A stretch of DNA of 64,000 nucleotides, taken from NCBI GenBank assembly GCA_964036295.1, contig OZ038462.1, forward strand, positions 8,139,267 through 8,203,266, given 5' to 3'. Source of the DNA: Plumapathes pennacea. Lineage: Eukaryota; Cnidaria; Anthozoa; Antipatharia; Myriopathidae. Below the pieces are notes generated by a model. The model was not told the DNA's origin and did no database searches. It worked only from the letters and a program-made list of their open reading frames with translations. The position numbers and the translations under genes were made by a program. Shown in pieces: positions 1 to 64,000 of the stretch (positions are counted from its first letter, which is position 1; each line of letters begins with the position of its first letter).

Positions 1-40
1 TACGTCTTAACTTGCTCAATAAATTTCATCTGCATATTAG

Positions 41-291
41 GAGCCGAAACCAGAAACCTGGAGTTTCTCCCGCCAATCTCAAACAAAGCACTGAAAGGGC
101 ACGACATCAGAACAATTTATGCCGTGAATGAGGGAAATTGCATGGCAGAGTGTTACTTGGAAGAAAGGTGTGTGTCCTACAATCTCGGCCCATTTGTCGA
201 CGGATTTCACAAGTGCGAGCTGAAAGACGCTGATGACCTGCACCATGACGATTTGATGCCGGAAAACGGTTACTTGTTCCGTGCGGCGAAG
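41..291 (+). CDS. Locus 1 exon: PAN/apple domain
   Basis: The exon follows an AG at 39-40 and ends at AAG before GTAACT. It enters in phase 1 and leaves in phase 0. It encodes about 83 residues with the PAN pattern [19 protein letters not shown], later CELKDADD, and four cysteines of the apple core. PAN domains mediate protein-protein or protein-carbohydrate contacts in secreted proteins. In loci 4 and 5 the signal peptide and PAN share one exon; here the PAN exon starts within a codon, so the signal peptide is on an earlier exon. Confidence 0.8.
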
Positions 292-2438
292 GTAACTGTA
301 TTTGGGCCTCGTGTGAGTGCACGGGTTCACGTGTTTGCGTTTGTATCATAGGAGCTAGAATTGATCTAGGATTGTAATGAATGTATTTTTTAACACTGTA
401 ATACTTGAAAGTCTGGAGGATGCAATACGAGAATGATATGTTTTTATAAAAGCCTTCGTTATTTAGAGTTTTTGTTCAATTTTGGTGCTAAAATATTTGA
501 AAAATTCATTTAAAAAAGGACCATGTGTAATTATATGCACGTGTTGGTGTCTTCAAGACGAATTCTTCTTAAAATCCAAAAGCCAATACCACTTTTGCTG
601 GAAAGAGCTCTTGACTTGAACGGTCTGAGTGCCCAAGTCCAACATTCCCCGCGTAGATAGGGGTCAATTGCCAATATCTGAACCACCAAGTATTTGCTGT
701 ACCTTCTCCTCAGAATCCCTGCAATGAAAGTACTTGTCTAGGATCAGAAACCTGTTTGACTGGTTTTACCGACAAAGGATACATTTGTCAGTGCAAACCC
801 GGATATCGAGGAGAGCCATGCGAAGGTAGAGTGAGTTCAATAGAGATTGTTAAGAATACAGCATGGGCGGAAGGGTGTGGATTGGGTGGCTAGCATAAGC
901 ACGTATTAAGGTCTCGATATAAAGGTCCGCGCGTCCCTCAAAAATATTCTAGGAAAAAGACTCACTGTAGCGTTGCTATTTAAGATATAACCATGTACTA
1001 TGTACCGTTGTAAAGTTCTGGTACTGAAGAATGCGAATCTATTATTACGTTTTCCATACACGTTAAATTTAGAATGCGATCTAGAACAGATTGATAAAAG
1101 ATTTTGGAAAAAATTAGGTCTTTCGGGAACTAAAACTTTTGGTGTAGAAGACAAGCTTTTCTCAAATACCGTGTCAGCCATTTTCGATACTTTTTTCGTT
1201 CCTTTTGTATTGAACAGTTTGTATAAAAAACGAGTTTCGAAACGCTCCCTCCACTTTAAAAGAGAATAAAATCCTTAAACCAAAACGGATCAAAATTCAC
1301 TGAAACGGTATTTTAGTCAACATCACTGAGTATCGAAAAAGATTTGTTTTATTTTTGAATCAGGCCGAAGTTTTGATTTTCGTTTCCGAAACAATCAATT
1401 TTCAAATTAATCCAAATAGTACTATATAGTTTAAATTGTAAATCTTGTAAGACAGCGTTTATTAAATCTGATATCCGCTCCGAGATCGAGACTTGTGATA
1501 CGGAAGAGATTTTGATTAAATATTAGTTGATTAATATTCACAATTTAGTATGATTAATATTTATAATTTTAAGGACGTGGTTTAATATTCTATTTTTCAT
1601 AGTGATTCTTTTAGTGTGTAAAAGCATTAATCATAAGTTAATTAGTTTCCACTTAGTGAAGTTCAGGCTGAAGGAGGGCTAGGTTACTCTCAATACAAGT
1701 TATGTCCGCTACAAGTCTAAGTTTAGATTCAGTATCGCTCTTGGTGCGAAGTTAATACAGTTTTGTACGGTACTTTCGGATATTTCACTATGAGCTGTTT
1801 GGCCTAAAAGTTGGTTCCCACGGTCGGAACAATGCCTTAGCATTATGGGCATATCTATAAATCCGGTCGGCCAAATCTTACCTGGCCTGACTAATTGAGT
1901 TTTTAACCTGATCGACCAATGCAGCCTAGACTGAATTTAATTAAGTGTACTTACCAATTACCTGGTTATGTAACTATGTATTGTTCAAAGGTCTCATCGT
2001 TCAAACAAAGTACGCTCTCTCTTAATCCCTTAAGTAAGTTGTTTACGCCAGGTTACGCTTCTTTTTTGAAGGCGGAGTTTAGTTAAAACTCCGTAAACTA
2101 TTACGTAATATAATCTGGATAGTTTTGTTGACTACGCAACCTTAGTCGTCAAGTACTTTTTACAGCCGTTACTACTTAAGACTCTATTATTTTACAGCCA
2201 GTTGTAACGCGCCCGTCGCTCTACCGACAAGCGTAATATTTAGTACATTGAGCATCTCTACTTATCTGTAAACTGTTGAAGACTGAGTTAGTCAAAAGTG
2301 CGCGTCCCTTTTCGTTTAGCCTATCTGTCGCTAAGTAGTGACGTTCTACTTTATCCTCATTGGTTCCTAGTGCTTGATGGACAGCTAATTAGAGCTGGAG
2401 TTAGCGTCCGTACTTAAGGGCGCGCACACCAAGTTTTG

Positions 2439-2471
<33 letters not shown>

Positions 2472-5400
2472 TTTGAGACCCTGAAGTGCAAACTTGGTTA
2501 TCGCTCGGATTAAACTGATTTAAAAAGAAAAAGGCCTCCGTTCCTGATCCTCTGGGTACCTCTCAAGCAAGCCATAGCTAGTTTTTTCCCACTCTTACAC
2601 TTGTACCAAAAATTTTGTTGACTCATTCAGACGGTACTGATATAAATAAATGCTAGTTATTAGACACTTGGGCCCCGTCCACACTAATCCAGATAAATTT
2701 GAAAACGAACATTCAATTATCCGTTTTGGCCTCCTGTCCACACTAAGACGCGTTTTCGCCGAAATCGGATATTTTCGGAAACGCTCTCCAGAGTGGATAT
2801 TTTCAAAAACTCCGGAGCTTTTCGAAATAGCGTGACGTTATAGATGATCATGTGATCATGATGCGTATGCTCAGTCCGGGGATTTAGCGTTTTCGGTCAG
2901 TCCAGCGTATTGGTGTGGACAGCAAAAACGATAAAGTGTGGACTGAAAACTTTCGATGTGCGTTTTCAAGTTTAGCCGGACTAGTGTGGACGAGGCCTTG
3001 GGCGTGTAGTATATCTTTACGGATCGGCGAGTCCCTCGGGGAATTGAAATACAAACAACGCCGACTAAAACTGCACAACAGTACTGCACGTTGTATCATT
3101 AATAATCTATTTACATTAAAATTAATTGGCGGCAAATGTTGTTTCTTGTTAGCAAATAATATTCAAATAAAATGAGATGAAGTAACTTTATTATTGCAAT
3201 AAATTTTGCTCATTTGCATTGTATTCGACGCATGTGAATTTTGACGTTTGAAACAGGCCTAATTGTTTTCATTAGTTTACTAAATCGGCAATGTTTTTTC
3301 TTTAGTTTGATAGTGAACGTACGTTATGTATGTAGATACGTAGCGCATTACGTAAATATGTAAACAATATTGTTTGTGTATGCATCTGTTTCTCTCTCTG
3401 CACCATCAATAGTTTCTTTCTTTTTTGTAACTGCAGCTGCATAGGATTGTTCTGATCTGTACAACGCCGGTATCACCAAGGCCAACTCCGGATCCTAAAG
3501 TCGCCATAATTTAAAGCGACTTAAGAAAATCCGACTGGCCTGTTTTTTGAGTTGATTTATAGCGTTCGCGCTCGGATCAGACCTCCTCCCCTTCCTCTGG
3601 GGAGCCGCTGCGCAGGCTAACATTTATTCAAAAGTCGATAATTGAAGGCAAAACAAGTTTCGGAAACGTGAACAGAAACGTTTTCGTGATCTTTTAAAAA
3701 TCAAATTGTATCGTTAATCAAATGAATATTTTTCTTCTTCTATCATCACACAGATGTGGACGAGTGCACAGAAAACAAACACCACTGCTCTACAGACGCT
3801 ACTTGTGAGAACACCCAAGGTTCGTTCAACTGCACGTGTAACCATGGTTACCAGGGAGATGGCGTGAACTGTAATGGTGAGAAGTATATATTCTGTTTTC
3901 TTCTTCTTCTTTTTGTTGTTGTTGTTGTTGTGTTTTGATGCTCAGCCATCTTTGATGTCGCTTCAGATTACTTTTCTTAATGCCAAGTATTATAATTCAA
4001 CACGTAGATATTGACGAATGCACGAAGAATACACACAACTGCTCTGCATACGCTACTTGTCAGAACACCCAAGGTTCGTTCAACTGCGAGTGTAACAATG
4101 GTTTCACGGGAGATGGCGTGAGCTGTAATGGTAAGTATAACGACATACAAACACCCTCACCCTACCCCCGTGGAAATTGTCTCCTCCCAATTGACTGGCT
4201 TTCGTTTGTTTTCTTTCTTTAGAATTAGATGAATATATAAAGTTTCGTGCACTGTTTCCCCCCTCAGGAAATGCAAGAGATTGTTCTGACCTGTACCAAG
4301 CCGGCATCACCACAAGCGGCGTGTACTCTGTCAATCCTGACTATCTTTTCTAATATTTGGGCGTTTTTTCAACACTGAAAGCACAAAATGCATGTAAGCA
4401 TTTTAAAATCACGATCATATTCTTTTCAATCTTTATTACAGATATCGACGAGTGCTCCAGTAATCCTTGTCAAAACGAAGGCACGTGCACTGATCTAGTG
4501 AACGGATACACGTGTTCCTGTGTGAGTGGATGGACTGGACAGCGGTGTAATACAAGTAAGACTAATTTGTATTTGTTTTAGACAAGAGAAAGCAGAAGGC
4601 GAATATAAACGTATTCTTGGTTTGCATTCACGTGATCAGGGCCGTGACAACGGTTGCTATGCCGCCATGTTGGTGTACGACCTTGGTAAGCAAACGTGTA
4701 TCCAGTAAAGTATCTGAGTAGGTTTTAAGATGGTTTTATGGCCAACTGTTAGATGTTCGGCCAGAAGGAGTAACAATAATAAAGCGATTTCGTTCTTCTG
4801 AGTGCCGTCTAATGCCATCACTAGGGCCATTGTGGCGGTTCTGTATGGGTATGGGTGTGAAAATCAGGCCCGTGTTCTTTTCCAAGATTTGATTTTTTTT
4901 TTCAACACCGGAGACACAAATCGCATGTAGTTGCACATCTTGATATCACCATACAACTTTCATTACTTTCTACCAATGCACACACGCATTTACATGCCTA
5001 CTCTTTGACAGTCCCTTCAAGAATACTGTCACTGTCTTGGTGATCTTTTGGATTTATACCAAGCCCTCCCCACCTAAAATGCCACCTGTTGTCACCAGTG
5101 CGCGCATCTATACTGTCTCTTGTTTTGGTTGTTTAATCTAAGTACATCACTCTGATTTATATACAACCCACGATTGTATTCTTATGGTCTCTTGGTTCTT
5201 TTCAATCAGATATTGATGAATGCGCCAGCAATCCTTGTCAAAATGGAGGCGCGTGCACTGATAAAGTAAATGGCTACACGTGTTCCTGTGCAAATGGATG
5301 GGCTGGTGTCAATTGCACTACAGGTATGAACACCGCTAAACCTGTATATTGCATCGACTAAGACAGCGTTTATTAAATCTGGTATCCGCTCCGAGATCGA

Positions 5401-7711
5401 GACTTGTACCAAAAATTTTGTTGACTCATTCAGACGGTACTGACACAAATAAATGTATAACTTGTTAGACACTTGGGCCCCGTCCACACTAATCCAGATA
5501 CATTTGAAAACGAATATTCAGTTATCCGTTTTGGCCTCCCGTCCACACTAAGACGCGTTTTCGCCGAAAACGGATATTTTCGAAAACGCTCTCCAGAGTG
5601 GATATTTTCGTAAACTCCGGTTTCATGTTGTAGTGTGGACGGTGAAAACGGAGCTTCTCGAAAAAGCGTGACGTTATGGATGATCATGTGATCATGATGC
5701 GTATGCTCAGTCCGGGGATTTAGCGTTTTCGGTCGGTCCAGCGTATTGGTGTGGACAGCAAGAACGATAGAGTGTGGATTGAAAACTTTCGATGCGCTTT
5801 CAAGTTTAGTCGGATTAGTGGACGGGGCCTTTGGGCGTGCAGTATATCTTTACGGGTCGGCGACCGCTTCGGGGAATTGAAATACAAACAACGCCGACTA
5901 AAACTGCACAACAGTACTGCACGTTGTATCATTAATAAGCTATTTACATTTAACATTAATTGGCGGCAAATGTTATTTCTTGTTAGCAAATAATATTCAA
6001 ATAAAATGACATGAAATAACTTTATCATTACAATAGATTTTGCTCATTTGCATTGTATTCGACGCATGTGAATTTTGACGTTTGAAACAAGCAAATTGTT
6101 CTCATTAGTTTACTAAATCGGCAATGTTTTCTTTTAGTTATGTATGTAGATACGTAGCACATTACGTAATTACGTAAACAATATTGTTTGTGTATATGCA
6201 TCTGTTTCTCTCTCTGCACCTCAATAGGTTCTTTCTTTTTTGTAACTGCAGCTGTATAGGATTGTTCTGATCTGTACAACGTCGGTATCACCAAGGCCAA
6301 CTCCGGATCCTAAAGTCGCCATAATTAAAGCGACTTAAGAAAATCCGACTGGCCTGTTTTTTGAGTTGATTTATAGCGTTCGCGCTCGGATCAGACCTCC
6401 TCCCCTTCCTCTGGGGAGCCGCTGCGCAGGCTAACATTTATTCAAAAGTCGATAATTGAAGGCAAAACAAGTTTCGGAAACGTGAACAGAAACGTTTTCG
6501 TGATCTTTTAAAAATCAAATTGTCTCTTTAATCAAATGACTATTTATCTTCTTCTATCATCACACAGATGTGGACGAGTGCACAGAAAACAAACACAACT
6601 GCTCTGCAGACGCTACTTGTGAGAACACCCAAGGTTCGTTCAACTGCGAGTGTAACCATGGTTACCAGGGAGATGGCGTGAACTGTAATGGTAAGAAGTG
6701 TATATTCTGTTTTCTTCTTCTTTTTCGTTTTGTTGTTGTTTTGTCGCTCAGCCATCTTTGATGTCGCTTCAGATTACTTTTCTTAATGCCAAGTATTATA
6801 ATTCAACACGTAGATATTGACGAATGCACGGAGAATACACACAACTGCTCTGTAGATGCTACTTGTCAGAACACCCAAGGTTTGTTCAACTGCGAGTGTA
6901 ACAATGGTTACCAGGGAGATGGCGTGAGCTGTAATGGTAGGTATAACGACATACAAACACCCTCACCCTACCCCCGTGGAAATTGTCTCCTCCCAATTGA
7001 CTGGCTTTCGTTTGTTTTCTTTCTTTAGTATTAAATTAATATATAAAGTTTCGTGCACTGTTTCCCCCCTAAGAAACAAGAGATTGTTCTGACCTGTACC
7101 AAGCCGGCATCACCACAAGTGGCGTGTACTCTGTCGATCCGGACGACAAAGGAACTTTCTCAGTTTACTGTGACATGACAACCGACGGAGGCGGCTGGAC
7201 AGTGTTCCAGAGAAGACAAGATGGCTCCCAAGACTTCTACCTAGAATGGAGTCAGTACAAAGTGGGCTTTGGACAGCTGACCGGCGAGTTCTGGTTGGGA
7301 AACGATAAGATCCACCGCTTGACAGCCAGCAGACCGAGCGAGTTACGAGTGGAGCTAGGGGACTGGAGCGGAGACAGAGCTTATGCCAACTATAGCAGTT
7401 TCAGAGTTGGTGATGAGCAGTCGCTGTACAGGCTGAGTGTGTGTTCGTATTCAGGGACAGCGGGAGACTCGTTAGCGTGGCAAAACAACACGAAATTTAC
7501 TACCAAGGACAGAGATAATGACGAGTGGAGTGGAAACTCCTGTGCTGTGAAGTACACAGGCGCCTGGTGGTATTACAAGTGTCATCACTCCAACCTGAAC
7601 GGACAATACCTGGGAAACAAGGTGGATGATAAGGGAGTCAATTGGTGGCACTACAAACGCAATCATCTTTCCATGAAGTTCGCCGAAATGAAACTACGCC
7701 CGACAAATTAA
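41..7711 (+). CDS. Locus 1: PAN-EGF-(cbEGF)x6-FReD secreted lectin-like gene, 5' partial
   Basis: Nine exons can be joined in one frame: 41-291, 714-825, 3754-3876, 4008-4130, 4442-4555, 5210-5323, 6568-6690, 6814-6936 and 7074-7711. Together they give about 573 residues to a TAA stop. The first exon starts inside a codon, so the signal peptide lies upstream of the window. Order of domains: PAN/apple, EGF, six calcium-binding EGFs, fibrinogen-related domain. Joins are phase 0 (PAN to EGF) and phase 1 afterwards, and all splice sites are GT-AG. FReD proteins of the ficolin/techylectin type bind acetylated sugars outside the cell; that role is inferred from the family, not shown here. Compared with loci 4 and 5 it has four extra cbEGF exons, from duplication of a block inside the gene (1450-4341 versus 5360-7136). 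Exon use is predicted, not observed. Confidence 0.82.
714..825 (+). CDS. Locus 1 exon: EGF-like domain
   Basis: The exon lies between ctcctcAG and GTAGAG, phase 0 in and phase 1 out, which fits the preceding PAN exon and the following cbEGF exons. It reads NPCNESTC, then CLTGF, then [15 protein letters not shown], with the terminal C-X-C-X8-C of EGF. It lacks the DxxEC calcium-binding motif. The position corresponds to the EGF exons at 35916-36030 and 50125-50239. Confidence 0.75.
826..1449 (+). other. Locus 1 intron, 5' part; no gene seen
   Basis: Overlapping short reading frames on both strands around 906-1269 have no recognisable domain. A stretch near 907-990 (gtctcgata...gcgcgtccct...tgtagcgttg) recurs near 39852-39910, so this is probably an interspersed repeat. 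Confidence 0.5.
1496..2599. mobile_element. Probable solo LTR, 1104 bp, TG...CA, CTTG target duplication
   Basis: Two blocks of locus 1 are duplicates. In the second copy the sequence runs continuously through cgagacttgtaccaaaa (about 5396-5412). In the first copy that site is split by 1104 bp beginning TGATACGG at 1496 and ending CTCTTACA at 2599, with CTTG on both sides (1492-1495 and 2600-2603). TG...CA ends, a 4-bp duplication and no internal coding frame fit a solo LTR. It contains an (AG)n run at about 2441-2469. The retroelement family is unknown. The insertion postdates the duplication. Confidence 0.7.
2671..2997. mobile_element. MITE with GTCCACACT terminal inverted repeats, copy A
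   Basis: Left end ggccccgtccacactaatcc is mirrored at the right end by ggactagtgtggacgaggcc. Further GTCCACACT and GTTTTCG motifs lie inside. There is no coding capacity; it resembles non-autonomous DNA transposons, possibly hAT-like. The same insertion is present at 5476-5829, so it predates the block duplication. Target duplication is not clear. Confidence 0.7.
3445..3498 (+). pseudogene. Truncated FReD pseudo-exon in intron (copy A)
   Basis: After ctgcatAG the frame reads [17 protein letters not shown] then stop. This matches the first residues of the functional FReD exons ([15 protein letters not shown]) and then breaks off. It is a relic of an ancestral FReD exon, repeated at 6260-6313. 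Confidence 0.7.
3754..3876 (+). CDS. Locus 1 exon: calcium-binding EGF 1
   Basis: 123-nt phase-1/phase-1 exon between cacacAG and GTGAGA. It starts [12 protein letters not shown], the DxDEC calcium-binding consensus, and contains [12 protein letters not shown], which fits the C-x-N-x4-F-x-C-x-C hydroxylation pattern. A pyrimidine/TTG run follows the donor. Confidence 0.85.
4008..4130 (+). CDS. Locus 1 exon: calcium-binding EGF 2
   Basis: 123-nt phase-1/phase-1 exon between cacgtAG and GTAAGT. It starts [12 protein letters not shown] and contains [12 protein letters not shown]. It pairs with the exon at 6814-6936. Confidence 0.85.
4268..4353 (+). pseudogene. Truncated FReD exon, possible short alternative last exon
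   Basis: An acceptor (ccctcAG) precedes a phase-1 frame matching the first 25 or so residues of FReD ([17 protein letters not shown]...). It then departs from homology after NPD and stops at TAA 4351-4353. No donor follows, so a full-length transcript must skip it. If used it would end the protein after two cbEGFs. I treat it as a decayed duplicate, with alternative termination possible. Confidence 0.65.
4442..4555 (+). CDS. Locus 1 exon: calcium-binding EGF 3
   Basis: 114-nt phase-1/phase-1 exon between ttacAG and GTAAGA. It reads [16 protein letters not shown], then [12 protein letters not shown] (the C-x-D-x4-Y-x-C-x-C hydroxylation pattern), then GWTGQRC. This compact EGF subtype differs from the 123-nt ones. 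Confidence 0.82.
4556..5209 (+). other. Intron between cbEGF 3 and 4; no gene
   Basis: There is no domain-bearing frame on either strand. Part of it (about 4620-4670, gtgatcagggccgtgacaac) looks like dispersed repeat sequence. Confidence 0.4.
5210..5323 (+). CDS. Locus 1 exon: calcium-binding EGF 4
   Basis: 114-nt phase-1/phase-1 exon between aatcAG and GTATGA. It reads [16 protein letters not shown], then [17 protein letters not shown]. It is closest to the exon at 4442-4555 and to the truncated exon at 41755. Confidence 0.82.
5476..5829. mobile_element. MITE with GTCCACACT terminal inverted repeats, copy B
   Basis: Same element and insertion point as 2671-2997, but longer internally. It keeps a hairpin-rich segment (aaactccgg...agtgtggac) that copy A has lost. 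A fragment of the family also occurs at about 41556-41667 (ending agtgtggacggggc). Confidence 0.7.
6260..6313 (+). pseudogene. Truncated FReD pseudo-exon in intron (copy B)
   Basis: Duplicate of 3445-3498: DCSDLYN, then GITKANSGS and stop. Confidence 0.7.
6568..6690 (+). CDS. Locus 1 exon: calcium-binding EGF 5
   Basis: 123-nt phase-1/phase-1 exon between cacacAG and GTAAGA. It starts [12 protein letters not shown] and contains [12 protein letters not shown]. Nearly identical to 3754-3876 and 42648-42770. Confidence 0.87.
6814..6936 (+). CDS. Locus 1 exon: calcium-binding EGF 6
   Basis: 123-nt phase-1/phase-1 exon between cacgtAG and GTAGGT. It starts [12 protein letters not shown] and contains [12 protein letters not shown], where Ser of the usual GSF is replaced by Leu. 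Confidence 0.87.
7074..7711 (+). CDS. Locus 1 last exon: fibrinogen-related domain (FReD-1a)
   Basis: Single phase-1 exon after cctaAG, ending in TAA. It encodes a complete FReD of about 210 residues. Landmarks in order: [59 protein letters not shown], the DRDND calcium loop, [30 protein letters not shown]. These match ficolin/techylectin-type lectin domains. One oddity is SVCSYSG where the paralogues have SVGSYSG, which adds an extra, probably unpaired, cysteine. Confidence 0.92.
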
Positions 7712-7741
7712 TAACTTTGACAGTGATAAACCGTATCAAAC

Positions 7742-8086
7742 GTGGACCTACAGGACTGGAGCGAAGGCAAAGCTTATGCCAAATATGGCGCTTTTGCAGT
7801 TGGAGATGAGACGTCGCTGTACGTGCTGACTGTGGGCTCGTATTCAGGGACGACAGGAGACGAGTTAACGTATCACAACAACATGAAATTTACTACCGAG
7901 GACAGAGACAACGACAAAAATGGGAATTGTAATCCTGCTGTGCGTTACACAGGCGCCTGGTGGGACAAAAGTTGCCATACGTCCAACTTGAACGGACAAT
8001 ACGGACAGAGCATGGGCAGCCAGGGAATCCGCTGGTCAGGCGGTATTAAGAAGCATTCGGTGATGAAGCTTCGACCGACAAGTTGA
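7742..8086 (+). pseudogene. Partial FReD copy (FReD-1b)
   Basis: Begins 30 bases after the FReD-1a stop. It encodes the C-terminal half of a FReD ([15 protein letters not shown] ... DRDND ... CHTSNLNGQYG ... VMKLRPTS) to a TGA. It lacks the N-terminal half and has no start codon. In-frame stops separate it from FReD-1a, so it is not translated with it. An AG at cctacag|gactgg could act as acceptor, but no matching donor was found. The arrangement recurs at the other three FReD loci. Confidence 0.75.
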
Positions 8087-8129
8087 CTTTGACGACGATG
8101 AACGTTGCCCACTGATATCCGAAATGCGC

Positions 8130-8302
8130 ATGTCAGTTTCAGAGTTGGTGATTGACAATCGCTGTACAGGCTGAGTGTGGGCTCACATTCAGGGACTCGG
8201 GACACTCGTTAGCGTAAAACAACAACATGAAAATTTCTACAAACGACAGAGACAACGACGGGGCGAAGAATGATAGCTGTGCGGGAAGATACACTGGCAT
8301 TT
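8130..8302 (+). pseudogene. Decayed FReD remnant (FReD-1c)
   Basis: Nucleotide similarity to the centre of FReD (tcagtttcagagttggtgat, cgctgtacaggctgagtgt, gacagagacaacgac), with stops and frameshifts. Third and most degraded unit of the a-b-c series. Confidence 0.7.
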
Positions 8303-9146
8303 TAAAAATAGAAAAGTGGGTACTATCTACAAGCTGGGCACACTACATGATCATTCTCTCTTCTTTTGGTCTGGCATAAACAGTTTTTCAAAATTTTATA
8401 GAATTTTACAAAAGAGCTATCAATTTCTCAAAACATATCAGACCGGTTATGATTGATGTCAGTATCAAATATGTGATACACGATGCCCAAAGATGTGTCG
8501 CACAGTTACTGAAAAGTATCAGCTTTATCGAAAAAATTTCGAAAAACCGGAAGGGGACGGTGGCATCCCCTTCACCTCCGCTGTAAGTCGACATCACATT
8601 GACTTTAGCAATAGTCATGGTCCGACCTGAGACGAAAAGAAATTGCCTGTCAACCAACTGTAGTTTTCAGAAAAGTGGGTGGCCAAAAACTTGTCTGACA
8701 TGGTGGAGTCACTGTGATGTCGATGGAGCAAAAGGCTTTGAACTTTTAAGTCTTTAATTGAGTTCGCACACCAATTGTTACCAGCACAATTTTTTGCAAC
8801 GACTACATATTAATTGTTTTTCACGTATTTACAGGAAATGATTCATTATTATAACAGTGCATGCAACTGAACTGTTCAGCAATTCAAGAATAGTTTTCAC
8901 CTTCAATATAACTTTACACGGAAGGAGGGTGACCTCTTTAGAAGAGTATAGTAGAACCATTTTGCTCTATTATTAGATATAATAGCAAGAACCCACAGCA
9001 CTGAAAAACTGCAGCGAGAGATGCGAGCGGAAGGAAAATCGAATTCACCGCCAAAATAATTTGTCTGTTCGCCAGTTTGGTGTTTACGCCCTCAGCGACC
9101 GCGCGGTGCCTTTCAGACTCTTGGCGAGCGCTTGGCATGTGAAGGG
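8303..9146. repeat. Downstream block shared by four FReD loci
   Basis: Non-coding sequence following FReD-1c, starting near gtgggtactatctacaagct. Diverged copies follow FReD-2c (about 15385), FReD-4c (about 44330) and FReD-5c (about 53600). It probably includes 3' flanking or untranslated sequence carried along in the duplications. Confidence 0.7.
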
Positions 9147-9640
9147 GTCATGTAAACAGGGCCTAAATCGGTGATGGGTTTGATTATTTGCTTTAATGTA
9201 AAACACTTTAGTTTTGTCTGCACTCCCACTAGTTTCCTTATAGGAAAGGATTAAGTCATGAGCAAATGTATAACACCGTTCTGTAAATATACTAAACTTG
9301 TGCAAGGCATGGGGGCCATGTATACAGGCCCTAAATCGGTAATGGGTTTGATTATTTGCCTAAATGTAAAACCCTTTAGTGTTGTCTGCGCTCTGACTAG
9401 TTTCCTCAAAAGAAAGGATTAATTCATGAGCAAATGTTTAACACCGTTCTGTAAATATACTAAACTTGTGCAGGCATGGGGTCATGTATACAGGGCCTAA
9501 ATCGGTAATAGATTTGATTATTTGCTTAAATGTAAAACACTTTAGTGTTGTCTGCACTCCCACTAGTTTCCTCAAAGGAAAGGACTAAGTCATGAGCAAA
9601 TGTTTAACACCGTCCTGTAAAAAGTATATACTAAACTTGT
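9147..9640. repeat. Minisatellite, about 165-bp unit, three copies
   Basis: Units begin near 9147, 9308 and 9479. Each contains catgtaaacagggcctaaat, gtctgcactcccactagttt, gattaagtcatgagcaaatg and ctgtaaatatactaaacttg. The same array lies downstream of the FReD genes at 14784, 43800 and 52956. Confidence 0.8.
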
Positions 9641-9885
9641 GTAGGGCATGCAGTCTAAGGTTGCCATTATTATTATTTACTACTCCATGTGCACAAATAA
9701 AGAAGTAACAAAGTCACACACAAATGTGTTTAGAGCTTCCCTGGTTGCGAGACTTTATGGACCATCACCAACTCCTGTAAATTTTAGCTCAAGAAAACTG
9801 GGACTTATACGTTTGGCCGACTTCCTTAACGTAGACGTATAAGTCGCTAGCTCTAAAATGAAGTTATGAAACTGTGTGCTTGACT

Positions 9886-10641
9886 CTCGAGGGGGAGGGG
9901 GAACTCATCATAATTTTGGGTTGAGGCGTTCAACACTGTTCGCCAAACCTTTACCCTATTTCAGACCAAAACATGCGATTTTCCATACCCTAATTCAGAC
10001 CTGACTCCAAAATCATTGTAGTCTATTTCAGTTTGACCAAATCTACTACCCTAGTGCGAGACCAAAAAAGACAAAATCTACACCTTATTTCAGACCAAAA
10101 TGACAAAATCTGTACACTATCGTAATTAATACGCAAGCCGTTTGCATTGACGCGTCCGCTAAAACAGATAAATCAAATCAACTGAAATAAAACGCAAATG
10201 CGGTAAGTGTCGGCAAGATCTGATCATCTGCAGCAATCTGTCATCAAACGACTCAAACTTAAAAACTTCTCTGACTTTGTGCCAAGCGCACGGTGACGGA
10301 GAGATCACAACACGGCTTGAACTGTAGTGAACTCAGTTGGATGTTGAAGTGAACATCGAGTGACTCAGAGAACTATCAAAAGATGTGTCACAAATGAGCC
10401 AAACCAAAAAATGTTTCTTCTTTGACAAGTTTTTTGATTGTGGAGGGGGGGATACTCCTAGACTTTGGTATTTGGTTTGAAATAGTGTGCATGAAAATTT
10501 GCTATACACGTCTGAAATAGGGTCAAAAAGCGCATACTTTGGCCTGAAATAAGTTTGAAAATGGAGTATTTTAGTAAGGGTGTTCAACCCCGGGCGGCAC
10601 ACTCCCATCCAAATATACGAGTTGCACCCCTCCCCCGGGGT
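9886..10641. mobile_element. Inverted-repeat element, about 755 bp
   Basis: Ends are inverted copies: gagggggaggggGaactc at the left and gagttgcacccctcccccgg at the right. Inward lie tttcagaccaaaa repeats and their complement (tctgaaatagggt). There is no convincing coding frame. Probably a non-autonomous DNA transposon. Confidence 0.6.
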
Positions 10642-10881
10642 ATACGTTTTATCCCTTGAAAGTAGCCTTCAGATGTTTTTGACTTCAGACCGCACTTGAT
10701 CATAAACTGACATGAAACTCTTGATAAGTCGATGTTGCTACTGTGCTGCTGGTCAGTGTAATCAGTGTAAACTTGTTACGTCACCTCTTTTTCTCGATTT
10801 CTGTGCACGCTCGGTTTCAAATACAAAGATAATCCGCTATCAGATATCTGATGACCTTGTCAGCACTGACTACATTCTTTT

Positions 10882-11155
10882 ATGCTGAGATCACGCGCTC
10901 TCAAAGCAAAGTATCAAGTCTCACTTCCTGCATTTTCAACACGTACTTCGTGTACTCGACTAGTTCAGTCGTGGTCTGTACTTACAGTAATGTCGAGTCC
11001 AGCTCGCACCTCGTGGATTTCTCCTCTGCTGTCATGTGTCACTCTCTTGTTGTTCTGTGCTGGTTTTCTGCGAGTTGAACTCAAGATGAAACAACAAGAC
11101 GCCAGATTGGACGCGCTGGAGTCACAGAGCGCTCAACAGCATCCCATTGTGTTCG
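10882..11155 (+). CDS. Locus 2 exon 1: membrane anchor and helix
   Basis: The open frame begins at ATG 10882, but a second ATG at 10990 gives a more natural start: MSSPARTSWISPLLSC, with a hydrophobic segment at residues 9-27 and a charged helix (VELKMKQQDARLDALESQ) after it. That is an uncleaved anchor, N-terminus inside. The exon ends TTCG before GTGAGC in phase 1 and joins exon 2 (ctgtcacc) to make GCT. Confidence 0.65.
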
Positions 11156-14100
11156 GTGAGCAGTTCAACCTAAAACATCTTTCCTCTCTAAACTGAAATG
11201 TAATAAGAAAACAACTATTACTTCATCCAGGTTTTGTTTCACCAGTTTGTCTGATATTTCTCCTCCGCTACTCGCCATGTTTATTAAGATAATAATTTAG
11301 CAAAGCATTTAATTCCTGCTTCCTTTTAGATTAATCATGCCGAACTCATGCCGGGACAAATTTTTTCTGTTGATGTTCAAAAGGTGAACTCTTTATCTCT
11401 TTTAAAGAAACTTATGTCGTGGTGAATTCCCTTGAAAACCTAAATCAGTCGTATTCGGTCACACTGACCAACTCAAACAGTACTCAGCAGGATAGTTTTG
11501 TTGAATGAAGAAGAACGGCAAACAAACAAGTGAAATAAAAGACCTGGTCCATCCGTAGAAATCCTGAAAGAGATTGAAATGACTCGCAACCCGGCGCTCA
11601 CCTTAAACACGTTAAACACGTTAAACACCTTAAAAACCTATCTACTTTAATTTTATTTTTAATCTCAGCTGGAGAAATTTTGATCTCGATTCTTGCTCAC
11701 CTTGTAATGCGTTATTAATTGACAGCTGTCACCTCAGAAACCGCGCCCCTAGCCAACAGTTCGCCGGCGCAGAGAAAAGAGTCCAAGATTGAAACAAAGA
11801 GTGAAACAACTCGAGTCCGACGTCAAGCAACTCCTCTTTCAAACGGCACGTATACCTCCATCAAACAACAACTCGATCAAACTATTGATCGATTGATCAA
11901 GAAGTGCGCTGCAAACGGTGCTGTTTGCGTTCCAGGCCCTCCTGGTCCAGCAGGCCGACCTGGCTACCAAGGATTACGCGGACGTAGAGGGCAAAAAGGC
12001 AGGCCGGGTAAACCTGGAACAAGAGGCATCATGGGACCACCTGGGCCAGGTGGCAAGCAAGGCATTATGGGTCCCGCTGGTCATAAGGGAGTTGAAGCCC
12101 AGAAAGGCGATGCAGGTCCGCCAGGAATGCCGGGACCAAAGGGATATTCAGGGGAGTCGCTTTCTTCTCCTAACGCCATCGTGAATCCTTCATCGCTCAC
12201 AGTGAATGAGAACGAGACTGCCTCGATGCAGTGTTCAACTGGTGGTAATCCTAAGCCAGTAATAGTATGGAGTAGAGTCAACGGTTCGTTGCCTGCAGGG
12301 CGGTCAGCGGTGTTCCGTGGTAAGCTGGAGGTTCATAACTCACAGATGAATGACTCTGGAGTGTACCAGTGTAAGGCAACAAACATTTTAGGAGTGGCAC
12401 GGAAACAAGTCGAGCTGGTTGTAAACGGTGAGTGCAAGTTTTCTCATGTTTGCCTCCTTAATTGGCAGTGACTTCCTTTGATAACAAGAAACTAATCCAC
12501 GCATAACGGACTTTTCCCAGCAAATGCGTCGCTCCATTAGCTGAGACAATCTAAAAATTGAGAGAAACAACAGACACGAAGCCAATGCTAATCTTCTAGC
12601 TAATTAATTTCCCTTCTTTCCAAGTACACTTTCTTGACAATTTATTAAAGCCACAATATTTCAGAAGTTGTTAATCATTTTTCATTAACGCTGTGGCAAA
12701 TTTAAAAGAAAAATCCATGGTTTAGTGTTGCAGTTATTAAATTACTTGACTGTGAACACACTTGCCGGCGGAGGTCAAGTGTTTCCTTTTGTAATGCAGT
12801 TGATGTTGGAGTTTGTTTTTAGTCCGTTCTTGCTAATAAACTTAGCTGTTTAAAGGTTCAGAGAACAATAAACAGCATTCTGTATCGCTATACCACAAGG
12901 AGCCCAGGACCCAAATGCATAAAGCGCAAACGCCTGGGACTAGGCGTTAGTAACAATGAAAATTATATTAACGCCTAGTTTCAGGCGTTATCGATAAATG
13001 CAACCGGGCCCAGGCGCTTATCTACGCTAATGTAGAACATACAATAAAGGCATAATTTTGCTCACCTGACCAGTTCTTGTGTGCGCTGAAATAATAAACC
13101 GAGAAACGCGCGGCCAGCGAAATACCAAGGTAGTTTTAGATTCATCATCCCTCGTGTCTTCTTCAACAACCTATTACGTAGAATTGGAACTACCAAGGAC
13201 CTGGTGGATTTTAAAGCCGCAGCTATGCGGCCTTTCAAGCGCTAGCCCATTTGAAGCGCTCCTCTGTTTTCAATCAATTCGTTTTGCAATGTTTGTGATC
13301 AATCCAGCTTGCAAAGTTTCAGATTAATATTTCTATGCCAAGAAGTTGTGAAGACCAGCGGAAAAGTTGGATGTGCCTGTTACAACCAATTGATATTTTT
13401 GCGCATCATTTTCCCCTAAAACAGCAAACACATCAACATTACCACGTATGCTAATTGTGCTTACTTTTCTTATCTCAGCTCCACCTCGCTTATCTCTTCA
13501 TCCGGGACCTCTACTTGTTAAAAAAAGGTGATAACGTCACGCTCCCGAATTGCCACGTGACTGGTTATCCCAAGCCAACAGTCATTTGGAGGCGAGCATC
13601 AGGCCGAATCTCTCCCGGTCGCTCAAACGCCAAGGGAAGTTCTCTGATGCTCCTGTCCGCACACAAAAGTGACTCCGACACCTACTTCTGTCAGGCTTCT
13701 AATCCTCTTGGTTCCACTTCAGCTGCAACGCTCCTCGTTGTCGTGGGGCTCCCACAATTCACTCAGAAGCCGCCAGTGAAGGTTTGGCAAGTTGAAGGGA
13801 AGACGTTGACGTTAAACTGCAGCGCTGTAGGAGATCCACAGCCGGTGATCAGCTGGAGAAGAGAAGGCGGACAACTGCCTGCAGGCAGGACTGTCATGAC
13901 GGACAAATCTCTGACAATAAGGAACCTGAAGAAACAAGACACAGGAGTTTACGTGTGCGTTGCGACAAATGCAGCGGTCTTCCATGTCGATGCTCCAGTC
14001 CACGTGCAAATTAATAATGCTGGTAAGAATGTAATTTTTTTAATGGGGGGGGGGGGGGGGGGGGGAAGGGAGAGGAGGAGGAAGCTTATAGCTTGGTTCT

Positions 14101-14784
14101 TACTATTGTTTGTTTAAAAGACCGTAATTATATATTCTTTCCATAGTACCAAAAGATTGTTCTGACCTGTACAAATCTAGTACCACCACAAGTGGCGTGT
14201 ACTCTGTTAATCCTGACGGCAAAGGAACTTTCTCAGTTTACTGTGACATGACAACCGACGGAGGCGGCTGGACAGTGTTCCAGAGAAGACAAGATGGCTC
14301 CCAAGACTTCTACCTTGGATGGAGTCAGTACAAAACGGGCTTTGGACAGCTAACCGGTGAGTTCTGGTTAGGAAACGATAAGATCCATCGGCTGACAGCC
14401 AGCAGACCGAGCGAATTACGAGTGGAGATAGGGGATTGGAGCGGAGGCAGAGCTTATGCAAAATATGGCAGTTTCAAAGTTAGTGATGAGCATTTGCTGT
14501 ACAGGCTGAGTGTGGGCTCGTATTCAGGAACAGCGGGAGACTCGTTAACATATCACGACAACATGAAGTTTTCTACCAAGGACAGAGATAATGACGCGCA
14601 TAGTACGAATTGTGCTGTGCGCTTCACAGGCGCCTGGTGGTATAAGGGCTGTTTTTACTCCAACCTGAACGGACAGTACCTGGGAAACAAGGAGGATAGG
14701 AAGGGAATCAGATGGTATTACTACAAAACCAGTGATCTTTCCATGAAGTTCGCCGAAATGAAACTGCGCCCGACAAATTATTAA
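10882..14784 (+). CDS. Locus 2: membrane-anchored collagen-Ig-FReD protein, with one-base frameshift
   Basis: Four exons: 10882 (or ATG 10990)-11155, 11726-12427, 13479-14022 and 14147-14784. From the ATG at 10990 the joined length is 2050 nt, one base more than a whole number of codons. Removing one A from the A7 run at 13520-13526 gives 682 residues in one frame. Domains: N-terminal hydrophobic anchor, short charged helix, RVRR site, 24 collagen triplets, Ig1, Ig2, Ig3, FReD. The architecture parallels gliomedin/colmedin-type type II proteins, with Ig and FReD in place of olfactomedin. The FReD exon and everything downstream match the PAN-EGF loci, so the two gene types share a module. As written, translation would stop at TGA 13529-13531; an assembly error, an allele or a pseudogene are all possible. 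Confidence 0.75.
11726..12427 (+). CDS. Locus 2 exon 2: furin-type site, collagen helix, Ig1
   Basis: Phase-1/phase-1 exon after gacAG. With the start at 10990, RVRR lies at about residues 85-88, a furin-type R-X-R-R site placed to shed the ectodomain. Two cysteines (KKCAANGAVC) precede the collagen run, which starts at about residue 126. There are 24 Gly-X-Y triplets, with one break where GVE is followed by AQK. Ig1 follows, with C (SMQCSTGG), W (VIVWSR) and C (GVYQCKATN). The donor is GTGAGT. Confidence 0.88.
12428..13478 (+). other. Intron 2 of locus 2
   Basis: No coding signal. Contains an imperfect short palindromic segment around 12901-13025 (gcctgggactaggcgtta and its partners), likely MITE debris. 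Confidence 0.45.
13479..14022 (+). CDS. Locus 2 exon 3: Ig2 and Ig3, with +1 frameshift
   Basis: Phase 1 is required at both ends, but the exon is 544 nt, one too many. From the acceptor the frame reads APPRLSLHPGPLLVKK and then hits TGA at 13529. After the A7 run (13520-13526) another frame carries on as KKGDNVTLPNCHVTGYPKP. Ig2 has C (LPNCHV), W (TVIWRR) and C (TYFCQASN). Ig3 has C (LNCSAVG), W (VISWRR) and C (GVYVCVATN). With six As the exon is intact. Confidence 0.85.
14045..14065. repeat. G21 homopolymer in intron
   Basis: Uninterrupted run of 21 G just after the exon 3 donor; a likely site of sequencing slippage and G-quadruplex formation. Confidence 0.9.
14147..14784 (+). CDS. Locus 2 last exon: FReD-2a
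   Basis: Phase-1 exon after ccatAG, ending TAA. A complete FReD (KDCSDLYKSSTTTSG ... [13 protein letters not shown] ... DRDND ... [11 protein letters not shown] ... KLRPTNY). Nearly identical in nucleotide sequence to the FReD exons of the PAN-EGF loci. The start differs slightly (VPKDC rather than ETRDC). Confidence 0.92.
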
Positions 14785-14811
14785 CTTTGACAGTGATAAA
14801 CCGTATCAAGC

Positions 14812-15165
14812 GTGGACCTACAGGACTGGAGGGATAGGAAAAGATTATGCAAAATATGGCACTTTCGCACTTTCGCAGTTGGTGATAAGCAGTCGCTGTA
14901 CGTGCTGAGTGTGGGCTCGTATTCAGGGACGGCGGGGGACTCGTTATCGTATCACAACAACATGACGTTTACTACTAAGGACAGAGATCATGATAATAGG
15001 GCTGGTATAAATTGTGCTGTGCAATACACAGGCGCCTGGTGGTACAGCGGTTGTTATATTTCCAACTTGAACGGACAATACGGACAGAGCATGGGCAGTC
15101 AGGGAATCCGCTGGTCAAGCAGTATCAAGAAGCATTCGGTGATGAAGCTTCGACCGACAAGTTGA
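14812..15165 (+). pseudogene. Partial FReD copy (FReD-2b)
   Basis: C-terminal half of a FReD, as at 7742, with indels near its start: a gcactttc duplication at about 14866-14880 and a shifted frame (WRDRKRLCKIW). It ends at TGA after LRPTS. Confidence 0.72.
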
Positions 15166-15204
15166 CTTTGACGACGACGAACGTTGCCCACTGATATCCG
15201 AAAT

Positions 15205-15385
15205 GTGCATGTCAGTTTCAGAGTTGGTGATTGACAATCGCTGTACAGGCTGAGTGTGGGCTCACATTCAGGGACGCGGGACACTCGTTAGCGTATCACA
15301 ACAACATGAAAATTTCTACAAACGACAGAGACAACGACGGGGCGAAGAATGATAACTGTGCGGGGAGATACACTAGCACTTTTTT
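15205..15385 (+). pseudogene. Decayed FReD remnant (FReD-2c)
   Basis: Same remnant as at 8130, with interrupted frames. The shared downstream block follows. Confidence 0.65.
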
Positions 15386-16740
15386 TCTCCTGTATCGAAA
15401 AAAAAAAAAAATAGAAAAGTGGGTACTATCTACAAGCTGGGCACACCACATGATCACTCTCTCTTTTTTTGGCCTGGCATGAATATTTTTTCAAAATTTT
15501 ATAGATTTTTCCAAAATAGCCACCAATTTTTCAAAATATATCAGGCCGGTTATGATTGATGTCAGTATCAAATATGTTATACACGACGCCTAAAGATATG
15601 TCGTTCAGTTACTGAAAAATATCAGCTTGATCAAAACACTATTTTCGAAAAACTACCGGAAGGGGGCGGTGGCATCCCCTCCACCCCGTTGTAAGTCAAC
15701 ATCGCATTGACCTCAACAATAGTCATGACCCGAGCTGAGACCAAAACAAGTTGCCTGTCAACCAACTGTAGTTTTCAGAAAAGTGGGTGGCCAAAAACTT
15801 GTCTGACATGGTGGAGTCACTGTGATGCCGATGGAGCAAAAGGCTTTGAACTTTTAAGTCTTTAATTGAGTTCGCACACCAATTATTACCACTACAGTTT
15901 TTTTTGCCATAACTACATATTGTTTTTCACGTATTTGTAGTAAATGATTCATTATCATAACAGTGCATGCAACTGAACTGTTCAGCAATTCAAGAATAGT
16001 TTTCACCTTCAATATAACTTTACATGGAAGGAGGGTGACCCTTTTAGAAAAGTTTAGTAAAACCATTTACTCTATTATTAGAAGAGTATAGTAGAACCGT
16101 TTGCTCTATTGTTAGATATAATAGCAAGAACCCAGAGCACTGAAAAACTGAAGCAAGAGATGCCAGTTTGGTTTTACGCCCTCAGCGACCGCGCGATGCC
16201 TTTCAGACTTTTGGCGGGCGCTTGGCATGTAAAGGGGCCATGTAAACAGGGCCTAATTCGGTAATGGGTTTGATTATTTGCCTAAATGTAAAACACTTTA
16301 GTTTTGTCTGCACTCCCACTAGTTTCCTTATAGGAAAGGATTAAGTCATGAGCAAATGTTTAACACCGTCCTGTAAATATACTAGAAATACGATAATCGC
16401 AGATACCCCCTCACTCTGCCATTGATGGGATATTACTTTGGAAACTCCCAACAAGAGTAGCCTTTGTTTTAATGTTGTCTGCACTCCCACTAGTTTCCTT
16501 AAAGGAAAGGATTAAGTCATGAGCAAATATTTAACACCGTTCTGTAAATATACTAAACTTGTGCAGGGGGGCCATGTAAACAGGGCCTAAATTGGTAATG
16601 GGTTTGATTATTTGCTTTAATGTAAAACGCTTTAGTGTTGTCTGCACTCCGACTAGTTTCCTCAAAGGAAAGGATTTTAATCCTTTCCTTTAAAGTCATG
16701 AGCAAATGTTTAACACCGTCCTGTAAAAAGTATATACTAA
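15386..16740. repeat. Downstream block and minisatellite, locus 2 copy
   Basis: Same order as at 8303-9640. Minisatellite units lie near 16236, 16470 and 16567. Between them an insertion at about 16381-16472 (gataatcgcagataccccct) is an inverted relative of 18157-18245 and also resembles 40073-40130. Confidence 0.65.
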
Positions 16741-17675
16741 ACTTGTGTAGGGCATGCAGTTTAAGGTTGCCATTATTATTATTTACCACTCCATGTGCAC
16801 AAATAAAGAAGTAACAAAGTCACGCACAAATGTGTTTACTTCCCTGGTTGCGAGACTTGATGGACCATCACTAACTCCTGTAAATTTTAGCTCAAGAAAA
16901 CTGGAACTTATACGTCTAGCCGACTTCCTTAACGTAGAGATTTTTATAATCTGTTCTACATCAAAGAAAAGCCGTACACACTTAGTTAACACGCACTCCA
17001 ATGGATTGAAGTTGTTGTTTAAAGGACTCTAAATTCCAATCCCACTTGTGTTCCATATGACAAACAAATAAGAGTTGCACAGTTTTCGTTGCTGGACAGC
17101 TCATATTAGAACAACGGCTTTACCAATTTATACCCAGAGCCTTCTCATTTCTTACAGCGCATGCCCGGCGAAAACGAATGTACTTATGGATTGTGCATGT
17201 CTCTCTTTTTCTGGCCAAGAGTGAAAAATTACTCAAACAAAAATATGTTTCTTTTTTGGAAACGGTAAAGCTTATAGACCAAGGGAAGCAAATTAAGGAG
17301 AGGCTACCAAGCCCATACAAGTCTGTTTTGATCGCGGCTCAAAAGAACGCAAGGTTTCTCGAATAAACGAGCTTTCTACGTTTGGTGATTTTTGCGTCCC
17401 ATACTACCAAAGGTTCGTAGAAGAATCAGTCGTAAGGCAAGTATTAGGCCGATATGTAAATATCGACAGCTGATCACGAGCCATTCCCACGTTGCTGTTC
17501 GCCAACAATGGCTACACTACGCCTTTGTTTTTGAAACAGAGGCAAACTGCTGACCTGCAAACAAAGTGATCGCAGGCTCGTAATTGTTTCGCCGCGCTTT
17601 CAGACAAACCTGTCTTACGTTTCAAGCTTTGGACATGCACATTCTTAAAGTGCAAAAACTGACTTGGCTATAGAA
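16741..17675. repeat. Segment duplicated at 59500-60440
   Basis: Matches 59500-60440 over its length and ends where both reach ttggctatagaatcctt. It contains a 62-codon frame (17178-17366; second copy 59940-60128). The substitutions between copies do not favour that frame, so I do not call a gene. Confidence 0.7.
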
Positions 17676-18317
17676 TCCTTGTCACGCAATCCGTGTGAAC
17701 AGCATGAGAAAGGCTTGTTCCGAGACACGAACCTACAGACAAACGTGAGAAAATGTCTGACATTTCCCCAAACTACTGGCCGGAACAAATCTCAGAAAAG
17801 ATCGAGATTTTTATTCAGAAAGGTCGAGAATATTTACGTTGCAGACCGAATACAACGACGTAGAAAATAATTGGGGTATTTCAACTTTCCCGAGAAAGAA
17901 TAGCGCTAAGAATTGGTTTTTCCTTTATTTTCGTGATTCCAAATTTGAGTTTCAACAAAAAAGTAGAATTGCCGGAAATTGCCACTGATTCGGACTGTAT
18001 GAATTAATTTGTCGTGCCGACCGTGGAAAATACGTACTTCGTCACGCAATCGATTATTTTTTTCAACGCAAAAGTATAACACACACCATTCTTTTTCTCC
18101 TTCCTTTGCGTGTAGCACTTGAGTTCGAAGAAAAGATTGAGTCAACATTTCGGTAAAACAAAGGCTACTCTTGTTGGGAGTACCAAAGTAAAAGTCCCAT
18201 CAATGGCAGAGCGAGGGGGTATCTGCGATTATCGTATTTCTAGTATGATTTTAGATTTAAAGGACAACATTAAAAGTCAACTGATACAGTTAAAACATTG
18301 GTTTTTCATACCTTTTG

Positions 18318-18476
18318 CAGTGCTCGAAATTAGCGGTCGTCCGAGACGACCAAAAGTTCGCTTGGACGACTGGCTTTCTGCCAAATTGATAGTCTGGTCG
18401 TCCAGAAGAAAACCATCCGGGCAAACTAATTCGCGTATCCGGACAACTTGGACTTTTTTTTAAATTTCGAGCACTG
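18318..18476. mobile_element. 159-bp MITE, CAGTGCTCGAAATT ends, CTTTTG target duplication
   Basis: Terminal inverted repeats cagtgctcgaaatt / aatttcgagcactg. Flanked by cttttg at 18312-18317 and 18477-18482. The paralogous block has a single cttttg with no insert (about 25696-25703), which serves as the empty site. Superfamily not assigned; a 6-bp duplication is uncommon. Confidence 0.85.
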
Positions 18477-18854
18477 CTTTTGTAGAACATGCTCAATCAT
18501 GCTGTAAATATCAAAATGCACAGACAAATGTAGTGCATAGACGTGAAACTTCAAACAAAGATAAACGCAAGGTTAAAACATAGGTCCGCAAAGCGTACGT
18601 GAAGCTATTTGCTAGTTGATGATAGTCTATGATAGGGAGTTCGTGTTACAACGGGGCACGAAATATCATCGAATATTATCACCGTTTGATCGGGGTTTTA
18701 CACTATGTTCTACTATGCAAGCTACGTACTATGCATGACCAAACACAAATGCACAAACATGACAGTTTATTATATGATTATTTTGAACTGATCGACATAA
18801 AAGGAGGAAAGTATAGCTTGCCAAAATATTTCAAGTCGTTCTGTAAATTTCTGC

Positions 18855-19344
18855 GAGGTAAGCCAGACTTTGACTCGTTATAGTAGTTTCGTATTAACGT
18901 AACTCACTCCAGCCAAACAAACCTGTTTCTCGTGCTCTTCGAACGGTGGTGAAATAGATTCACAGTAAAATTTCCTGTCGACTTTTCAGTCGATTTTTCA
19001 TTAGCGACAAAACCCGCTAGAGACAATTTTTGTAAACAAACAACTCAGACAAACCACAGTCGATCTGGTCATGAAATCATGTGTCAACAAACATATCATG
19101 CGAGGTAAACCAGATTTTGACTCGTTATAATAGTTTCGTAACGTAACACACTCCAGCCGAACAAACCTGTTTCTCGTGCTATTCGAACGGTGGTGAAAAG
19201 GAATCACAGTAAAATTTCCTGTCGATTCTTCATTAGTGACAGAATCCGCTCGAGACAATTTTATAAACAAACAACTCAGACATACCACAGTCGATCTGCA
19301 TTTGCAATTATGGCATTAAATCATGTGTCAACAAACATATCAGC
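18855..19344. repeat. Direct tandem duplication, about 247-bp unit
   Basis: Units start gaggtaagccagactttgac (18855) and gaggtaaaccagattttgac (19102) and end near gtgtcaacaaacatatcag. Diverged by substitutions and small indels. Confidence 0.75.
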
Positions 19345-20237
19345 GAACGCAAAAAAAAAAAACTCGGAATAAGCTTTTACCTTTGCCAAAACATATGTCA
19401 TGGTCACACCATACAGCTGTGCTCCTTCTTTTGTGAGCGGAGCGTATATTCGCAAATGTGTCCAGAAATGTCGCTCTAAATGCGAATCTGTGTCGCCTGT
19501 TTGCCAGATACTACGGATATGTCAGCCGGGGGCTGAAGGGGGAGCAGATTTCCACATGCAACCAAAGAATCGGCAACGCTCAGTGCCGCCATTAAATAAT
19601 GCCTTGAATTTCCACGTGCGAGAGAGCCAATTATATTTAGAAAACCCCTCCCTGGAGAGGTAATTTAGCTTCTGACATTCTGTCGCAAAGTTATAACATT
19701 AGCACGGAAACCCTTTACTGGAAATCTCTCTGTGCATTCTTTGTGTTAAGTAGATAATAAAAGACAAACTTTCTCACAGGACCTGTACCACGGCGGCTTT
19801 TATATGGATAACACTTCATGCTCCTCCCCCTCAGTAGTTTTTGCCACCTAGAGGGGGAGCATTTTAATGACCTAATGAGATGGGCCGAACGGCTGTTCAA
19901 CTATCGCCCAAACGCCGACATAGAAGCTATTTGCATATTGAAAATAGCTTTAAAAAGATCAGCTACTAATATTACAGTATAGTTGGTGGTAGATAAATCC
20001 TGATGACATCCAATGTAAACACACTACATGCATACCACTTTCTTAAAATAGAAAGGGACTGCCAAATAATCAAGAAATGATGCATTTGGCAAAGCATAAA
20101 GGCATAAGCAACAATAACAGCAATAAATCTACAGCTGCCACCACTTTCTTGAACTGCTTCAATCTTAAAGCAGTTCAAAAGTGTATGATTTTAAAAAGAG
20201 GTTTGTAAGATTTCAACCACAAAAAGAAAATATATTA

Positions 20238-20560
20238 AATTATTACACGACTTCACATTTTCGAGTGCAAATACGGGCCAAAGCGAGTGCAAAGATGGGA
20301 GCGCATTGCACTCGTCAGGAACCAGATCAACTGGTTTATTAGCTTACGTGATCAGTTTTCGCAAGCAAAGTTTACGAACGCGTCATTTTTTGTTCCATTT
20401 TGCGCGCGGCGAGAATGTTCGCCCTGCTTCGTTTGTCGTGTAATAAACAATTTATTACACGAAAAGTCGTGCAATACGCCTGAAGCAGGCTCGAAAAAAT
20501 AAAACCGACTCGTAAAAATACTCCGCCGTATTGCACTCCTTCCCGTGTAATAACCTTTTT
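20238..20560. mobile_element. MITE-like insertion with ttattacacg ends
   Basis: Left end ttattacacgacttc and right end cccgtgtaataa are inverted copies, with gagtgcaa/ttgcactc inside. The paralogous block at about 26105-26120 lacks it. Exact borders uncertain. Confidence 0.55.
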
Positions 20561-23067
20561 ATATTGTTCAGCTTAACAACTGCTTACCTGGCAAGTAAGC
20601 CATGTTCTCCTCCAAACTACCTTCTGTGCAAATTCATATAAGTGTTCTTGTAACTTAGCTAATAATTTTTGCATCTCCACACTTTAAAAAGGCTGTTCTT
20701 CAAGTTCCTGGTATACTCTGTTGAGAAAGAGGAAAGAAGGATATTAAAATGACGTAACTTTTTGTGCAAAACAATAACAACTGCCTTGCAAGAATTGATC
20801 TTGGAGGACAGGAGGTCCAACTGCACCACACACAAGTCTGGAGGGCTAATATACACTACACTCTGATAACTTTAATACTTGCACAATGCGTTAGACGCAT
20901 AAACGTGCGCTTTTTACGAATATTTTTTCTTAAAAGCGCATATTTAACGACGCGATGCGTTTGCTTACGCGTTTTTGCTGGCAATTCAAAGTTCAAGATG
21001 TTAAGAATAACTGGGATGCTTTGTGCTTGTGAGCTTTTGAAAGTTACTCGAACGAAATTCGTGCGACACGTCGCGGAAATAATGTTACACACGGATCTCT
21101 GTCCGTAAGTATATATGACAACACGTAAATTAGCCAATCATGGCCTTTTATGCGGTCACACAGATTCACATCGATTGCTGAGCGTTCACATTTGGCCGAC
21201 GAGCATGTGGACAATCCAATGTTGATCGCAATAGAAGGGTGACAGCAGCGGTATCGTTGTTAACTTCGCAAAGTTCGGATTTTCTTTAGAGAGGAGACGG
21301 TATTCCAACTTTGATCCGTTGTTTACGAGTACAGTTGGCACCTTGTCACGGATCGAAATGTTTGAGCTGCGCTGGGCACGCTACCTGCATTCATCTTGTG
21401 TTTGAAACTATTACCGTTAATATCTTGTGGCACAACTATTAGCGCCAGTAAAAAAAAAGTAATAATCGTGGCATAGGGGAGTAAAATGAAAAAATACTTA
21501 GCGGAATGGCGCCTAAATTAGAGTAAATATGGTAATACGTATTTTTCAGAAAGTCATACGCATTTTTACGGCAGGCCGCGTTTTTCAACGCATTTCTCAA
21601 AAGCCTAGCGCGAAGGCTGATTGCATCAAAATCCAGCAAGGTGGGAAAGGGGTGTGTAGCCAGCTTTATTGTTTTTAAGGTTAGAGTTTTTGCTTGGTTT
21701 GCCCAATGGTGCAAGACCTTACGAGAAGCTACAGCGCCCGTAGGGGGTGGGGGTGGGGTCTTTTGTGATTGCTTTCCTATGTGTTGCAGCTTCATTGTTT
21801 CAGGGTTAGGATTTTTGCTTGATTTGTTTAACGTAATGTTTCCTTGCCCAGTGAGGAACACCTGTAGAATACAGGGTCTCATTCTAAGAAGCAAGACGAA
21901 CAAAGACTGTATTGTTATGGAAAGTAGTGCATAGTGGAAAAATAGCGTATTATTTAAGAGACTCATCATATGAAGACTGCCAGGTTTCTCCCTCATCTTG
22001 GCCAACGGAGCCGCTGTTATTTTCTTGAAGTTTGGTAGTAAGCGCCAAGATGGAACAACGCACATGAGTGAGACCGTTGACCTGACATGAACGATTCGAT
22101 TTTTTGGCCGTGCGAAAACTAGGGTGAGCAAAATCGAAAAACTCCGCCGCGCTGTTTCTACACAAAAAAGGATCACATTTGCGAGCGGGGAAACTTGAAA
22201 AGACACGACAGCAAACAATTAGTTCACAACGCAATTACTGTTGAAATTATGTTTTGTGAGGAGACTGTCGCAAATTGCGACTCAAAATATCCCTGTCAAA
22301 TACATTCACTAATTTGCATACATTCTAAACTACAAAGTGAAACCGAAAGTCTTTTGTCTGTTTTTTTTTTTTTTTTTTTGCTTTTGTTTTTTTTTTTTTC
22401 GTGGCAAATCCATCTTTATCAAAGTGACCAAAGTGAGATCACGTCGTCAACACTTGCAGGCATCTACAAAGCTTTGCTTGGGCTGCTGGTGAATAGAATT
22501 CGCGACAAGACGGCTGAAAAGTTAAAAGATAGTGACGTGGAGTCCAAGGGTCGAGACTAAACATTCTTTTAGTAGCTGCCACAGATCCACAGAAACCTCA
22601 CGCTCATACATCAGTGATGAATGATCTACTTAAAATATTATATGACAAGTTTAAAACAATAGTGTACCATTTTTGTGTCAATCTTTGTCTTAAATATCAA
22701 CCAATAGCGTGCCAGCCTAAGCTCGAGAAAACATCTGTTCGCGTTTCGTTCATATCATCGCTAGGCCGAGCAAGAACTTCTGAGTAACAAAGCAACCCAA
22801 GCGAGGAATACAAACGTAAGCATTCCTTAACTAAACGTTCGGAGCTTTTTAGAGAGTTGCTCGTCATTCGGCCTTGGCTTCGATTTCAACAGCTCATTGA
22901 TCCTTACAATGATGTTAAACTTTAAGCAGCAGGACGGCTATTTAGGCGTCCTTTATCAAACAAAATCCTGAATTCTGTGCATCTAAAATGTAGGCACAAG
23001 AAATTCGTCCGATAACTCCCCGCGTTTTCCGTTCCCAAGTAATAGTTAGCTCTCCGAGGTTTTCGTC

Positions 23068-23121
23068 TATTATTATTAATTATTATTATTATTATTATTA
23101 TCATTATTATTATTATTACTA

Positions 23122-23152
<31 letters not shown>

Positions 23153-23188
23153 TATTATTATTATTATTATTATCATTTTTATTATTAC

Positions 23189-23274
<86 letters not shown>
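23068..23274. repeat. (ATT)n microsatellite
   Basis: About 200 bp of tta/att repeats with a few interruptions (atc, act). Confidence 0.95.
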
Positions 23275-23276
<2 letters not shown>

Positions 23277-24334
23277 AAATAGTGATTGCTGTGCTTTTTA
23301 AGTGCTGGCCATGGTGAAAAATGCGTTGTGTACTTGAAGTGTGATGAAAAAAGAGGAATGTTGAGCTGAGAAAATAGCGATGGCAATGAACAATATTGAT
23401 TTTATTTTCAGAGGAAGTCAACAATTAAAGTAGACTGTTCCAGTCCCTCCTTTTCTCTCCAAGATCGTAAATAAACGCCCACTTTGAAGCCGAGCGCAGT
23501 CTGGACGCTAAGCGGAGGAGAAGAAAAGGAGGGACTGTAGACACCTTTGTTATTTTTGAACTCTCGTTTCTCTAGAAACGGGAATTTTCCCATTGGCTGA
23601 AAAAATTCCCAGACCTGTCAAGAAACTCGTCAAAGTCACAGTTTGCGTGGGACAGTCTCGAAAATCTCGAAGCGATGGGCGATCTATTCGAAGTGTGTTT
23701 GAAGCGATTCCCAAACGTTTTATCGTTAAAGAAAGAGTAAGAGCACGCAGTCAGAAGTTTGTTGAAAAAATAAAGATGTTCTGGTAGTTCTTCCCACTGG
23801 TTTTGGCAAAAGCCTCATTTATCAGTTGTTTATTTGTGATTTGTGTAAAGCAACATCTCGGCGAAATCAGAAATGAAGTCATTTTCGCTGCTTGAATGTT
23901 CTCCCGTTGAATGTCGGCGTCTTGAATAACGAATATCATGATCGAATTAACGAATGACAAGAACGAATAACAAACGTCAACATCGAATAACGATTTTACA
24001 ATAGCACGTCAGTTTCTCGCTTTGTGATTGGCTAATTTTTATCATCAATACGAGGACAGACACATTAAATCGAGTGCTGACGACAGTGATTTTGGACGAA
24101 GGTGACTTCAACTTCAATTTTACCTCAATTCTTGCAAAAAGTGACATTCGGCAATTAAAGTAGAGAACCAGAAGTATTCAGAGGCGAATTTCCTTGAGCT
24201 TTGTCTTGAAATTGTCGAGAAAACCGCAGCAGAAAAGCGTATACTTCCATTTCTTTCCAACTTCTTTGACAGGATTTTATTTTGCACGCGTCAAACTGTC
24301 ACTTTTTGGCCAATGAAATCACCATCACCATCAC

Positions 24335-24337
<3 letters not shown>

Positions 24338-24430
<93 letters not shown>

Positions 24431-24456
24431 TGTTATTATTATCATTATTATTATTA
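24338..24456. repeat. (ATT)n microsatellite
   Basis: About 120 bp of att repeats, preceded by accatcacc units. Confidence 0.95.
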
Positions 24457-24674
24457 TATTTGAGATTTTCTTATGTGTACAAGGGATGGTTTTCAACCTA
24501 TTTTTTGACTAGATTATTTAGCTAAAGGAAATCACCCTTTATCTTCTTGTTCTGCACTCCGTTTATTCGAAACTTTTTCCATTCAATTCAAATCAAGTAC
24601 ACAGTTTCATAATATACTCTAACAATCGATTAATACGTTAACCTCTTGTCCCTTTCTGTACAGTTTGGCAAAAT

Positions 24675-24887
24675 ATGAACATGAAGATTTTCATTTGCCT
24701 GCTGCTGGCCTGCATGGGCAACATTAATGCCCAAAAAATCACTTGTTCTGGGCAGATTGCTGGAGCATCATGTGTTGGGGCCAACCAGTGCTTGCCACCT
24801 AACACATTGATAACAATTGGACCACCCCTGTGTTTGGGGAAGCAAGTATGCTGTCTGAAAAAGTCACCAACAAAAAAGTCAACTTAA
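24675..24887 (+). CDS. Beta-defensin-like secreted cysteine-rich peptide A
   Basis: A 70-residue frame from ATG 24675 to TAA. Residues 1-19 form a signal peptide (MNMKIFICLLLACMGNINA); cleavage before Gln20 leaves about 51 residues. The mature part has six cysteines spaced C-X8-C-X5-C-X13-C-X5-CC, with GASC before the second cysteine, IGPPLC before the fourth, and a lysine-rich tail (LKKSPTKKST). Spacing and the G-x-C feature match beta-defensins and big-defensin C-terminal domains, which kill microbes by membrane or cell-wall action. That function is inferred. A conserved acceptor (ctgtacAG) lies 9 bases upstream of the ATG, so an intron in the 5' UTR is likely. AATAAA-like signals follow at about 24920-24935. 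Paralogue at 62930. Another six-cysteine family cannot be excluded without structure. Confidence 0.75.
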   Translation: MNMKIFICLLLACMGNINAQKITCSGQIAGASCVGANQCLPPNTLITIGPPLCLGKQVCCLKKSPTKKST

Positions 24888-25015
24888 AACTATACTCCAC
24901 AGTTCAATGTAAAGGCAAAGTAAAATAAAATATTGGCTGGTGAAACAAGTAGACATTTCCATTTGACTTATCCTTCTCATGTAGTGCAGGTTATGTGGTT
25001 CTTCCTCTTCTTTTG

Positions 25016-25235
25016 TTAACCCTTTCACTCCCAATAGTGATCAACTTCAATTTTCTCCTTCTCAGTTTCTCACCAGAAGTATATCATACAGTAAGGAGAA
25101 CTTTGCTTTTGATACCTTGTTCATGTGAAAATTGATTAAACTATCAATTCTCACTACATCACTTATACATTTTCCTCCTGAAGGGTAAGGAGAATCTGTA
25201 TTTGAGCTTGGAAGTAATGGCAGAGTAAAAGGAAA
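25016..25235. mobile_element. TTAA-flanked MITE, copy 1
   Basis: Begins ttaaccctttcactcccaat and contains gatcaacttcaattttctcc and tatatcatacagta. The right end (gagcttggaagtaatgg) is decayed. Family members are at 27900, 33908, about 38690 and about 50475. Confidence 0.7.
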
Positions 25236-25649
25236 CTCCTTCCGACAAAAAGTAGTAGTGCAGTACATTACATGATTGTCAATGAGGAACTTTTTGTTGT
25301 GATGATTTTCAGTGGACCAATGGAGACCAATTCACGCTCACTAAATCTGGTTTGACAAACACGCAAACTGCCAGCGATTTCTGCTGGTCAGCACTTGTAT
25401 AGTTTTGAGGGCTTTGTGAGGCAATTGTCACTTTTTGACAAAAGTTGAGGTTTTCCTTTCTCAGCAGGGAGCTAAATTAGTAATTCATCCTGCTGGGTTA
25501 GGCTGTTTACTCGTGAACACATTTATGTTTATAATATACAATATCATCCTCTCCTGCTTCGACATCAGAAGTTTCAGGAAATAATAAAATATGTTATTCA
25601 TGTTTCATTTCAGAGCCTTAATAAGAGTTCAGATTTAAAGGCTACAATG

Positions 25650-27015
25650 TATATGAAAAGTCAAGTGATAGAGTGAAAACATTGGTCTTTCAATTACCTT
25701 TTGTGGAACATGCTCAATCATACTGTAAATATCAAAATGCACAGACAAATGTAGTGCATAGATGTGAAACTTCAAACTATTAGATAAATGTTGCTAGTAT
25801 AAAAGACATGCAACATTAAAGATAACAGCTACTAATATTACAGTACTGTTGGTGGTAGACTAACTGATGACATTCCATGAAAACACACCACATGCATTAA
25901 CCACTTCCTAAAATAGAAAGGGACTGCCAACTAATCCAGAAATAATGCATTTGGCAAAGTTCCATGCACAGTATAAAGGTACAGCCCCAAGCATCAATAA
26001 ATCTACAACTGCCACCACTTTCTTAAACTGCTTCAATGAATTGAAGCAGTTCAAAAGTGTATGATTCTAAAAAGAGGTTTGTAAGATTTCAACCACAACA
26101 AGAAAATATATTGAAATATTGTTCAGCTCAACAACTGCTTACCTGATAAGTAAGCCATGCTCTCCCCCAAACTACCTTCTGTGCAAATTCATGTAGGTGT
26201 TCTTGTAACAATTATAATTTTTCCACTTCCACACTTTAGTAAAGCTGTTCTTCAGTGTCTGGTATTCTCTGTTGAGAACAAGGAAAGATGAAGATTAAAA
26301 TAACGTAACTCTTTATGCAAAACAACAACAATGTACTGCTTTGCAAGAATTGATCTTGGAGGACAGGAGATTCAACTGCACCACACACAAGTTTGCAGGG
26401 CTATAATTTGTGATCACACTCTAAAGTGCAACAAAATCCAGCAAAGATGGGAAAGGAGTGTGGGGGAATGTAACACCTTTTTCAGAAGCCACTTTTGTGA
26501 TTGTTTTCCTATATGTGTAGCAGCTTCATTGTTCTTAGGGTTACGGTTTTTGCTTCGTTTGTCTAAGTTTTGTTTCCTAGCTAGGGGGGTCTTTTGTGAT
26601 TGCTTTCCAATGTGTAGCAGCTTCATTGTTCTTAGGGTTAGGGTTTTTTGCTTGGTTTGTTTAACGTATTGTTTCCTTGCCCAGTGAGGAGCAACTGTAG
26701 AATACCGGGCCACAATTCTACGAAGCAAGACAAACAAACACTGTATTGTTATGGAAAGTAGTGGCCCGGTATCTGAAGTTTACCTAAATCTTATCATAGT
26801 GGAAAAATAGCGTATTCTTTAAGAGACTCATCATATGAAGACTGCCAGGTTTCTCCCTCACCTTGGCCAACGGAGCCGCTGTTATTTTCTTGAAGTTCGG
26901 CAGTGCACCGCACGACACATCCAAACAACGCACATGAGTGAGACCGCTGACCTGACATGAAACGATTCGAATTTTGGCCGCGCGAAAACTGGGATGAGCA
27001 AAAATCGAAAAACTT
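25650..27015. repeat. Duplicated intergenic block Q (partner at 18250-22230)
   Basis: Shorter copy lacking the four insertions of block P. It has an internal direct duplication at about 26486-26680 (gcagcttcattgttcttagg twice). No gene. Confidence 0.65.
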
Positions 27016-27899
27016 TAAAGCTATTTCGTTGCACTTACAACCTCGAACTTGGAAGGCAAAACATCGGAACTGTTTTTGGGTTTCAAAAAAAAAAAAAGTA
27101 ACACAATTGTGTTAGGAAGAGCGCATGCTTATTCGAGCGTTCAGTGTTCAGTGCACAGTGAAAACTATTCGAAAATGATAGCGTGTGTAGAAAACTTTCG
27201 TAGTGCCACAGCGGGTTTGGTCCCGAACGTTGCACGAGAACTGAGTTCTCTTTTCTCAGCGAGTTGCAGAAACTTGCAACGCCGTTGAAAAGTGTAACGC
27301 CTCTCCAGCAACTTGTCTCGCAATTTTTGCCTTGGCGCGATCAAGAGAGCGCATGTGTTCTTCATTCACTTGTTCCGCCGTGTTGACGTCATTTCCGGCC
27401 CAACTTTTTTCGACATACTCATTAGTTGCAAGTTGCTGAGATCGCGTTGCACAGTGGGACATCCCACCTCGACTCGCAACTGCAACAATAGTTGTTTAAC
27501 TGTTGCGAGACAACATGAGAGAAACCCACTGAGAAAATTGTTGATAATCGGACGAACCCGGAAACTGATACTAATTTTATTTACAATGACACTTGGTGCG
27601 AGGTAACTATAACCAGAGGCTATTAATTTACCACCTACTGTAACTGTCGGCAAAGCCTAGTCTACTCGCTGCCGTTTTTGTGGTCGCAACACCTTGTGCC
27701 CCTCCCCCCAAACAAAAAACGGCTGCGAGCAGACTAGGCAAAGCCAAAAGACCACTTTTTCTTCGTGCACCAACTGCCGAAAAGGTTTACCAACTCGTAA
27801 CTCAAGTCATATTTCTACAAGACTTTCACAGGAAACCGCTAGTGGCCTAAAGCTCGTTCATATAGTTATTAATTTATCCATGACAACTTCCAGCGTAAC

Positions 27900-28363
27900 T
27901 TAACCTTTTACTCCCAAGAATGATCAACTTCAGTTTTCTCTTTTCAGTTTCCCACCTGAGATATATGAAATTAAGGAGAATTTGGCATTTGATACCTGGC
28001 TCAAACGACAGCAGATTTAGTCTGCAATGCAGGCGTTCTTGTTCGTTTCCAGGCAAAATTCGTTCGGAGTGGGATTGGGGCGAGGAAAAACCTGCGGGGA
28101 GAAGGAGGGGCGGGGGTGGGGAAGGGAAGTTCCCTCCGCCTCCCTTCCCCCTCTCCATTTTCCTCCCGCATTCCCTTCCCCCTCCGCAGCTTTTGCTACA
28201 CACAGTTCTACTTCCGAAAGAATTTTGCCTGAAAACGAACGGGAACGCCTGCATTGCAGGCTACAGCTGATTAAAACATCAATTCTATTTTCATTATTCA
28301 TACATTATTCTTATTTTATGGTTGAGAGGATTTGTATTTTGAGCTTGGGAGTTAAAGGGTTAA
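27900..28363. mobile_element. TTAA-flanked MITE, copy 2, with nested foldback element
   Basis: TTAA at 27900-27903 and 28360-28363. Ends ccttttactcccaa and ttgggagttaaagg are inverted copies. Insertion at TTAA suggests a piggyBac- or Kolobok-type transposase in trans. A second element (28022-28259) sits inside. Confidence 0.8.
28022..28259. mobile_element. Nested 238-bp foldback element
   Basis: Left arm ctgcaatgcaggcgttctt...ggcaaaattcgttcgga is mirrored by ccgaaagaattttgcc...cctgcattgcag, arms about 45 bp. The core is G-rich then C-rich. An acagc pentamer lies near both ends and may be the target duplication. Confidence 0.75.
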
Positions 28364-28380
28364 AATAAGCCAAATTTTGT

Positions 28381-28678
28381 CCAATACACAAAATGTGTCA
28401 ATCTTGTTTCCAACCATAACAATTGGTGTCTCCGGCATGACATTTCTTATTTCGGGGATCCACTTTTCTGTTACACTCTCGTACGATGCATGGTTTGTAG
28501 CATCGAAGCAAACAAGGAAGACGTCTGTTTCTTGATAAAACACAAGTTGTCTGAGACGATCGTAATCGGGACATTGGTGAGTCCGTGACAGTCACAATAA
28601 CAGGAGTTCCGTCAACGACGTGGTCATAGAGATCGCCCTCAAAATTTCTGGGAATGTAAACACGCGGGAAGGACAGGT
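28381..28678 (-). pseudogene. Rho-family GTPase relic
   Basis: On the minus strand one frame reads FPRVYIPRNFEGDLYDHVVDG ... VTVTDSP. After a shift of frame another reads CPDYDRLRQLVFYQETDVFL ... EKWIPEIRNVMPETPIVMVGNKID. This is Rho/Rac-type: switch I, the DYDRLR of switch II, and the NK(I)D base-recognition motif. The DTAG motif is destroyed at the frame break. The switch I threonine is replaced by Arg (YIPRNFE). The P-loop and C-terminal CAAX are absent. A non-functional fragment. Confidence 0.8.
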
Positions 28679-28680
28679 TT

Positions 28681-29349
28681 AAGCGACATAATGGTAAGCA
28701 AGCTATCAAATGCCAAATTCTCCATACTGTATGATTTACCTCTGCCAGGGAACTAAAGGAGAAAACTAAAGTTGATCAGAAGTGAAAAGAAACTGACCTT
28801 CATCGATTAGACTGACCGCTAAAAACTGTACTCTGTAAATTCCATTCACAGGAAACTTTCCCATTGAATAAAGCAGAATTTTTGAGTCATTATGCTCGTG
28901 AATTTGCGAAACTAAACACAAAACATGAACATGATCAATTATTTACAGGGTGTGAGAGTTATATTAAACAATTAAACTCTAACCACAGTATGGAATGTCC
29001 AGACAGTGGAAACACTGTTTACAAACATACATGCAGTAGTATTATGTTTTGAATATACAATCATATACTGGCTGCATCAAAAGGTTTTAGTTTACTTTAT
29101 ATTACAAGTCAAAGCCGTGATTGCTGGTCGTTAAGTCTGTTGTATAAGAATATATATTTATAAAATAAAAAAAATTAAAAACTGTCGTGTATGATTTGCC
29201 GAGACGTGTAAACAATATTGTTAGTGGCACAGTCTGCAATCCTGCAATAAAGGAATAAAGCTCTATTATTGGCTAGCATTCAATTGATTGACACATGGCA
29301 GGCGGCAAAAAAAGCATCTTCATCTCCACAAGATAAATTTTCGTTAGTT
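28681..29349. repeat. Upstream segment of locus 3, duplicated at 34135-35320
   Basis: Shares long stretches such as aagcaagctatcaaatgcca and ggaactaaaggagaaaact with the region before locus 4. No gene; contains the presumed ancestral promoter. Confidence 0.65.
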
Positions 29350-30157
29350 ATGGCTGGGTTAGTAAGACCCGTCGTGTTCTCCGCTTGTGTTTTCGCTGCG
29401 CACTTCAATCTTCTCCGAGCGTGAAGTTCTGTGCGCTAAAGGACTGACAAGGAACTTTGAACTAGGACTCGCTTATGCGAACTTTGTTAATCACCAGTTT
29501 CACTATCTCAACGTTAGCCAAGTCGGATCATATTTGGTGCATACACTCAGAGAATGCGGTGACGCTTGCGTTTACAATGTTTCTTGTTTCTGCTTCAACA
29601 TGGCGGCACATCCTGACATAAACGGCCATTTTCTGTGCGAGCTTCTGGCCTCTGATAAGCACAACATGTCTGACAACTTCCAACCAAATCCTTCCTTCAA
29701 CCATTACAGTATCTACGTAAGCTGCCTTCTTTATTTTAAGAAGATCTGCTAACTTGCTTTGTATATATAACGTGAAGGTTCTGCTAATTTCTTGCTATGT
29801 GATTATATTCATTGCTGGGAAAAAGTGAATTCACAAACCTTCTATAATCCGAATTTTTGCAGACTCCTTGTTCCGACAGCCCCTGTATGAATGGAGGCAT
29901 GTGCATCGCTTTGTATTTTCATGACGACTTCAAGTGCAAATGTCCTGCAGGATTCGGATCATTATCGCTAACTGGTCACAGAACCTTATATAAGAAACAG
30001 AGCAACATATATAAAAACAGCCTGTATGTAAGAATGTCATTTTATATAAGCACTCCTAACACTGGGCGGAACGATTTAAATCTAGAAATGAACGTTACTC
30101 TAAATGATTCTCATAAGAAAGCCAATTTTCAAAGGAGAAAAATGCAGTGAGAAAGAG
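29350..30157 (+). pseudogene. Locus 3: broken signal peptide-PAN-EGF fragment
   Basis: ATG 29350 starts [19 protein letters not shown] as in loci 4 and 5. Four extra bases (aatc, 29407-29410) shift the frame to TGA at 29422. Downstream the PAN frame is intact to the donor after 29716. The EGF exon starts at 29863 (TPCSDSPCMNGGMC ... KCKCPAGF) and is split by about 172 bp (29956-30127) before FKGEKC resumes. No cbEGF or FReD exon follows before locus 4. Translation from an internal start would lack a proper signal peptide. Confidence 0.8.
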
Positions 30158-33080
30158 GTAAGTCTTTTCCATTTGCCAAACGGCTCCAATTTAACTTGAG
30201 TTAGAAACTCTAAATTCTAAGCCACCTAACGACAGAATAATAAAGGTGTGACCACTCAAATGAAAGTTCTCAATGACTACTGGCATTCTAATAGCAGTGT
30301 CCACTTCCAATTTCCGAACTCTCTGGGTCAAATATAAGTACATGATATTTAGAAAAACTTTAAACGACAAAGTAGTTACAGACGCTAGCAACAAAATTAA
30401 CGACGAGGAGCTTTTTATGTAGGGATAGAACAGAAAAAAAAAAATCATCAAAGCAATTACTCTTAAGAACCCAGGCCACTCGTGATTCTTACTGAAGAAG
30501 AGTAAAAAAACCGTTTCAAGGTTTCTCTCAATTTTTTATTTATTTATTTTTTTCTAACTTGTCCGGATAAATACTGTCGACCATGTGTATATCAGTGAAA
30601 TGTCTTGACCGGGAATGTGTAAAATCTGAGACATAAGTGATAAAGTACACCACGCACATGAAAGCTAATGTTTACACTCAGTGTATTTGATCGGCAAATC
30701 AATGTGCGATTGCGGCAAAAATTGGCTAGGGCAGGTGAAAATAATAAAAGATTCGCATCCCTTTCGCAGTAGTTGTGATTAAACGACTATGTCTACATTT
30801 AGAACTTCACTTTTGAGCTCGATCAAAGTCAAGCCACGTCGAGCCAAGTGGGTGGCCAAACTAGCCAAAAACTTGAGTTGGCTCGACTTTGAAGTCCGTT
30901 TGGCTAGGATTAATTCATTGAGCACTAAGATTTCCTATAGATTTCCATTTTGCGAATTTTGCAAGCAACTAATTTTGCGAGATTATCAACAAACTAATTT
31001 AGTCTGCGGGCTCACGCGCACTCCAAACTGACTTAAATGAACTTCAAAGTTTTAAATTTAAAATTTATCAAAAATCCCGCCCCTAAAAATCCATAACGCG
31101 CAGCTGGAATTCAAGGTTTGCTAATTACTACGGCACAGAAAAGAAATATCAAAATGCTAATAAAAATAACATTGCTCTCCGAAAATGACGCCAATGCAAG
31201 GCTATTAATTTTCATCAACAATTTACGGAAATTTTGCTATTTCGATTCTGTTGCAAATCCCTTTTCTACTCGAGAGAAATGCTCCTTTTCAACTCAAAGG
31301 ATATAAAAAAATAACCAAAAAAAAAAAAAAACGAGGGAATAGACAAATATTGGTATCCGAAGGTTGGCGGTACAAGAAATTGCTAAATTTTGTATTGTAA
31401 AATGAAAATCTATGTGACTCAATCAAACTTGATACCCCGATAGGGGAGGGTGGGGATTAGGCTTAATAAAAATATGATAAGAGAAGGTAAGACGTATTAT
31501 CGGTGAAGTAAAAAAAAAATGAAGCGTTAATTGTCTTGTTTCTTTACTAATTTGGTGCTCACAGTCGTCAGGGTAAAAAGAGGGTTGAACGAGGGCTTAT
31601 TAAAGATTAGAGGGGAGGGGAGAGATGTAAGTAAAAAAATCGCGGCTTGTTAGAGCATTGACGGTAATAATCTCACCCAACATTGAGATTGAGGAAATGA
31701 GGATGGAAATTAAACTAATGGAGGCTTCTTCTTATACTCTCACAGGCTCCCACCTTGCCGCCAATCGGCGGATTTTGAAGAAGATAATTCTAAAGTTGTC
31801 CGCCTTTATACAGGCAACTTGAAGCACTGCCCTTCGCTTGTAGTATTACAACATGCTTCTCTCCATTGCGAAGGGTAATAGTGAATCTGGAAAAGAAAAA
31901 AATAAACGTAAATTTTACTTGTACCGTAACTAATTGATTAAGTGTCGCGGTTGAATAAGACCCTGTTTATATGAGAAAAAGTTGACCCGGGGACCCGGGT
32001 CACCCTCCTCCCAAGGGTCAAGTTTACCGCACGTTTAATTGGAAAAATGTTTTCCCGGCACCCAACTTGTAAAAATGTACAGTCGTATTGCACGTTTGAG
32101 TGTATAATAAGACAAACTTATCAACCTATGATTGATGTGGGTAACGCATGATTTTTAGCTCGCAAATCGATTTGCGAGGTATAGTAATCATTTTCCTTCC
32201 CTATTTCCCTACTTCCTCTGTTGTCAACAATGGATTTCCAAATAAAGCAGTTGCGGTTTTCCAAATTTGGGTATGATGAAGGTCGCGTAACAGGGTGTGT
32301 CGAACAACGAGGTTTAACAGGAAGTGTTGTCGTAGTTGTTGAGACCATATTCTTGTTCGGAACGTGTTCTCATTTTGAAGGTTTGTCATGCGTTCGGTTT
32401 GGCCATTGATTTTGAACTTGGTTGTGTTTCACTCTGCTGTGTTTTGCGTTGTTATTGCGACATTTTGGCGCGGTGCCATGAAGGTCAAACACGGTAGTAC
32501 CGATGGCGTTTTAATATATCGCAAACAAATCTGAAGCCGTTGGTTTAGTATCCGCCAAAATTTCTGTAGAGACAGTAAATACGGCTTGGAAGATACTAGG
32601 CAGAAGAGATATTGAATCTCGGCTATAAAAAAAAGTCAAACATATCTATTTCCGGTGAATGTTTACAAGTTCATACAGTATGCAAATTAGTCAGGTATTT
32701 CAATTCTTGGTTTGCATGTGACGTCATAAAAAACCATCTCAAAAGTAACGTATCCTATAAGTCCAATACACTGGTATGTTCAAGACTATCATGCCTTAAG
32801 ACTTATAGCAAAATTCTGAGTCGATACAAAATATCTATCGGGAGCTATGGACGTTTGAATGCCGTGACAACAAAGCCGTGTACACGCGTGTGGCCGACTA
32901 AGAAACATTTTAAGATTGGCACTACGAAAGATGTGAAGTAACTAAACATCAATAGCTGAGTCACAGATCAACTTCATTTCGTGTTCCGAGTTCGACTAAC
33001 AGGGCGGTCGCATACAAACTCTTATCAAATCTCCAAAGAACAAATTGCCGCTGCTTCGCCAAAATACAAAATTAGCATCT
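30158..33080. other. Intergenic, no recognisable gene
   Basis: Scattered short frames only. Small palindromes include ttggctcgac/gtcgagccaa (about 30838-30886) and a cccttcgc/gcgaaggg hairpin at about 31830-31878. The first 350 bases resemble intron sequence at 36050-36350. Confidence 0.45.
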
Positions 33081-33373
33081 GAGCCCGGTTTTTCGAAAGC
33101 CGACTAAGCTAATCCAGGATTAACGAAATTCTTTCTCTCGACCCCTTTGCCAATAAACCGCATCGTGCTCGTTTTCTTAAATTGAGTACGTTTAATTTTA
33201 ACAAGTCTCGATTCCCAGAAAACGGGAATGATCCTTATAAAGCTTGTTCCAGCTTAAAAACGCATAAAGGAAGTTGTTGTGAACGAAACCTTCACATTTT
33301 CAGGCATATAAATGACATGAAAGTTTAGACCTAATCCAGGATTAGCCTAATCGTGCTTTGAAAAACGGGGCCA
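33081..33373. mobile_element. 293-bp MITE, aatccaggatta inverted ends
   Basis: Left gagcccggtttttcgaaagc...ctaatccaggatta; right ctaatccaggattag...gctttgaaaaacggggcc. Non-coding. Confidence 0.65.
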
Positions 33374-33907
33374 TGGACTAATTCAGGCATGCTCTTTTTA
33401 GTTCTGGAGTCAAAAAGGTACAATCTGTTATTTTGGAGGGTGCTGCGGTCGCGTGACCAGTGAAAACCGCGTCGATAATTCTTTTCTCCCAATTATTATA
33501 ATGCACTTTTTTAAGCCCACCTATTAAATAGCTACTTCCGCAAAAAAAGTCCTTTTTACAAATTCGCGAGCTTACATCTGCCTTGCTGCTTTGATTTATT
33601 TGTTTGCTTGATCACCTAAATTTCTAGATTCCTTTTATGGTTCTGGTAAACCAAGAATATATTTGTCATTCAGCTTTTCTTCTCCGGTAGCACAGGGCCT
33701 ATTTCTGGACAGAATCTAATTTTGCTTTTTGAAACTGAGCACTGACTATCTATTTACACTAACTGTAAACTCTGTTAAATAAAAGGAAGCCCGTATTACA
33801 TTTTGGATTCTTTTTATGGTTCTGGTAAACCAAGAATATATCTGTCATTCAGCTTTTCTTCAGTTTGTGTAACTTAATTCCAAATACACATTTTTCCAAC
33901 CATTCAG

Positions 33908-34132
33908 TTAACTCTTTCACCCCAGGATTGATCAACTTCAATTTTTTCTTGCAGTTTTTCACTAGAGAGATATATCATACAGTATGAACTAAGAACTTGA
34001 CTGTCTTTTATTAAGTTGGTAAGGCACAGATGAAAACTGATTGAACTCTTAATTCTCAATACAACACTCAGGGTTTTTCTTCTTAAAAGGTTGGGGGAAT
34101 ATTCACATTTAGTTTGGGAGTGAAAGGTTTAA
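33908..34132. mobile_element. TTAA-flanked MITE, copy 3
   Basis: TTAA at 33908-33911 and 34129-34132, with ends ctctttcaccccag and tttgggagtgaaaggt. Cleanest short member of the family. Confidence 0.8.
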
Positions 34133-35320
34133 GTGACATAATATGTTAAGCAAGCTATCAAATGCCAAGTTCTCCATACTGTATGATTTATCTCTAGCAG
34201 GGAACTAAAGGAGAAAACTGAAGTTGATCAGGAGTGAAAAGAAACTGACCTTCATCGATTAGATCGACCGCTAAAAACTGCACTCTGCAAATTTCCATGC
34301 ATTTACAGGAAACTTTCCTGTTGAATAAAACAGAATTTTGAGTCAGTATGCTCGTAAAACTAGAATACAAAACATGAACATGATCAATTATTTACAGGGT
34401 GTGGGAGTTGTATATTGAACAATTAAGCTCTAACTACAGTATGGAGATCCAGCTAATGGAAACACTGTTTACAACATACATGCAGACTTAATATGATGTT
34501 TTGAATATACAATCATGTACCGGCTGCATCAAAAGGTTTTAGTTTAATACTTTATATTACAAGTCAAATCCATGACCGCTGGTCAATTTAAGTTTGTTGC
34601 TTAAAATATAGAAAATTTAAGAAAATAAAAAACAAAATCGTACTTTCAGCTGGCAGGGGAATAAATGCAAAATTTGAAGTTGACCAGGAGTGAGAAGCAA
34701 CTGAACCAACTTCTACCGATTAGAACGATTGCTATAAATATAAAATACTGCATTCCATCTGAAAATTTCCATTCACAGGAATTTTTCTGTGTTGATTAAA
34801 ACCTCGCGTGGTATAAACATTACGCTCGTGAAACTAAAATACAAAACAGGATCAATTATTTACAGGCCGATGTGGGGGACATATTGAGCAATTATAGGCT
34901 TAAACACCACAGCATGCCGAGAAGTCCAGCTAATGGAATACTGTTTACAAACATACATGCAGTAATATTATGTTTTGAATGTACAGTGCGGCTACAGGTG
35001 CAGAAAGATAATTTGCTTTATACTACAAGTCAAAACCCTGACATCTGATCGATAGTTTGTTTATTGGACTAAAAAATGAAAAAAGAAAAGAAATACAATT
35101 AAATCGCAAATTGTTGCCGTCGTCTCCGCTTCAATATTGAAAAATGTCGTGTGTGATTTGTTGAGATGTTTAACAATGTTATAAGTGGCACAATCTGCGA
35201 TCCCGTAGTAAAGGAATAAACTCTCTTCTCCTCTCTTATTAGCTAATATTCAATTGATTGACACATGGAAGGCGGTAAAAAAGGTATCTTCACCTCCAGA
35301 AGTTCAAACTTTCGTTGGTT

Positions 35321-35683
35321 ATGGCTGGGTTAGTAAGACCCGTCCTGTTCTTCGCTTGTGTTTTGGTCGTACACTTCTTTTCCAAAAACGAAGTTCTGTG
35401 CGCTAAAGCACTATCAAGGAACTTTGAACTGGGACTCGCTTATGCGAAGTTTGTTAATCACCAGTTTCATTACCTCAACGTTAGCCAAATCGGATCATAT
35501 TTGGTGCACACACTCCGAGAATGCGGTGACGCTTGCGTTCGCAGTGTTTCTTGTTTCTCCATCAACGTGGCAGCACATCCTGACATAAACGGCCATTTAC
35601 TGTGTGAGCTTCTGTCCTCTGACAAGTACAACTTGTCCGACAAGTTCGAACCAAGTCCGTCCTTCCACCATTACAGTATCTAC
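35321..35683 (+). CDS. Locus 4 exon 1: signal peptide and PAN domain
   Basis: ATG in ggttATGGct, 121 codons, ending phase 0 before GTAAGT. The signal peptide [17 protein letters not shown] is followed by [13 protein letters not shown], then the PAN core [16 protein letters not shown] and LLCELL. Confidence 0.87.
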
Positions 35684-38600
35684 GTAAGTTGCCTTCTTTG
35701 TTTTAAGAAGATCTGCTGACTTGCTTTGTATATATAACGTGAAGGTTCTGCTAACTTGAAACTATGACTCCTATAGCATTGAATATATATATATATCACA
35801 TAGCAAGACTCTTGCTATGTGATTATATTCAATGCTAAGGAGTCATAGTTTCTGCTTTTGTATTAGTAGGAAAAAGGAAATTCACAAACCTTTCCTGTAA
35901 TTCGTATTTTTGCAGACTCCTTGTTCCGACAGGCCCTGTATAAATGGAGGGATGTGCATCGCTTTGTATTTTCATGACGACTTCAAGTGCAAATGTCCTG
36001 CAGGATTCAGAGGAGAGAAATGTGAGATAGGTAAGTTTGTTAAACTAAAAATACCGGCATTCTAATAGCAGTGTCCACTTCCAACTTCCGAACTGTCAAA
36101 TGAATCCTAAAGGTGTGACTACTCAAGTGAAAGCTGGCTCAATCGTCATGATAAGAAAAAACTTTAAATGACTGAAATAGTACAGACGTATTGCGCAAGT
36201 AGTAGTAAAATAACGACAAGGAGCTTTCTATGTAGGATTGAACAAAAAAGAGACTGAAACCCCTTCTCGCTCTCAGGAAAAAATTCACCAGCTGTCGTAA
36301 CTAAATAATAATAGGAACTTTCAAAGCAATTACTTTGAAAACCCAGGCCACTTGTGATTGTTATTGAACTGGCAATGAAATATCATCTAAAACCTTGTGA
36401 GATTTCGCGGTTTCTTTCGATTTTCGTTACTTGTTTAGATGCCAGTTGTCGATTATATGTTTTGAAATATCGGCTTAGCTGTGAATGTGTAAAACCTGAG
36501 ATTTCATCACCACATTATGTTAAGCCTGTTTACACACAGTATCATGTGCGATTTGCGACGAAAATTGGCCAGGGCAGGTGAAAATTATGAAAATGAAAAT
36601 TTAAAGTTTATTGACTTCTCAAGTGTAAACGACACTTTGTAGCCGATGCATATCTTGTAACTATCTATCAAACTGCGAAGAAGACGTTCTCTTGCTCTGG
36701 CAAGACTTCCTAAAATTTGCAATTATCTTGTCGCGAGTTGTGTTCTTCGAGCCAACTCAAGCCAAGTTTGCAAAACCAGAACTTGTGTGCGGGTTGCGAA
36801 AGGGAACCCTGAAACGTCGAGTTCGGACTCGAATTAAACTTCGGGTTGAAAACAAAAAAAAAAGAGGGGCGTGGGGAGAGATATACTCAGCTGTTTTTTT
36901 CGCTCCTGGAGGTTTGTGATTATTTCACGCCTTTGCCGCCTAACACTGTGTTCAGCCTTGGTTCAGCCCACTGTTAAAGATCTTTGTTACAGGTTTCCTG
37001 GTAACGTACGAATGGATTTACTAAAATGGGGTTCAATGACTTAAAAGAACTTCAAAATTATAATTAAAAAAAAATGTCAAAAATCCCCTAAAAAGCCATT
37101 AACGTGCAGCGCGCGGGAAGTCAAGGTTTGCTAATTACCACGGCACATAAGGATAATTCGAAACGCTAGTAAACATTGTTCTCCAAATATGACGCAAGTC
37201 AAGGTTATTTCATTAACAATTTACAAAAACTTTACCTAGCATTTCGATCATGTTGTAAAGCTTTCAAAACAGCACTATTTCGCCCAGAATCAAGTCAAAA
37301 CTTTAAGGTACATTTCATATTATACACGGGCTTCAAATCTAGTCATACTAAAAGGGCTTGTAAACGATTCTCGTTGCAATCACCGCGTGTCAGATCACAT
37401 AATTTCTCGAGCAAACAGTTACAGTTCCAACCCGACAAAAATTATTAGTTCTTGAATAAAAAATTACATTTTATCCGCGATTACAGTGTGCAACGAAACA
37501 CGGCAAGAAACTTTTCAAGCATTTCCATGTGTCAAACTGTCGAACAGCGAAATTGTGCAAAATGGATGACAACGGTTATCTTGCAAGCACACTCGATTTG
37601 AAAACTAGCGAAAAGGTCACAATATAATCATACTTGGCCTTCACTAAAGTTCCCGGGGACATCAAACGACAAAATATACGGCGATTGTTGAAAAAAATAA
37701 AATAAATAAAATAAATAAAATAAATCACCGGTTCATGATAGTCGTAGTTTTAGCTCTTTTTAAGCAAGCGAAACTAAACCCCAAACATTATCGTCTACGT
37801 TATCCTTAAGTGATATTGAAATATAGAGCAGCCCTCATACGGTTCAAAAATTCCAATCTCCATTGCATCGCCCGCGGCGGTCTTGTCAAAATTTGGATCA
37901 ACCTGTAAACGGTCAAACGGTGAAATTTGCCACGGTGATTATTCGATTTCCACCGAATGTATCATTACTTGTCCTTTCCGAAGAAGTATGCGAGTTCTAA
38001 CACAATCTTGGCGTCTGGGATTGTGCTCAGGTCAGCTCCAGCCTTTAGTCCGATGCCTTAAAGAAATCGTTTCATTTACTTTTACGGCTAGCAAGCTTGC
38101 CTCTCATGCGGGACGTTTATAGCTTGCCATTGTATCAACATTTTGTTGTAAAATCGTTTCCATCGGTGCTCTGTGGTTTCTCATTTCAATGAACTGCTTA
38201 GCAACCTCGCCTGGAGGTCGTATAATAGACAGACTTACGAACTCCAGCTTTGGAGATGGCGACCCGCTTGGAGTCTCCAAATAGCGCAATACTACAGCAT
38301 TAGCGTCGTGATTATTACCCTCGCAGAGCTCGGGGATTACACGAGAAGTGGTGCAATATGGCTGTATTTTTACTCGTCGTCATAGGAGAGAAATGTGAGA
38401 TAGGTAAGTTTGTTGAACTAAAAGTACTGAACTTCTAATGGCAGTGTCCACTTCCAACTTTCGAACTGTCAACTGAATCCTAAATGTGTAACCACTCAAA
38501 TGAAAGCTGCCTCAATTCATAAGTACATGATAAGAAAAACTTTAAACGACTAAAATAGTACAGACGCAAGCAGTAGTAAAACATGTTTTGTCGCGTGAAA

Positions 38601-41600
38601 ACGCGACAGATGCTGGGATTCAAGCTTGGTGTGGCAACTATCCGCACGCATCATTAGAATTCTTTATTGAGCAATCTCTGGACTTGAGCGAGACACCCAT
38701 AAGTCATCAAATTTTCTCTTTTAGTTTCTCACCAGAAAAATATCATACAGTGCAGGGAATTGGCCTTTGACACCTTCCTCAAATGAAAGCAGAAATAAAA
38801 ACTATAAATTGTAATTACAACACTCATACATTTGCTTCAAAAGGTTGAGAGAATATTGAGCTTGAGAGTGAAAGGGTCGGCCAGCAAAGAAAAGTGTAAG
38901 CGCGTGATCGACTTATCTCATTTTCATGCACAATCGATTTCGACAGTTTGACTTCGAACATTTATTTCTAATCACAGGCCACGATCAATCCAGCCTGCGC
39001 TTCATTACTTCTGTTGTGCTTCTTCTAAAATGCACTTCTTCTATCAGGCTTTCTGAATTTCCAGTCGGTCTGTTGTATTTCAGAGCTATTATCACCCAGG
39101 TTTTGGTAAATTCGTGACGGATGTTGACCAAGCGTATGTTAAAGATGAAAAACCCGTGACAGCCGGGAGCGACTTCAGCTTGTCAAAATGTTTCTATCAT
39201 TTGACTATGTTAGCTTTGCTTCGCTTAGTTTTCAACAGCAATAACATATACTGTACACAACTGGAAGAAGAAGAATGCGAAAGTGAATGTATAAATTAAA
39301 CAAAACCGCAAGGGCGCAACTGCATGTCAGCAAAAATCTCACGTTACATACATGAAATTCAGCAGAAAAAAAAGCAAGCCTTCCACACCGTTTGAATGTG
39401 AACATTACCCAATCAAATTACAGTTCTGCTGATTGCACATCAATCAAACTTCCAAATCTTAGAGGGGGGATTTCTTATACTAACTGCCATGATACCTACG
39501 TTTTGGCTTTCGGGTGAAAACGATTATATGCTGGGCCTAAGGGCCCAGCATTGTAACGACAAAGAAAGAGCTTTTTATGTAGGAATTGAACAAAAAGAAG
39601 ACAGAAACCCCTACTCGCTCCTATCTTAGCACTCGTTTTGGCTTGCATTGCATTCGAAAATGTGAAGTCGTGTAATAAGTACACATATCTGTTTCATTAT
39701 CTGCACCGTCGATTTATAGATTGACTTGTTTTTACACTCTCAAGGGGTTGTTCTGACCACTCCTCCCTCTAAGTTTTTAAAGCGTGATCGCGCGGTGTAG
39801 AACAAGAAATGAAAAGATTAGTGGTACAGTGGAACCTCTACCTCCATTAAGGTCTCGATAAAGGTTCGCGCGTCCCTAATATTCTTGGAATGAATATCAT
39901 TGTAGCGTTGGTATGTATGTATAGGTGTGTGTATGCGTGTATGTTTATGTATTATATGTGCAGTACACAGTCAATCTCGAAAAATCACGTGACCACACCA
40001 GATGCTCCAGGTTTTCCTAATTCAAGTCATATAATAAACATCATGACAGTATGTTTGCATATATGTTTGTACTAGAAACATGATAATCGCAGATACCCCC
40101 TCGCCCTGGCATTGAGTGGACTATTACTTTGCGTGCAGTACTTGACTTCGAAGAAATGATTGCGTCAAAACTTCGGTAAAACAAAGGCTGCTCTTGTTGA
40201 GCAGTACCAAAGAAAGGAGACAAAGAATGGTGCGTTTTATACTTTTGCGTTGAAAAAAGAATCGATTGCGTGACGCCGTACCATTAATTCATGCAGTCTT
40301 CCGGGCACATTCTCAAACATTTAATACTTGAATTGTGAAGTTGGTCAGCCGCGTAGTACGGAAACAAAAGGAGCAATGATTTTCCAGTTTTGAAATCATA
40401 GGCTGTACTATTAAATAGGCTTCCTGTGCAATTTTTTTTTCTTTACTTTGGACTCTTTCTGCACTGGCAGGCGTGCATATTTAATGACCTACTGTAGAAT
40501 TGTTTTGTATGTGAACCCGCTCAAAACGGCATGATTTATCCAAGAATCAATCCAAAACGGTTTACTTCAGATTATACGCGGGATTCAAATCTAGTCATAC
40601 TTCAAAGGGCTTGTGAACGATTCTTGTTGTAATAACCGCGTGTCCGCATTTCGAATAGACAGCTTCAGATCTTGAAAGAAAAAAATAAGACATTTGACTA
40701 AATTATTGAAGACTCCAAGTTCCGATTGCTCTGAGCGAATACGCTAGCCGAAACTGGCGACAGAAGCGTATTAAAAACAATACTTCGGGAGAAAATGATC
40801 AGCATGCAGATTTTAATATTTTCTTGAAGTGATCGAGTCACAAGATACGGGATAGAATATAAACGTACTTGCAATTTGTCACGGTGATTGTTCGATTTCC
40901 ATTGACTGATTTTTGTTGCTTGTCCTTTCTGAATAAGTATCTGAGTTTACCATAAAACGGCGTCGCGATCGTACTTTGTTGTGTTCACGCCTCAAAGAAA
41001 TCGCCTGCTAGGTCCGATACTGAAACTCCCGATCCGCTTTCATACGCTGTTCTCTTTGCGGAGTCGTTTCTTCGGCACGCTTCTGTTTATGATGTCGGTC
41101 GTAACAGGATCTTCGTCCTTTCTCGAGACGAATTTGGCGCTGTTCAATCGTTTCACGATTCCGTCTTGCCCGTGCCTGTTCCCTTCTATTTTGAAGACGA
41201 GCTTCGCGAGACTGTTGTGTTTCAAGTTTTCCAGTTCTCAAATTCATTTTCTTGAACGCAGCTACGATATTGTCGTTTCGTTCAATCTTTTTTCTGTCTG
41301 TCGAGTACATTCCTTATTTCGAGTGTCAGCAAAACTACAGGCCACTTGTGATCGATCCTTTATTGTTGCTTATGCTGAGTAACCGCGCCTGGAGGTCGTA
41401 CGCCAGACTGACTGACAGACAGACGAATAGTGAATTTCGAGATGGCGACCCGCTTGGAGTCTCAAAAAAGCGCGTTAGCGTTGTGATTATTACCCTCGCG
41501 GAACTCGGGGATAATATGTATGTACGTGTGTACAGGTGTATGTGTGTATTCAGTGTTTTTGAATCATTTTTGCAATTTAGTGTGGATAACCAAAAACGAA

Positions 41601-42806
41601 TGGAAAATTTTGTAAACGGAAAAAGAAGTTGCGCTTTCAAATGGAAACGGGCTAGTGTGGACGGGGCTTTAAACGTCTTTTCTGTTACTAAAGGGGTTAA
41701 TTGAATTCGATAATAATGATCTCATATCTGGCACCTGTTTCTCATTTATGTCAGTTATTGACGAGTGCGCCAACAATCCTTGTGAGACAAAAGACAGATG
41801 GAGGCTAATAAGATCAGTAGGTTGGTTGTGATCGTCCGGGTTAGAGTAGTCTCCAGAAAGACTGTTGTTGGTGACTGACGTTTCGACTACCTGAGCGGAA
41901 GTCATCTTCAGAGTCAAGTGAAAAGTATTCGTCAGATGGCGGTATATATGTCTCTGGTTGTAGAAGTGATTGGTCCGTTATGTCGGTCTATGGTTGGTCG
42001 AGTCGGCTTGGTTGTGTTTCGTTATTGGTCAGTTGATGTTCTTTTGTCCTGTTGATTAGTCTATTGTTCGTTCGGTTGCGTTTGATGTCATCTATCAGTC
42101 GTTTGTAAGGTGCCGGTAGTTGTTGGCATCTGTTGAGTGGTTTCCGTTCTAAGTTTGTGTACCAGCTTTCCAGTGTAAGTCGTTGGTAGTAGTTGGTACT
42201 GTGGCTGATGCATTCAGCAGAGTCCCAGTTGATGTCGTGTTTAGTCTGTCGGTGGTGTTCAGAAATGTGATTTCTGATGTCGCCGTTTCTGGTAGCTCGT
42301 TTGTGTTCAGTAAGTCTCGTGTTCAGGTTTTTGCCAGTTTCACCGATGTAGGTGGCTTTGCAGTCAGTACAAGATATTCTGTATACTGTTCCCTGTCTGT
42401 TGATGGGTTCGTCTTTCTCCTTTACGTTGGTCAGTAAGTCGCGTAGAGTCGTGATGGGTTTTTTTTTTTTTGAGTTGATTTAAAGCGTTCGCGCTCGGAT
42501 CGGACCTCCTTCCCATTTATTCAAAAGTCGATAATTGAAGGCAAAACAAGTTTCGGAAACGTGAACAGAAACTTTTTCGTGATCTTTATAAAAATCAAAT
42601 TATATCGTTAATCAAATGATTATTTTTCTTCTTCTATAATCACACAGATGTGGACGAGTGTACAGAAAACAAACACAACTGCTCTGCAGACGCTACTTGT
42701 GAGAACACCCAAGGTTCGTTCAACTGCAAGTGTAACCATGGTTACCAGGGAGATGGCGTGAACTGTAATGGTAAGAAGTGTATATTCTGTTTTCTTCTTC
42801 TTCTTT

Positions 42807-42840
<34 letters not shown>

Positions 42841-43800
42841 GTTTTGTTGCTCAGCCATTTTTTCTTAATGCCAAGTATTATAATTCAACACGTAGATATT
42901 GACGAATGCACGGAGAATACACACAACTGCTCTGCAGACGCTACTTGTCAGAACACCCAAGGTTCGTTCAACTGCGAGTGCAACAGTGGTTTCCTGGGAG
43001 ATGGCGTGAGTTGTAATGGTAAGTATAACGGCATACAAAAACCCTCACCCTACCCCCCGTGCAAATTCTCTACTCCCGATTGACTGGCTTTCGTTTGTTT
43101 TCTTTCTTTATCATTAATTACAAATGAGTTTTATGTGTTCCCCCCTCCCCCCTTAGAAAATGCAAGAGATTGTTCAGACCTGTACAAAGCCGGCATCACT
43201 AGAAGTGGCGTATACTTTGTCAGTCCTGACGGCAAAGGAACTTTCCCAGTTTACTGTGACATGACAACCGACAGAGGCGGCTGGACAGTGTTCCAGAGAA
43301 GACAAGATGGCTCCCAAGTCTTCTACCTAGAATGGAGTCAGTACAAAGCGGGCTTTGGACAGCTGACGGGCGAGTTCTGGTTAGGAAACGATAAGATCCA
43401 CCGCTTGACAGCCAGCAGACCGAGCGAGTTACGAGTGGAGCTAGGGGACTGGAGCGGAGGCAGAGCTTATGCCAAATATGGCAGTTTCAGAGTTGGTGAT
43501 GAGCAGTCGCTGTACAAGCTGAGTGTGGGCTCGTATTCAGGAACAGCGGGAGACTCTTTAATAGTGTATAACAACAACATGAAGTTTTCTACCAAGGACA
43601 GAGATAATGACGCATATGGTAGTGTAAACTGTGCTGTGCTACACAAAGGAGCCTGGTGGTACAAACATTGTCTGCCCTCCAACCTGAACGGACAGTACCT
43701 GGGAAACAAGGTGAATGGTAATGGAGTCTGTTGGCATAGCTATAACAGCAATTATCTTTCCATGAAGTTCGCCGAAATGAAACTGCGTCCGACAAATTAG
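35321..43800 (+). CDS. Locus 4: PAN-EGF-cbEGF-cbEGF-FReD secreted lectin-like gene
   Basis: Five exons, 35321-35683, 35916-36030, 42648-42770, 42896-43018 and 43157-43800, join without frame breaks to 455 residues. Order: signal peptide and PAN (121 codons), EGF, two cbEGFs, FReD. The long second intron (about 6.6 kb) has collected a truncated EGF exon, a Penelope-like fragment, Helitron-like sequence and a MITE. A 18-nt echo of the EGF exon end (ggagagaaatgtgagata) occurs at about 38386, so part of the intron is itself duplicated. The likely role is extracellular recognition of sugars or cell surfaces, inferred from the domains. Of the loci here this one has the cleanest reading frame. Confidence 0.83.
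35758..35852. repeat. 95-bp inverted duplication (hairpin) in intron
   Basis: Left arm gaaactatgactcctatagc...cacatagcaag; right arm cttgctatgtg...gctaaggagtcatagtttc. The right arm matches the equivalent intron of locus 3 (about 29793-29818), which lacks the left arm. Confidence 0.8.
35916..36030 (+). CDS. Locus 4 exon 2: EGF-like domain
   Basis: Phase 0 in (tttgcAG), phase 1 out (GTAAGT). Reads [27 protein letters not shown]. Confidence 0.85.
37880..38384 (-). mobile_element. Helitron-like end region, copy 1 (tentative)
   Basis: Shares cgcctggaggtcgta, gagatggcgacccgcttgga and gtgattattaccctcgc with 40880-41520. The second copy encodes an arginine-rich region typical of cnidarian Helitron helicase leaders. 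Confidence 0.4.
38690..38880. mobile_element. TTAA-type MITE fragment, copy 4
   Basis: Matches the family interior (tttctcaccagaaaaatatc, cttgagagtgaaaggg). The left end is diverged. Confidence 0.6.
40975..41520 (-). mobile_element. Helitron-like fragment with Arg-rich ORF (tentative)
   Basis: Minus-strand frame 41008-41310 ([13 protein letters not shown] ... [20 protein letters not shown] ... [14 protein letters not shown]) resembles the RRAEETPEQR-type leader found near Helitron helicases. No helicase is present. The border tatccccgag...ccctcgcgg is shared with the copy at about 38300-38345. Confidence 0.45.
41755..41785 (+). pseudogene. Truncated cbEGF exon
   Basis: After atgtcAG the frame reads [10 protein letters not shown] and ends where Penelope-like sequence begins. 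Same EGF subtype as 5210-5323. Confidence 0.7.
41785..42469 (-). mobile_element. Penelope-like retroelement, 5'-truncated, GIY-YIG domain
   Basis: An open minus-strand frame runs 42458 to the stop at 41988-41990 (about 156 codons). It contains [20 protein letters not shown], then [14 protein letters not shown], the GIY-YIG endonuclease signature of Penelope elements, including the CxxC zinc-binding pair. The reverse transcriptase is missing. After the stop come ccgctcaggtagtcgaaacg-type terminal sequences (minus strand) typical of these elements. A T12 tract marks the junction at about 42459-42470. Confidence 0.85.
42648..42770 (+). CDS. Locus 4 exon 3: calcium-binding EGF
   Basis: 123-nt phase-1/phase-1 exon between cacacAG and [30 protein letters not shown]. 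Followed by a (GTT)n run at about 42807-42842. Confidence 0.87.
42896..43018 (+). CDS. Locus 4 exon 4: calcium-binding EGF
   Basis: 123-nt phase-1/phase-1 exon between cacgtAG and [39 protein letters not shown]. Confidence 0.87.
43157..43800 (+). CDS. Locus 4 last exon: FReD-4a
   Basis: Phase-1 exon after cccttAG, ending TAG. Complete FReD with [25 protein letters not shown] (Gly to Arg in the usual GGGW), [24 protein letters not shown]. It has an extra cysteine at NGVCWHSY where paralogues have Asn or Arg. Confidence 0.92.
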
Positions 43801-43821
43801 TAGCTTTGACAGTGATAAAAC

Positions 43822-44091
43822 GTGGAGCTAGAGAACTGGAGAGAAGGCAAAGCTTATGCCAAATATGGCACCTTCGCAGTTGGAGATGAGCAGTCGCTGT
43901 ACGTGCTGAGTGTGGGCTCGTATCGCAACGACAGAGATAATGATAATTCGGCCGGTACAAATTGTGCTGTGCAATACACAGGCGCCTGGTGGTACAAATA
44001 TTGCCATACGTCCAACTTGAACGGACAATACGAACAGAGCAAGGGCGGCAAGGGAATCCGCTGGTCAACCAGCGTCAGAAGCATTCGGTGA
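43822..44091 (+). pseudogene. Partial FReD copy (FReD-4b)
   Basis: As at 7742 but with an internal deletion (SVGSYRNDRDND joins two distant parts) and a one-base loss near the end that changes the C-terminus to SVRSIR. Confidence 0.72.
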
Positions 44092-44157
44092 TAAAGCTTC
44101 GACCGACAAATTGACTTTGACGGCGATGAACGTTGACCACTGATATCCCAAATGTGC

Positions 44158-44330
44158 ATGTCAGTTTCAGAGTTGGTGATTGACAATCGCTGTACAGGCT
44201 GAGTGTGGGCTCACATTCAGGGTCGGCGGGAGACTCGTTACGTAACACAACAACATGAAAATTTCTACAAACGACAGCGACAACGACGGGGTGAAGAGTG
44301 ATAACTGTGCGGGAAGATACACTGGCATTT
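44158..44330 (+). pseudogene. Decayed FReD remnant (FReD-4c)
   Basis: Same degraded unit as 8130-8302. Confidence 0.65.
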
Positions 44331-45166
44331 TTTTCCTCCTGTATCGGAAACAAAATAGAAAAGTGGGTACTATCTACAAGCTGGGCACACTACATGATCA
44401 CTCTCTTTTTTTGGGCTGGCGTGAACATTTTTTCAAAATTTTATAGAATTTTCCAAAAGAGCCATCAATTTTTCAAAACATATCAGGCCGGTTATGATTG
44501 ATGTCAGTATCAAATATGTGATACACGATGACTAAAGATGTGTGGCACAGCTACTGAAAAAGTATCAGCTTTATCGAAAAAATATTTTCGAAAAACCGGA
44601 AGGGGGCGGTGGCATCCCCTCCACCTCCGCTGTAAGTCGACATCACATTGACTTTAACAATAGTCATGGTCCGACCTGAGACCAAAAGAAATTGCCTATC
44701 AACCAACTGTAGTTTTCAGAAACGTGGGAGGCCGGAAAGCTGTCTGACATGGTGGAGTCACTTTAAACTTTTAAGTCTTTAATTGAGTTTGCACACCAAT
44801 TATTACCAGTACAATATTTTGCCATAACTACATATTAATTGCTTTTCACGTATTATAGGAAATAATTCATTATCATTACAGTGCATGCAACTGAACTGTT
44901 CAGCAATTTAAGAATAGTTTTCACCTTCATTATAACTTTACATGGAAGGAGGGTGACCTCTTTAGAAGAGTATAGTAGAACCATTTGCTCTATTATTAGA
45001 TATAATAGCAAGAACCCACAGCACTGAAAAACTGAAGCAAGAGATGCGAGCGCAAGGAAAATCGAATTCACCGCCAAAATAGCTTGTCTGCCCGCCAGTT
45101 TGGTTTTTACGCCCTCAGCGACCGCGCAATTCCTTTCAGACTCTTAGTGAGCGCTTGGCATGTAAA

Positions 45167-45660
45167 GGGGCCATGTAAACAGGGCCTAAATCGGTAATAG
45201 GTTTGATTATTTGCTTTAATGTAAAACACTTTAGTTTTTTCTGCACTCCCACTAGTTTCCTTACAGGAAAGGATTAAGTCATGAGCAAATGTGTAACACC
45301 GTTCTGTAAATATACTAAACTTGTGCAGGGCATGGGGACCATGTAAACAGGGCCTAAATTGATAATGGGTTTGATTATTTGCTTTAATGTAAAACACTTC
45401 AGTCTTTTCTGCACTCCCACTAGTTTCCTCAAAGGAAAGGATTAAGTCATGAGCAAATGTGTAACACCGTTCTGTAAATATACTAAACTTGTTCAGGCAT
45501 GGGGGCCATGTATACAGGGCCTAAATCGGTAATAGATTTGATTATTTGCTTTAATGTAAAACACTTTACTGTTGTCTGCACTCCGACTAGTTTCCTCAAA
45601 GGAAAGGATTAAGTCATGAGCAAATGTTTAACACCGTCCTGTAAAAAGTATATACTAAAC
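45167..45660. repeat. Minisatellite, about 165-bp unit, locus 4 copy
   Basis: Units near 45167, 45335 and 45503, same consensus as 9147-9640. Preceded by the shared downstream block 44330-45166. Confidence 0.8.
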
Positions 45661-46159
45661 TTGTGTAGGGCATGCAGTTTAAGGTTGCCATTATTATTAT
45701 TTACTACTCCATGTGCACAAATAGAGAAGTAACAAAGTCACACACAAATGTGTTTACTTCCCTGGTTGCGAGACTTGATGGACCATCACCAACTCCTGTA
45801 AATTTTAGCTCAAAAAAAAACTGGAACTTATACGTTTGGCCGACTTCCTTAACGTACAGATTTTTATGATCTGTTCTACATCAAAGAAAAGCCGTAACAT
45901 TTTGTTAACACGCACTCCAGTGGATTGAAGTTGTTATTTGAAGGACTCTAAATTCCAATCCGACTTGTGTTCCATATGACAAACAAGTAAGAGCTCAATA
46001 GTATTCGTTGCCGGACAGCTCATATTAGAACAAGTCATTCTAGTTACCTAACAGCGTAAACTTTTCTATGGTTAGTACATTTTATTGCTGTTGAAAACAT
46101 CAGTTTCCGTATTTCTACAGCGAAAAAAGGAATGCACAAACCTTTCCTGTAATCCGTTT

Positions 46160-46252
46160 TTTTGTAAGACATCCTATTCCAGCAGCTTATATGTATAAAC
46201 GGCGGAATGTGCATCGCTTTGTACTTTCATGACTACTTCAAGTGCAAATGTA
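46160..46252 (+). pseudogene. Relic EGF exon
   Basis: Similar to the EGF exons at 35916 and 50125 over acggcggaatgtgcatcgct and gactacttcaagtgcaaatg, but with a stop (TATATGTATAAAC) and no intact acceptor. A remnant of another PAN-EGF copy. Confidence 0.65.
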
Positions 46253-46654
46253 AATATAACTCAAAATGCTCTACTTCTTTAATTGAAACTGCCCACTCCA
46301 GGCACAAATTACTTGAAACGAAGTTTTAGTTACAACGGGGCTTTTCTATGGAGAACATAGCCCCCAACCCTACCGCGACATGTACACCATAGATCCAGTG
46401 AACCGCCACGACCTGAGAGGACACCAGCGCAGACCTGTTCCGGTAGAAGCATCAGGCCTCCAGAGAGAGATTTAAAGACTTTATTACACAGTAATTGAAA
46501 AAGTTGTTCGGGACAAACTCAAATGAGACCTCAATTGTTCCAGTGAGTGACAGTCGTTAAGTTCAGGGACAGTTGCAAAGTTAATGCTATGTTTTAAAGC
46601 ATTGAGACTCAGGTTTTTCGTTTTGTTTTTGTTTGCTATTGCTGAACACATGAG

Positions 46655-46990
46655 AGCGGGTTTAGATAGATAGATAGATAGACAGATAGATAGACAGATA
46701 AACCTTTATTTTACTCCGTGTGATTTTCTATGCACATCCCTGCCTGAGGCGATATCTTTACACTTGTAAAATAGAAAGCGCTGCAAGGTAAGAAGATAGT
46801 GACCAAACAAATTCTGAAAATGACAATAGGGTCGACGAGCAAGGAAACGTTGGGCATGTAAACAAATATTGAATTCCGACTGCTAGTAGAGCGGTTTTCG
46901 ACTCGCTTTCCAAAACCAATACCAGGGTATTGATAGTTCCCAATTACAGAACTGTGTAATTTCAAGCAACAAATATAATACAAGGGAAGT
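46655..46990 (-). mobile_element. Interspersed element, (GATA)n tail, related to 63570-63785
   Basis: The 46720-46970 segment is an inverted copy of 63570-63785. A gatagatagacagata run at 46667-46702 would be its 3' tail on the minus strand, as in some LINE/SINE elements. Confidence 0.55.
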
Positions 46991-47959
46991 ACCACTCAAA
47001 CGAAAGCTCTTAATAGTACGTTGCTGAATGAAGTTCATGTTTTCGACATTTTAAGTTTGACGTGGGCAGAGAAACATGCAGTTAGTATAATTATATTCAA
47101 AAAGAAAGCTAGTTAGCAAATTAATTATTAACTTGCGTTTTTGACTCTGAAAAGTAGATAACTAATCTACTCACACGGCACTCTGCAAAACATTTATCTA
47201 CTCGGTTTTTATATTTATTTTTTGGTATTGGAGAAAATTATTTTTATTCACTGCAGACAGTTCGGGAATGCTAAAGAAATTGTGGTTTTGAGAAAAGTAT
47301 AAATTGATACACATTCATCAGTTGATTAAGCAGACTTTGCAATATATTTTGCTTAAAGAAGCAGCGAGCCTTTTATATTGCAAAGTTTAAAACCTCGATT
47401 AAAATCATATGATGCAGGCTGAACGTATAGAACTGGTAAGATTGTTGGCGGTTAATGACTCTTTCAGACATAAGCCCGCGCCTTTTTTCCGTTATGAAAT
47501 TATGACAAAGAGCTGTGGCTCTTGTAGAAATCGTAGACCAATGATGCACTTATGGAAATCATTCTCACTTGCAGTTCGACGCAATCTCTGAATTTAGGGC
47601 CAGAAAAGTATATTACCTGCCATCGTGAAGTATATAGTATTATTTTATAAAATAACTATGATACTGCGCGCACCCTGATTGGCTGAATAAACGTGTAATT
47701 TGAGAGTATATTACAAGCTGACGCGATACACAATGTATTTTATTTGACTAATTATTTATAAAAGAAATATATAACGTGTTCCCGTGTAATATAGCCTCAT
47801 CTAAACACTTTGGGAAGTTGGGAGAACACTCGAGCAGCGCCGGAAACCACTCGGCGGCCTCGTGGGTTCCTTACGCTACTCTCGTGTTCTGGCGTAATTA
47901 GCTCCCTGATGTAAGACGGCGCGCAATTATTTACAGCTTTGAAAATAGTTAACAGTAAT

Positions 47960-48448
47960 TTAAAAGTTATACGCTGACTGACAGGTCAGTGAATGAAGTT
48001 CCATGAGGATGGGTGTTATGTGGTCGTACCGTTTGACTCGTGTTATCAATCTGGCTGCCGAGTTCTGAACACGCTGTAGTTTCAAAAGCTCAGAAGAGGG
48101 CAACCCATAAAGTAGGCTATTGCAGTAGTCTAACTTGGAGGTAATAAAGGCATGCACTAAGCGTTCAGTACTTGACTGATTAAGATATTTCCTTATCTTG
48201 CCGATTTTTCGAAGTGCAGCGTACGCCGCCTGACAAGTATTGTTGACATGACTTGTCATAGTGAGGTGGTGGTCCATGAAAATGCCTAGATTTCTGACCT
48301 TTACAGAGCAAGTTACCTCAGTATCATCAAATGAAATGCTGGCCACTGGCTCCAGTCGTGAAAATTTGGAGCTGAAATGGATAACTTCTGTTTTGGACGG
48401 ATTACATGCTAACTTATTCTTAAGAAAGAATCGGTTTGGATATCGCAC
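47960..48448 (-). mobile_element. LINE reverse transcriptase fragment (CR1/L2-like)
   Basis: 162-residue minus-strand frame containing LACNPSKTEVIHF, VRNLGIFMDHHLTM, HVNNTCQAAYAALRKIGKIR, LVHAFITSKLDYCNSLLYGL and LQRVQNSAARLI. This is the C-terminal part of a Jockey/CR1/L2-type reverse transcriptase. The catalytic YADD region and endonuclease are absent. Confidence 0.88.
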
Positions 48449-48829
48449 TTTTAGAGCTGCTTACGCCCCTTGTGCCCAGCACCGCGCACAATCGACCAGC
48501 ATTTACAACGGACTCTGTCTCGCGCAAACGAGGCAGACCCTACTTCTTTGAAGTACCGGTGCCTGAAATTTTAGAGCTGCTGAGATTACCGTTTCCAGGA
48601 AGTCTCGGCACCCCTAAATTTCAGGCACCGGGACCTCAAAAACGTTCCACCGGTGCCAACTTGTTGGGAGTACCGTGCAACCATTTTAGTGCGTATAAAT
48701 AGGGTTTTATTTTTCTAGTGTAAACAGGGCAGACTAAACATTTATGACTGCTATACCGGCGCCTAAATTTTAGTGGTGCTAAGAGTCAGGACGCTAATTT
48801 TTGGAAATTAAACATGTTGTGTTTTTCAA

Positions 48830-48837
<8 letters not shown>

Positions 48838-48891
<54 letters not shown>

Positions 48892-48893
48892 AA
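48838..48893. repeat. (TAAA)n microsatellite
   Basis: About 14 tandem aaat/taaa units. Confidence 0.9.
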
Positions 48894-49410
48894 ACGAAAA
48901 AACAACAACAACAAAAGAAAAAAACAGAAATTCTGGCCTAGGGCTAGCGACGTTTATCTGACGCATCTCGTTGCTAACGCAGCGTAATGGCTTTTAATTA
49001 ATTAAGGTATCATCACTGTCAACTTTGGAGTGGGTCAGCAAAATTTGTTTTTTCTCATCTTGTAATTCACTTCGAAAGTAGATTTTAAAACAATGTTATT
49101 CATTGGATTATTGCTGGATGGCCAAAAATATGTCTTAGCATGCATTTAGGAGTCACTAAGCAGCTTATACTCCCAAACGAAAAATCTTCGCCGTTATTGG
49201 CAAGGTCTAACAAGACTGAAAAAACACTCACAGCAAACAATGTTTAGTTTTTAATTCAATTGACAGGTTCTTTGTTATGACGTGAGTTGAACTACCTGTA
49301 AAAACCGGAACTTGACGAGGAAAAAAGACCAAATTTGATTGGTGGTAGAGTTGACTGACAACAAGTTAAAAAGAAACGCTCACATCAAATAGCCCACAAT
49401 TAGTAATACC

Positions 49411-49773
49411 ATGGCTGGGTTAGTAAGATCTGTTCTGTTCTTCGCTTGTGTTTTCGCGGCACACTTCTTCTCCGAGCATGAAGTTCTGTGCGCTAAAGGA
49501 CTAAAGAGGACAACTGGAGTGGGATTTTCTTACGCGAATTTTGTTGATCACCTGTTTCACTACCTCAACGTCAGCCAAGTCGGGTCATATTTGCTGCATA
49601 AACTAGAAGACTGCGCTGCCGCTTGCGTTCGCAGTGCTTCTTGTTTCTCCTTCAACGTGGCAGAACATCCTGACATAAACGGCCATTTTCTGTGTGAGCT
49701 TCTGGCCTCTGATAAGTACAACTCATCTGCCAAGTTCCAACCAAACCAGTCCTTCAACCATTACAGCATCTTC
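49411..49773 (+). CDS. Locus 5 exon 1: signal peptide and PAN domain
   Basis: 121 codons, phase 0 out before GTAAGT, the same length as locus 4 exon 1. Signal peptide [20 protein letters not shown], then PAN with [16 protein letters not shown] and FLCELL. Confidence 0.88.
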
Positions 49774-52700
49774 GTAAGTTCCTCTTTGTTTCGTTTTTAG
49801 TTTCCATTTTAGTGCAGAAAAATAACTACTATTTTTAAACTGTTCAAACAGTTTGTAAAGTGCAAGTATTGTTATTAATACTCACATTTCTTGCCACGCG
49901 TAATAATATTTTTCAATGCGCAGTTTCGTTTTTCGGTTGGTATCAACTCGGTCGGCGTAACTTTAATTAAATTGAATTTTGCAAAATATAACGGAGTCAA
50001 AATAGGTGTCGGCTCTGTACACGGAATCCTTGTTGCTCAGGAAACAAGCGAGCATAGAAGACAAACAAACAGTGAAGTGATGACATTTACATTAAAAAGG
50101 GTTATTCGTTCTTCTTTCTTTCAGAGTCCTTGTTCTGAGATGCCCTGTATGAACGGAGGGAGATGCATCGCTTTGTACTTTCATGACGACTTCAAGTGCA
50201 AATGTCCTCCAGAATTTAAAGGAAAGAGCTGCAATATCGGTATGGCAGGTCTAGTTGGTAACGTATAAAATTTTCGCTACTGATTGCGTGCTAGTTTGAT
50301 TGAACGTGTATCAGAACAAGTTTCTAATTTGGTACGACAGCAATAAGTCGGTAAAAAAATGACTTGAAAAACAAGTTTTGTCGCGTGAAAACGCAACAGA
50401 TGCTGGGATTCAAGTTTGGTGTGGCAAGTATCTGCACGCACCATTAGATTTCTTTAATGAGCAATCTCTGGACTAGAGCGAGACTCCCAAGAGTGATCAA
50501 CTTCAATTTTCTCTTTCAGTTTCTCACCAGAAAAATATCATACAGTATAGGGAACTTGTCTTGACACCTTCCTCAAATGAAACCTGATTAAACTATAAAT
50601 TATATTAACAACACTCGTACATTTGCTTCAAAAGGTTGAGAGGATCTACATTTTGAGCCAGGGAGAGAAAATGTCGGCTAGCAAAGAAAACAGTAATGCG
50701 AGACTTATCTCATTTCATGCATAATTAATTTTGACAGTTTGACTTCGAACATTGGTCTTAATCACAGGGTACGATTAATCTAGCCTGCGCTTCATTAGTT
50801 ATCTGTTTTTCTTCTTCCAAAATGCATTTCTTCTATCAGGAATTCTTAATTTCCAGTCGGCTTGTTGTAATTTACAGCTATTATCACTGCGGTTTTGGTA
50901 AATTCACGGTAGTTTAACAAGCGTTTGTTAAAGTTGGAAAAACCCGTGACAGGCGGGAACGACTTTAACTTGTCGAAATGTTGCTATCGTTTGATTATGT
51001 TTGCTTTGCTTCGCTTAGTTTTAACCAAAAATAATAATAAAAAATGTACACAACTGGAAAAAAAACTGCGAAAGTGAATATAATTAAACAAAAACCGCAA
51101 GAGCGCAAGTACATGTCAACAAAAATTTCACGTTACATACTTGAAACTCAGCCAAGAAAAAAAGGCTTCCACACCACTTGCGGTGAACATTACCCAATGA
51201 AATTATAGTATTTTTGCTTGCCCGTCAATCAAACTTCAGAATCCTAGAGGGGGGATTTATTTTACCAATTGCCATGATACCTACGCTTTGGCTCTCGAGT
51301 GAAGACAATTCTATACTGGGCCCTTAGACCCTGCATAATAATATGTAATTGCAATTGAATTTACACTGAAGAAGTGACCGAACAGCAGTGTGACGCTATC
51401 GCCACTTGCGTATTTCCGCGAGCAGATCGTAATCGGGTTTTACTTGATCTAAAAAGGCCTCGTTCGGATGAATCCACAATCCTAGTAAACGCCAAAAAAA
51501 GTAATCACGCAACTACGTTCGACATTCTAGCCTGTGTAGCGGCTTTCCCGGGAAAGGGAAGAGAGGCATCCCCCTCCTTCTCCCCATTCCGTTCACGTTT
51601 GCGTTCGCGCTCGGATCTGACCCCTTCCCCTTCCCCGGGAGAGCTGCTACGCAGGCTAACATTTATTCAAAAGTCGATAATCAAAGGCAAAACAAGTTTT
51701 GGAAACGTGAACAGAAACGTTTTCATGATATTTGAAAATCAAATTGTATCGTTAATCAAATGAATATTTTCTTCAATCATCACGCATATGTGGACGAGTG
51801 CACAGAAAACAAATACAACTGCTCTGCAGACGCTACTTGCCAAAACACCCAAGGTTCCTTCAACTGCAAGTGTAACCATGGTTACCAGGGAGATGGCGTG
51901 AGCTGTAATGGTAAGAACTGTATATTCTGTATATTCTGTTTTCTGCTTCTTCTTCTTCTTCTTCTTTTTGTTGTTGCTGTTGTTGTGTTTTGTTGTTCAG
52001 CCATCTTTGATGTCACTTCAGAATATTTATCTTAATGCCAAGTATTATAATTCAACACGTAGATATTGACGAGTGCACAGAGAATAAACACAACTGCTCT
52101 GCAGACGCTACTTGTCAGAACACCCAAGGTTCGTTCAACTGCGAGTGTAACAATGGTTACCAGGGAGATGGCGTGAATTGTATTGGTAAGTACAACGACA
52201 TACAAAAAGCCTCACCCTACCCCGTGCAAATTGTCTCCTCCCAATTGACTGTCCTTCGTTTGTTTTCTTTCTTTAGCATTAAATTAATATATAAGGTTTT
52301 GTGCACTGTTTTCCCCCTAAGAAACAAGAGATTGTTCTGACCTGTACCAAGCCGGCATCACCACAAGTGGCGTGTACTCTGTTAATCGTGACGGCAAAGG
52401 AACTTTCTCAGTTTACTGTGACATGACAATCGCCGGAGGTGGCTGGACAGTGTTCCTGAGACGACAAGATGGCTCCCAAGACTTCTACCTAGAATGGAGC
52501 CAGTACAAAGCGGGCTTTGGACAGCTGACCGGCGAGTTCTGGTTGGGAAACGATAAGATCCACCACTTGACAGCCAGTAGACCGAGCGAGTTACGAGTGG
52601 AGCTAGGGGACTGGAGCGGAGGCAAAGCTTATGCAAAATATGGCACTTTCGCAGTTGGAGATGAGACGTCGCTGTACGTGCTGACTGTGGGCTCGTATTC

Positions 52701-52956
52701 AGGGACGGCGGGGAACTCGTTAACGTATCACAACAACATGAATTTTACTACCAAGGACAGAGATAATGACAAGTGGAATGCAAACTGTGCTGTGAGCTAC
52801 ACAGGCGCCTGGTGGTATAACAGTTGTCTTCACTCCAACCTGAACGGACAGTACCTGGGAAACAAGATGGATGATCGGGGAGTCAGATGGTATCACTACA
52901 AAAGCAACTCTCTTTCCATGAAGTTCGCCGAAATGAAACTGCGCCCGACAAATTAA
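49411..52956 (+). CDS. Locus 5: PAN-EGF-(cbEGF)-cbEGF-FReD secreted lectin-like gene
   Basis: Exons 49411-49773, 50125-50239, [51788-51910], 52063-52185 and 52322-52956. With the bracketed exon the protein is 452 residues; without it 411. The bracketed cbEGF has lost its acceptor (catATGTGG where the paralogues have cagATGTGG). Both sides are phase 1, so skipping keeps the frame. The start context taccATGGct is strong. Otherwise the gene is intact and closely related to locus 4. Role inferred as an extracellular FReD lectin. Confidence 0.82.
50125..50239 (+). CDS. Locus 5 exon 2: EGF-like domain
   Basis: Phase 0 in (ctttcAG), phase 1 out (GTATGG). [27 protein letters not shown]. Confidence 0.86.
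50475..50675. mobile_element. TTAA-type MITE fragment, copy 5
   Basis: Equivalent to copy 4 in the parallel intron of locus 4: ctcccaagagtgatcaactt to tgagccagggagagaaaa. Decayed ends. Confidence 0.6.
51788..51910 (+). pseudogene. Locus 5 cbEGF exon with lost splice acceptor
   Basis: Coding content is intact ([22 protein letters not shown], 123 nt, donor GTAAGA). The acceptor dinucleotide is AT instead of AG (tcatcacgcat|atgtgg against tcatcacacag|atgtgg). The nearest phase-1 AG is inside the exon (gtgcacag|aaaac) and would remove the first cysteine. It is most simply skipped. Confidence 0.75.
52063..52185 (+). CDS. Locus 5 exon: calcium-binding EGF
   Basis: 123-nt phase-1/phase-1 exon between cacgtAG and [37 protein letters not shown]. 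Confidence 0.87.
52322..52956 (+). CDS. Locus 5 last exon: FReD-5a
   Basis: Phase-1 exon after cctaAG, ending TAA. Complete FRe[70 protein letters not shown]. The middle ([20 protein letters not shown]) is closer to the downstream b-type copies than to other a-type FReDs, which suggests gene conversion. Confidence 0.92.
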
Positions 52957-52986
52957 TAACTTTGATAGTGATAAACCGTATCAAAC

Positions 52987-53381
52987 GTGGACCTACAGGA
53001 CTGGAGCGAAGGCAAAGCTTATGCCAAATATGGTACTTTCGCAGTTGGAGATGAGACGTCGCTGTACGTGCTGAGTGTGGGCTCGTATTCAGGGACGGCG
53101 GGGGACTTGTTATCGTATCACAACAACATGACGTTTACTACTAAGGACAGACATCATGATAACAGGGGTGGTACAAATTGTGCTGTGCAATACACAGGGG
53201 TGGTACTGTGTAATTGTAACTGTGTAATTGTGCTGTGCAACACACAGGCGCCTCGTGGTACAAAAGTTGCTATGGGTCCAACTTGAACGGACAATATGGA
53301 AATAGCATGGGCAGCAAGGGAATCCGCTGGCTAAGCAGTATCAAGAAGCATTCGGTGATGAAGCTTCGACCGACAACTTGA
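52987..53381 (+). pseudogene. Partial FReD copy (FReD-5b)
   Basis: C-terminal FReD half, interrupted by an internal duplication of about 50 bp around 53180-53250 (aattgtgctgtgcaa twice) that shifts the frame. Confidence 0.72.
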
Positions 53382-53419
53382 CTTTGATGGAGATAAACGT
53401 TGCCCACTGATATCCGAGA

Positions 53420-53600
53420 TGTGCATGTCAGTTTCAGAGTTGGTGATTGGCAATCGCTGTACAGGCCGAGTGTGGGCTCACATTCAGGGACGCGGGACAC
53501 TCGTTGCGTATCACAACAACATGAAAATTTCTACAAACGACAAAGACAAAGACGGGGCGAAGAGTGATAACTGTGTGGGAAGATACACTGGCATTTTTGT
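53420..53600 (+). pseudogene. Decayed FReD remnant (FReD-5c)
   Basis: Same unit as 8130-8302, followed by the shared downstream block (53600-54455). Confidence 0.65.
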
Positions 53601-54455
53601 TCTCTTGTATCGGAAACAAAATAGAAAAGTGGGTACTATCTACAAGCTGGGCACACTACATGATCACTCTCTCCTTTTTGGGCTGGTATGAATATTTTTT
53701 CAAAATTTTACAGAATTTTCCAAAAGAGCCATCAGTTTTTCAAAACATATCAGGCTGGTTATGATTGATGTCAGTATCAAATATATGCTACACGATGTCT
53801 AAAGATATGTCGCACAGTTACTGAAAAGTATCAGCTTTATCGAAAAAATATTTTCGAAAAACCGGAAGGGGGCGGTGGCATCCCCTCCACCCCTGCTGTA
53901 AGTCGACATCACATTGACTTTAACAACAGCCATGACCCAACCTGAGATCAAAAGAAATTGTCTGTCAACCAATTGTAGTTTTCAGAAAAGTGGGTGGCCA
54001 AAAACTTGTCTGACATGGTGGAGTCACTGTGATGCCGATGAAGCAAAAGGCTTTGAACTCTTAAGTCTTTAATTGAGTTCGCACACCAATTATTACCATT
54101 ACAGTTTTTTGCCATAACTACATATTAATTGTTTTCCACGTATTTATGGGAAATGATTCATTATCATAACAAGTGAACTGTTCAGCAATTCAAGAATTAT
54201 TTTCACTTTCAATATAACTTTACATGGAAGGAGGGTGACCTCTTTAGAAGAGTATAGTAGAGCCATTTGCTCTGTTATTAGATATAATAGCAAGAAACTA
54301 CAGCACTGAAAAACTGAAAAACTGCAGGAAGAGACGCGAGTGCAAGGAAAATCGAATTCACCGCCAAAATAACTTGTCTGTCCGCCAGTTTGGTGTTTAC
54401 GCCCTAAGCGACCGCACGGTGCCTTTCAGACTCTTGGCAAGCGCTTGGCATGTAA

Positions 54456-54825
54456 AGGGGCCATGTAAACAGGGCCTAAATCGGTAATGGGTTTGATTAT
54501 TTGCCTAAATGTAAAACGCTTTAGGGTTGTCTGCACTTCCACTAGTTTTCTCAAAGGAAAGGATTAAGTCATGAGCAAATGTTTAACACCGTTCTGTAAA
54601 TATACTAAACTTGTGCAGGGCATGGGGGCCATGTAAACAGGGCCTAAATCGGTAATGGGTTTGATTATTTGCCTAAATGTAAAACGCTTTTAATTAGTGT
54701 TGCCTGCACTCCGACTAGTTTTCTCAAAGGAAAGGATTAAGTCATGAGCAAATGTTTAACACCGTTCTGTAAAAAGTATATACTAAACTTGTGCAGGGCA
54801 TGTGGGCCATATAAACAGGGCCTAA
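54456..54825. repeat. Minisatellite, locus 5 copy, interrupted
   Basis: Units near 54456, 54624 and 54801. The last is split by the 54826-59408 element and continues at 59409. Confidence 0.8.
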
Positions 54826-56052
54826 GAGCGAGTTTGTGTAAATATCACCTACGCCGTGCAGGGTAGAAAAATCAAAATTATCCAAACTTTGTCATGATGA
54901 AGGCTTAATGTATCTAGTTATAAAAATATAAGTTTTAGTTCGTTCAGTTTCTTATTTCATTTTTGCGGCAACAGTTCCTTCCCGGTGCTCTGCGAGAAGA
55001 CAAAATCGACCTAAAAATAATGCTTCCATTATCGGCTCTAATGGAAAAACTGGGATATAAACATTACAGCTTAAATTATGGCATGCGGGTGGGGTCTTTC
55101 CCGTATGCATAACTGTTGTCAAATGTAAATTTGATTCAAACCAAAATTTTTGACCGATTTTTTAGTATTAACCACTTTGAGCGACGTTTTCTCACGCGAA
55201 AAATATGCTAATTTCATCACCGAAAATCGCGTCCTGGTACATAGTTTTGCAATTAAAGACTATGTTCATCGGCAAAAGCAATGTTCCTTCTGTGATTCTG
55301 TGAAATAAAATCATGGGGTAAATGAAATGGTGAATTTTGGAAACGCCAAGTATACATGGTACTTGCACCCAAAATGTGACCTTGTGACCTTTGAAGACGC
55401 GTGACATTCGAAAACAATAACAATACGTGACCGCAGCATTATTTGGATTTTATGAAAGCGTTGTACAAATATCGCCTAGATTTAATGTAGAATTGCCAAA
55501 AGAGTGTTCAGCTGAAGATGAGACGGCAATTTCGCCCGAAAATGTTCTTTCTTTGATTTGACGATTTGGTGGTTCAAGTTTACAAAAGAAACTTGCATTT
55601 GTAACGCTTGGAATTAAAGTTATCTCTTATTTGATTTTGAATGAATAAACGGAAAGGGCCGATGTATCTGTTTTTATGTAGGTCTTTCTCACCTCAAAAA
55701 CGACGAAATTCGAGATTTGCCGTATTAGAAAAAATGCTTGATCAACCGCACGTGTCGATTTCATTTTATCGTTTTAGAAAGCACCAGTATCCCCGACTAC
55801 CAGTTATTTTGGTTCTATTTTCTGTCGAAAAATTCGTAGCTTTACAACTGTGTATTAACTGTCAACCTTATGTAATAGGATCACGTTCCGTGTAGTCACG
55901 TCCCATCTTAAGATTCGTGTTACTTCATCAATTTTATCTTTGTTTCCATTTATTACCGTATAAGGATTGTATTCTCTATTCTAGTTCGGAAACGCCTGGG
56001 AAATGCCTATGATATTTTGTAATGTTCGTAATCAATAGCCCTATTATTCTGT

Positions 56053-56655
56053 ATGTTACATCTATCCGTGCATCATTCGATCAGTTCAGAGTTAGACTTG
56101 GGTATTCCCTCTGTAAAGCCATTTTGCAGAATCTCGGGAATAAAGTATCTGCCATCTGCCCATTATTTGACAACATCGACGGGCTTAAGTCAGTGGTGGT
56201 CTTTTCGAAGCACCGTGGCTTCGTGTGGGTATTCTCAAATTGTTGGAGGAACTTGTGGCTCAAGTCCAGGCAATCCAGCAATTTCCCAATGCGTGATTGT
56301 TGGTGAGTACCGTAAAGATATCAAGGCGCATTTGAAAAGCCATGAAGTTCTGGACTTTTCCCTGGATTCAGAGGCGAGGCTCTTGCTGGCACGGGCAGGT
56401 AAATTATATTTTGTTGATTCTACGATTTCCGTTACCCCGGGCCCACTTGTTCAAAGCTCAGTTAGGTTAATCCTGAATTCGAAATGTTCCCATTTTGTGC
56501 GTGCAACGCATCTTATGATTACTGTACTTTTTTTCCAAGGTATTTTTGAGACAAGCAACGTTGTTCTTGTTGTCACGATGTGCCCACGGCACCACGACAC
56601 ATTTGGCATTAGATGGCGCTGCAACAGAATGAAGGAATTGCACGTGCCCGAGTGA
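56053..56655 (+). other. Unidentified open frame in left arm (mirror at 57681-58178)
   Basis: A 200-codon frame with no domain I recognise. Its first about 160 residues recur in the right arm with one visible change (MLHLSV against MLYLSV). Because the arms are nearly identical in DNA, the similarity is not evidence of coding. A donor-like tgattgttG|GTGAGT sits at about 56301. Confidence 0.25.
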
Positions 56656-56707
56656 GTGGACATCGCACAAGGCCGTGAAAGGAGACCGCGTGATAAACCT
56701 TGCTCAG

Positions 56708-56710
56708 TCT

Positions 56711-56744
<34 letters not shown>

Positions 56745-56864
56745 TTTATTCACACTTATTTGTATTTACAGCAAGATATTTGAAAATAGTAGCTATAGAT
56801 AAAATTAAGGAAGATGAAGAAGGAACAAATTACATTCATAAGAGAAAAAGTGCGTGTGGGCAGT
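56708..56864. mobile_element. Retroposon-like insert with (ctaagtt)5 end
   Basis: Present only in the left arm. Flanked by CAGT on both sides; begins with five 7-bp repeats, as at the 3' tail of some SINE/LINE elements in reverse orientation. Confidence 0.6.
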
Positions 56865-59408
56865 CTGAAAGACTCTTCCGGCTAACTCAAGTGCTGATCC
56901 CTGTCGCTTCACGTAAGTTTAATTCAAAGCAGCAAGGCAGCTGTCAGCTTGCGAATTTGAAAAAAGTAGTTTTGCGGGAGTAGGTATTATGCCATAATAA
57001 TATTACAAATATAATAGTCGGACTATTTTAAGGTCACATTTTAAAATTTTTAAATCTGCGAGCTAAAAAGTGATTGAGTAGGTGAACTTTATTGACAAAC
57101 CTTTTTTAAAAAGTTAAAATTAAATTTAAAATTATTATTAAAATTCACTATTCAAAATATCATTTTCAATTAAGATTATAATGAAAACAAGTGAATATAC
57201 TTCCCAGTATTATGACTGCTGCAAAAATCCCTTTCACTCTTGAGAATGTTCAATTTAGTTTTCGGTTCAGAGGTTATACTGGTTGAATATATATTAAAGG
57301 ATTTCCATATTTTCATTCCATAATATCATTTCACTTGAACAGTCTGAGGACGCAACCAAACCTCTGGCGGTGACCACGCTCAGTGTTAATGACTTTAATA
57401 CCTACTCCCACAAAACTACTTTTTTTCAAATTCGCAAGCTGACAGCTGCCTTGCTGCTTTGAATTAAACTTACGTAAAGCGACAGGGATCAGCACTTGAG
57501 TTAGCCGGAAGAGTCTTTCAGACTGAGCAAGGTTAATCCCGCGGTCTCATTTCACGGCCTTGTGCGATGTCCACTCGCTCGGGCACGTGCAATTCCTTCA
57601 TTCTGTTGCAGCGCCATCTAATGCCAAATGTGTCGTGGTGCCGTGGGCATATCGTGACAACAAGAACAACGTTGCTTGTCTCAAAAATACCTTGGAAAAA
57701 AAAGTACAGTAATCATAAGATGCGTTGCACGCACAAAATGGGAACATTTCGAATTCAAGATTAACCTAACTGAGCTTTGAACAAGTGGGCCCGGGGTAAC
57801 GGAAATCGTAGAATCAACAAAATATAATTTACCTGCCCGTGCCAGCAAGAGCCTCGCCTCTGAATCCAGGGAAAAGTCCAGAACTTCATGGCTTTTCAAA
57901 TGCGCCTTGATATCTTTACGGTACTCACCAACAATCACGCATTGGGAAATTGCTGGATTGCCTGGACTTGAGCCACAAGTTCCTCCAACAATTTGAGAAT
58001 ACCCACACGAAGCCACGGTGCTTCGAAAAGACCACCACTGACTTAAGCCCGTCGATGTTGTCAAATAATGGGCAGATGGCAGATACTTTATTCCCGAGAT
58101 TCTGCAAAATGGCTTTACAGAGGGAATACCCAAGTCTAACTCTGAACTAATCGAATGATGCACGGATAGATATAACATACAGAATAACAGGGCTATTGAT
58201 TACGAACATTACAAAATATCATAGGCATTTCCCAGGCGTTTCCGAACTAGATGAATAGAGAATACAATCCTTATACGGTAATAAATGGAAACAAAGATAA
58301 AATTGATGAAGTAACACGAATCTATAGGTGGGACGTGACTGCACGGAACGTGATCCTATTACATAAGGTTGACAGTTAATACACAGTTGTAAAGCTACGA
58401 ATTTTTCGACAGAAAATAGAACCAAAATAACTGGTAGTCGGGGATACTGGTGCTTTCTAAAACGATAAAATGAAATCGACACGTGCGGTTGATCAAGCAT
58501 TTTTTCTAATACGGCAAATCTCGAATTTCGTCGTTTTTGAGGTGAGAAAGACCTACATAAAAACAGATACATCGGCCCTTTCCGTTTATTCATTCAAAAT
58601 CAAATAAGAGATAACTTTAATTCCAAGCGTTACAAATGCAAGTTTCTTTTGTAAACTTGAACCACCAAATCGTCAAATCAAAGAAAGAACATTTTCGGGC
58701 GAAATTGCCGTCTCATCTTCAGCTGAACACTCTTTTGGCAATTCTACATTAAATCTAGGCGATATTTGTACAACGCTTTCATAAAATCCAAATAATGCTG
58801 CGGTCACGTATTGTTATTGTTTTCGAATGTCACGCGTCTTCAAAGGTCACAAGGTCACATTTTGGGTGCAAGTACCATGTATACTTGGCGTTTCCAAAAT
58901 TCACCATTTCATTTACCCCATGATTTTATTTCACAGAATCACAGAAGGAACATTGCTTTTGCCGATGAACATAGTCTTTAATTGCAAAACTATGTACCAG
59001 GACGCGATTTTCGGTGATGAAATTAGCATATTTTTCGCGTGAGAAAACGTCGCTCAAAGTGGTTAATACTAAAAAATCGGTCAAAAATTTTGGTTTGAAT
59101 CAAATTTACATTTGACAACAGTTATGCATACGGGAAAGACCCCACCCGCATGCCATAATTTAAGCTGTAATGTTTATATCCCAGTTTTTCCATTAGAGCC
59201 GATAATGGAAGCATTATTTTTAGGTCGATTTTGTCTTCTCGCAGAGCACCGGGAAGGAACTGTTGCCGCAAAAATGAAATAAGAAACTGAACGAACTAAA
59301 ACTTATATTTTTATAACTAGATACATTAAGCCTTCATCATGACAAAGTTTGGATAATTTTGATTTTTCTACCCTGCACGGCGTAGGTGATATTTACACGA
59401 ACTCGCTC

Positions 59409-60440
59409 CTAAATCGGTAATGGGTTTGATTATTTGCCTAAATGTAAAACGCTTAAGTCATTAGCAAATGTTTAACACCGTCCTGTAAAAAGTATATACT
59501 AAACTTTGTAGGGTATGCAGTCTAAGGTTGCCATTATTATTATTTACTACTCTATGTGCACAAATAAAGAAGTAACAAAGTCACACACAAATGTGTTTAC
59601 TTCCCTGGTTGCGAGACTTGATGGACCATCACCAACTCCTGTAAATTTTAGCTAAAAAAAAAACTGGAACTTATACGTCTGTCCGACTTCCTTAACGTAC
59701 AGATTTTTATGATCTGTTCTACATCAAAGAAAAGCCGTAACACTTAGTTAACACACACTCCAACGGATTGAAGTTGTTGTTTAAAGGACTTTAAATTTCA
59801 ATCCGACTTGTGTTCCATATGACAAACAAATAAGAGCTCAACAGTTTTCGTTGCCGGAAAGCTCATATTAGAACAACGGCTTTACCAATTTATACCCAGA
59901 GCCTTCTTATTTCTTACAGCGCATGCCCGGCGAAAACGAATGTACTTATGGACTGTGCTTGTCTCTCCTTTTCTGTCCAAGAGTGAAAAATTATTCAATC
60001 AAAAATATGTTTCTTTTTTGGAAACGGTAAAGCTTATAGACCAAGGGAAGCAAATGAAGGAGAGGCTACCAAGCCCATACAAGTCTGTTTTGATCGCGGC
60101 TCAAAGCAACGCAAGGTTTCTCGAATAAACGAGCTTTCTACGTTTGGTGATTTTTGCGTCCCATACTACCAAAGGTTTGTAGAAGAATCAGTCGTAAGGC
60201 GAGTATTAGGCCGATATGTAAATATCGACAGCTGATCACGAGCTATTCCCATTTGCTGCTCGCCAACAATGGCTACACTACGCCTTTGTTTTTGAAACAG
60301 AGGCAAACTGCTGACCTACACACCAAAGTGATCGCAGGCTCGGAATTATTTTGCCGCGCTTTCAGACAAACCTGTATCACGTTTCAAGTCTTGGACATGC
60401 ACATTCTTAACGTGCAAAAACTGACTTGGCTATAGAATCC
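59409..60440. repeat. Segment duplicated at 16600-17675
   Basis: Tail of the interrupted minisatellite, then sequence collinear with 16741-17675. No gene called. Confidence 0.7.
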
Positions 60441-60582
60441 TTTGAGTATATACGTACGACAAAAGTTCCTCTCCCGTCACTGTACTATGACGCTACAAGC
60501 GCACTGGCAACGGGTCAGTCTTATTATATTGCTAAATCGTAAATATCGCCCTCAAAACACTAGCCAAATTGACTAAAACAAA

Positions 60583-60598
60583 CCCCCCCCCCCCCCCC
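60583..60598. repeat. C16 homopolymer
   Basis: Run of 16 C. Confidence 0.9.
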
Positions 60599-60879
60599 TC
60601 ACCCGAAGGAAGTTGGATATTGGATCAAGGGCATGAAGAAACACAAATTCAATATGATCGGGAGGGGGGCGAAGGGGACAGGAAGTCTCATTGATAATAT
60701 TTTATTGCAAAAGAACGAAACTTTCCAACACTTTTGACCACGATTGCAAATTAATACTTTTAGCTCCTGTAAGAGCTACGTGTTCGTCTGTGTCGGCGAA
60801 GCCATGAAACAAGAATGGACAAACGCGAGGTTGGGGTGGGTACGTTGAACACCGTGAGACTACACATTCTTTGTGAAGT

Positions 60880-62929
60880 GCCACAGATCTATAGAAACCT
60901 CACGTTCATGCATCAGTGCTGAATCTACTTAAAATATCACATGACAAGTTTAGAACAATAGTGTACCATTTTTGTGTCAATCTTTTTCTGAAATATCAAC
61001 CAATGGCGTGCCAGCCAAAGCTCAAGAAAACATCTGATCGCGTTTCGTTTTCAGCACCGCTGGCCCGACCTCGGAAGAGCCGACGCACTCAAGAAACTCT
61101 GAGTAACAAAGCAACCCAAGCGAAGAAGACAAACGTAAGCATTTTTAAACTAAACGTTCGGAACTTTTTAGAGAGTGTTGCTCGTCATTCTTTGGCTTCG
61201 ATTTCAACAGCAGTGATCCTTACAATAATTGTTAAACTTTACTTAGCAGGAAGACTATTCAGGCGTCCTTGTATAGCCAGATAACATTAAACAAAATCCT
61301 GAATTCTGTGCAACTAAAATGTAGGCACGAGAAATTCGTCTGATAATCTCCGCGTTTTCTGTTCACAAGTAATAGCTGGCTCTCCGAGGCTTTCGCCTCT
61401 TAATATTATCACTAATATTATAATTTTATCATTGATGTTTTGTTACTACAAGGGATGGTTTTCAAGCAAATTATTTCAAAGAGGGCCATAGCTCTCAAAA
61501 CATTCCCGTAACTCTTAGCAAAGTAATAATTTTCTTAACTTTTGACTCACTGACAAACCGAAAAGCGACAACGAAATAGATCTCATTTTCATTGCAAATG
61601 TCATCTCTACAATTTTACTTTACAAAAACGATGCTCAGTTTTCTCTTTAGTGTTCCGTTGCCTTGTAGTTAACATTTAAGACCACACGCTCGATTTTTAC
61701 TCAAATTAAAAAGAAAGAATATCGAAGTTTAGTATAGCAGGAAACGGCAACTCTGGTACTAAATATTCTCAGTTCTGGCGGAGGCGGAGGTTAACCGACA
61801 TTCACGTCTCGTTTAAAGCTGAATTCATGCGAAAAGCAACCTAAAACTCAAACCTATAACCCTAAAAAGATATGCTACAGTGCAAACAATGAACAACAAG
61901 AAAAAAAAAGCGACCTCTTTTTGAGACGTGTGAAGAGAGATGGCATCGGGTGTCCATAATGCCAAATAACTTCTCAGTTTTGAGCGGCAAATGTTATTCT
62001 TCTAGCCAGCCCCCTTCGCATATCCTTTTTACGTTTGTTCTATTGGGATTTCAAGTGTTCGCACCGCAAGACATCTAAACATGAAAAACGAGAATAAAAA
62101 CACTACAACACTCTATTTTTACATTTCGTTCAAATATATTGCACAAAAGAATAAGAAAGCTAGGAAGCCTGAAAAATAGTATAAAACCAATCTAGTCAGA
62201 CTACCTTAAAATGTCGTAATAAATAATTGAATAGGTGGGTCAAAACAAACAAATATACAATCTCACCGCACTTACGAGGGAAGCTGTAACAAGAGACGCT
62301 TCTTTATTATCTCCGAGGCTGTCGAATATGTAAATATAAAAATTTTAAAAGTGTCCTGTACTTGAGAGAATTATTTAGCTTTAGTTGCTCAGATTACAAT
62401 ATTGCTCTCATTGTCAAGGGACCTTTTATCAGTATTACACGTCAAGATCGAGATAGCTTTACTTACAGAATGACTGACAAACATTGAAAAACGAGATAGC
62501 ATTCCGATTATTACGCAGAGGTCGGAAATATACATGTTTGTTTTTTAATTTTTAATTAATTAATTTATTTATTTATACATGAATCAGTCATGTGTTAGTT
62601 CATAAACAAGTTCTTCTGCCCATCTATTGCAATGCAGATTACTTTGCTCTAATAAATGGGATACATTAGTATCATTGATACAAAAGCTCATCCGTCCATG
62701 AATTACGATAATTCAATATGTTCTGTCCAACCCCACGGAACATTTTCCCGACTTTCTAACAAGCCGGACTATTTAACTGAAGGAAATCACCCCTTATCTT
62801 CTTGTTCTGCACTCCGTTTATTGGAAACTTTTTCCATTCGATGCAAGTTAAGTACACACTTTCATAATATACTTTAACAGTCGATTAATACGTCAACCTC
62901 TTGTCCCTTTTTGCACAGTTTGGCAAAAT
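60880..62929. other. Upstream region of defensin-like gene B
   Basis: 60880-61410 matches 22565-23070 and 62757-62929 matches 24510-24674. The part between (about 61430-62750) has no counterpart and no recognisable gene. A 122-codon frame at 60916-61284 is broken in the other copy, so it is probably not a gene. Confidence 0.6.
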
Positions 62930-63148
62930 ATGAACACGACAATTTTCATTTGCCTGCTGCTGGCTTGTGTGGGCAACATTAATGCTCAAGTTGGCACTTG
63001 TTATCGGTATGGAGGAAGGTGTGTTGCGTATATCTTGTGCAGGCGAGGGTGGACCATATTGACAAGTGGACCACCCTTCTGCCCCTTACCCTGGAACCCG
63101 ATATGCTGTCGAAGACAGGTGATAATTGTGTTTTTGTTTTATTTCTAA
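62930..63148 (+). CDS. Beta-defensin-like secreted cysteine-rich peptide B (3' end uncertain)
   Basis: ATG 62930. Signal peptide MNTTIFICLLLACVGNINA, one residue pattern away from gene A. The mature part from Gln20 has six cysteines spaced C-X6-C-X5-C-X13-C-X7-CC, with GGRC before the second and SGPPFC before the fourth, and many arginines (cationic). After CCRRQ the open frame ends in a hydrophobic VIIVFLFYF that looks like intron read-through. A GT (cag|GTGATA) at 63118 and an acceptor (cctttcAG) at about 63180 could splice to a downstream exon. The gene A 3' UTR sequence reappears only at about 63829, so the original 3' end has been displaced. Expression unknown. Confidence 0.7.
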   Translation: MNTTIFICLLLACVGNINAQVGTCYRYGGRCVAYILCRRGWTILTSGPPFCPLPWNPICCRRQVIIVFLFYF

Positions 63149-63569
63149 ATCAGACTATTCAAACTTTCCTTTTCCTTTCAGCTTGCTATGCATGCCCAAC
63201 TACAGCTAACAAAAAACCTGGGCATATTCCGAGACACACAAGAAAGCGCAATCACGGAGTATAGTTTATTCTGTTCATAAATATGATGAGGCTGTGGTGA
63301 CTACAAATCGCACTTTTTAGGGACGGCATCCCACTGAAAGTGGGAAGCACGACATTATTTTAGTCAAGACTGCGTCAGTCAGTCAGTCAGTCATGTTGTG
63401 TTAACAATTGACTTCCAAATTTGGGCAGGAGCGAATACGCATGAAGAAATTTCAAGAGATTAGAAGACGTCTTTTTGGAGTTACTTTGATTGTTATCATT
63501 GTACTCGTGAATTGCCAGTCGATCTGTTGCATGTCAGAACCATTGTCACCGAGGTAAATTCTCGGTTGT

Positions 63570-63785
63570 TTGAAATTGCACAGCTCTGTAATTGGGAACT
63601 ATAAATATCCTGGTAATGGTTTTCGAAAGCGAGTCGAAAATCGCTCTACTAGCAGTAGTAATTCAATTATTTGTTTACATGCCCAACGTTTCCTTGCTCG
63701 TCGACCCTATTTTCATTTTCAGAATTTGTTTGGTCACTATCTTCTTAACTTGCAACGCTTTCTATTTTACAGTGGGGATAATCTT
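63570..63785 (+). mobile_element. Interspersed element inserted between peptide B and its 3' UTR
   Basis: Inverted copy of 46720-46970. Absent between coding end and 3' UTR in gene A. Confidence 0.65.
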
Positions 63786-63828
63786 GAAGAGGACCCACCT
63801 GGCTGAAGAGCAACCGTAAATAAAGGAA

Positions 63829-63933
63829 ACTTAAAACTATACTCCACAGTTCAATGTAAAGGCAAAGTAAAATAAAATGTTGGCTGGTGAAACAAGTAGA
63901 CATTTCCATTTGACTTATCCTTCTCATTAATCA
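63829..63933 (+). other. 3' UTR homologue of peptide gene B
   Basis: Matches 24885-24990 after the gene A stop (cttaaaactatactccacag, gtaaaataaaat, ggctggtgaaacaagtagac). Contains an AATAAA at about 63870. Confidence 0.7.
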
Positions 63934-64000
63934 TGCTCTTGACCCCCTTTGACTACAATCCAAAATAAGTTATGTTTAAACACAAAATCCACAAACTGTA

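Follow-up and report, generated by a model that had tools for sequence, protein, structure and literature searches.

Beta-defensin and big-defensin genes have in common an intron of phase I where the cysteine-rich region begins on its 5' side; the 2020 review that describes it also states that trans-defensin genes, those of big defensins included, were still undescribed in early-branching phyla, for example in Cnidaria (PMC7203481). A paper from 2024 reports that cnidarian genomes are predicted to hold numerous defensin genes (PMC10945409). Anemone peptides of the beta-defensin fold are well known. Helianthamide, for which a structure exists (PMC6835510), and magnificamide are small secreted beta-defensin-like peptides (PMC10604346, PMC6835510). 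The SCRiPs have eight cysteines with the spacing C(6)C(6)C(7)C(5)C(6)CCC (PMC10892658); the first coral SCRiP was found with the PF00711 model, and Ueq 12-1 is described as retaining disulfides equivalent to the three beta-defensin ones (PMC10892658, PMC2652719, PMC5450702). If a gene family combines the bilaterian order of cysteines with a phase-1 intron, gene structure becomes a means of testing how old beta-defensins are.

We analyzed a stretch of 64,000 nucleotides (the window), which contains two frames for small cysteine-rich peptides, copy 1 (24675-24887) and copy 2 (62930-63148). In the ORF translation of the window both frames read as the original prediction had described, and the six cysteines have the spacings that it gave, C(8)C(5)C(13)C(5)CC in copy 1 and C(6)C(5)C(13)C(7)CC in copy 2. 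The claim of a shared signal peptide, 5' splice site and 3' UTR was also borne out. The signal peptides agree in 17 of 20 residues. The identity between 24512-24747 and 62767-63002 is 88.6%, and that between 24872-24980 of copy 1 and 63819-63927 of copy 2 is 96.3%. A loose six-cysteine pattern occurs twice in the window, each time preceded by a signal-like segment; in 60 simulated windows built from the dinucleotides of the window its mean count was 0.05 per window, and such a segment never preceded it. A retrocopy origin of copy 1 was ruled out because the 5' UTR intron end and the upstream DNA are retained. The C-terminus of frame 2 as originally proposed had to be revised: its last nine residues and the stop at 63148 are most likely intron read-through, with a putative donor after CCRRQ at 63118/63119. 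The predicted intron has a possible second acceptor at 63180-63181 and includes a repeat (63565-63771, 93% like 46970-46765). The same acceptor and terminal exon can be read in another copy at C1:8275204 (locus L010).

Features of the two peptide genes and of neighboring reading frames in the window (splice sites were read from the sequence)
Feature	Position	Strand	Remarks
Fibrinogen_C domain (PF00147)	7073..7711	+	E=9.5e-77
Ig and collagen ORFs	11719-12471, 13455-14117		upstream of Fibrinogen_C 14128..14784
Fibrinogen_C domain	14128..14784	+	E=2.9e-79
Copy 1, 5' UTR acceptor AG	24662-24663	+	intron end; ctgtacag/TTTGGCAAAATATG; copy 2 equivalent ttgcacag/TTTGGCAAAATATG
Copy 1, exon with signal peptide, mature peptide and stop	24664..24887	+	signal 24675-24734, mature 24735-24884
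Copy 1, coding end and 3' UTR	24872..24980	+	sequence identity to copy 2
Fibrinogen_C domain	43084..43800	+	E=2.2e-75
Fibrinogen_C domain	52321..52956	+	E=4.8e-78
Copy 2, exon with signal and mature peptide VGTCYRYGGRCVAYILCRRGWTILTSGPPFCPLPWNPICCRRQ	62919..63118	+	signal 62930-62989, mature 62990-63118; phase-0 donor CAG/GTGATA
Copy 2, putative last intron	63119..63772	+	reads in frame to 63148; splice-site inference
Copy 2, putative terminal exon TGG GGA TAA (WG*) and shared 3' UTR	63773..63927	+	splice-site inference

The original prediction spoke of a pair of genes and proposed a search for more copies. This search revealed that the window copies are two of at least 28 in one genome of 290 Mb, with seven copies on contig C1 and 21 on contig C11. 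Stretches related to 24872-24980 of copy 1 lie 3' of type A copies, the type of both window copies, on contig C11 (80-86%), downstream of copies C1-C3 (75% over 76 bases) and downstream of copies B1-B3 (80% over 49 bases). Six cysteines in the order C-C-C-C-CC are invariant in all 21 aligned distinct sequences, although the non-cysteine positions of this alignment have a mean identity of 23%. The mature exon contains exactly six cysteines in 14 of these sequences and a seventh in the other 7; copies C1-C3 and B4 have seven. Copies B6-B8, C5 and C6 reach eight in total, in the case of B6-B8 by counting the tail exon, and these three end with CCxGC. The spacing between Cys1 and Cys2 is 6-8 in 21/21, which distinguishes the family from the BDS/APETx group with its CXC-C-C-CC pattern (PMC11509556). 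Between Cys3 and Cys4 the spacing ranges from 9 to 13. Here the window copies have 13 and type C has 9, with the other types bridging. A glycine precedes Cys2 in at least 90% of the 21 members. The motifs named in the original prediction could be confirmed in part, as the literal G-x-C is present in 15 of 21 distinct members but not universal, and GPP before cysteine 4 occurs in nine. A tree of the copies contained one starred branch of 18, and no conclusion was drawn from it.

Splice sites and signal ends were assigned from the sequence by eye and by script. Of the 16 copies of types B, C and D that were read, 15 show a phase-1 intron just before Cys1, where the cysteine-rich region starts, the exception being C4 with its broken signal exon; this position matches that of the phase I intron of beta-defensins and big defensins (PMC7203481). 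Phase-1 splice sites flank the mature exon on both sides in 14 of the 16, and the downstream donor of B5 is in phase 2. Type A copies, both window copies included, are without an intron between signal and mature part, for which loss is the simpler reading. Non-canonical big defensin genes of Dreissena have lost the phase I intron (PMC7203481), and type A may have done likewise. Copies C1-C6 and B6-B8 appear to have introns in the 5' UTR, in the propeptide and at the end of the mature part, and window copy 2 would have the first and the last of these without the middle one. Cys1 follows within about ten residues of the signal peptide in the predicted exons, except that a12627 has a proline-rich stretch instead, and the hydrophobic N-terminal domain of big defensins is absent from them. 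As predicted for this family, vertebrate beta-defensin genes have three to four exons, including a 5' UTR exon, and are arranged in clusters (PMC4571063). Avian beta-defensin 11 (Gallinacin-11; PDB 6qet, 6qeu) is an example of the vertebrate peptides that have the C-C-C-C-CC order and the glycine before Cys2 in common with the family. In contrast to the vertebrate genes, the splice donor follows here directly after the CC pair.

Profile A5, built from 21 of the 28 copies, was compared with 177,635 PDB sequences. Gallinacin-11 took ranks 1 and 2 (E=0.0045 and 0.035) and crotamine rank 4 (E=1.9), whereas a control profile with shuffled non-cysteine residues had no defensin among its PDB matches. 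With a profile of ten members, the PDB search gave Gallinacin-11 no better than E=7.4. Single searches of the PDB with the window peptides yielded no defensin, and the search with type C4 yielded nothing. Type C1 aligned over its full length with bovine beta-defensin 12 at E=0.27, a match as weak as that which one Gallinacin-11 domain itself gives (E=0.3). The PF00711 cut-off (21 bits) was reached by none of 18 mature peptides scanned; the best score was 13.0 bits for type C1 over the full length. A match of copy 2 (P0002) to this model with 17.6 bits was rejected as proof of membership because it disappeared once the signal peptide was removed. Similarly, a genome match above the cut-off at C2:32201292 was rejected as a relative since it contains no CC pair. 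Using hhalign with the family profile and five defensin sequences, the real score was reached by 0 of 150 row shuffles. In the stricter control, permutation of the loop columns, it was reached in 17 of 150 cases for the whole family, in 8 for type C and in 3 for type B; type A alone, the type of the window with ten sequences, did not beat this control (31/150). With 17/150, the profile similarity of the whole family is not significant against this control, and homology to defensins is a possibility. Beta-defensin-like is the label that fits the order of the cysteines and the layout of the genes best, and the best PDB match of the 21-member profile is an avian beta-defensin.

Our verdict is that the family is a new subfamily of trans-defensin-like genes. 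With moderate confidence we regard it as a large tandemly amplified set of genes for small secreted peptides of the trans-defensin type. Such a peptide would be secreted, would fold as a three-strand disulfide core of the beta-defensin fold with the disulfides 1-5, 2-4 and 3-6, and would act outside the cell on microbes, with the membrane or the cell wall as targets. The paralogues would stay different and jointly cover changing targets. We infer an immune role of the family, and "antimicrobial" is unproven because the net charge of the peptides spans -5 to +7, a range unlike that of antimicrobials that are all cationic.

It is rather unlikely, but deserves consideration, that the same fold does another job and that the peptides are enzyme inhibitors of the helianthamide/magnificamide kind or SCRiP-like venom peptides, directed not at microbes but at digestive hydrolases or ion channels in prey and competitors. 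The magnificamide gene is described with introns in the 5' UTR, in the propeptide before the mature part and, in frame, within the last mature codon (PMC10604346), which resembles the layout predicted here. After the assumed splicing copy 2 ends with CCRRQ-WG*, and the last magnificamide intron splits the final Trp codon. The acidic and neutral members of the family are compatible with inhibitors as well. On the other hand, YIYH, the alpha-amylase contact motif, is present in none of the 21 sequences, and no sequence match to helianthamide or magnificamide was found in the searches; in the PDB helianthamide was not matched (E up to 10) by P0001, by the mature peptide of copy 2 or by A5. With regard to venom, the SCRiP frame minus cysteines 4 and 8 is close to that of the family (PMC10892658), and the copies with eight cysteines reach the SCRiP number, but most mature exons have six and the CCC triplet occurs in 0/21.

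Convergence, that is, an unrelated cysteine-rich family with a fold of its own that arrived independently at C-C-C-C-CC, is improbable. The gene layout would then simply be common among small secreted peptides; secreted proteins often have phase-1 introns close to the point of signal cleavage, which speaks for convergence. The loop-column permutations given above also speak for it, as does the spacing of 13 between Cys3 and Cys4 in the window copies, compared with 9-10 in the avian rows of PMC4571063. This difference is bridged inside the family, where type C has the short spacing, and the top PDB matches of the 21-member profile are defensins. That the copies are mostly pseudogenes, relics amplified with the surrounding segment whose mature exons diverged neutrally, can practically be dismissed: a pN/pS near 1, the in-frame stop in the signal exon of C4, a TAA close to the end of the frame of locus L002 and the degenerate appearance of a putative 29th copy (C11:12525460-12525711) would fit, but in all 21 distinct sequences the mature exon is still open and has the six cysteines despite about 23% identity elsewhere, and neutral decay would produce the reverse of the divergence pattern described below.

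In many copy pairs the mature exon has diverged far more than the signal exon, the intron and the flanks, and in some pairs this contrast is absent. The mature exons of B6 and B7 differ at 25 of 116 positions and the flanks at 3 of 379 (p=3.5e-14). For the two window copies, the mature parts differ at 45 of 114 aligned bases and the flanks, with the non-homologous downstream part left out, at 21 of 220 (p=2.6e-10). In these tests the difference counts are rounded, the pairs share copies and are therefore non-independent, and the pairs and flanking parts were picked after the table had been seen; for B5-B6 and B1-B4 the flanks comprise upstream sequence and intron only. The hypervariability of the mature exon extends to synonymous sites. 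The pooled pN/pS of seven of the copy pairs was 1.15-1.22 and not significantly above 1 (p=0.17), and it does not support positive selection. The diversifying change claimed in the original prediction is half borne out: the mature exons are hypervariable relative to the flanks in the pairs tested, but pN/pS shows no significant excess.

Given a cnidarian genome, we tentatively consider, as a possibility on the doubtful side, that the new subfamily belongs to a true trans-defensin lineage which predates the cnidarian-bilaterian split and whose diversification is exon-limited. Between its phase-1 splice sites, the mature exon would be freed or shielded from homogenization, which would keep signal exon, introns and UTRs alike. 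If the mature exon escapes in this way, one duplicated segment can hold both defensin genes that change fast (type B) and others that change slowly (type C). Type B and type C genes, located in the same duplicated segments and changing at different speeds, would represent a natural experiment on the diversification of exons for defense or venom peptides.

The surroundings of both copies were described as a lectin gene cluster. A search for fibrinogen domains across viral contigs gave no match. The window itself contains four ORFs with a Fibrinogen_C domain, which are putative lectins, in addition to collagen/Ig, EGF and PAN domains.

Both six-cysteine frames were found in the window where the original prediction had placed them, and a recount bore out the cysteine spacing of each. 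The pattern matches twice in the window, both times behind a signal-like segment, against a mean of 0.05 matches in 60 simulated windows (on average 0 with such a segment), and is not a matter of chance. The ends of the two copies, described as conserved, are 88.6% identical in the 5' parts and 96.3% in the 3' UTRs, and the mature parts are as strongly different as claimed (45 of 114 aligned bases). For copy 2 the proposed start stands, but the apparent stop falls within an inferred intron. A putative splice donor lies directly after CCRRQ, and the predicted last exon begins at 63773, opens with TGG GGA TAA and holds the 3' UTR common with copy 1. Acceptor and last exon recur in a second copy at C1:8275204. 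A candidate alternative acceptor at 63180-63181 would yield a different tail.

What had been regarded as a pair turned out to be a family. Six family peptides used as genome queries, together with scans of 200 kb of contig C11, revealed further copies, at least 28 in all, in the assembly of 290 Mb and 24 contigs, where the window occupies C1:8139267-8203266. The DNA was read for 27 of the 28, all except the type D copy at C11:10192228. Many stretches of 1.5-7 kb recur along contig C11 with 86-98% identity; the distances between them include 25-29 kb and multiples of that. A type A relative at C11:12626852-12627172 (-) carries proline-rich VPPTQVPPxLTV repeats and a KR pair immediately before Cys1; it was single in the genome search, and the other members read differ.

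Location of the six-cysteine frames (window positions) and of the family members (contig positions)
Feature	Copies	Location	Strand	Remark
Copy 1 frame		24675-24887	+	
Copy 2 frame		start 62930	+	apparent stop 63148
Type A	7	contig C1, spanning 201 kb	all +	
Type A	4	C11:12.45-12.63 Mb		
Type B	8	C11:12.45-12.63 Mb		
Type C	6	C11:12.45-12.63 Mb		
Type D	3	C11:10.18-10.20 Mb		
Peptides C1-C3		C11:12519064, 12548251, 12577300	-	seven cysteines behind signal peptide

In type A the signal and mature parts lie within a single exon. Types B, C and D show an inferred order of signal exon, short intron and mature exon, with a donor right behind the CC pair. Both borders of the mature exon are in phase 1 in 14 of the 16 copies read; the exceptions are B5, whose donor downstream has phase 2 (unless the frame ends there), and C4, whose signal exon is broken. 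An acceptor-like AG precedes the start codon by a few bases in both window copies and in those copies of types B, C and D that were read. Predicted tail exons of C1-C6 and B6-B8 (those of B1-B5 are uncertain) would encode, each before a stop, CCYGV in C1-C3, CCYGIS in C4-C6, and CCDGCN, CCDGCL and CCAGCN in B6, B7 and B8. With these predicted tails B6-B8 have eight cysteines; C5 and C6, neighbours of C1-C3, reach eight through an extra one just after the signal peptide, encoded in the signal exon. The odd number of seven in C1-C3 and B4 is explicable only if chains pair or, for B4, if the tail contributes one; in C1-C3 it may point to dimer formation or to an unpaired thiol.

With its inferred exons, the family would unite features of beta-defensin/big-defensin and magnificamide gene plans. 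Because introns in phase 1 close to a signal cleavage site are widespread in general, this likeness is support, short of proof. Beta-defensin and big-defensin genes are described as sharing a phase I intron where the cysteine-rich region begins (PMC7203481), and in birds beta-defensin genes typically comprise 3-4 exons, the first holding the 5' UTR (PMC4571063). In magnificamide genes, introns interrupt the 5' UTR, the propeptide and, in frame, the final codon of the mature part (PMC10604346).

We lean towards a secreted trans-defensin-type defence family, with a putative function. The net charge is +6 in copy 2, +5 in B1 and -5 in B6 and B7; the cationic copy 2 and B1 would suit an antimicrobial role, B6 and B7 would not. 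Avian beta-defensins are reported to range from -2.9 to +10 (PMC4571063). A defensin-type fold serving as inhibitor or venom is the rather unlikely alternative. This fold class is already known in cnidarians from anemone toxins and inhibitors. The absence of the YIYH motif from the family sequences speaks against a standard amylase inhibitor. Ueq 12-1 has three disulfides matching those of beta-defensins, plus others (PMC5450702), and the SCRiPs a cysteine frame near that of our family, plus two cysteines (PMC10892658); a PF00711 model had picked the coral peptide Mfav-SCRiP1 already in 2009 (PMC2652719). Searches of an open-licence library turned up no description of the six-cysteine family; two papers about defensins of cnidarians, Mitchell 2019 and Leal 2022, could contain one.

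Among the family peptides scanned none reached a Pfam cut-off, with weak matches below it to zf-P11, Cys_Knot_tox, Tsg and a spanin family; five peptides compared with NCBIfam had no match. Neither P0001, a window peptide, nor the mature peptide of copy 2 matched a defensin in the PDB. A 10-member profile placed Gallinacin-11 (avian beta-defensin 11) last among five PDB matches (E=7.4). A profile built from 21 members, leaving out seven near-duplicates among the 28, ranked Gallinacin-11 1 and 2 among 177,635 PDB sequences (E=0.0045 and 0.035), followed by a Peptidase S74 domain protein (E=1.3) and crotamine (E=1.9). A shuffled control profile, realigned with two cysteine columns out of perfect register, gave only two unrelated matches (E=1.6 and 1.8). 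Copy C1 matched bovine beta-defensin 12 with E=0.27; C4 gave no match. The profile-profile score of the whole family with five defensin sequences, 19.6, was reached by 0/150 row shuffles and 17/150 loop-column permutations; the corresponding counts were 5 and 31 for type A alone, 0 and 3 for type B, and 1 and 8 for type C. The cysteine frame, together with the glycine preceding Cys2, therefore accounts for most of the similarity. Convergence could leave such a likeness, and beside the Gallinacin-11 ranks we consider it improbable. A single genome match exceeded the PF00711 cut-off, with 21.9 bits; this frame of 59 aa at C2:32201292-32201378 (+) lacks the CC pair and is probably due to chance.

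Pseudogenes are a very improbable reading. One of the 28 copies, C4, has an in-frame stop inside the signal exon, and a degenerate-looking 29th locus (C11:12525460-12525711) was left out of the count. Between B6 and B7 the upstream, signal, intron and downstream parts differ at 3/379 sites and the mature exon at 25/116 (p=3.5e-14); the other eight tests, on mature exons or on synonymous sites within them, agree in direction (p 3.7e-18 to 0.0068). The type C genes that lie some 3 kb from B6-B8 provide an internal control: they differ among themselves at 5-7/114 sites versus 25-27/116 within B6-B8 (p 3.5e-5 to 5.5e-4; 5.5e-4 for C5-C6 versus B7-B8 alone, excluding the broken C4). The mature peptides of C1-C3 are identical. 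There are counterexamples: P0002, the other window peptide, and its near-copy L010 differ by 0.8% in the mature and 5% in the signal part, the upstream stretches of the type A copies L004 and a12453 differ by 36-45% from most other type A copies, and B3 downstream by 37-42% from B5 and B6. Of the proposed diversifying change, the excess in the mature exon is confirmed in many pairs and selection on amino acids is not: between B6 and B7 the mature exon also has more differences at synonymous sites (4/26 versus 3/318, p=0.0008) and pooled pN/pS over seven pairs is 1.15 (1.22 excluding cysteine codons), not significant (p=0.17), so that amino-acid selection alone is unproven. Either gene conversion homogenises the flanks but not the exon, or local exchange or mutation affects the exon.

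Elsewhere in the window, blocks with EGF-like and fibrinogen-domain ORFs (2813-9833, 14150-17114, 42514-46033, 51601-54825; 86-93% alike) would represent a recently expanded fibrinogen-related gene cluster. Three ORFs are similar to each other (29366-29752, 35279-35719, 49393-49800), with an EGF domain shortly downstream of two; one of the three gave a PAN_1 match (E=9.3e-5), and for the remaining two no Pfam family came up with E values up to 0.001. A near-perfect palindrome (arms 54826-56710 and 57520-59408, about 1.89 kb each, 99.0% identical, spacer about 0.8 kb) reflects either an inverted duplication of recent date or an effect of the assembly. A GIY-YIG domain fragment (PF01541, E=2e-5) at 41988-42479 (-) presumably resembles part of a Penelope-like element; a longer copy with similar sequence lies within the C11 peptide cluster at C11:12540059-12542400 (-).
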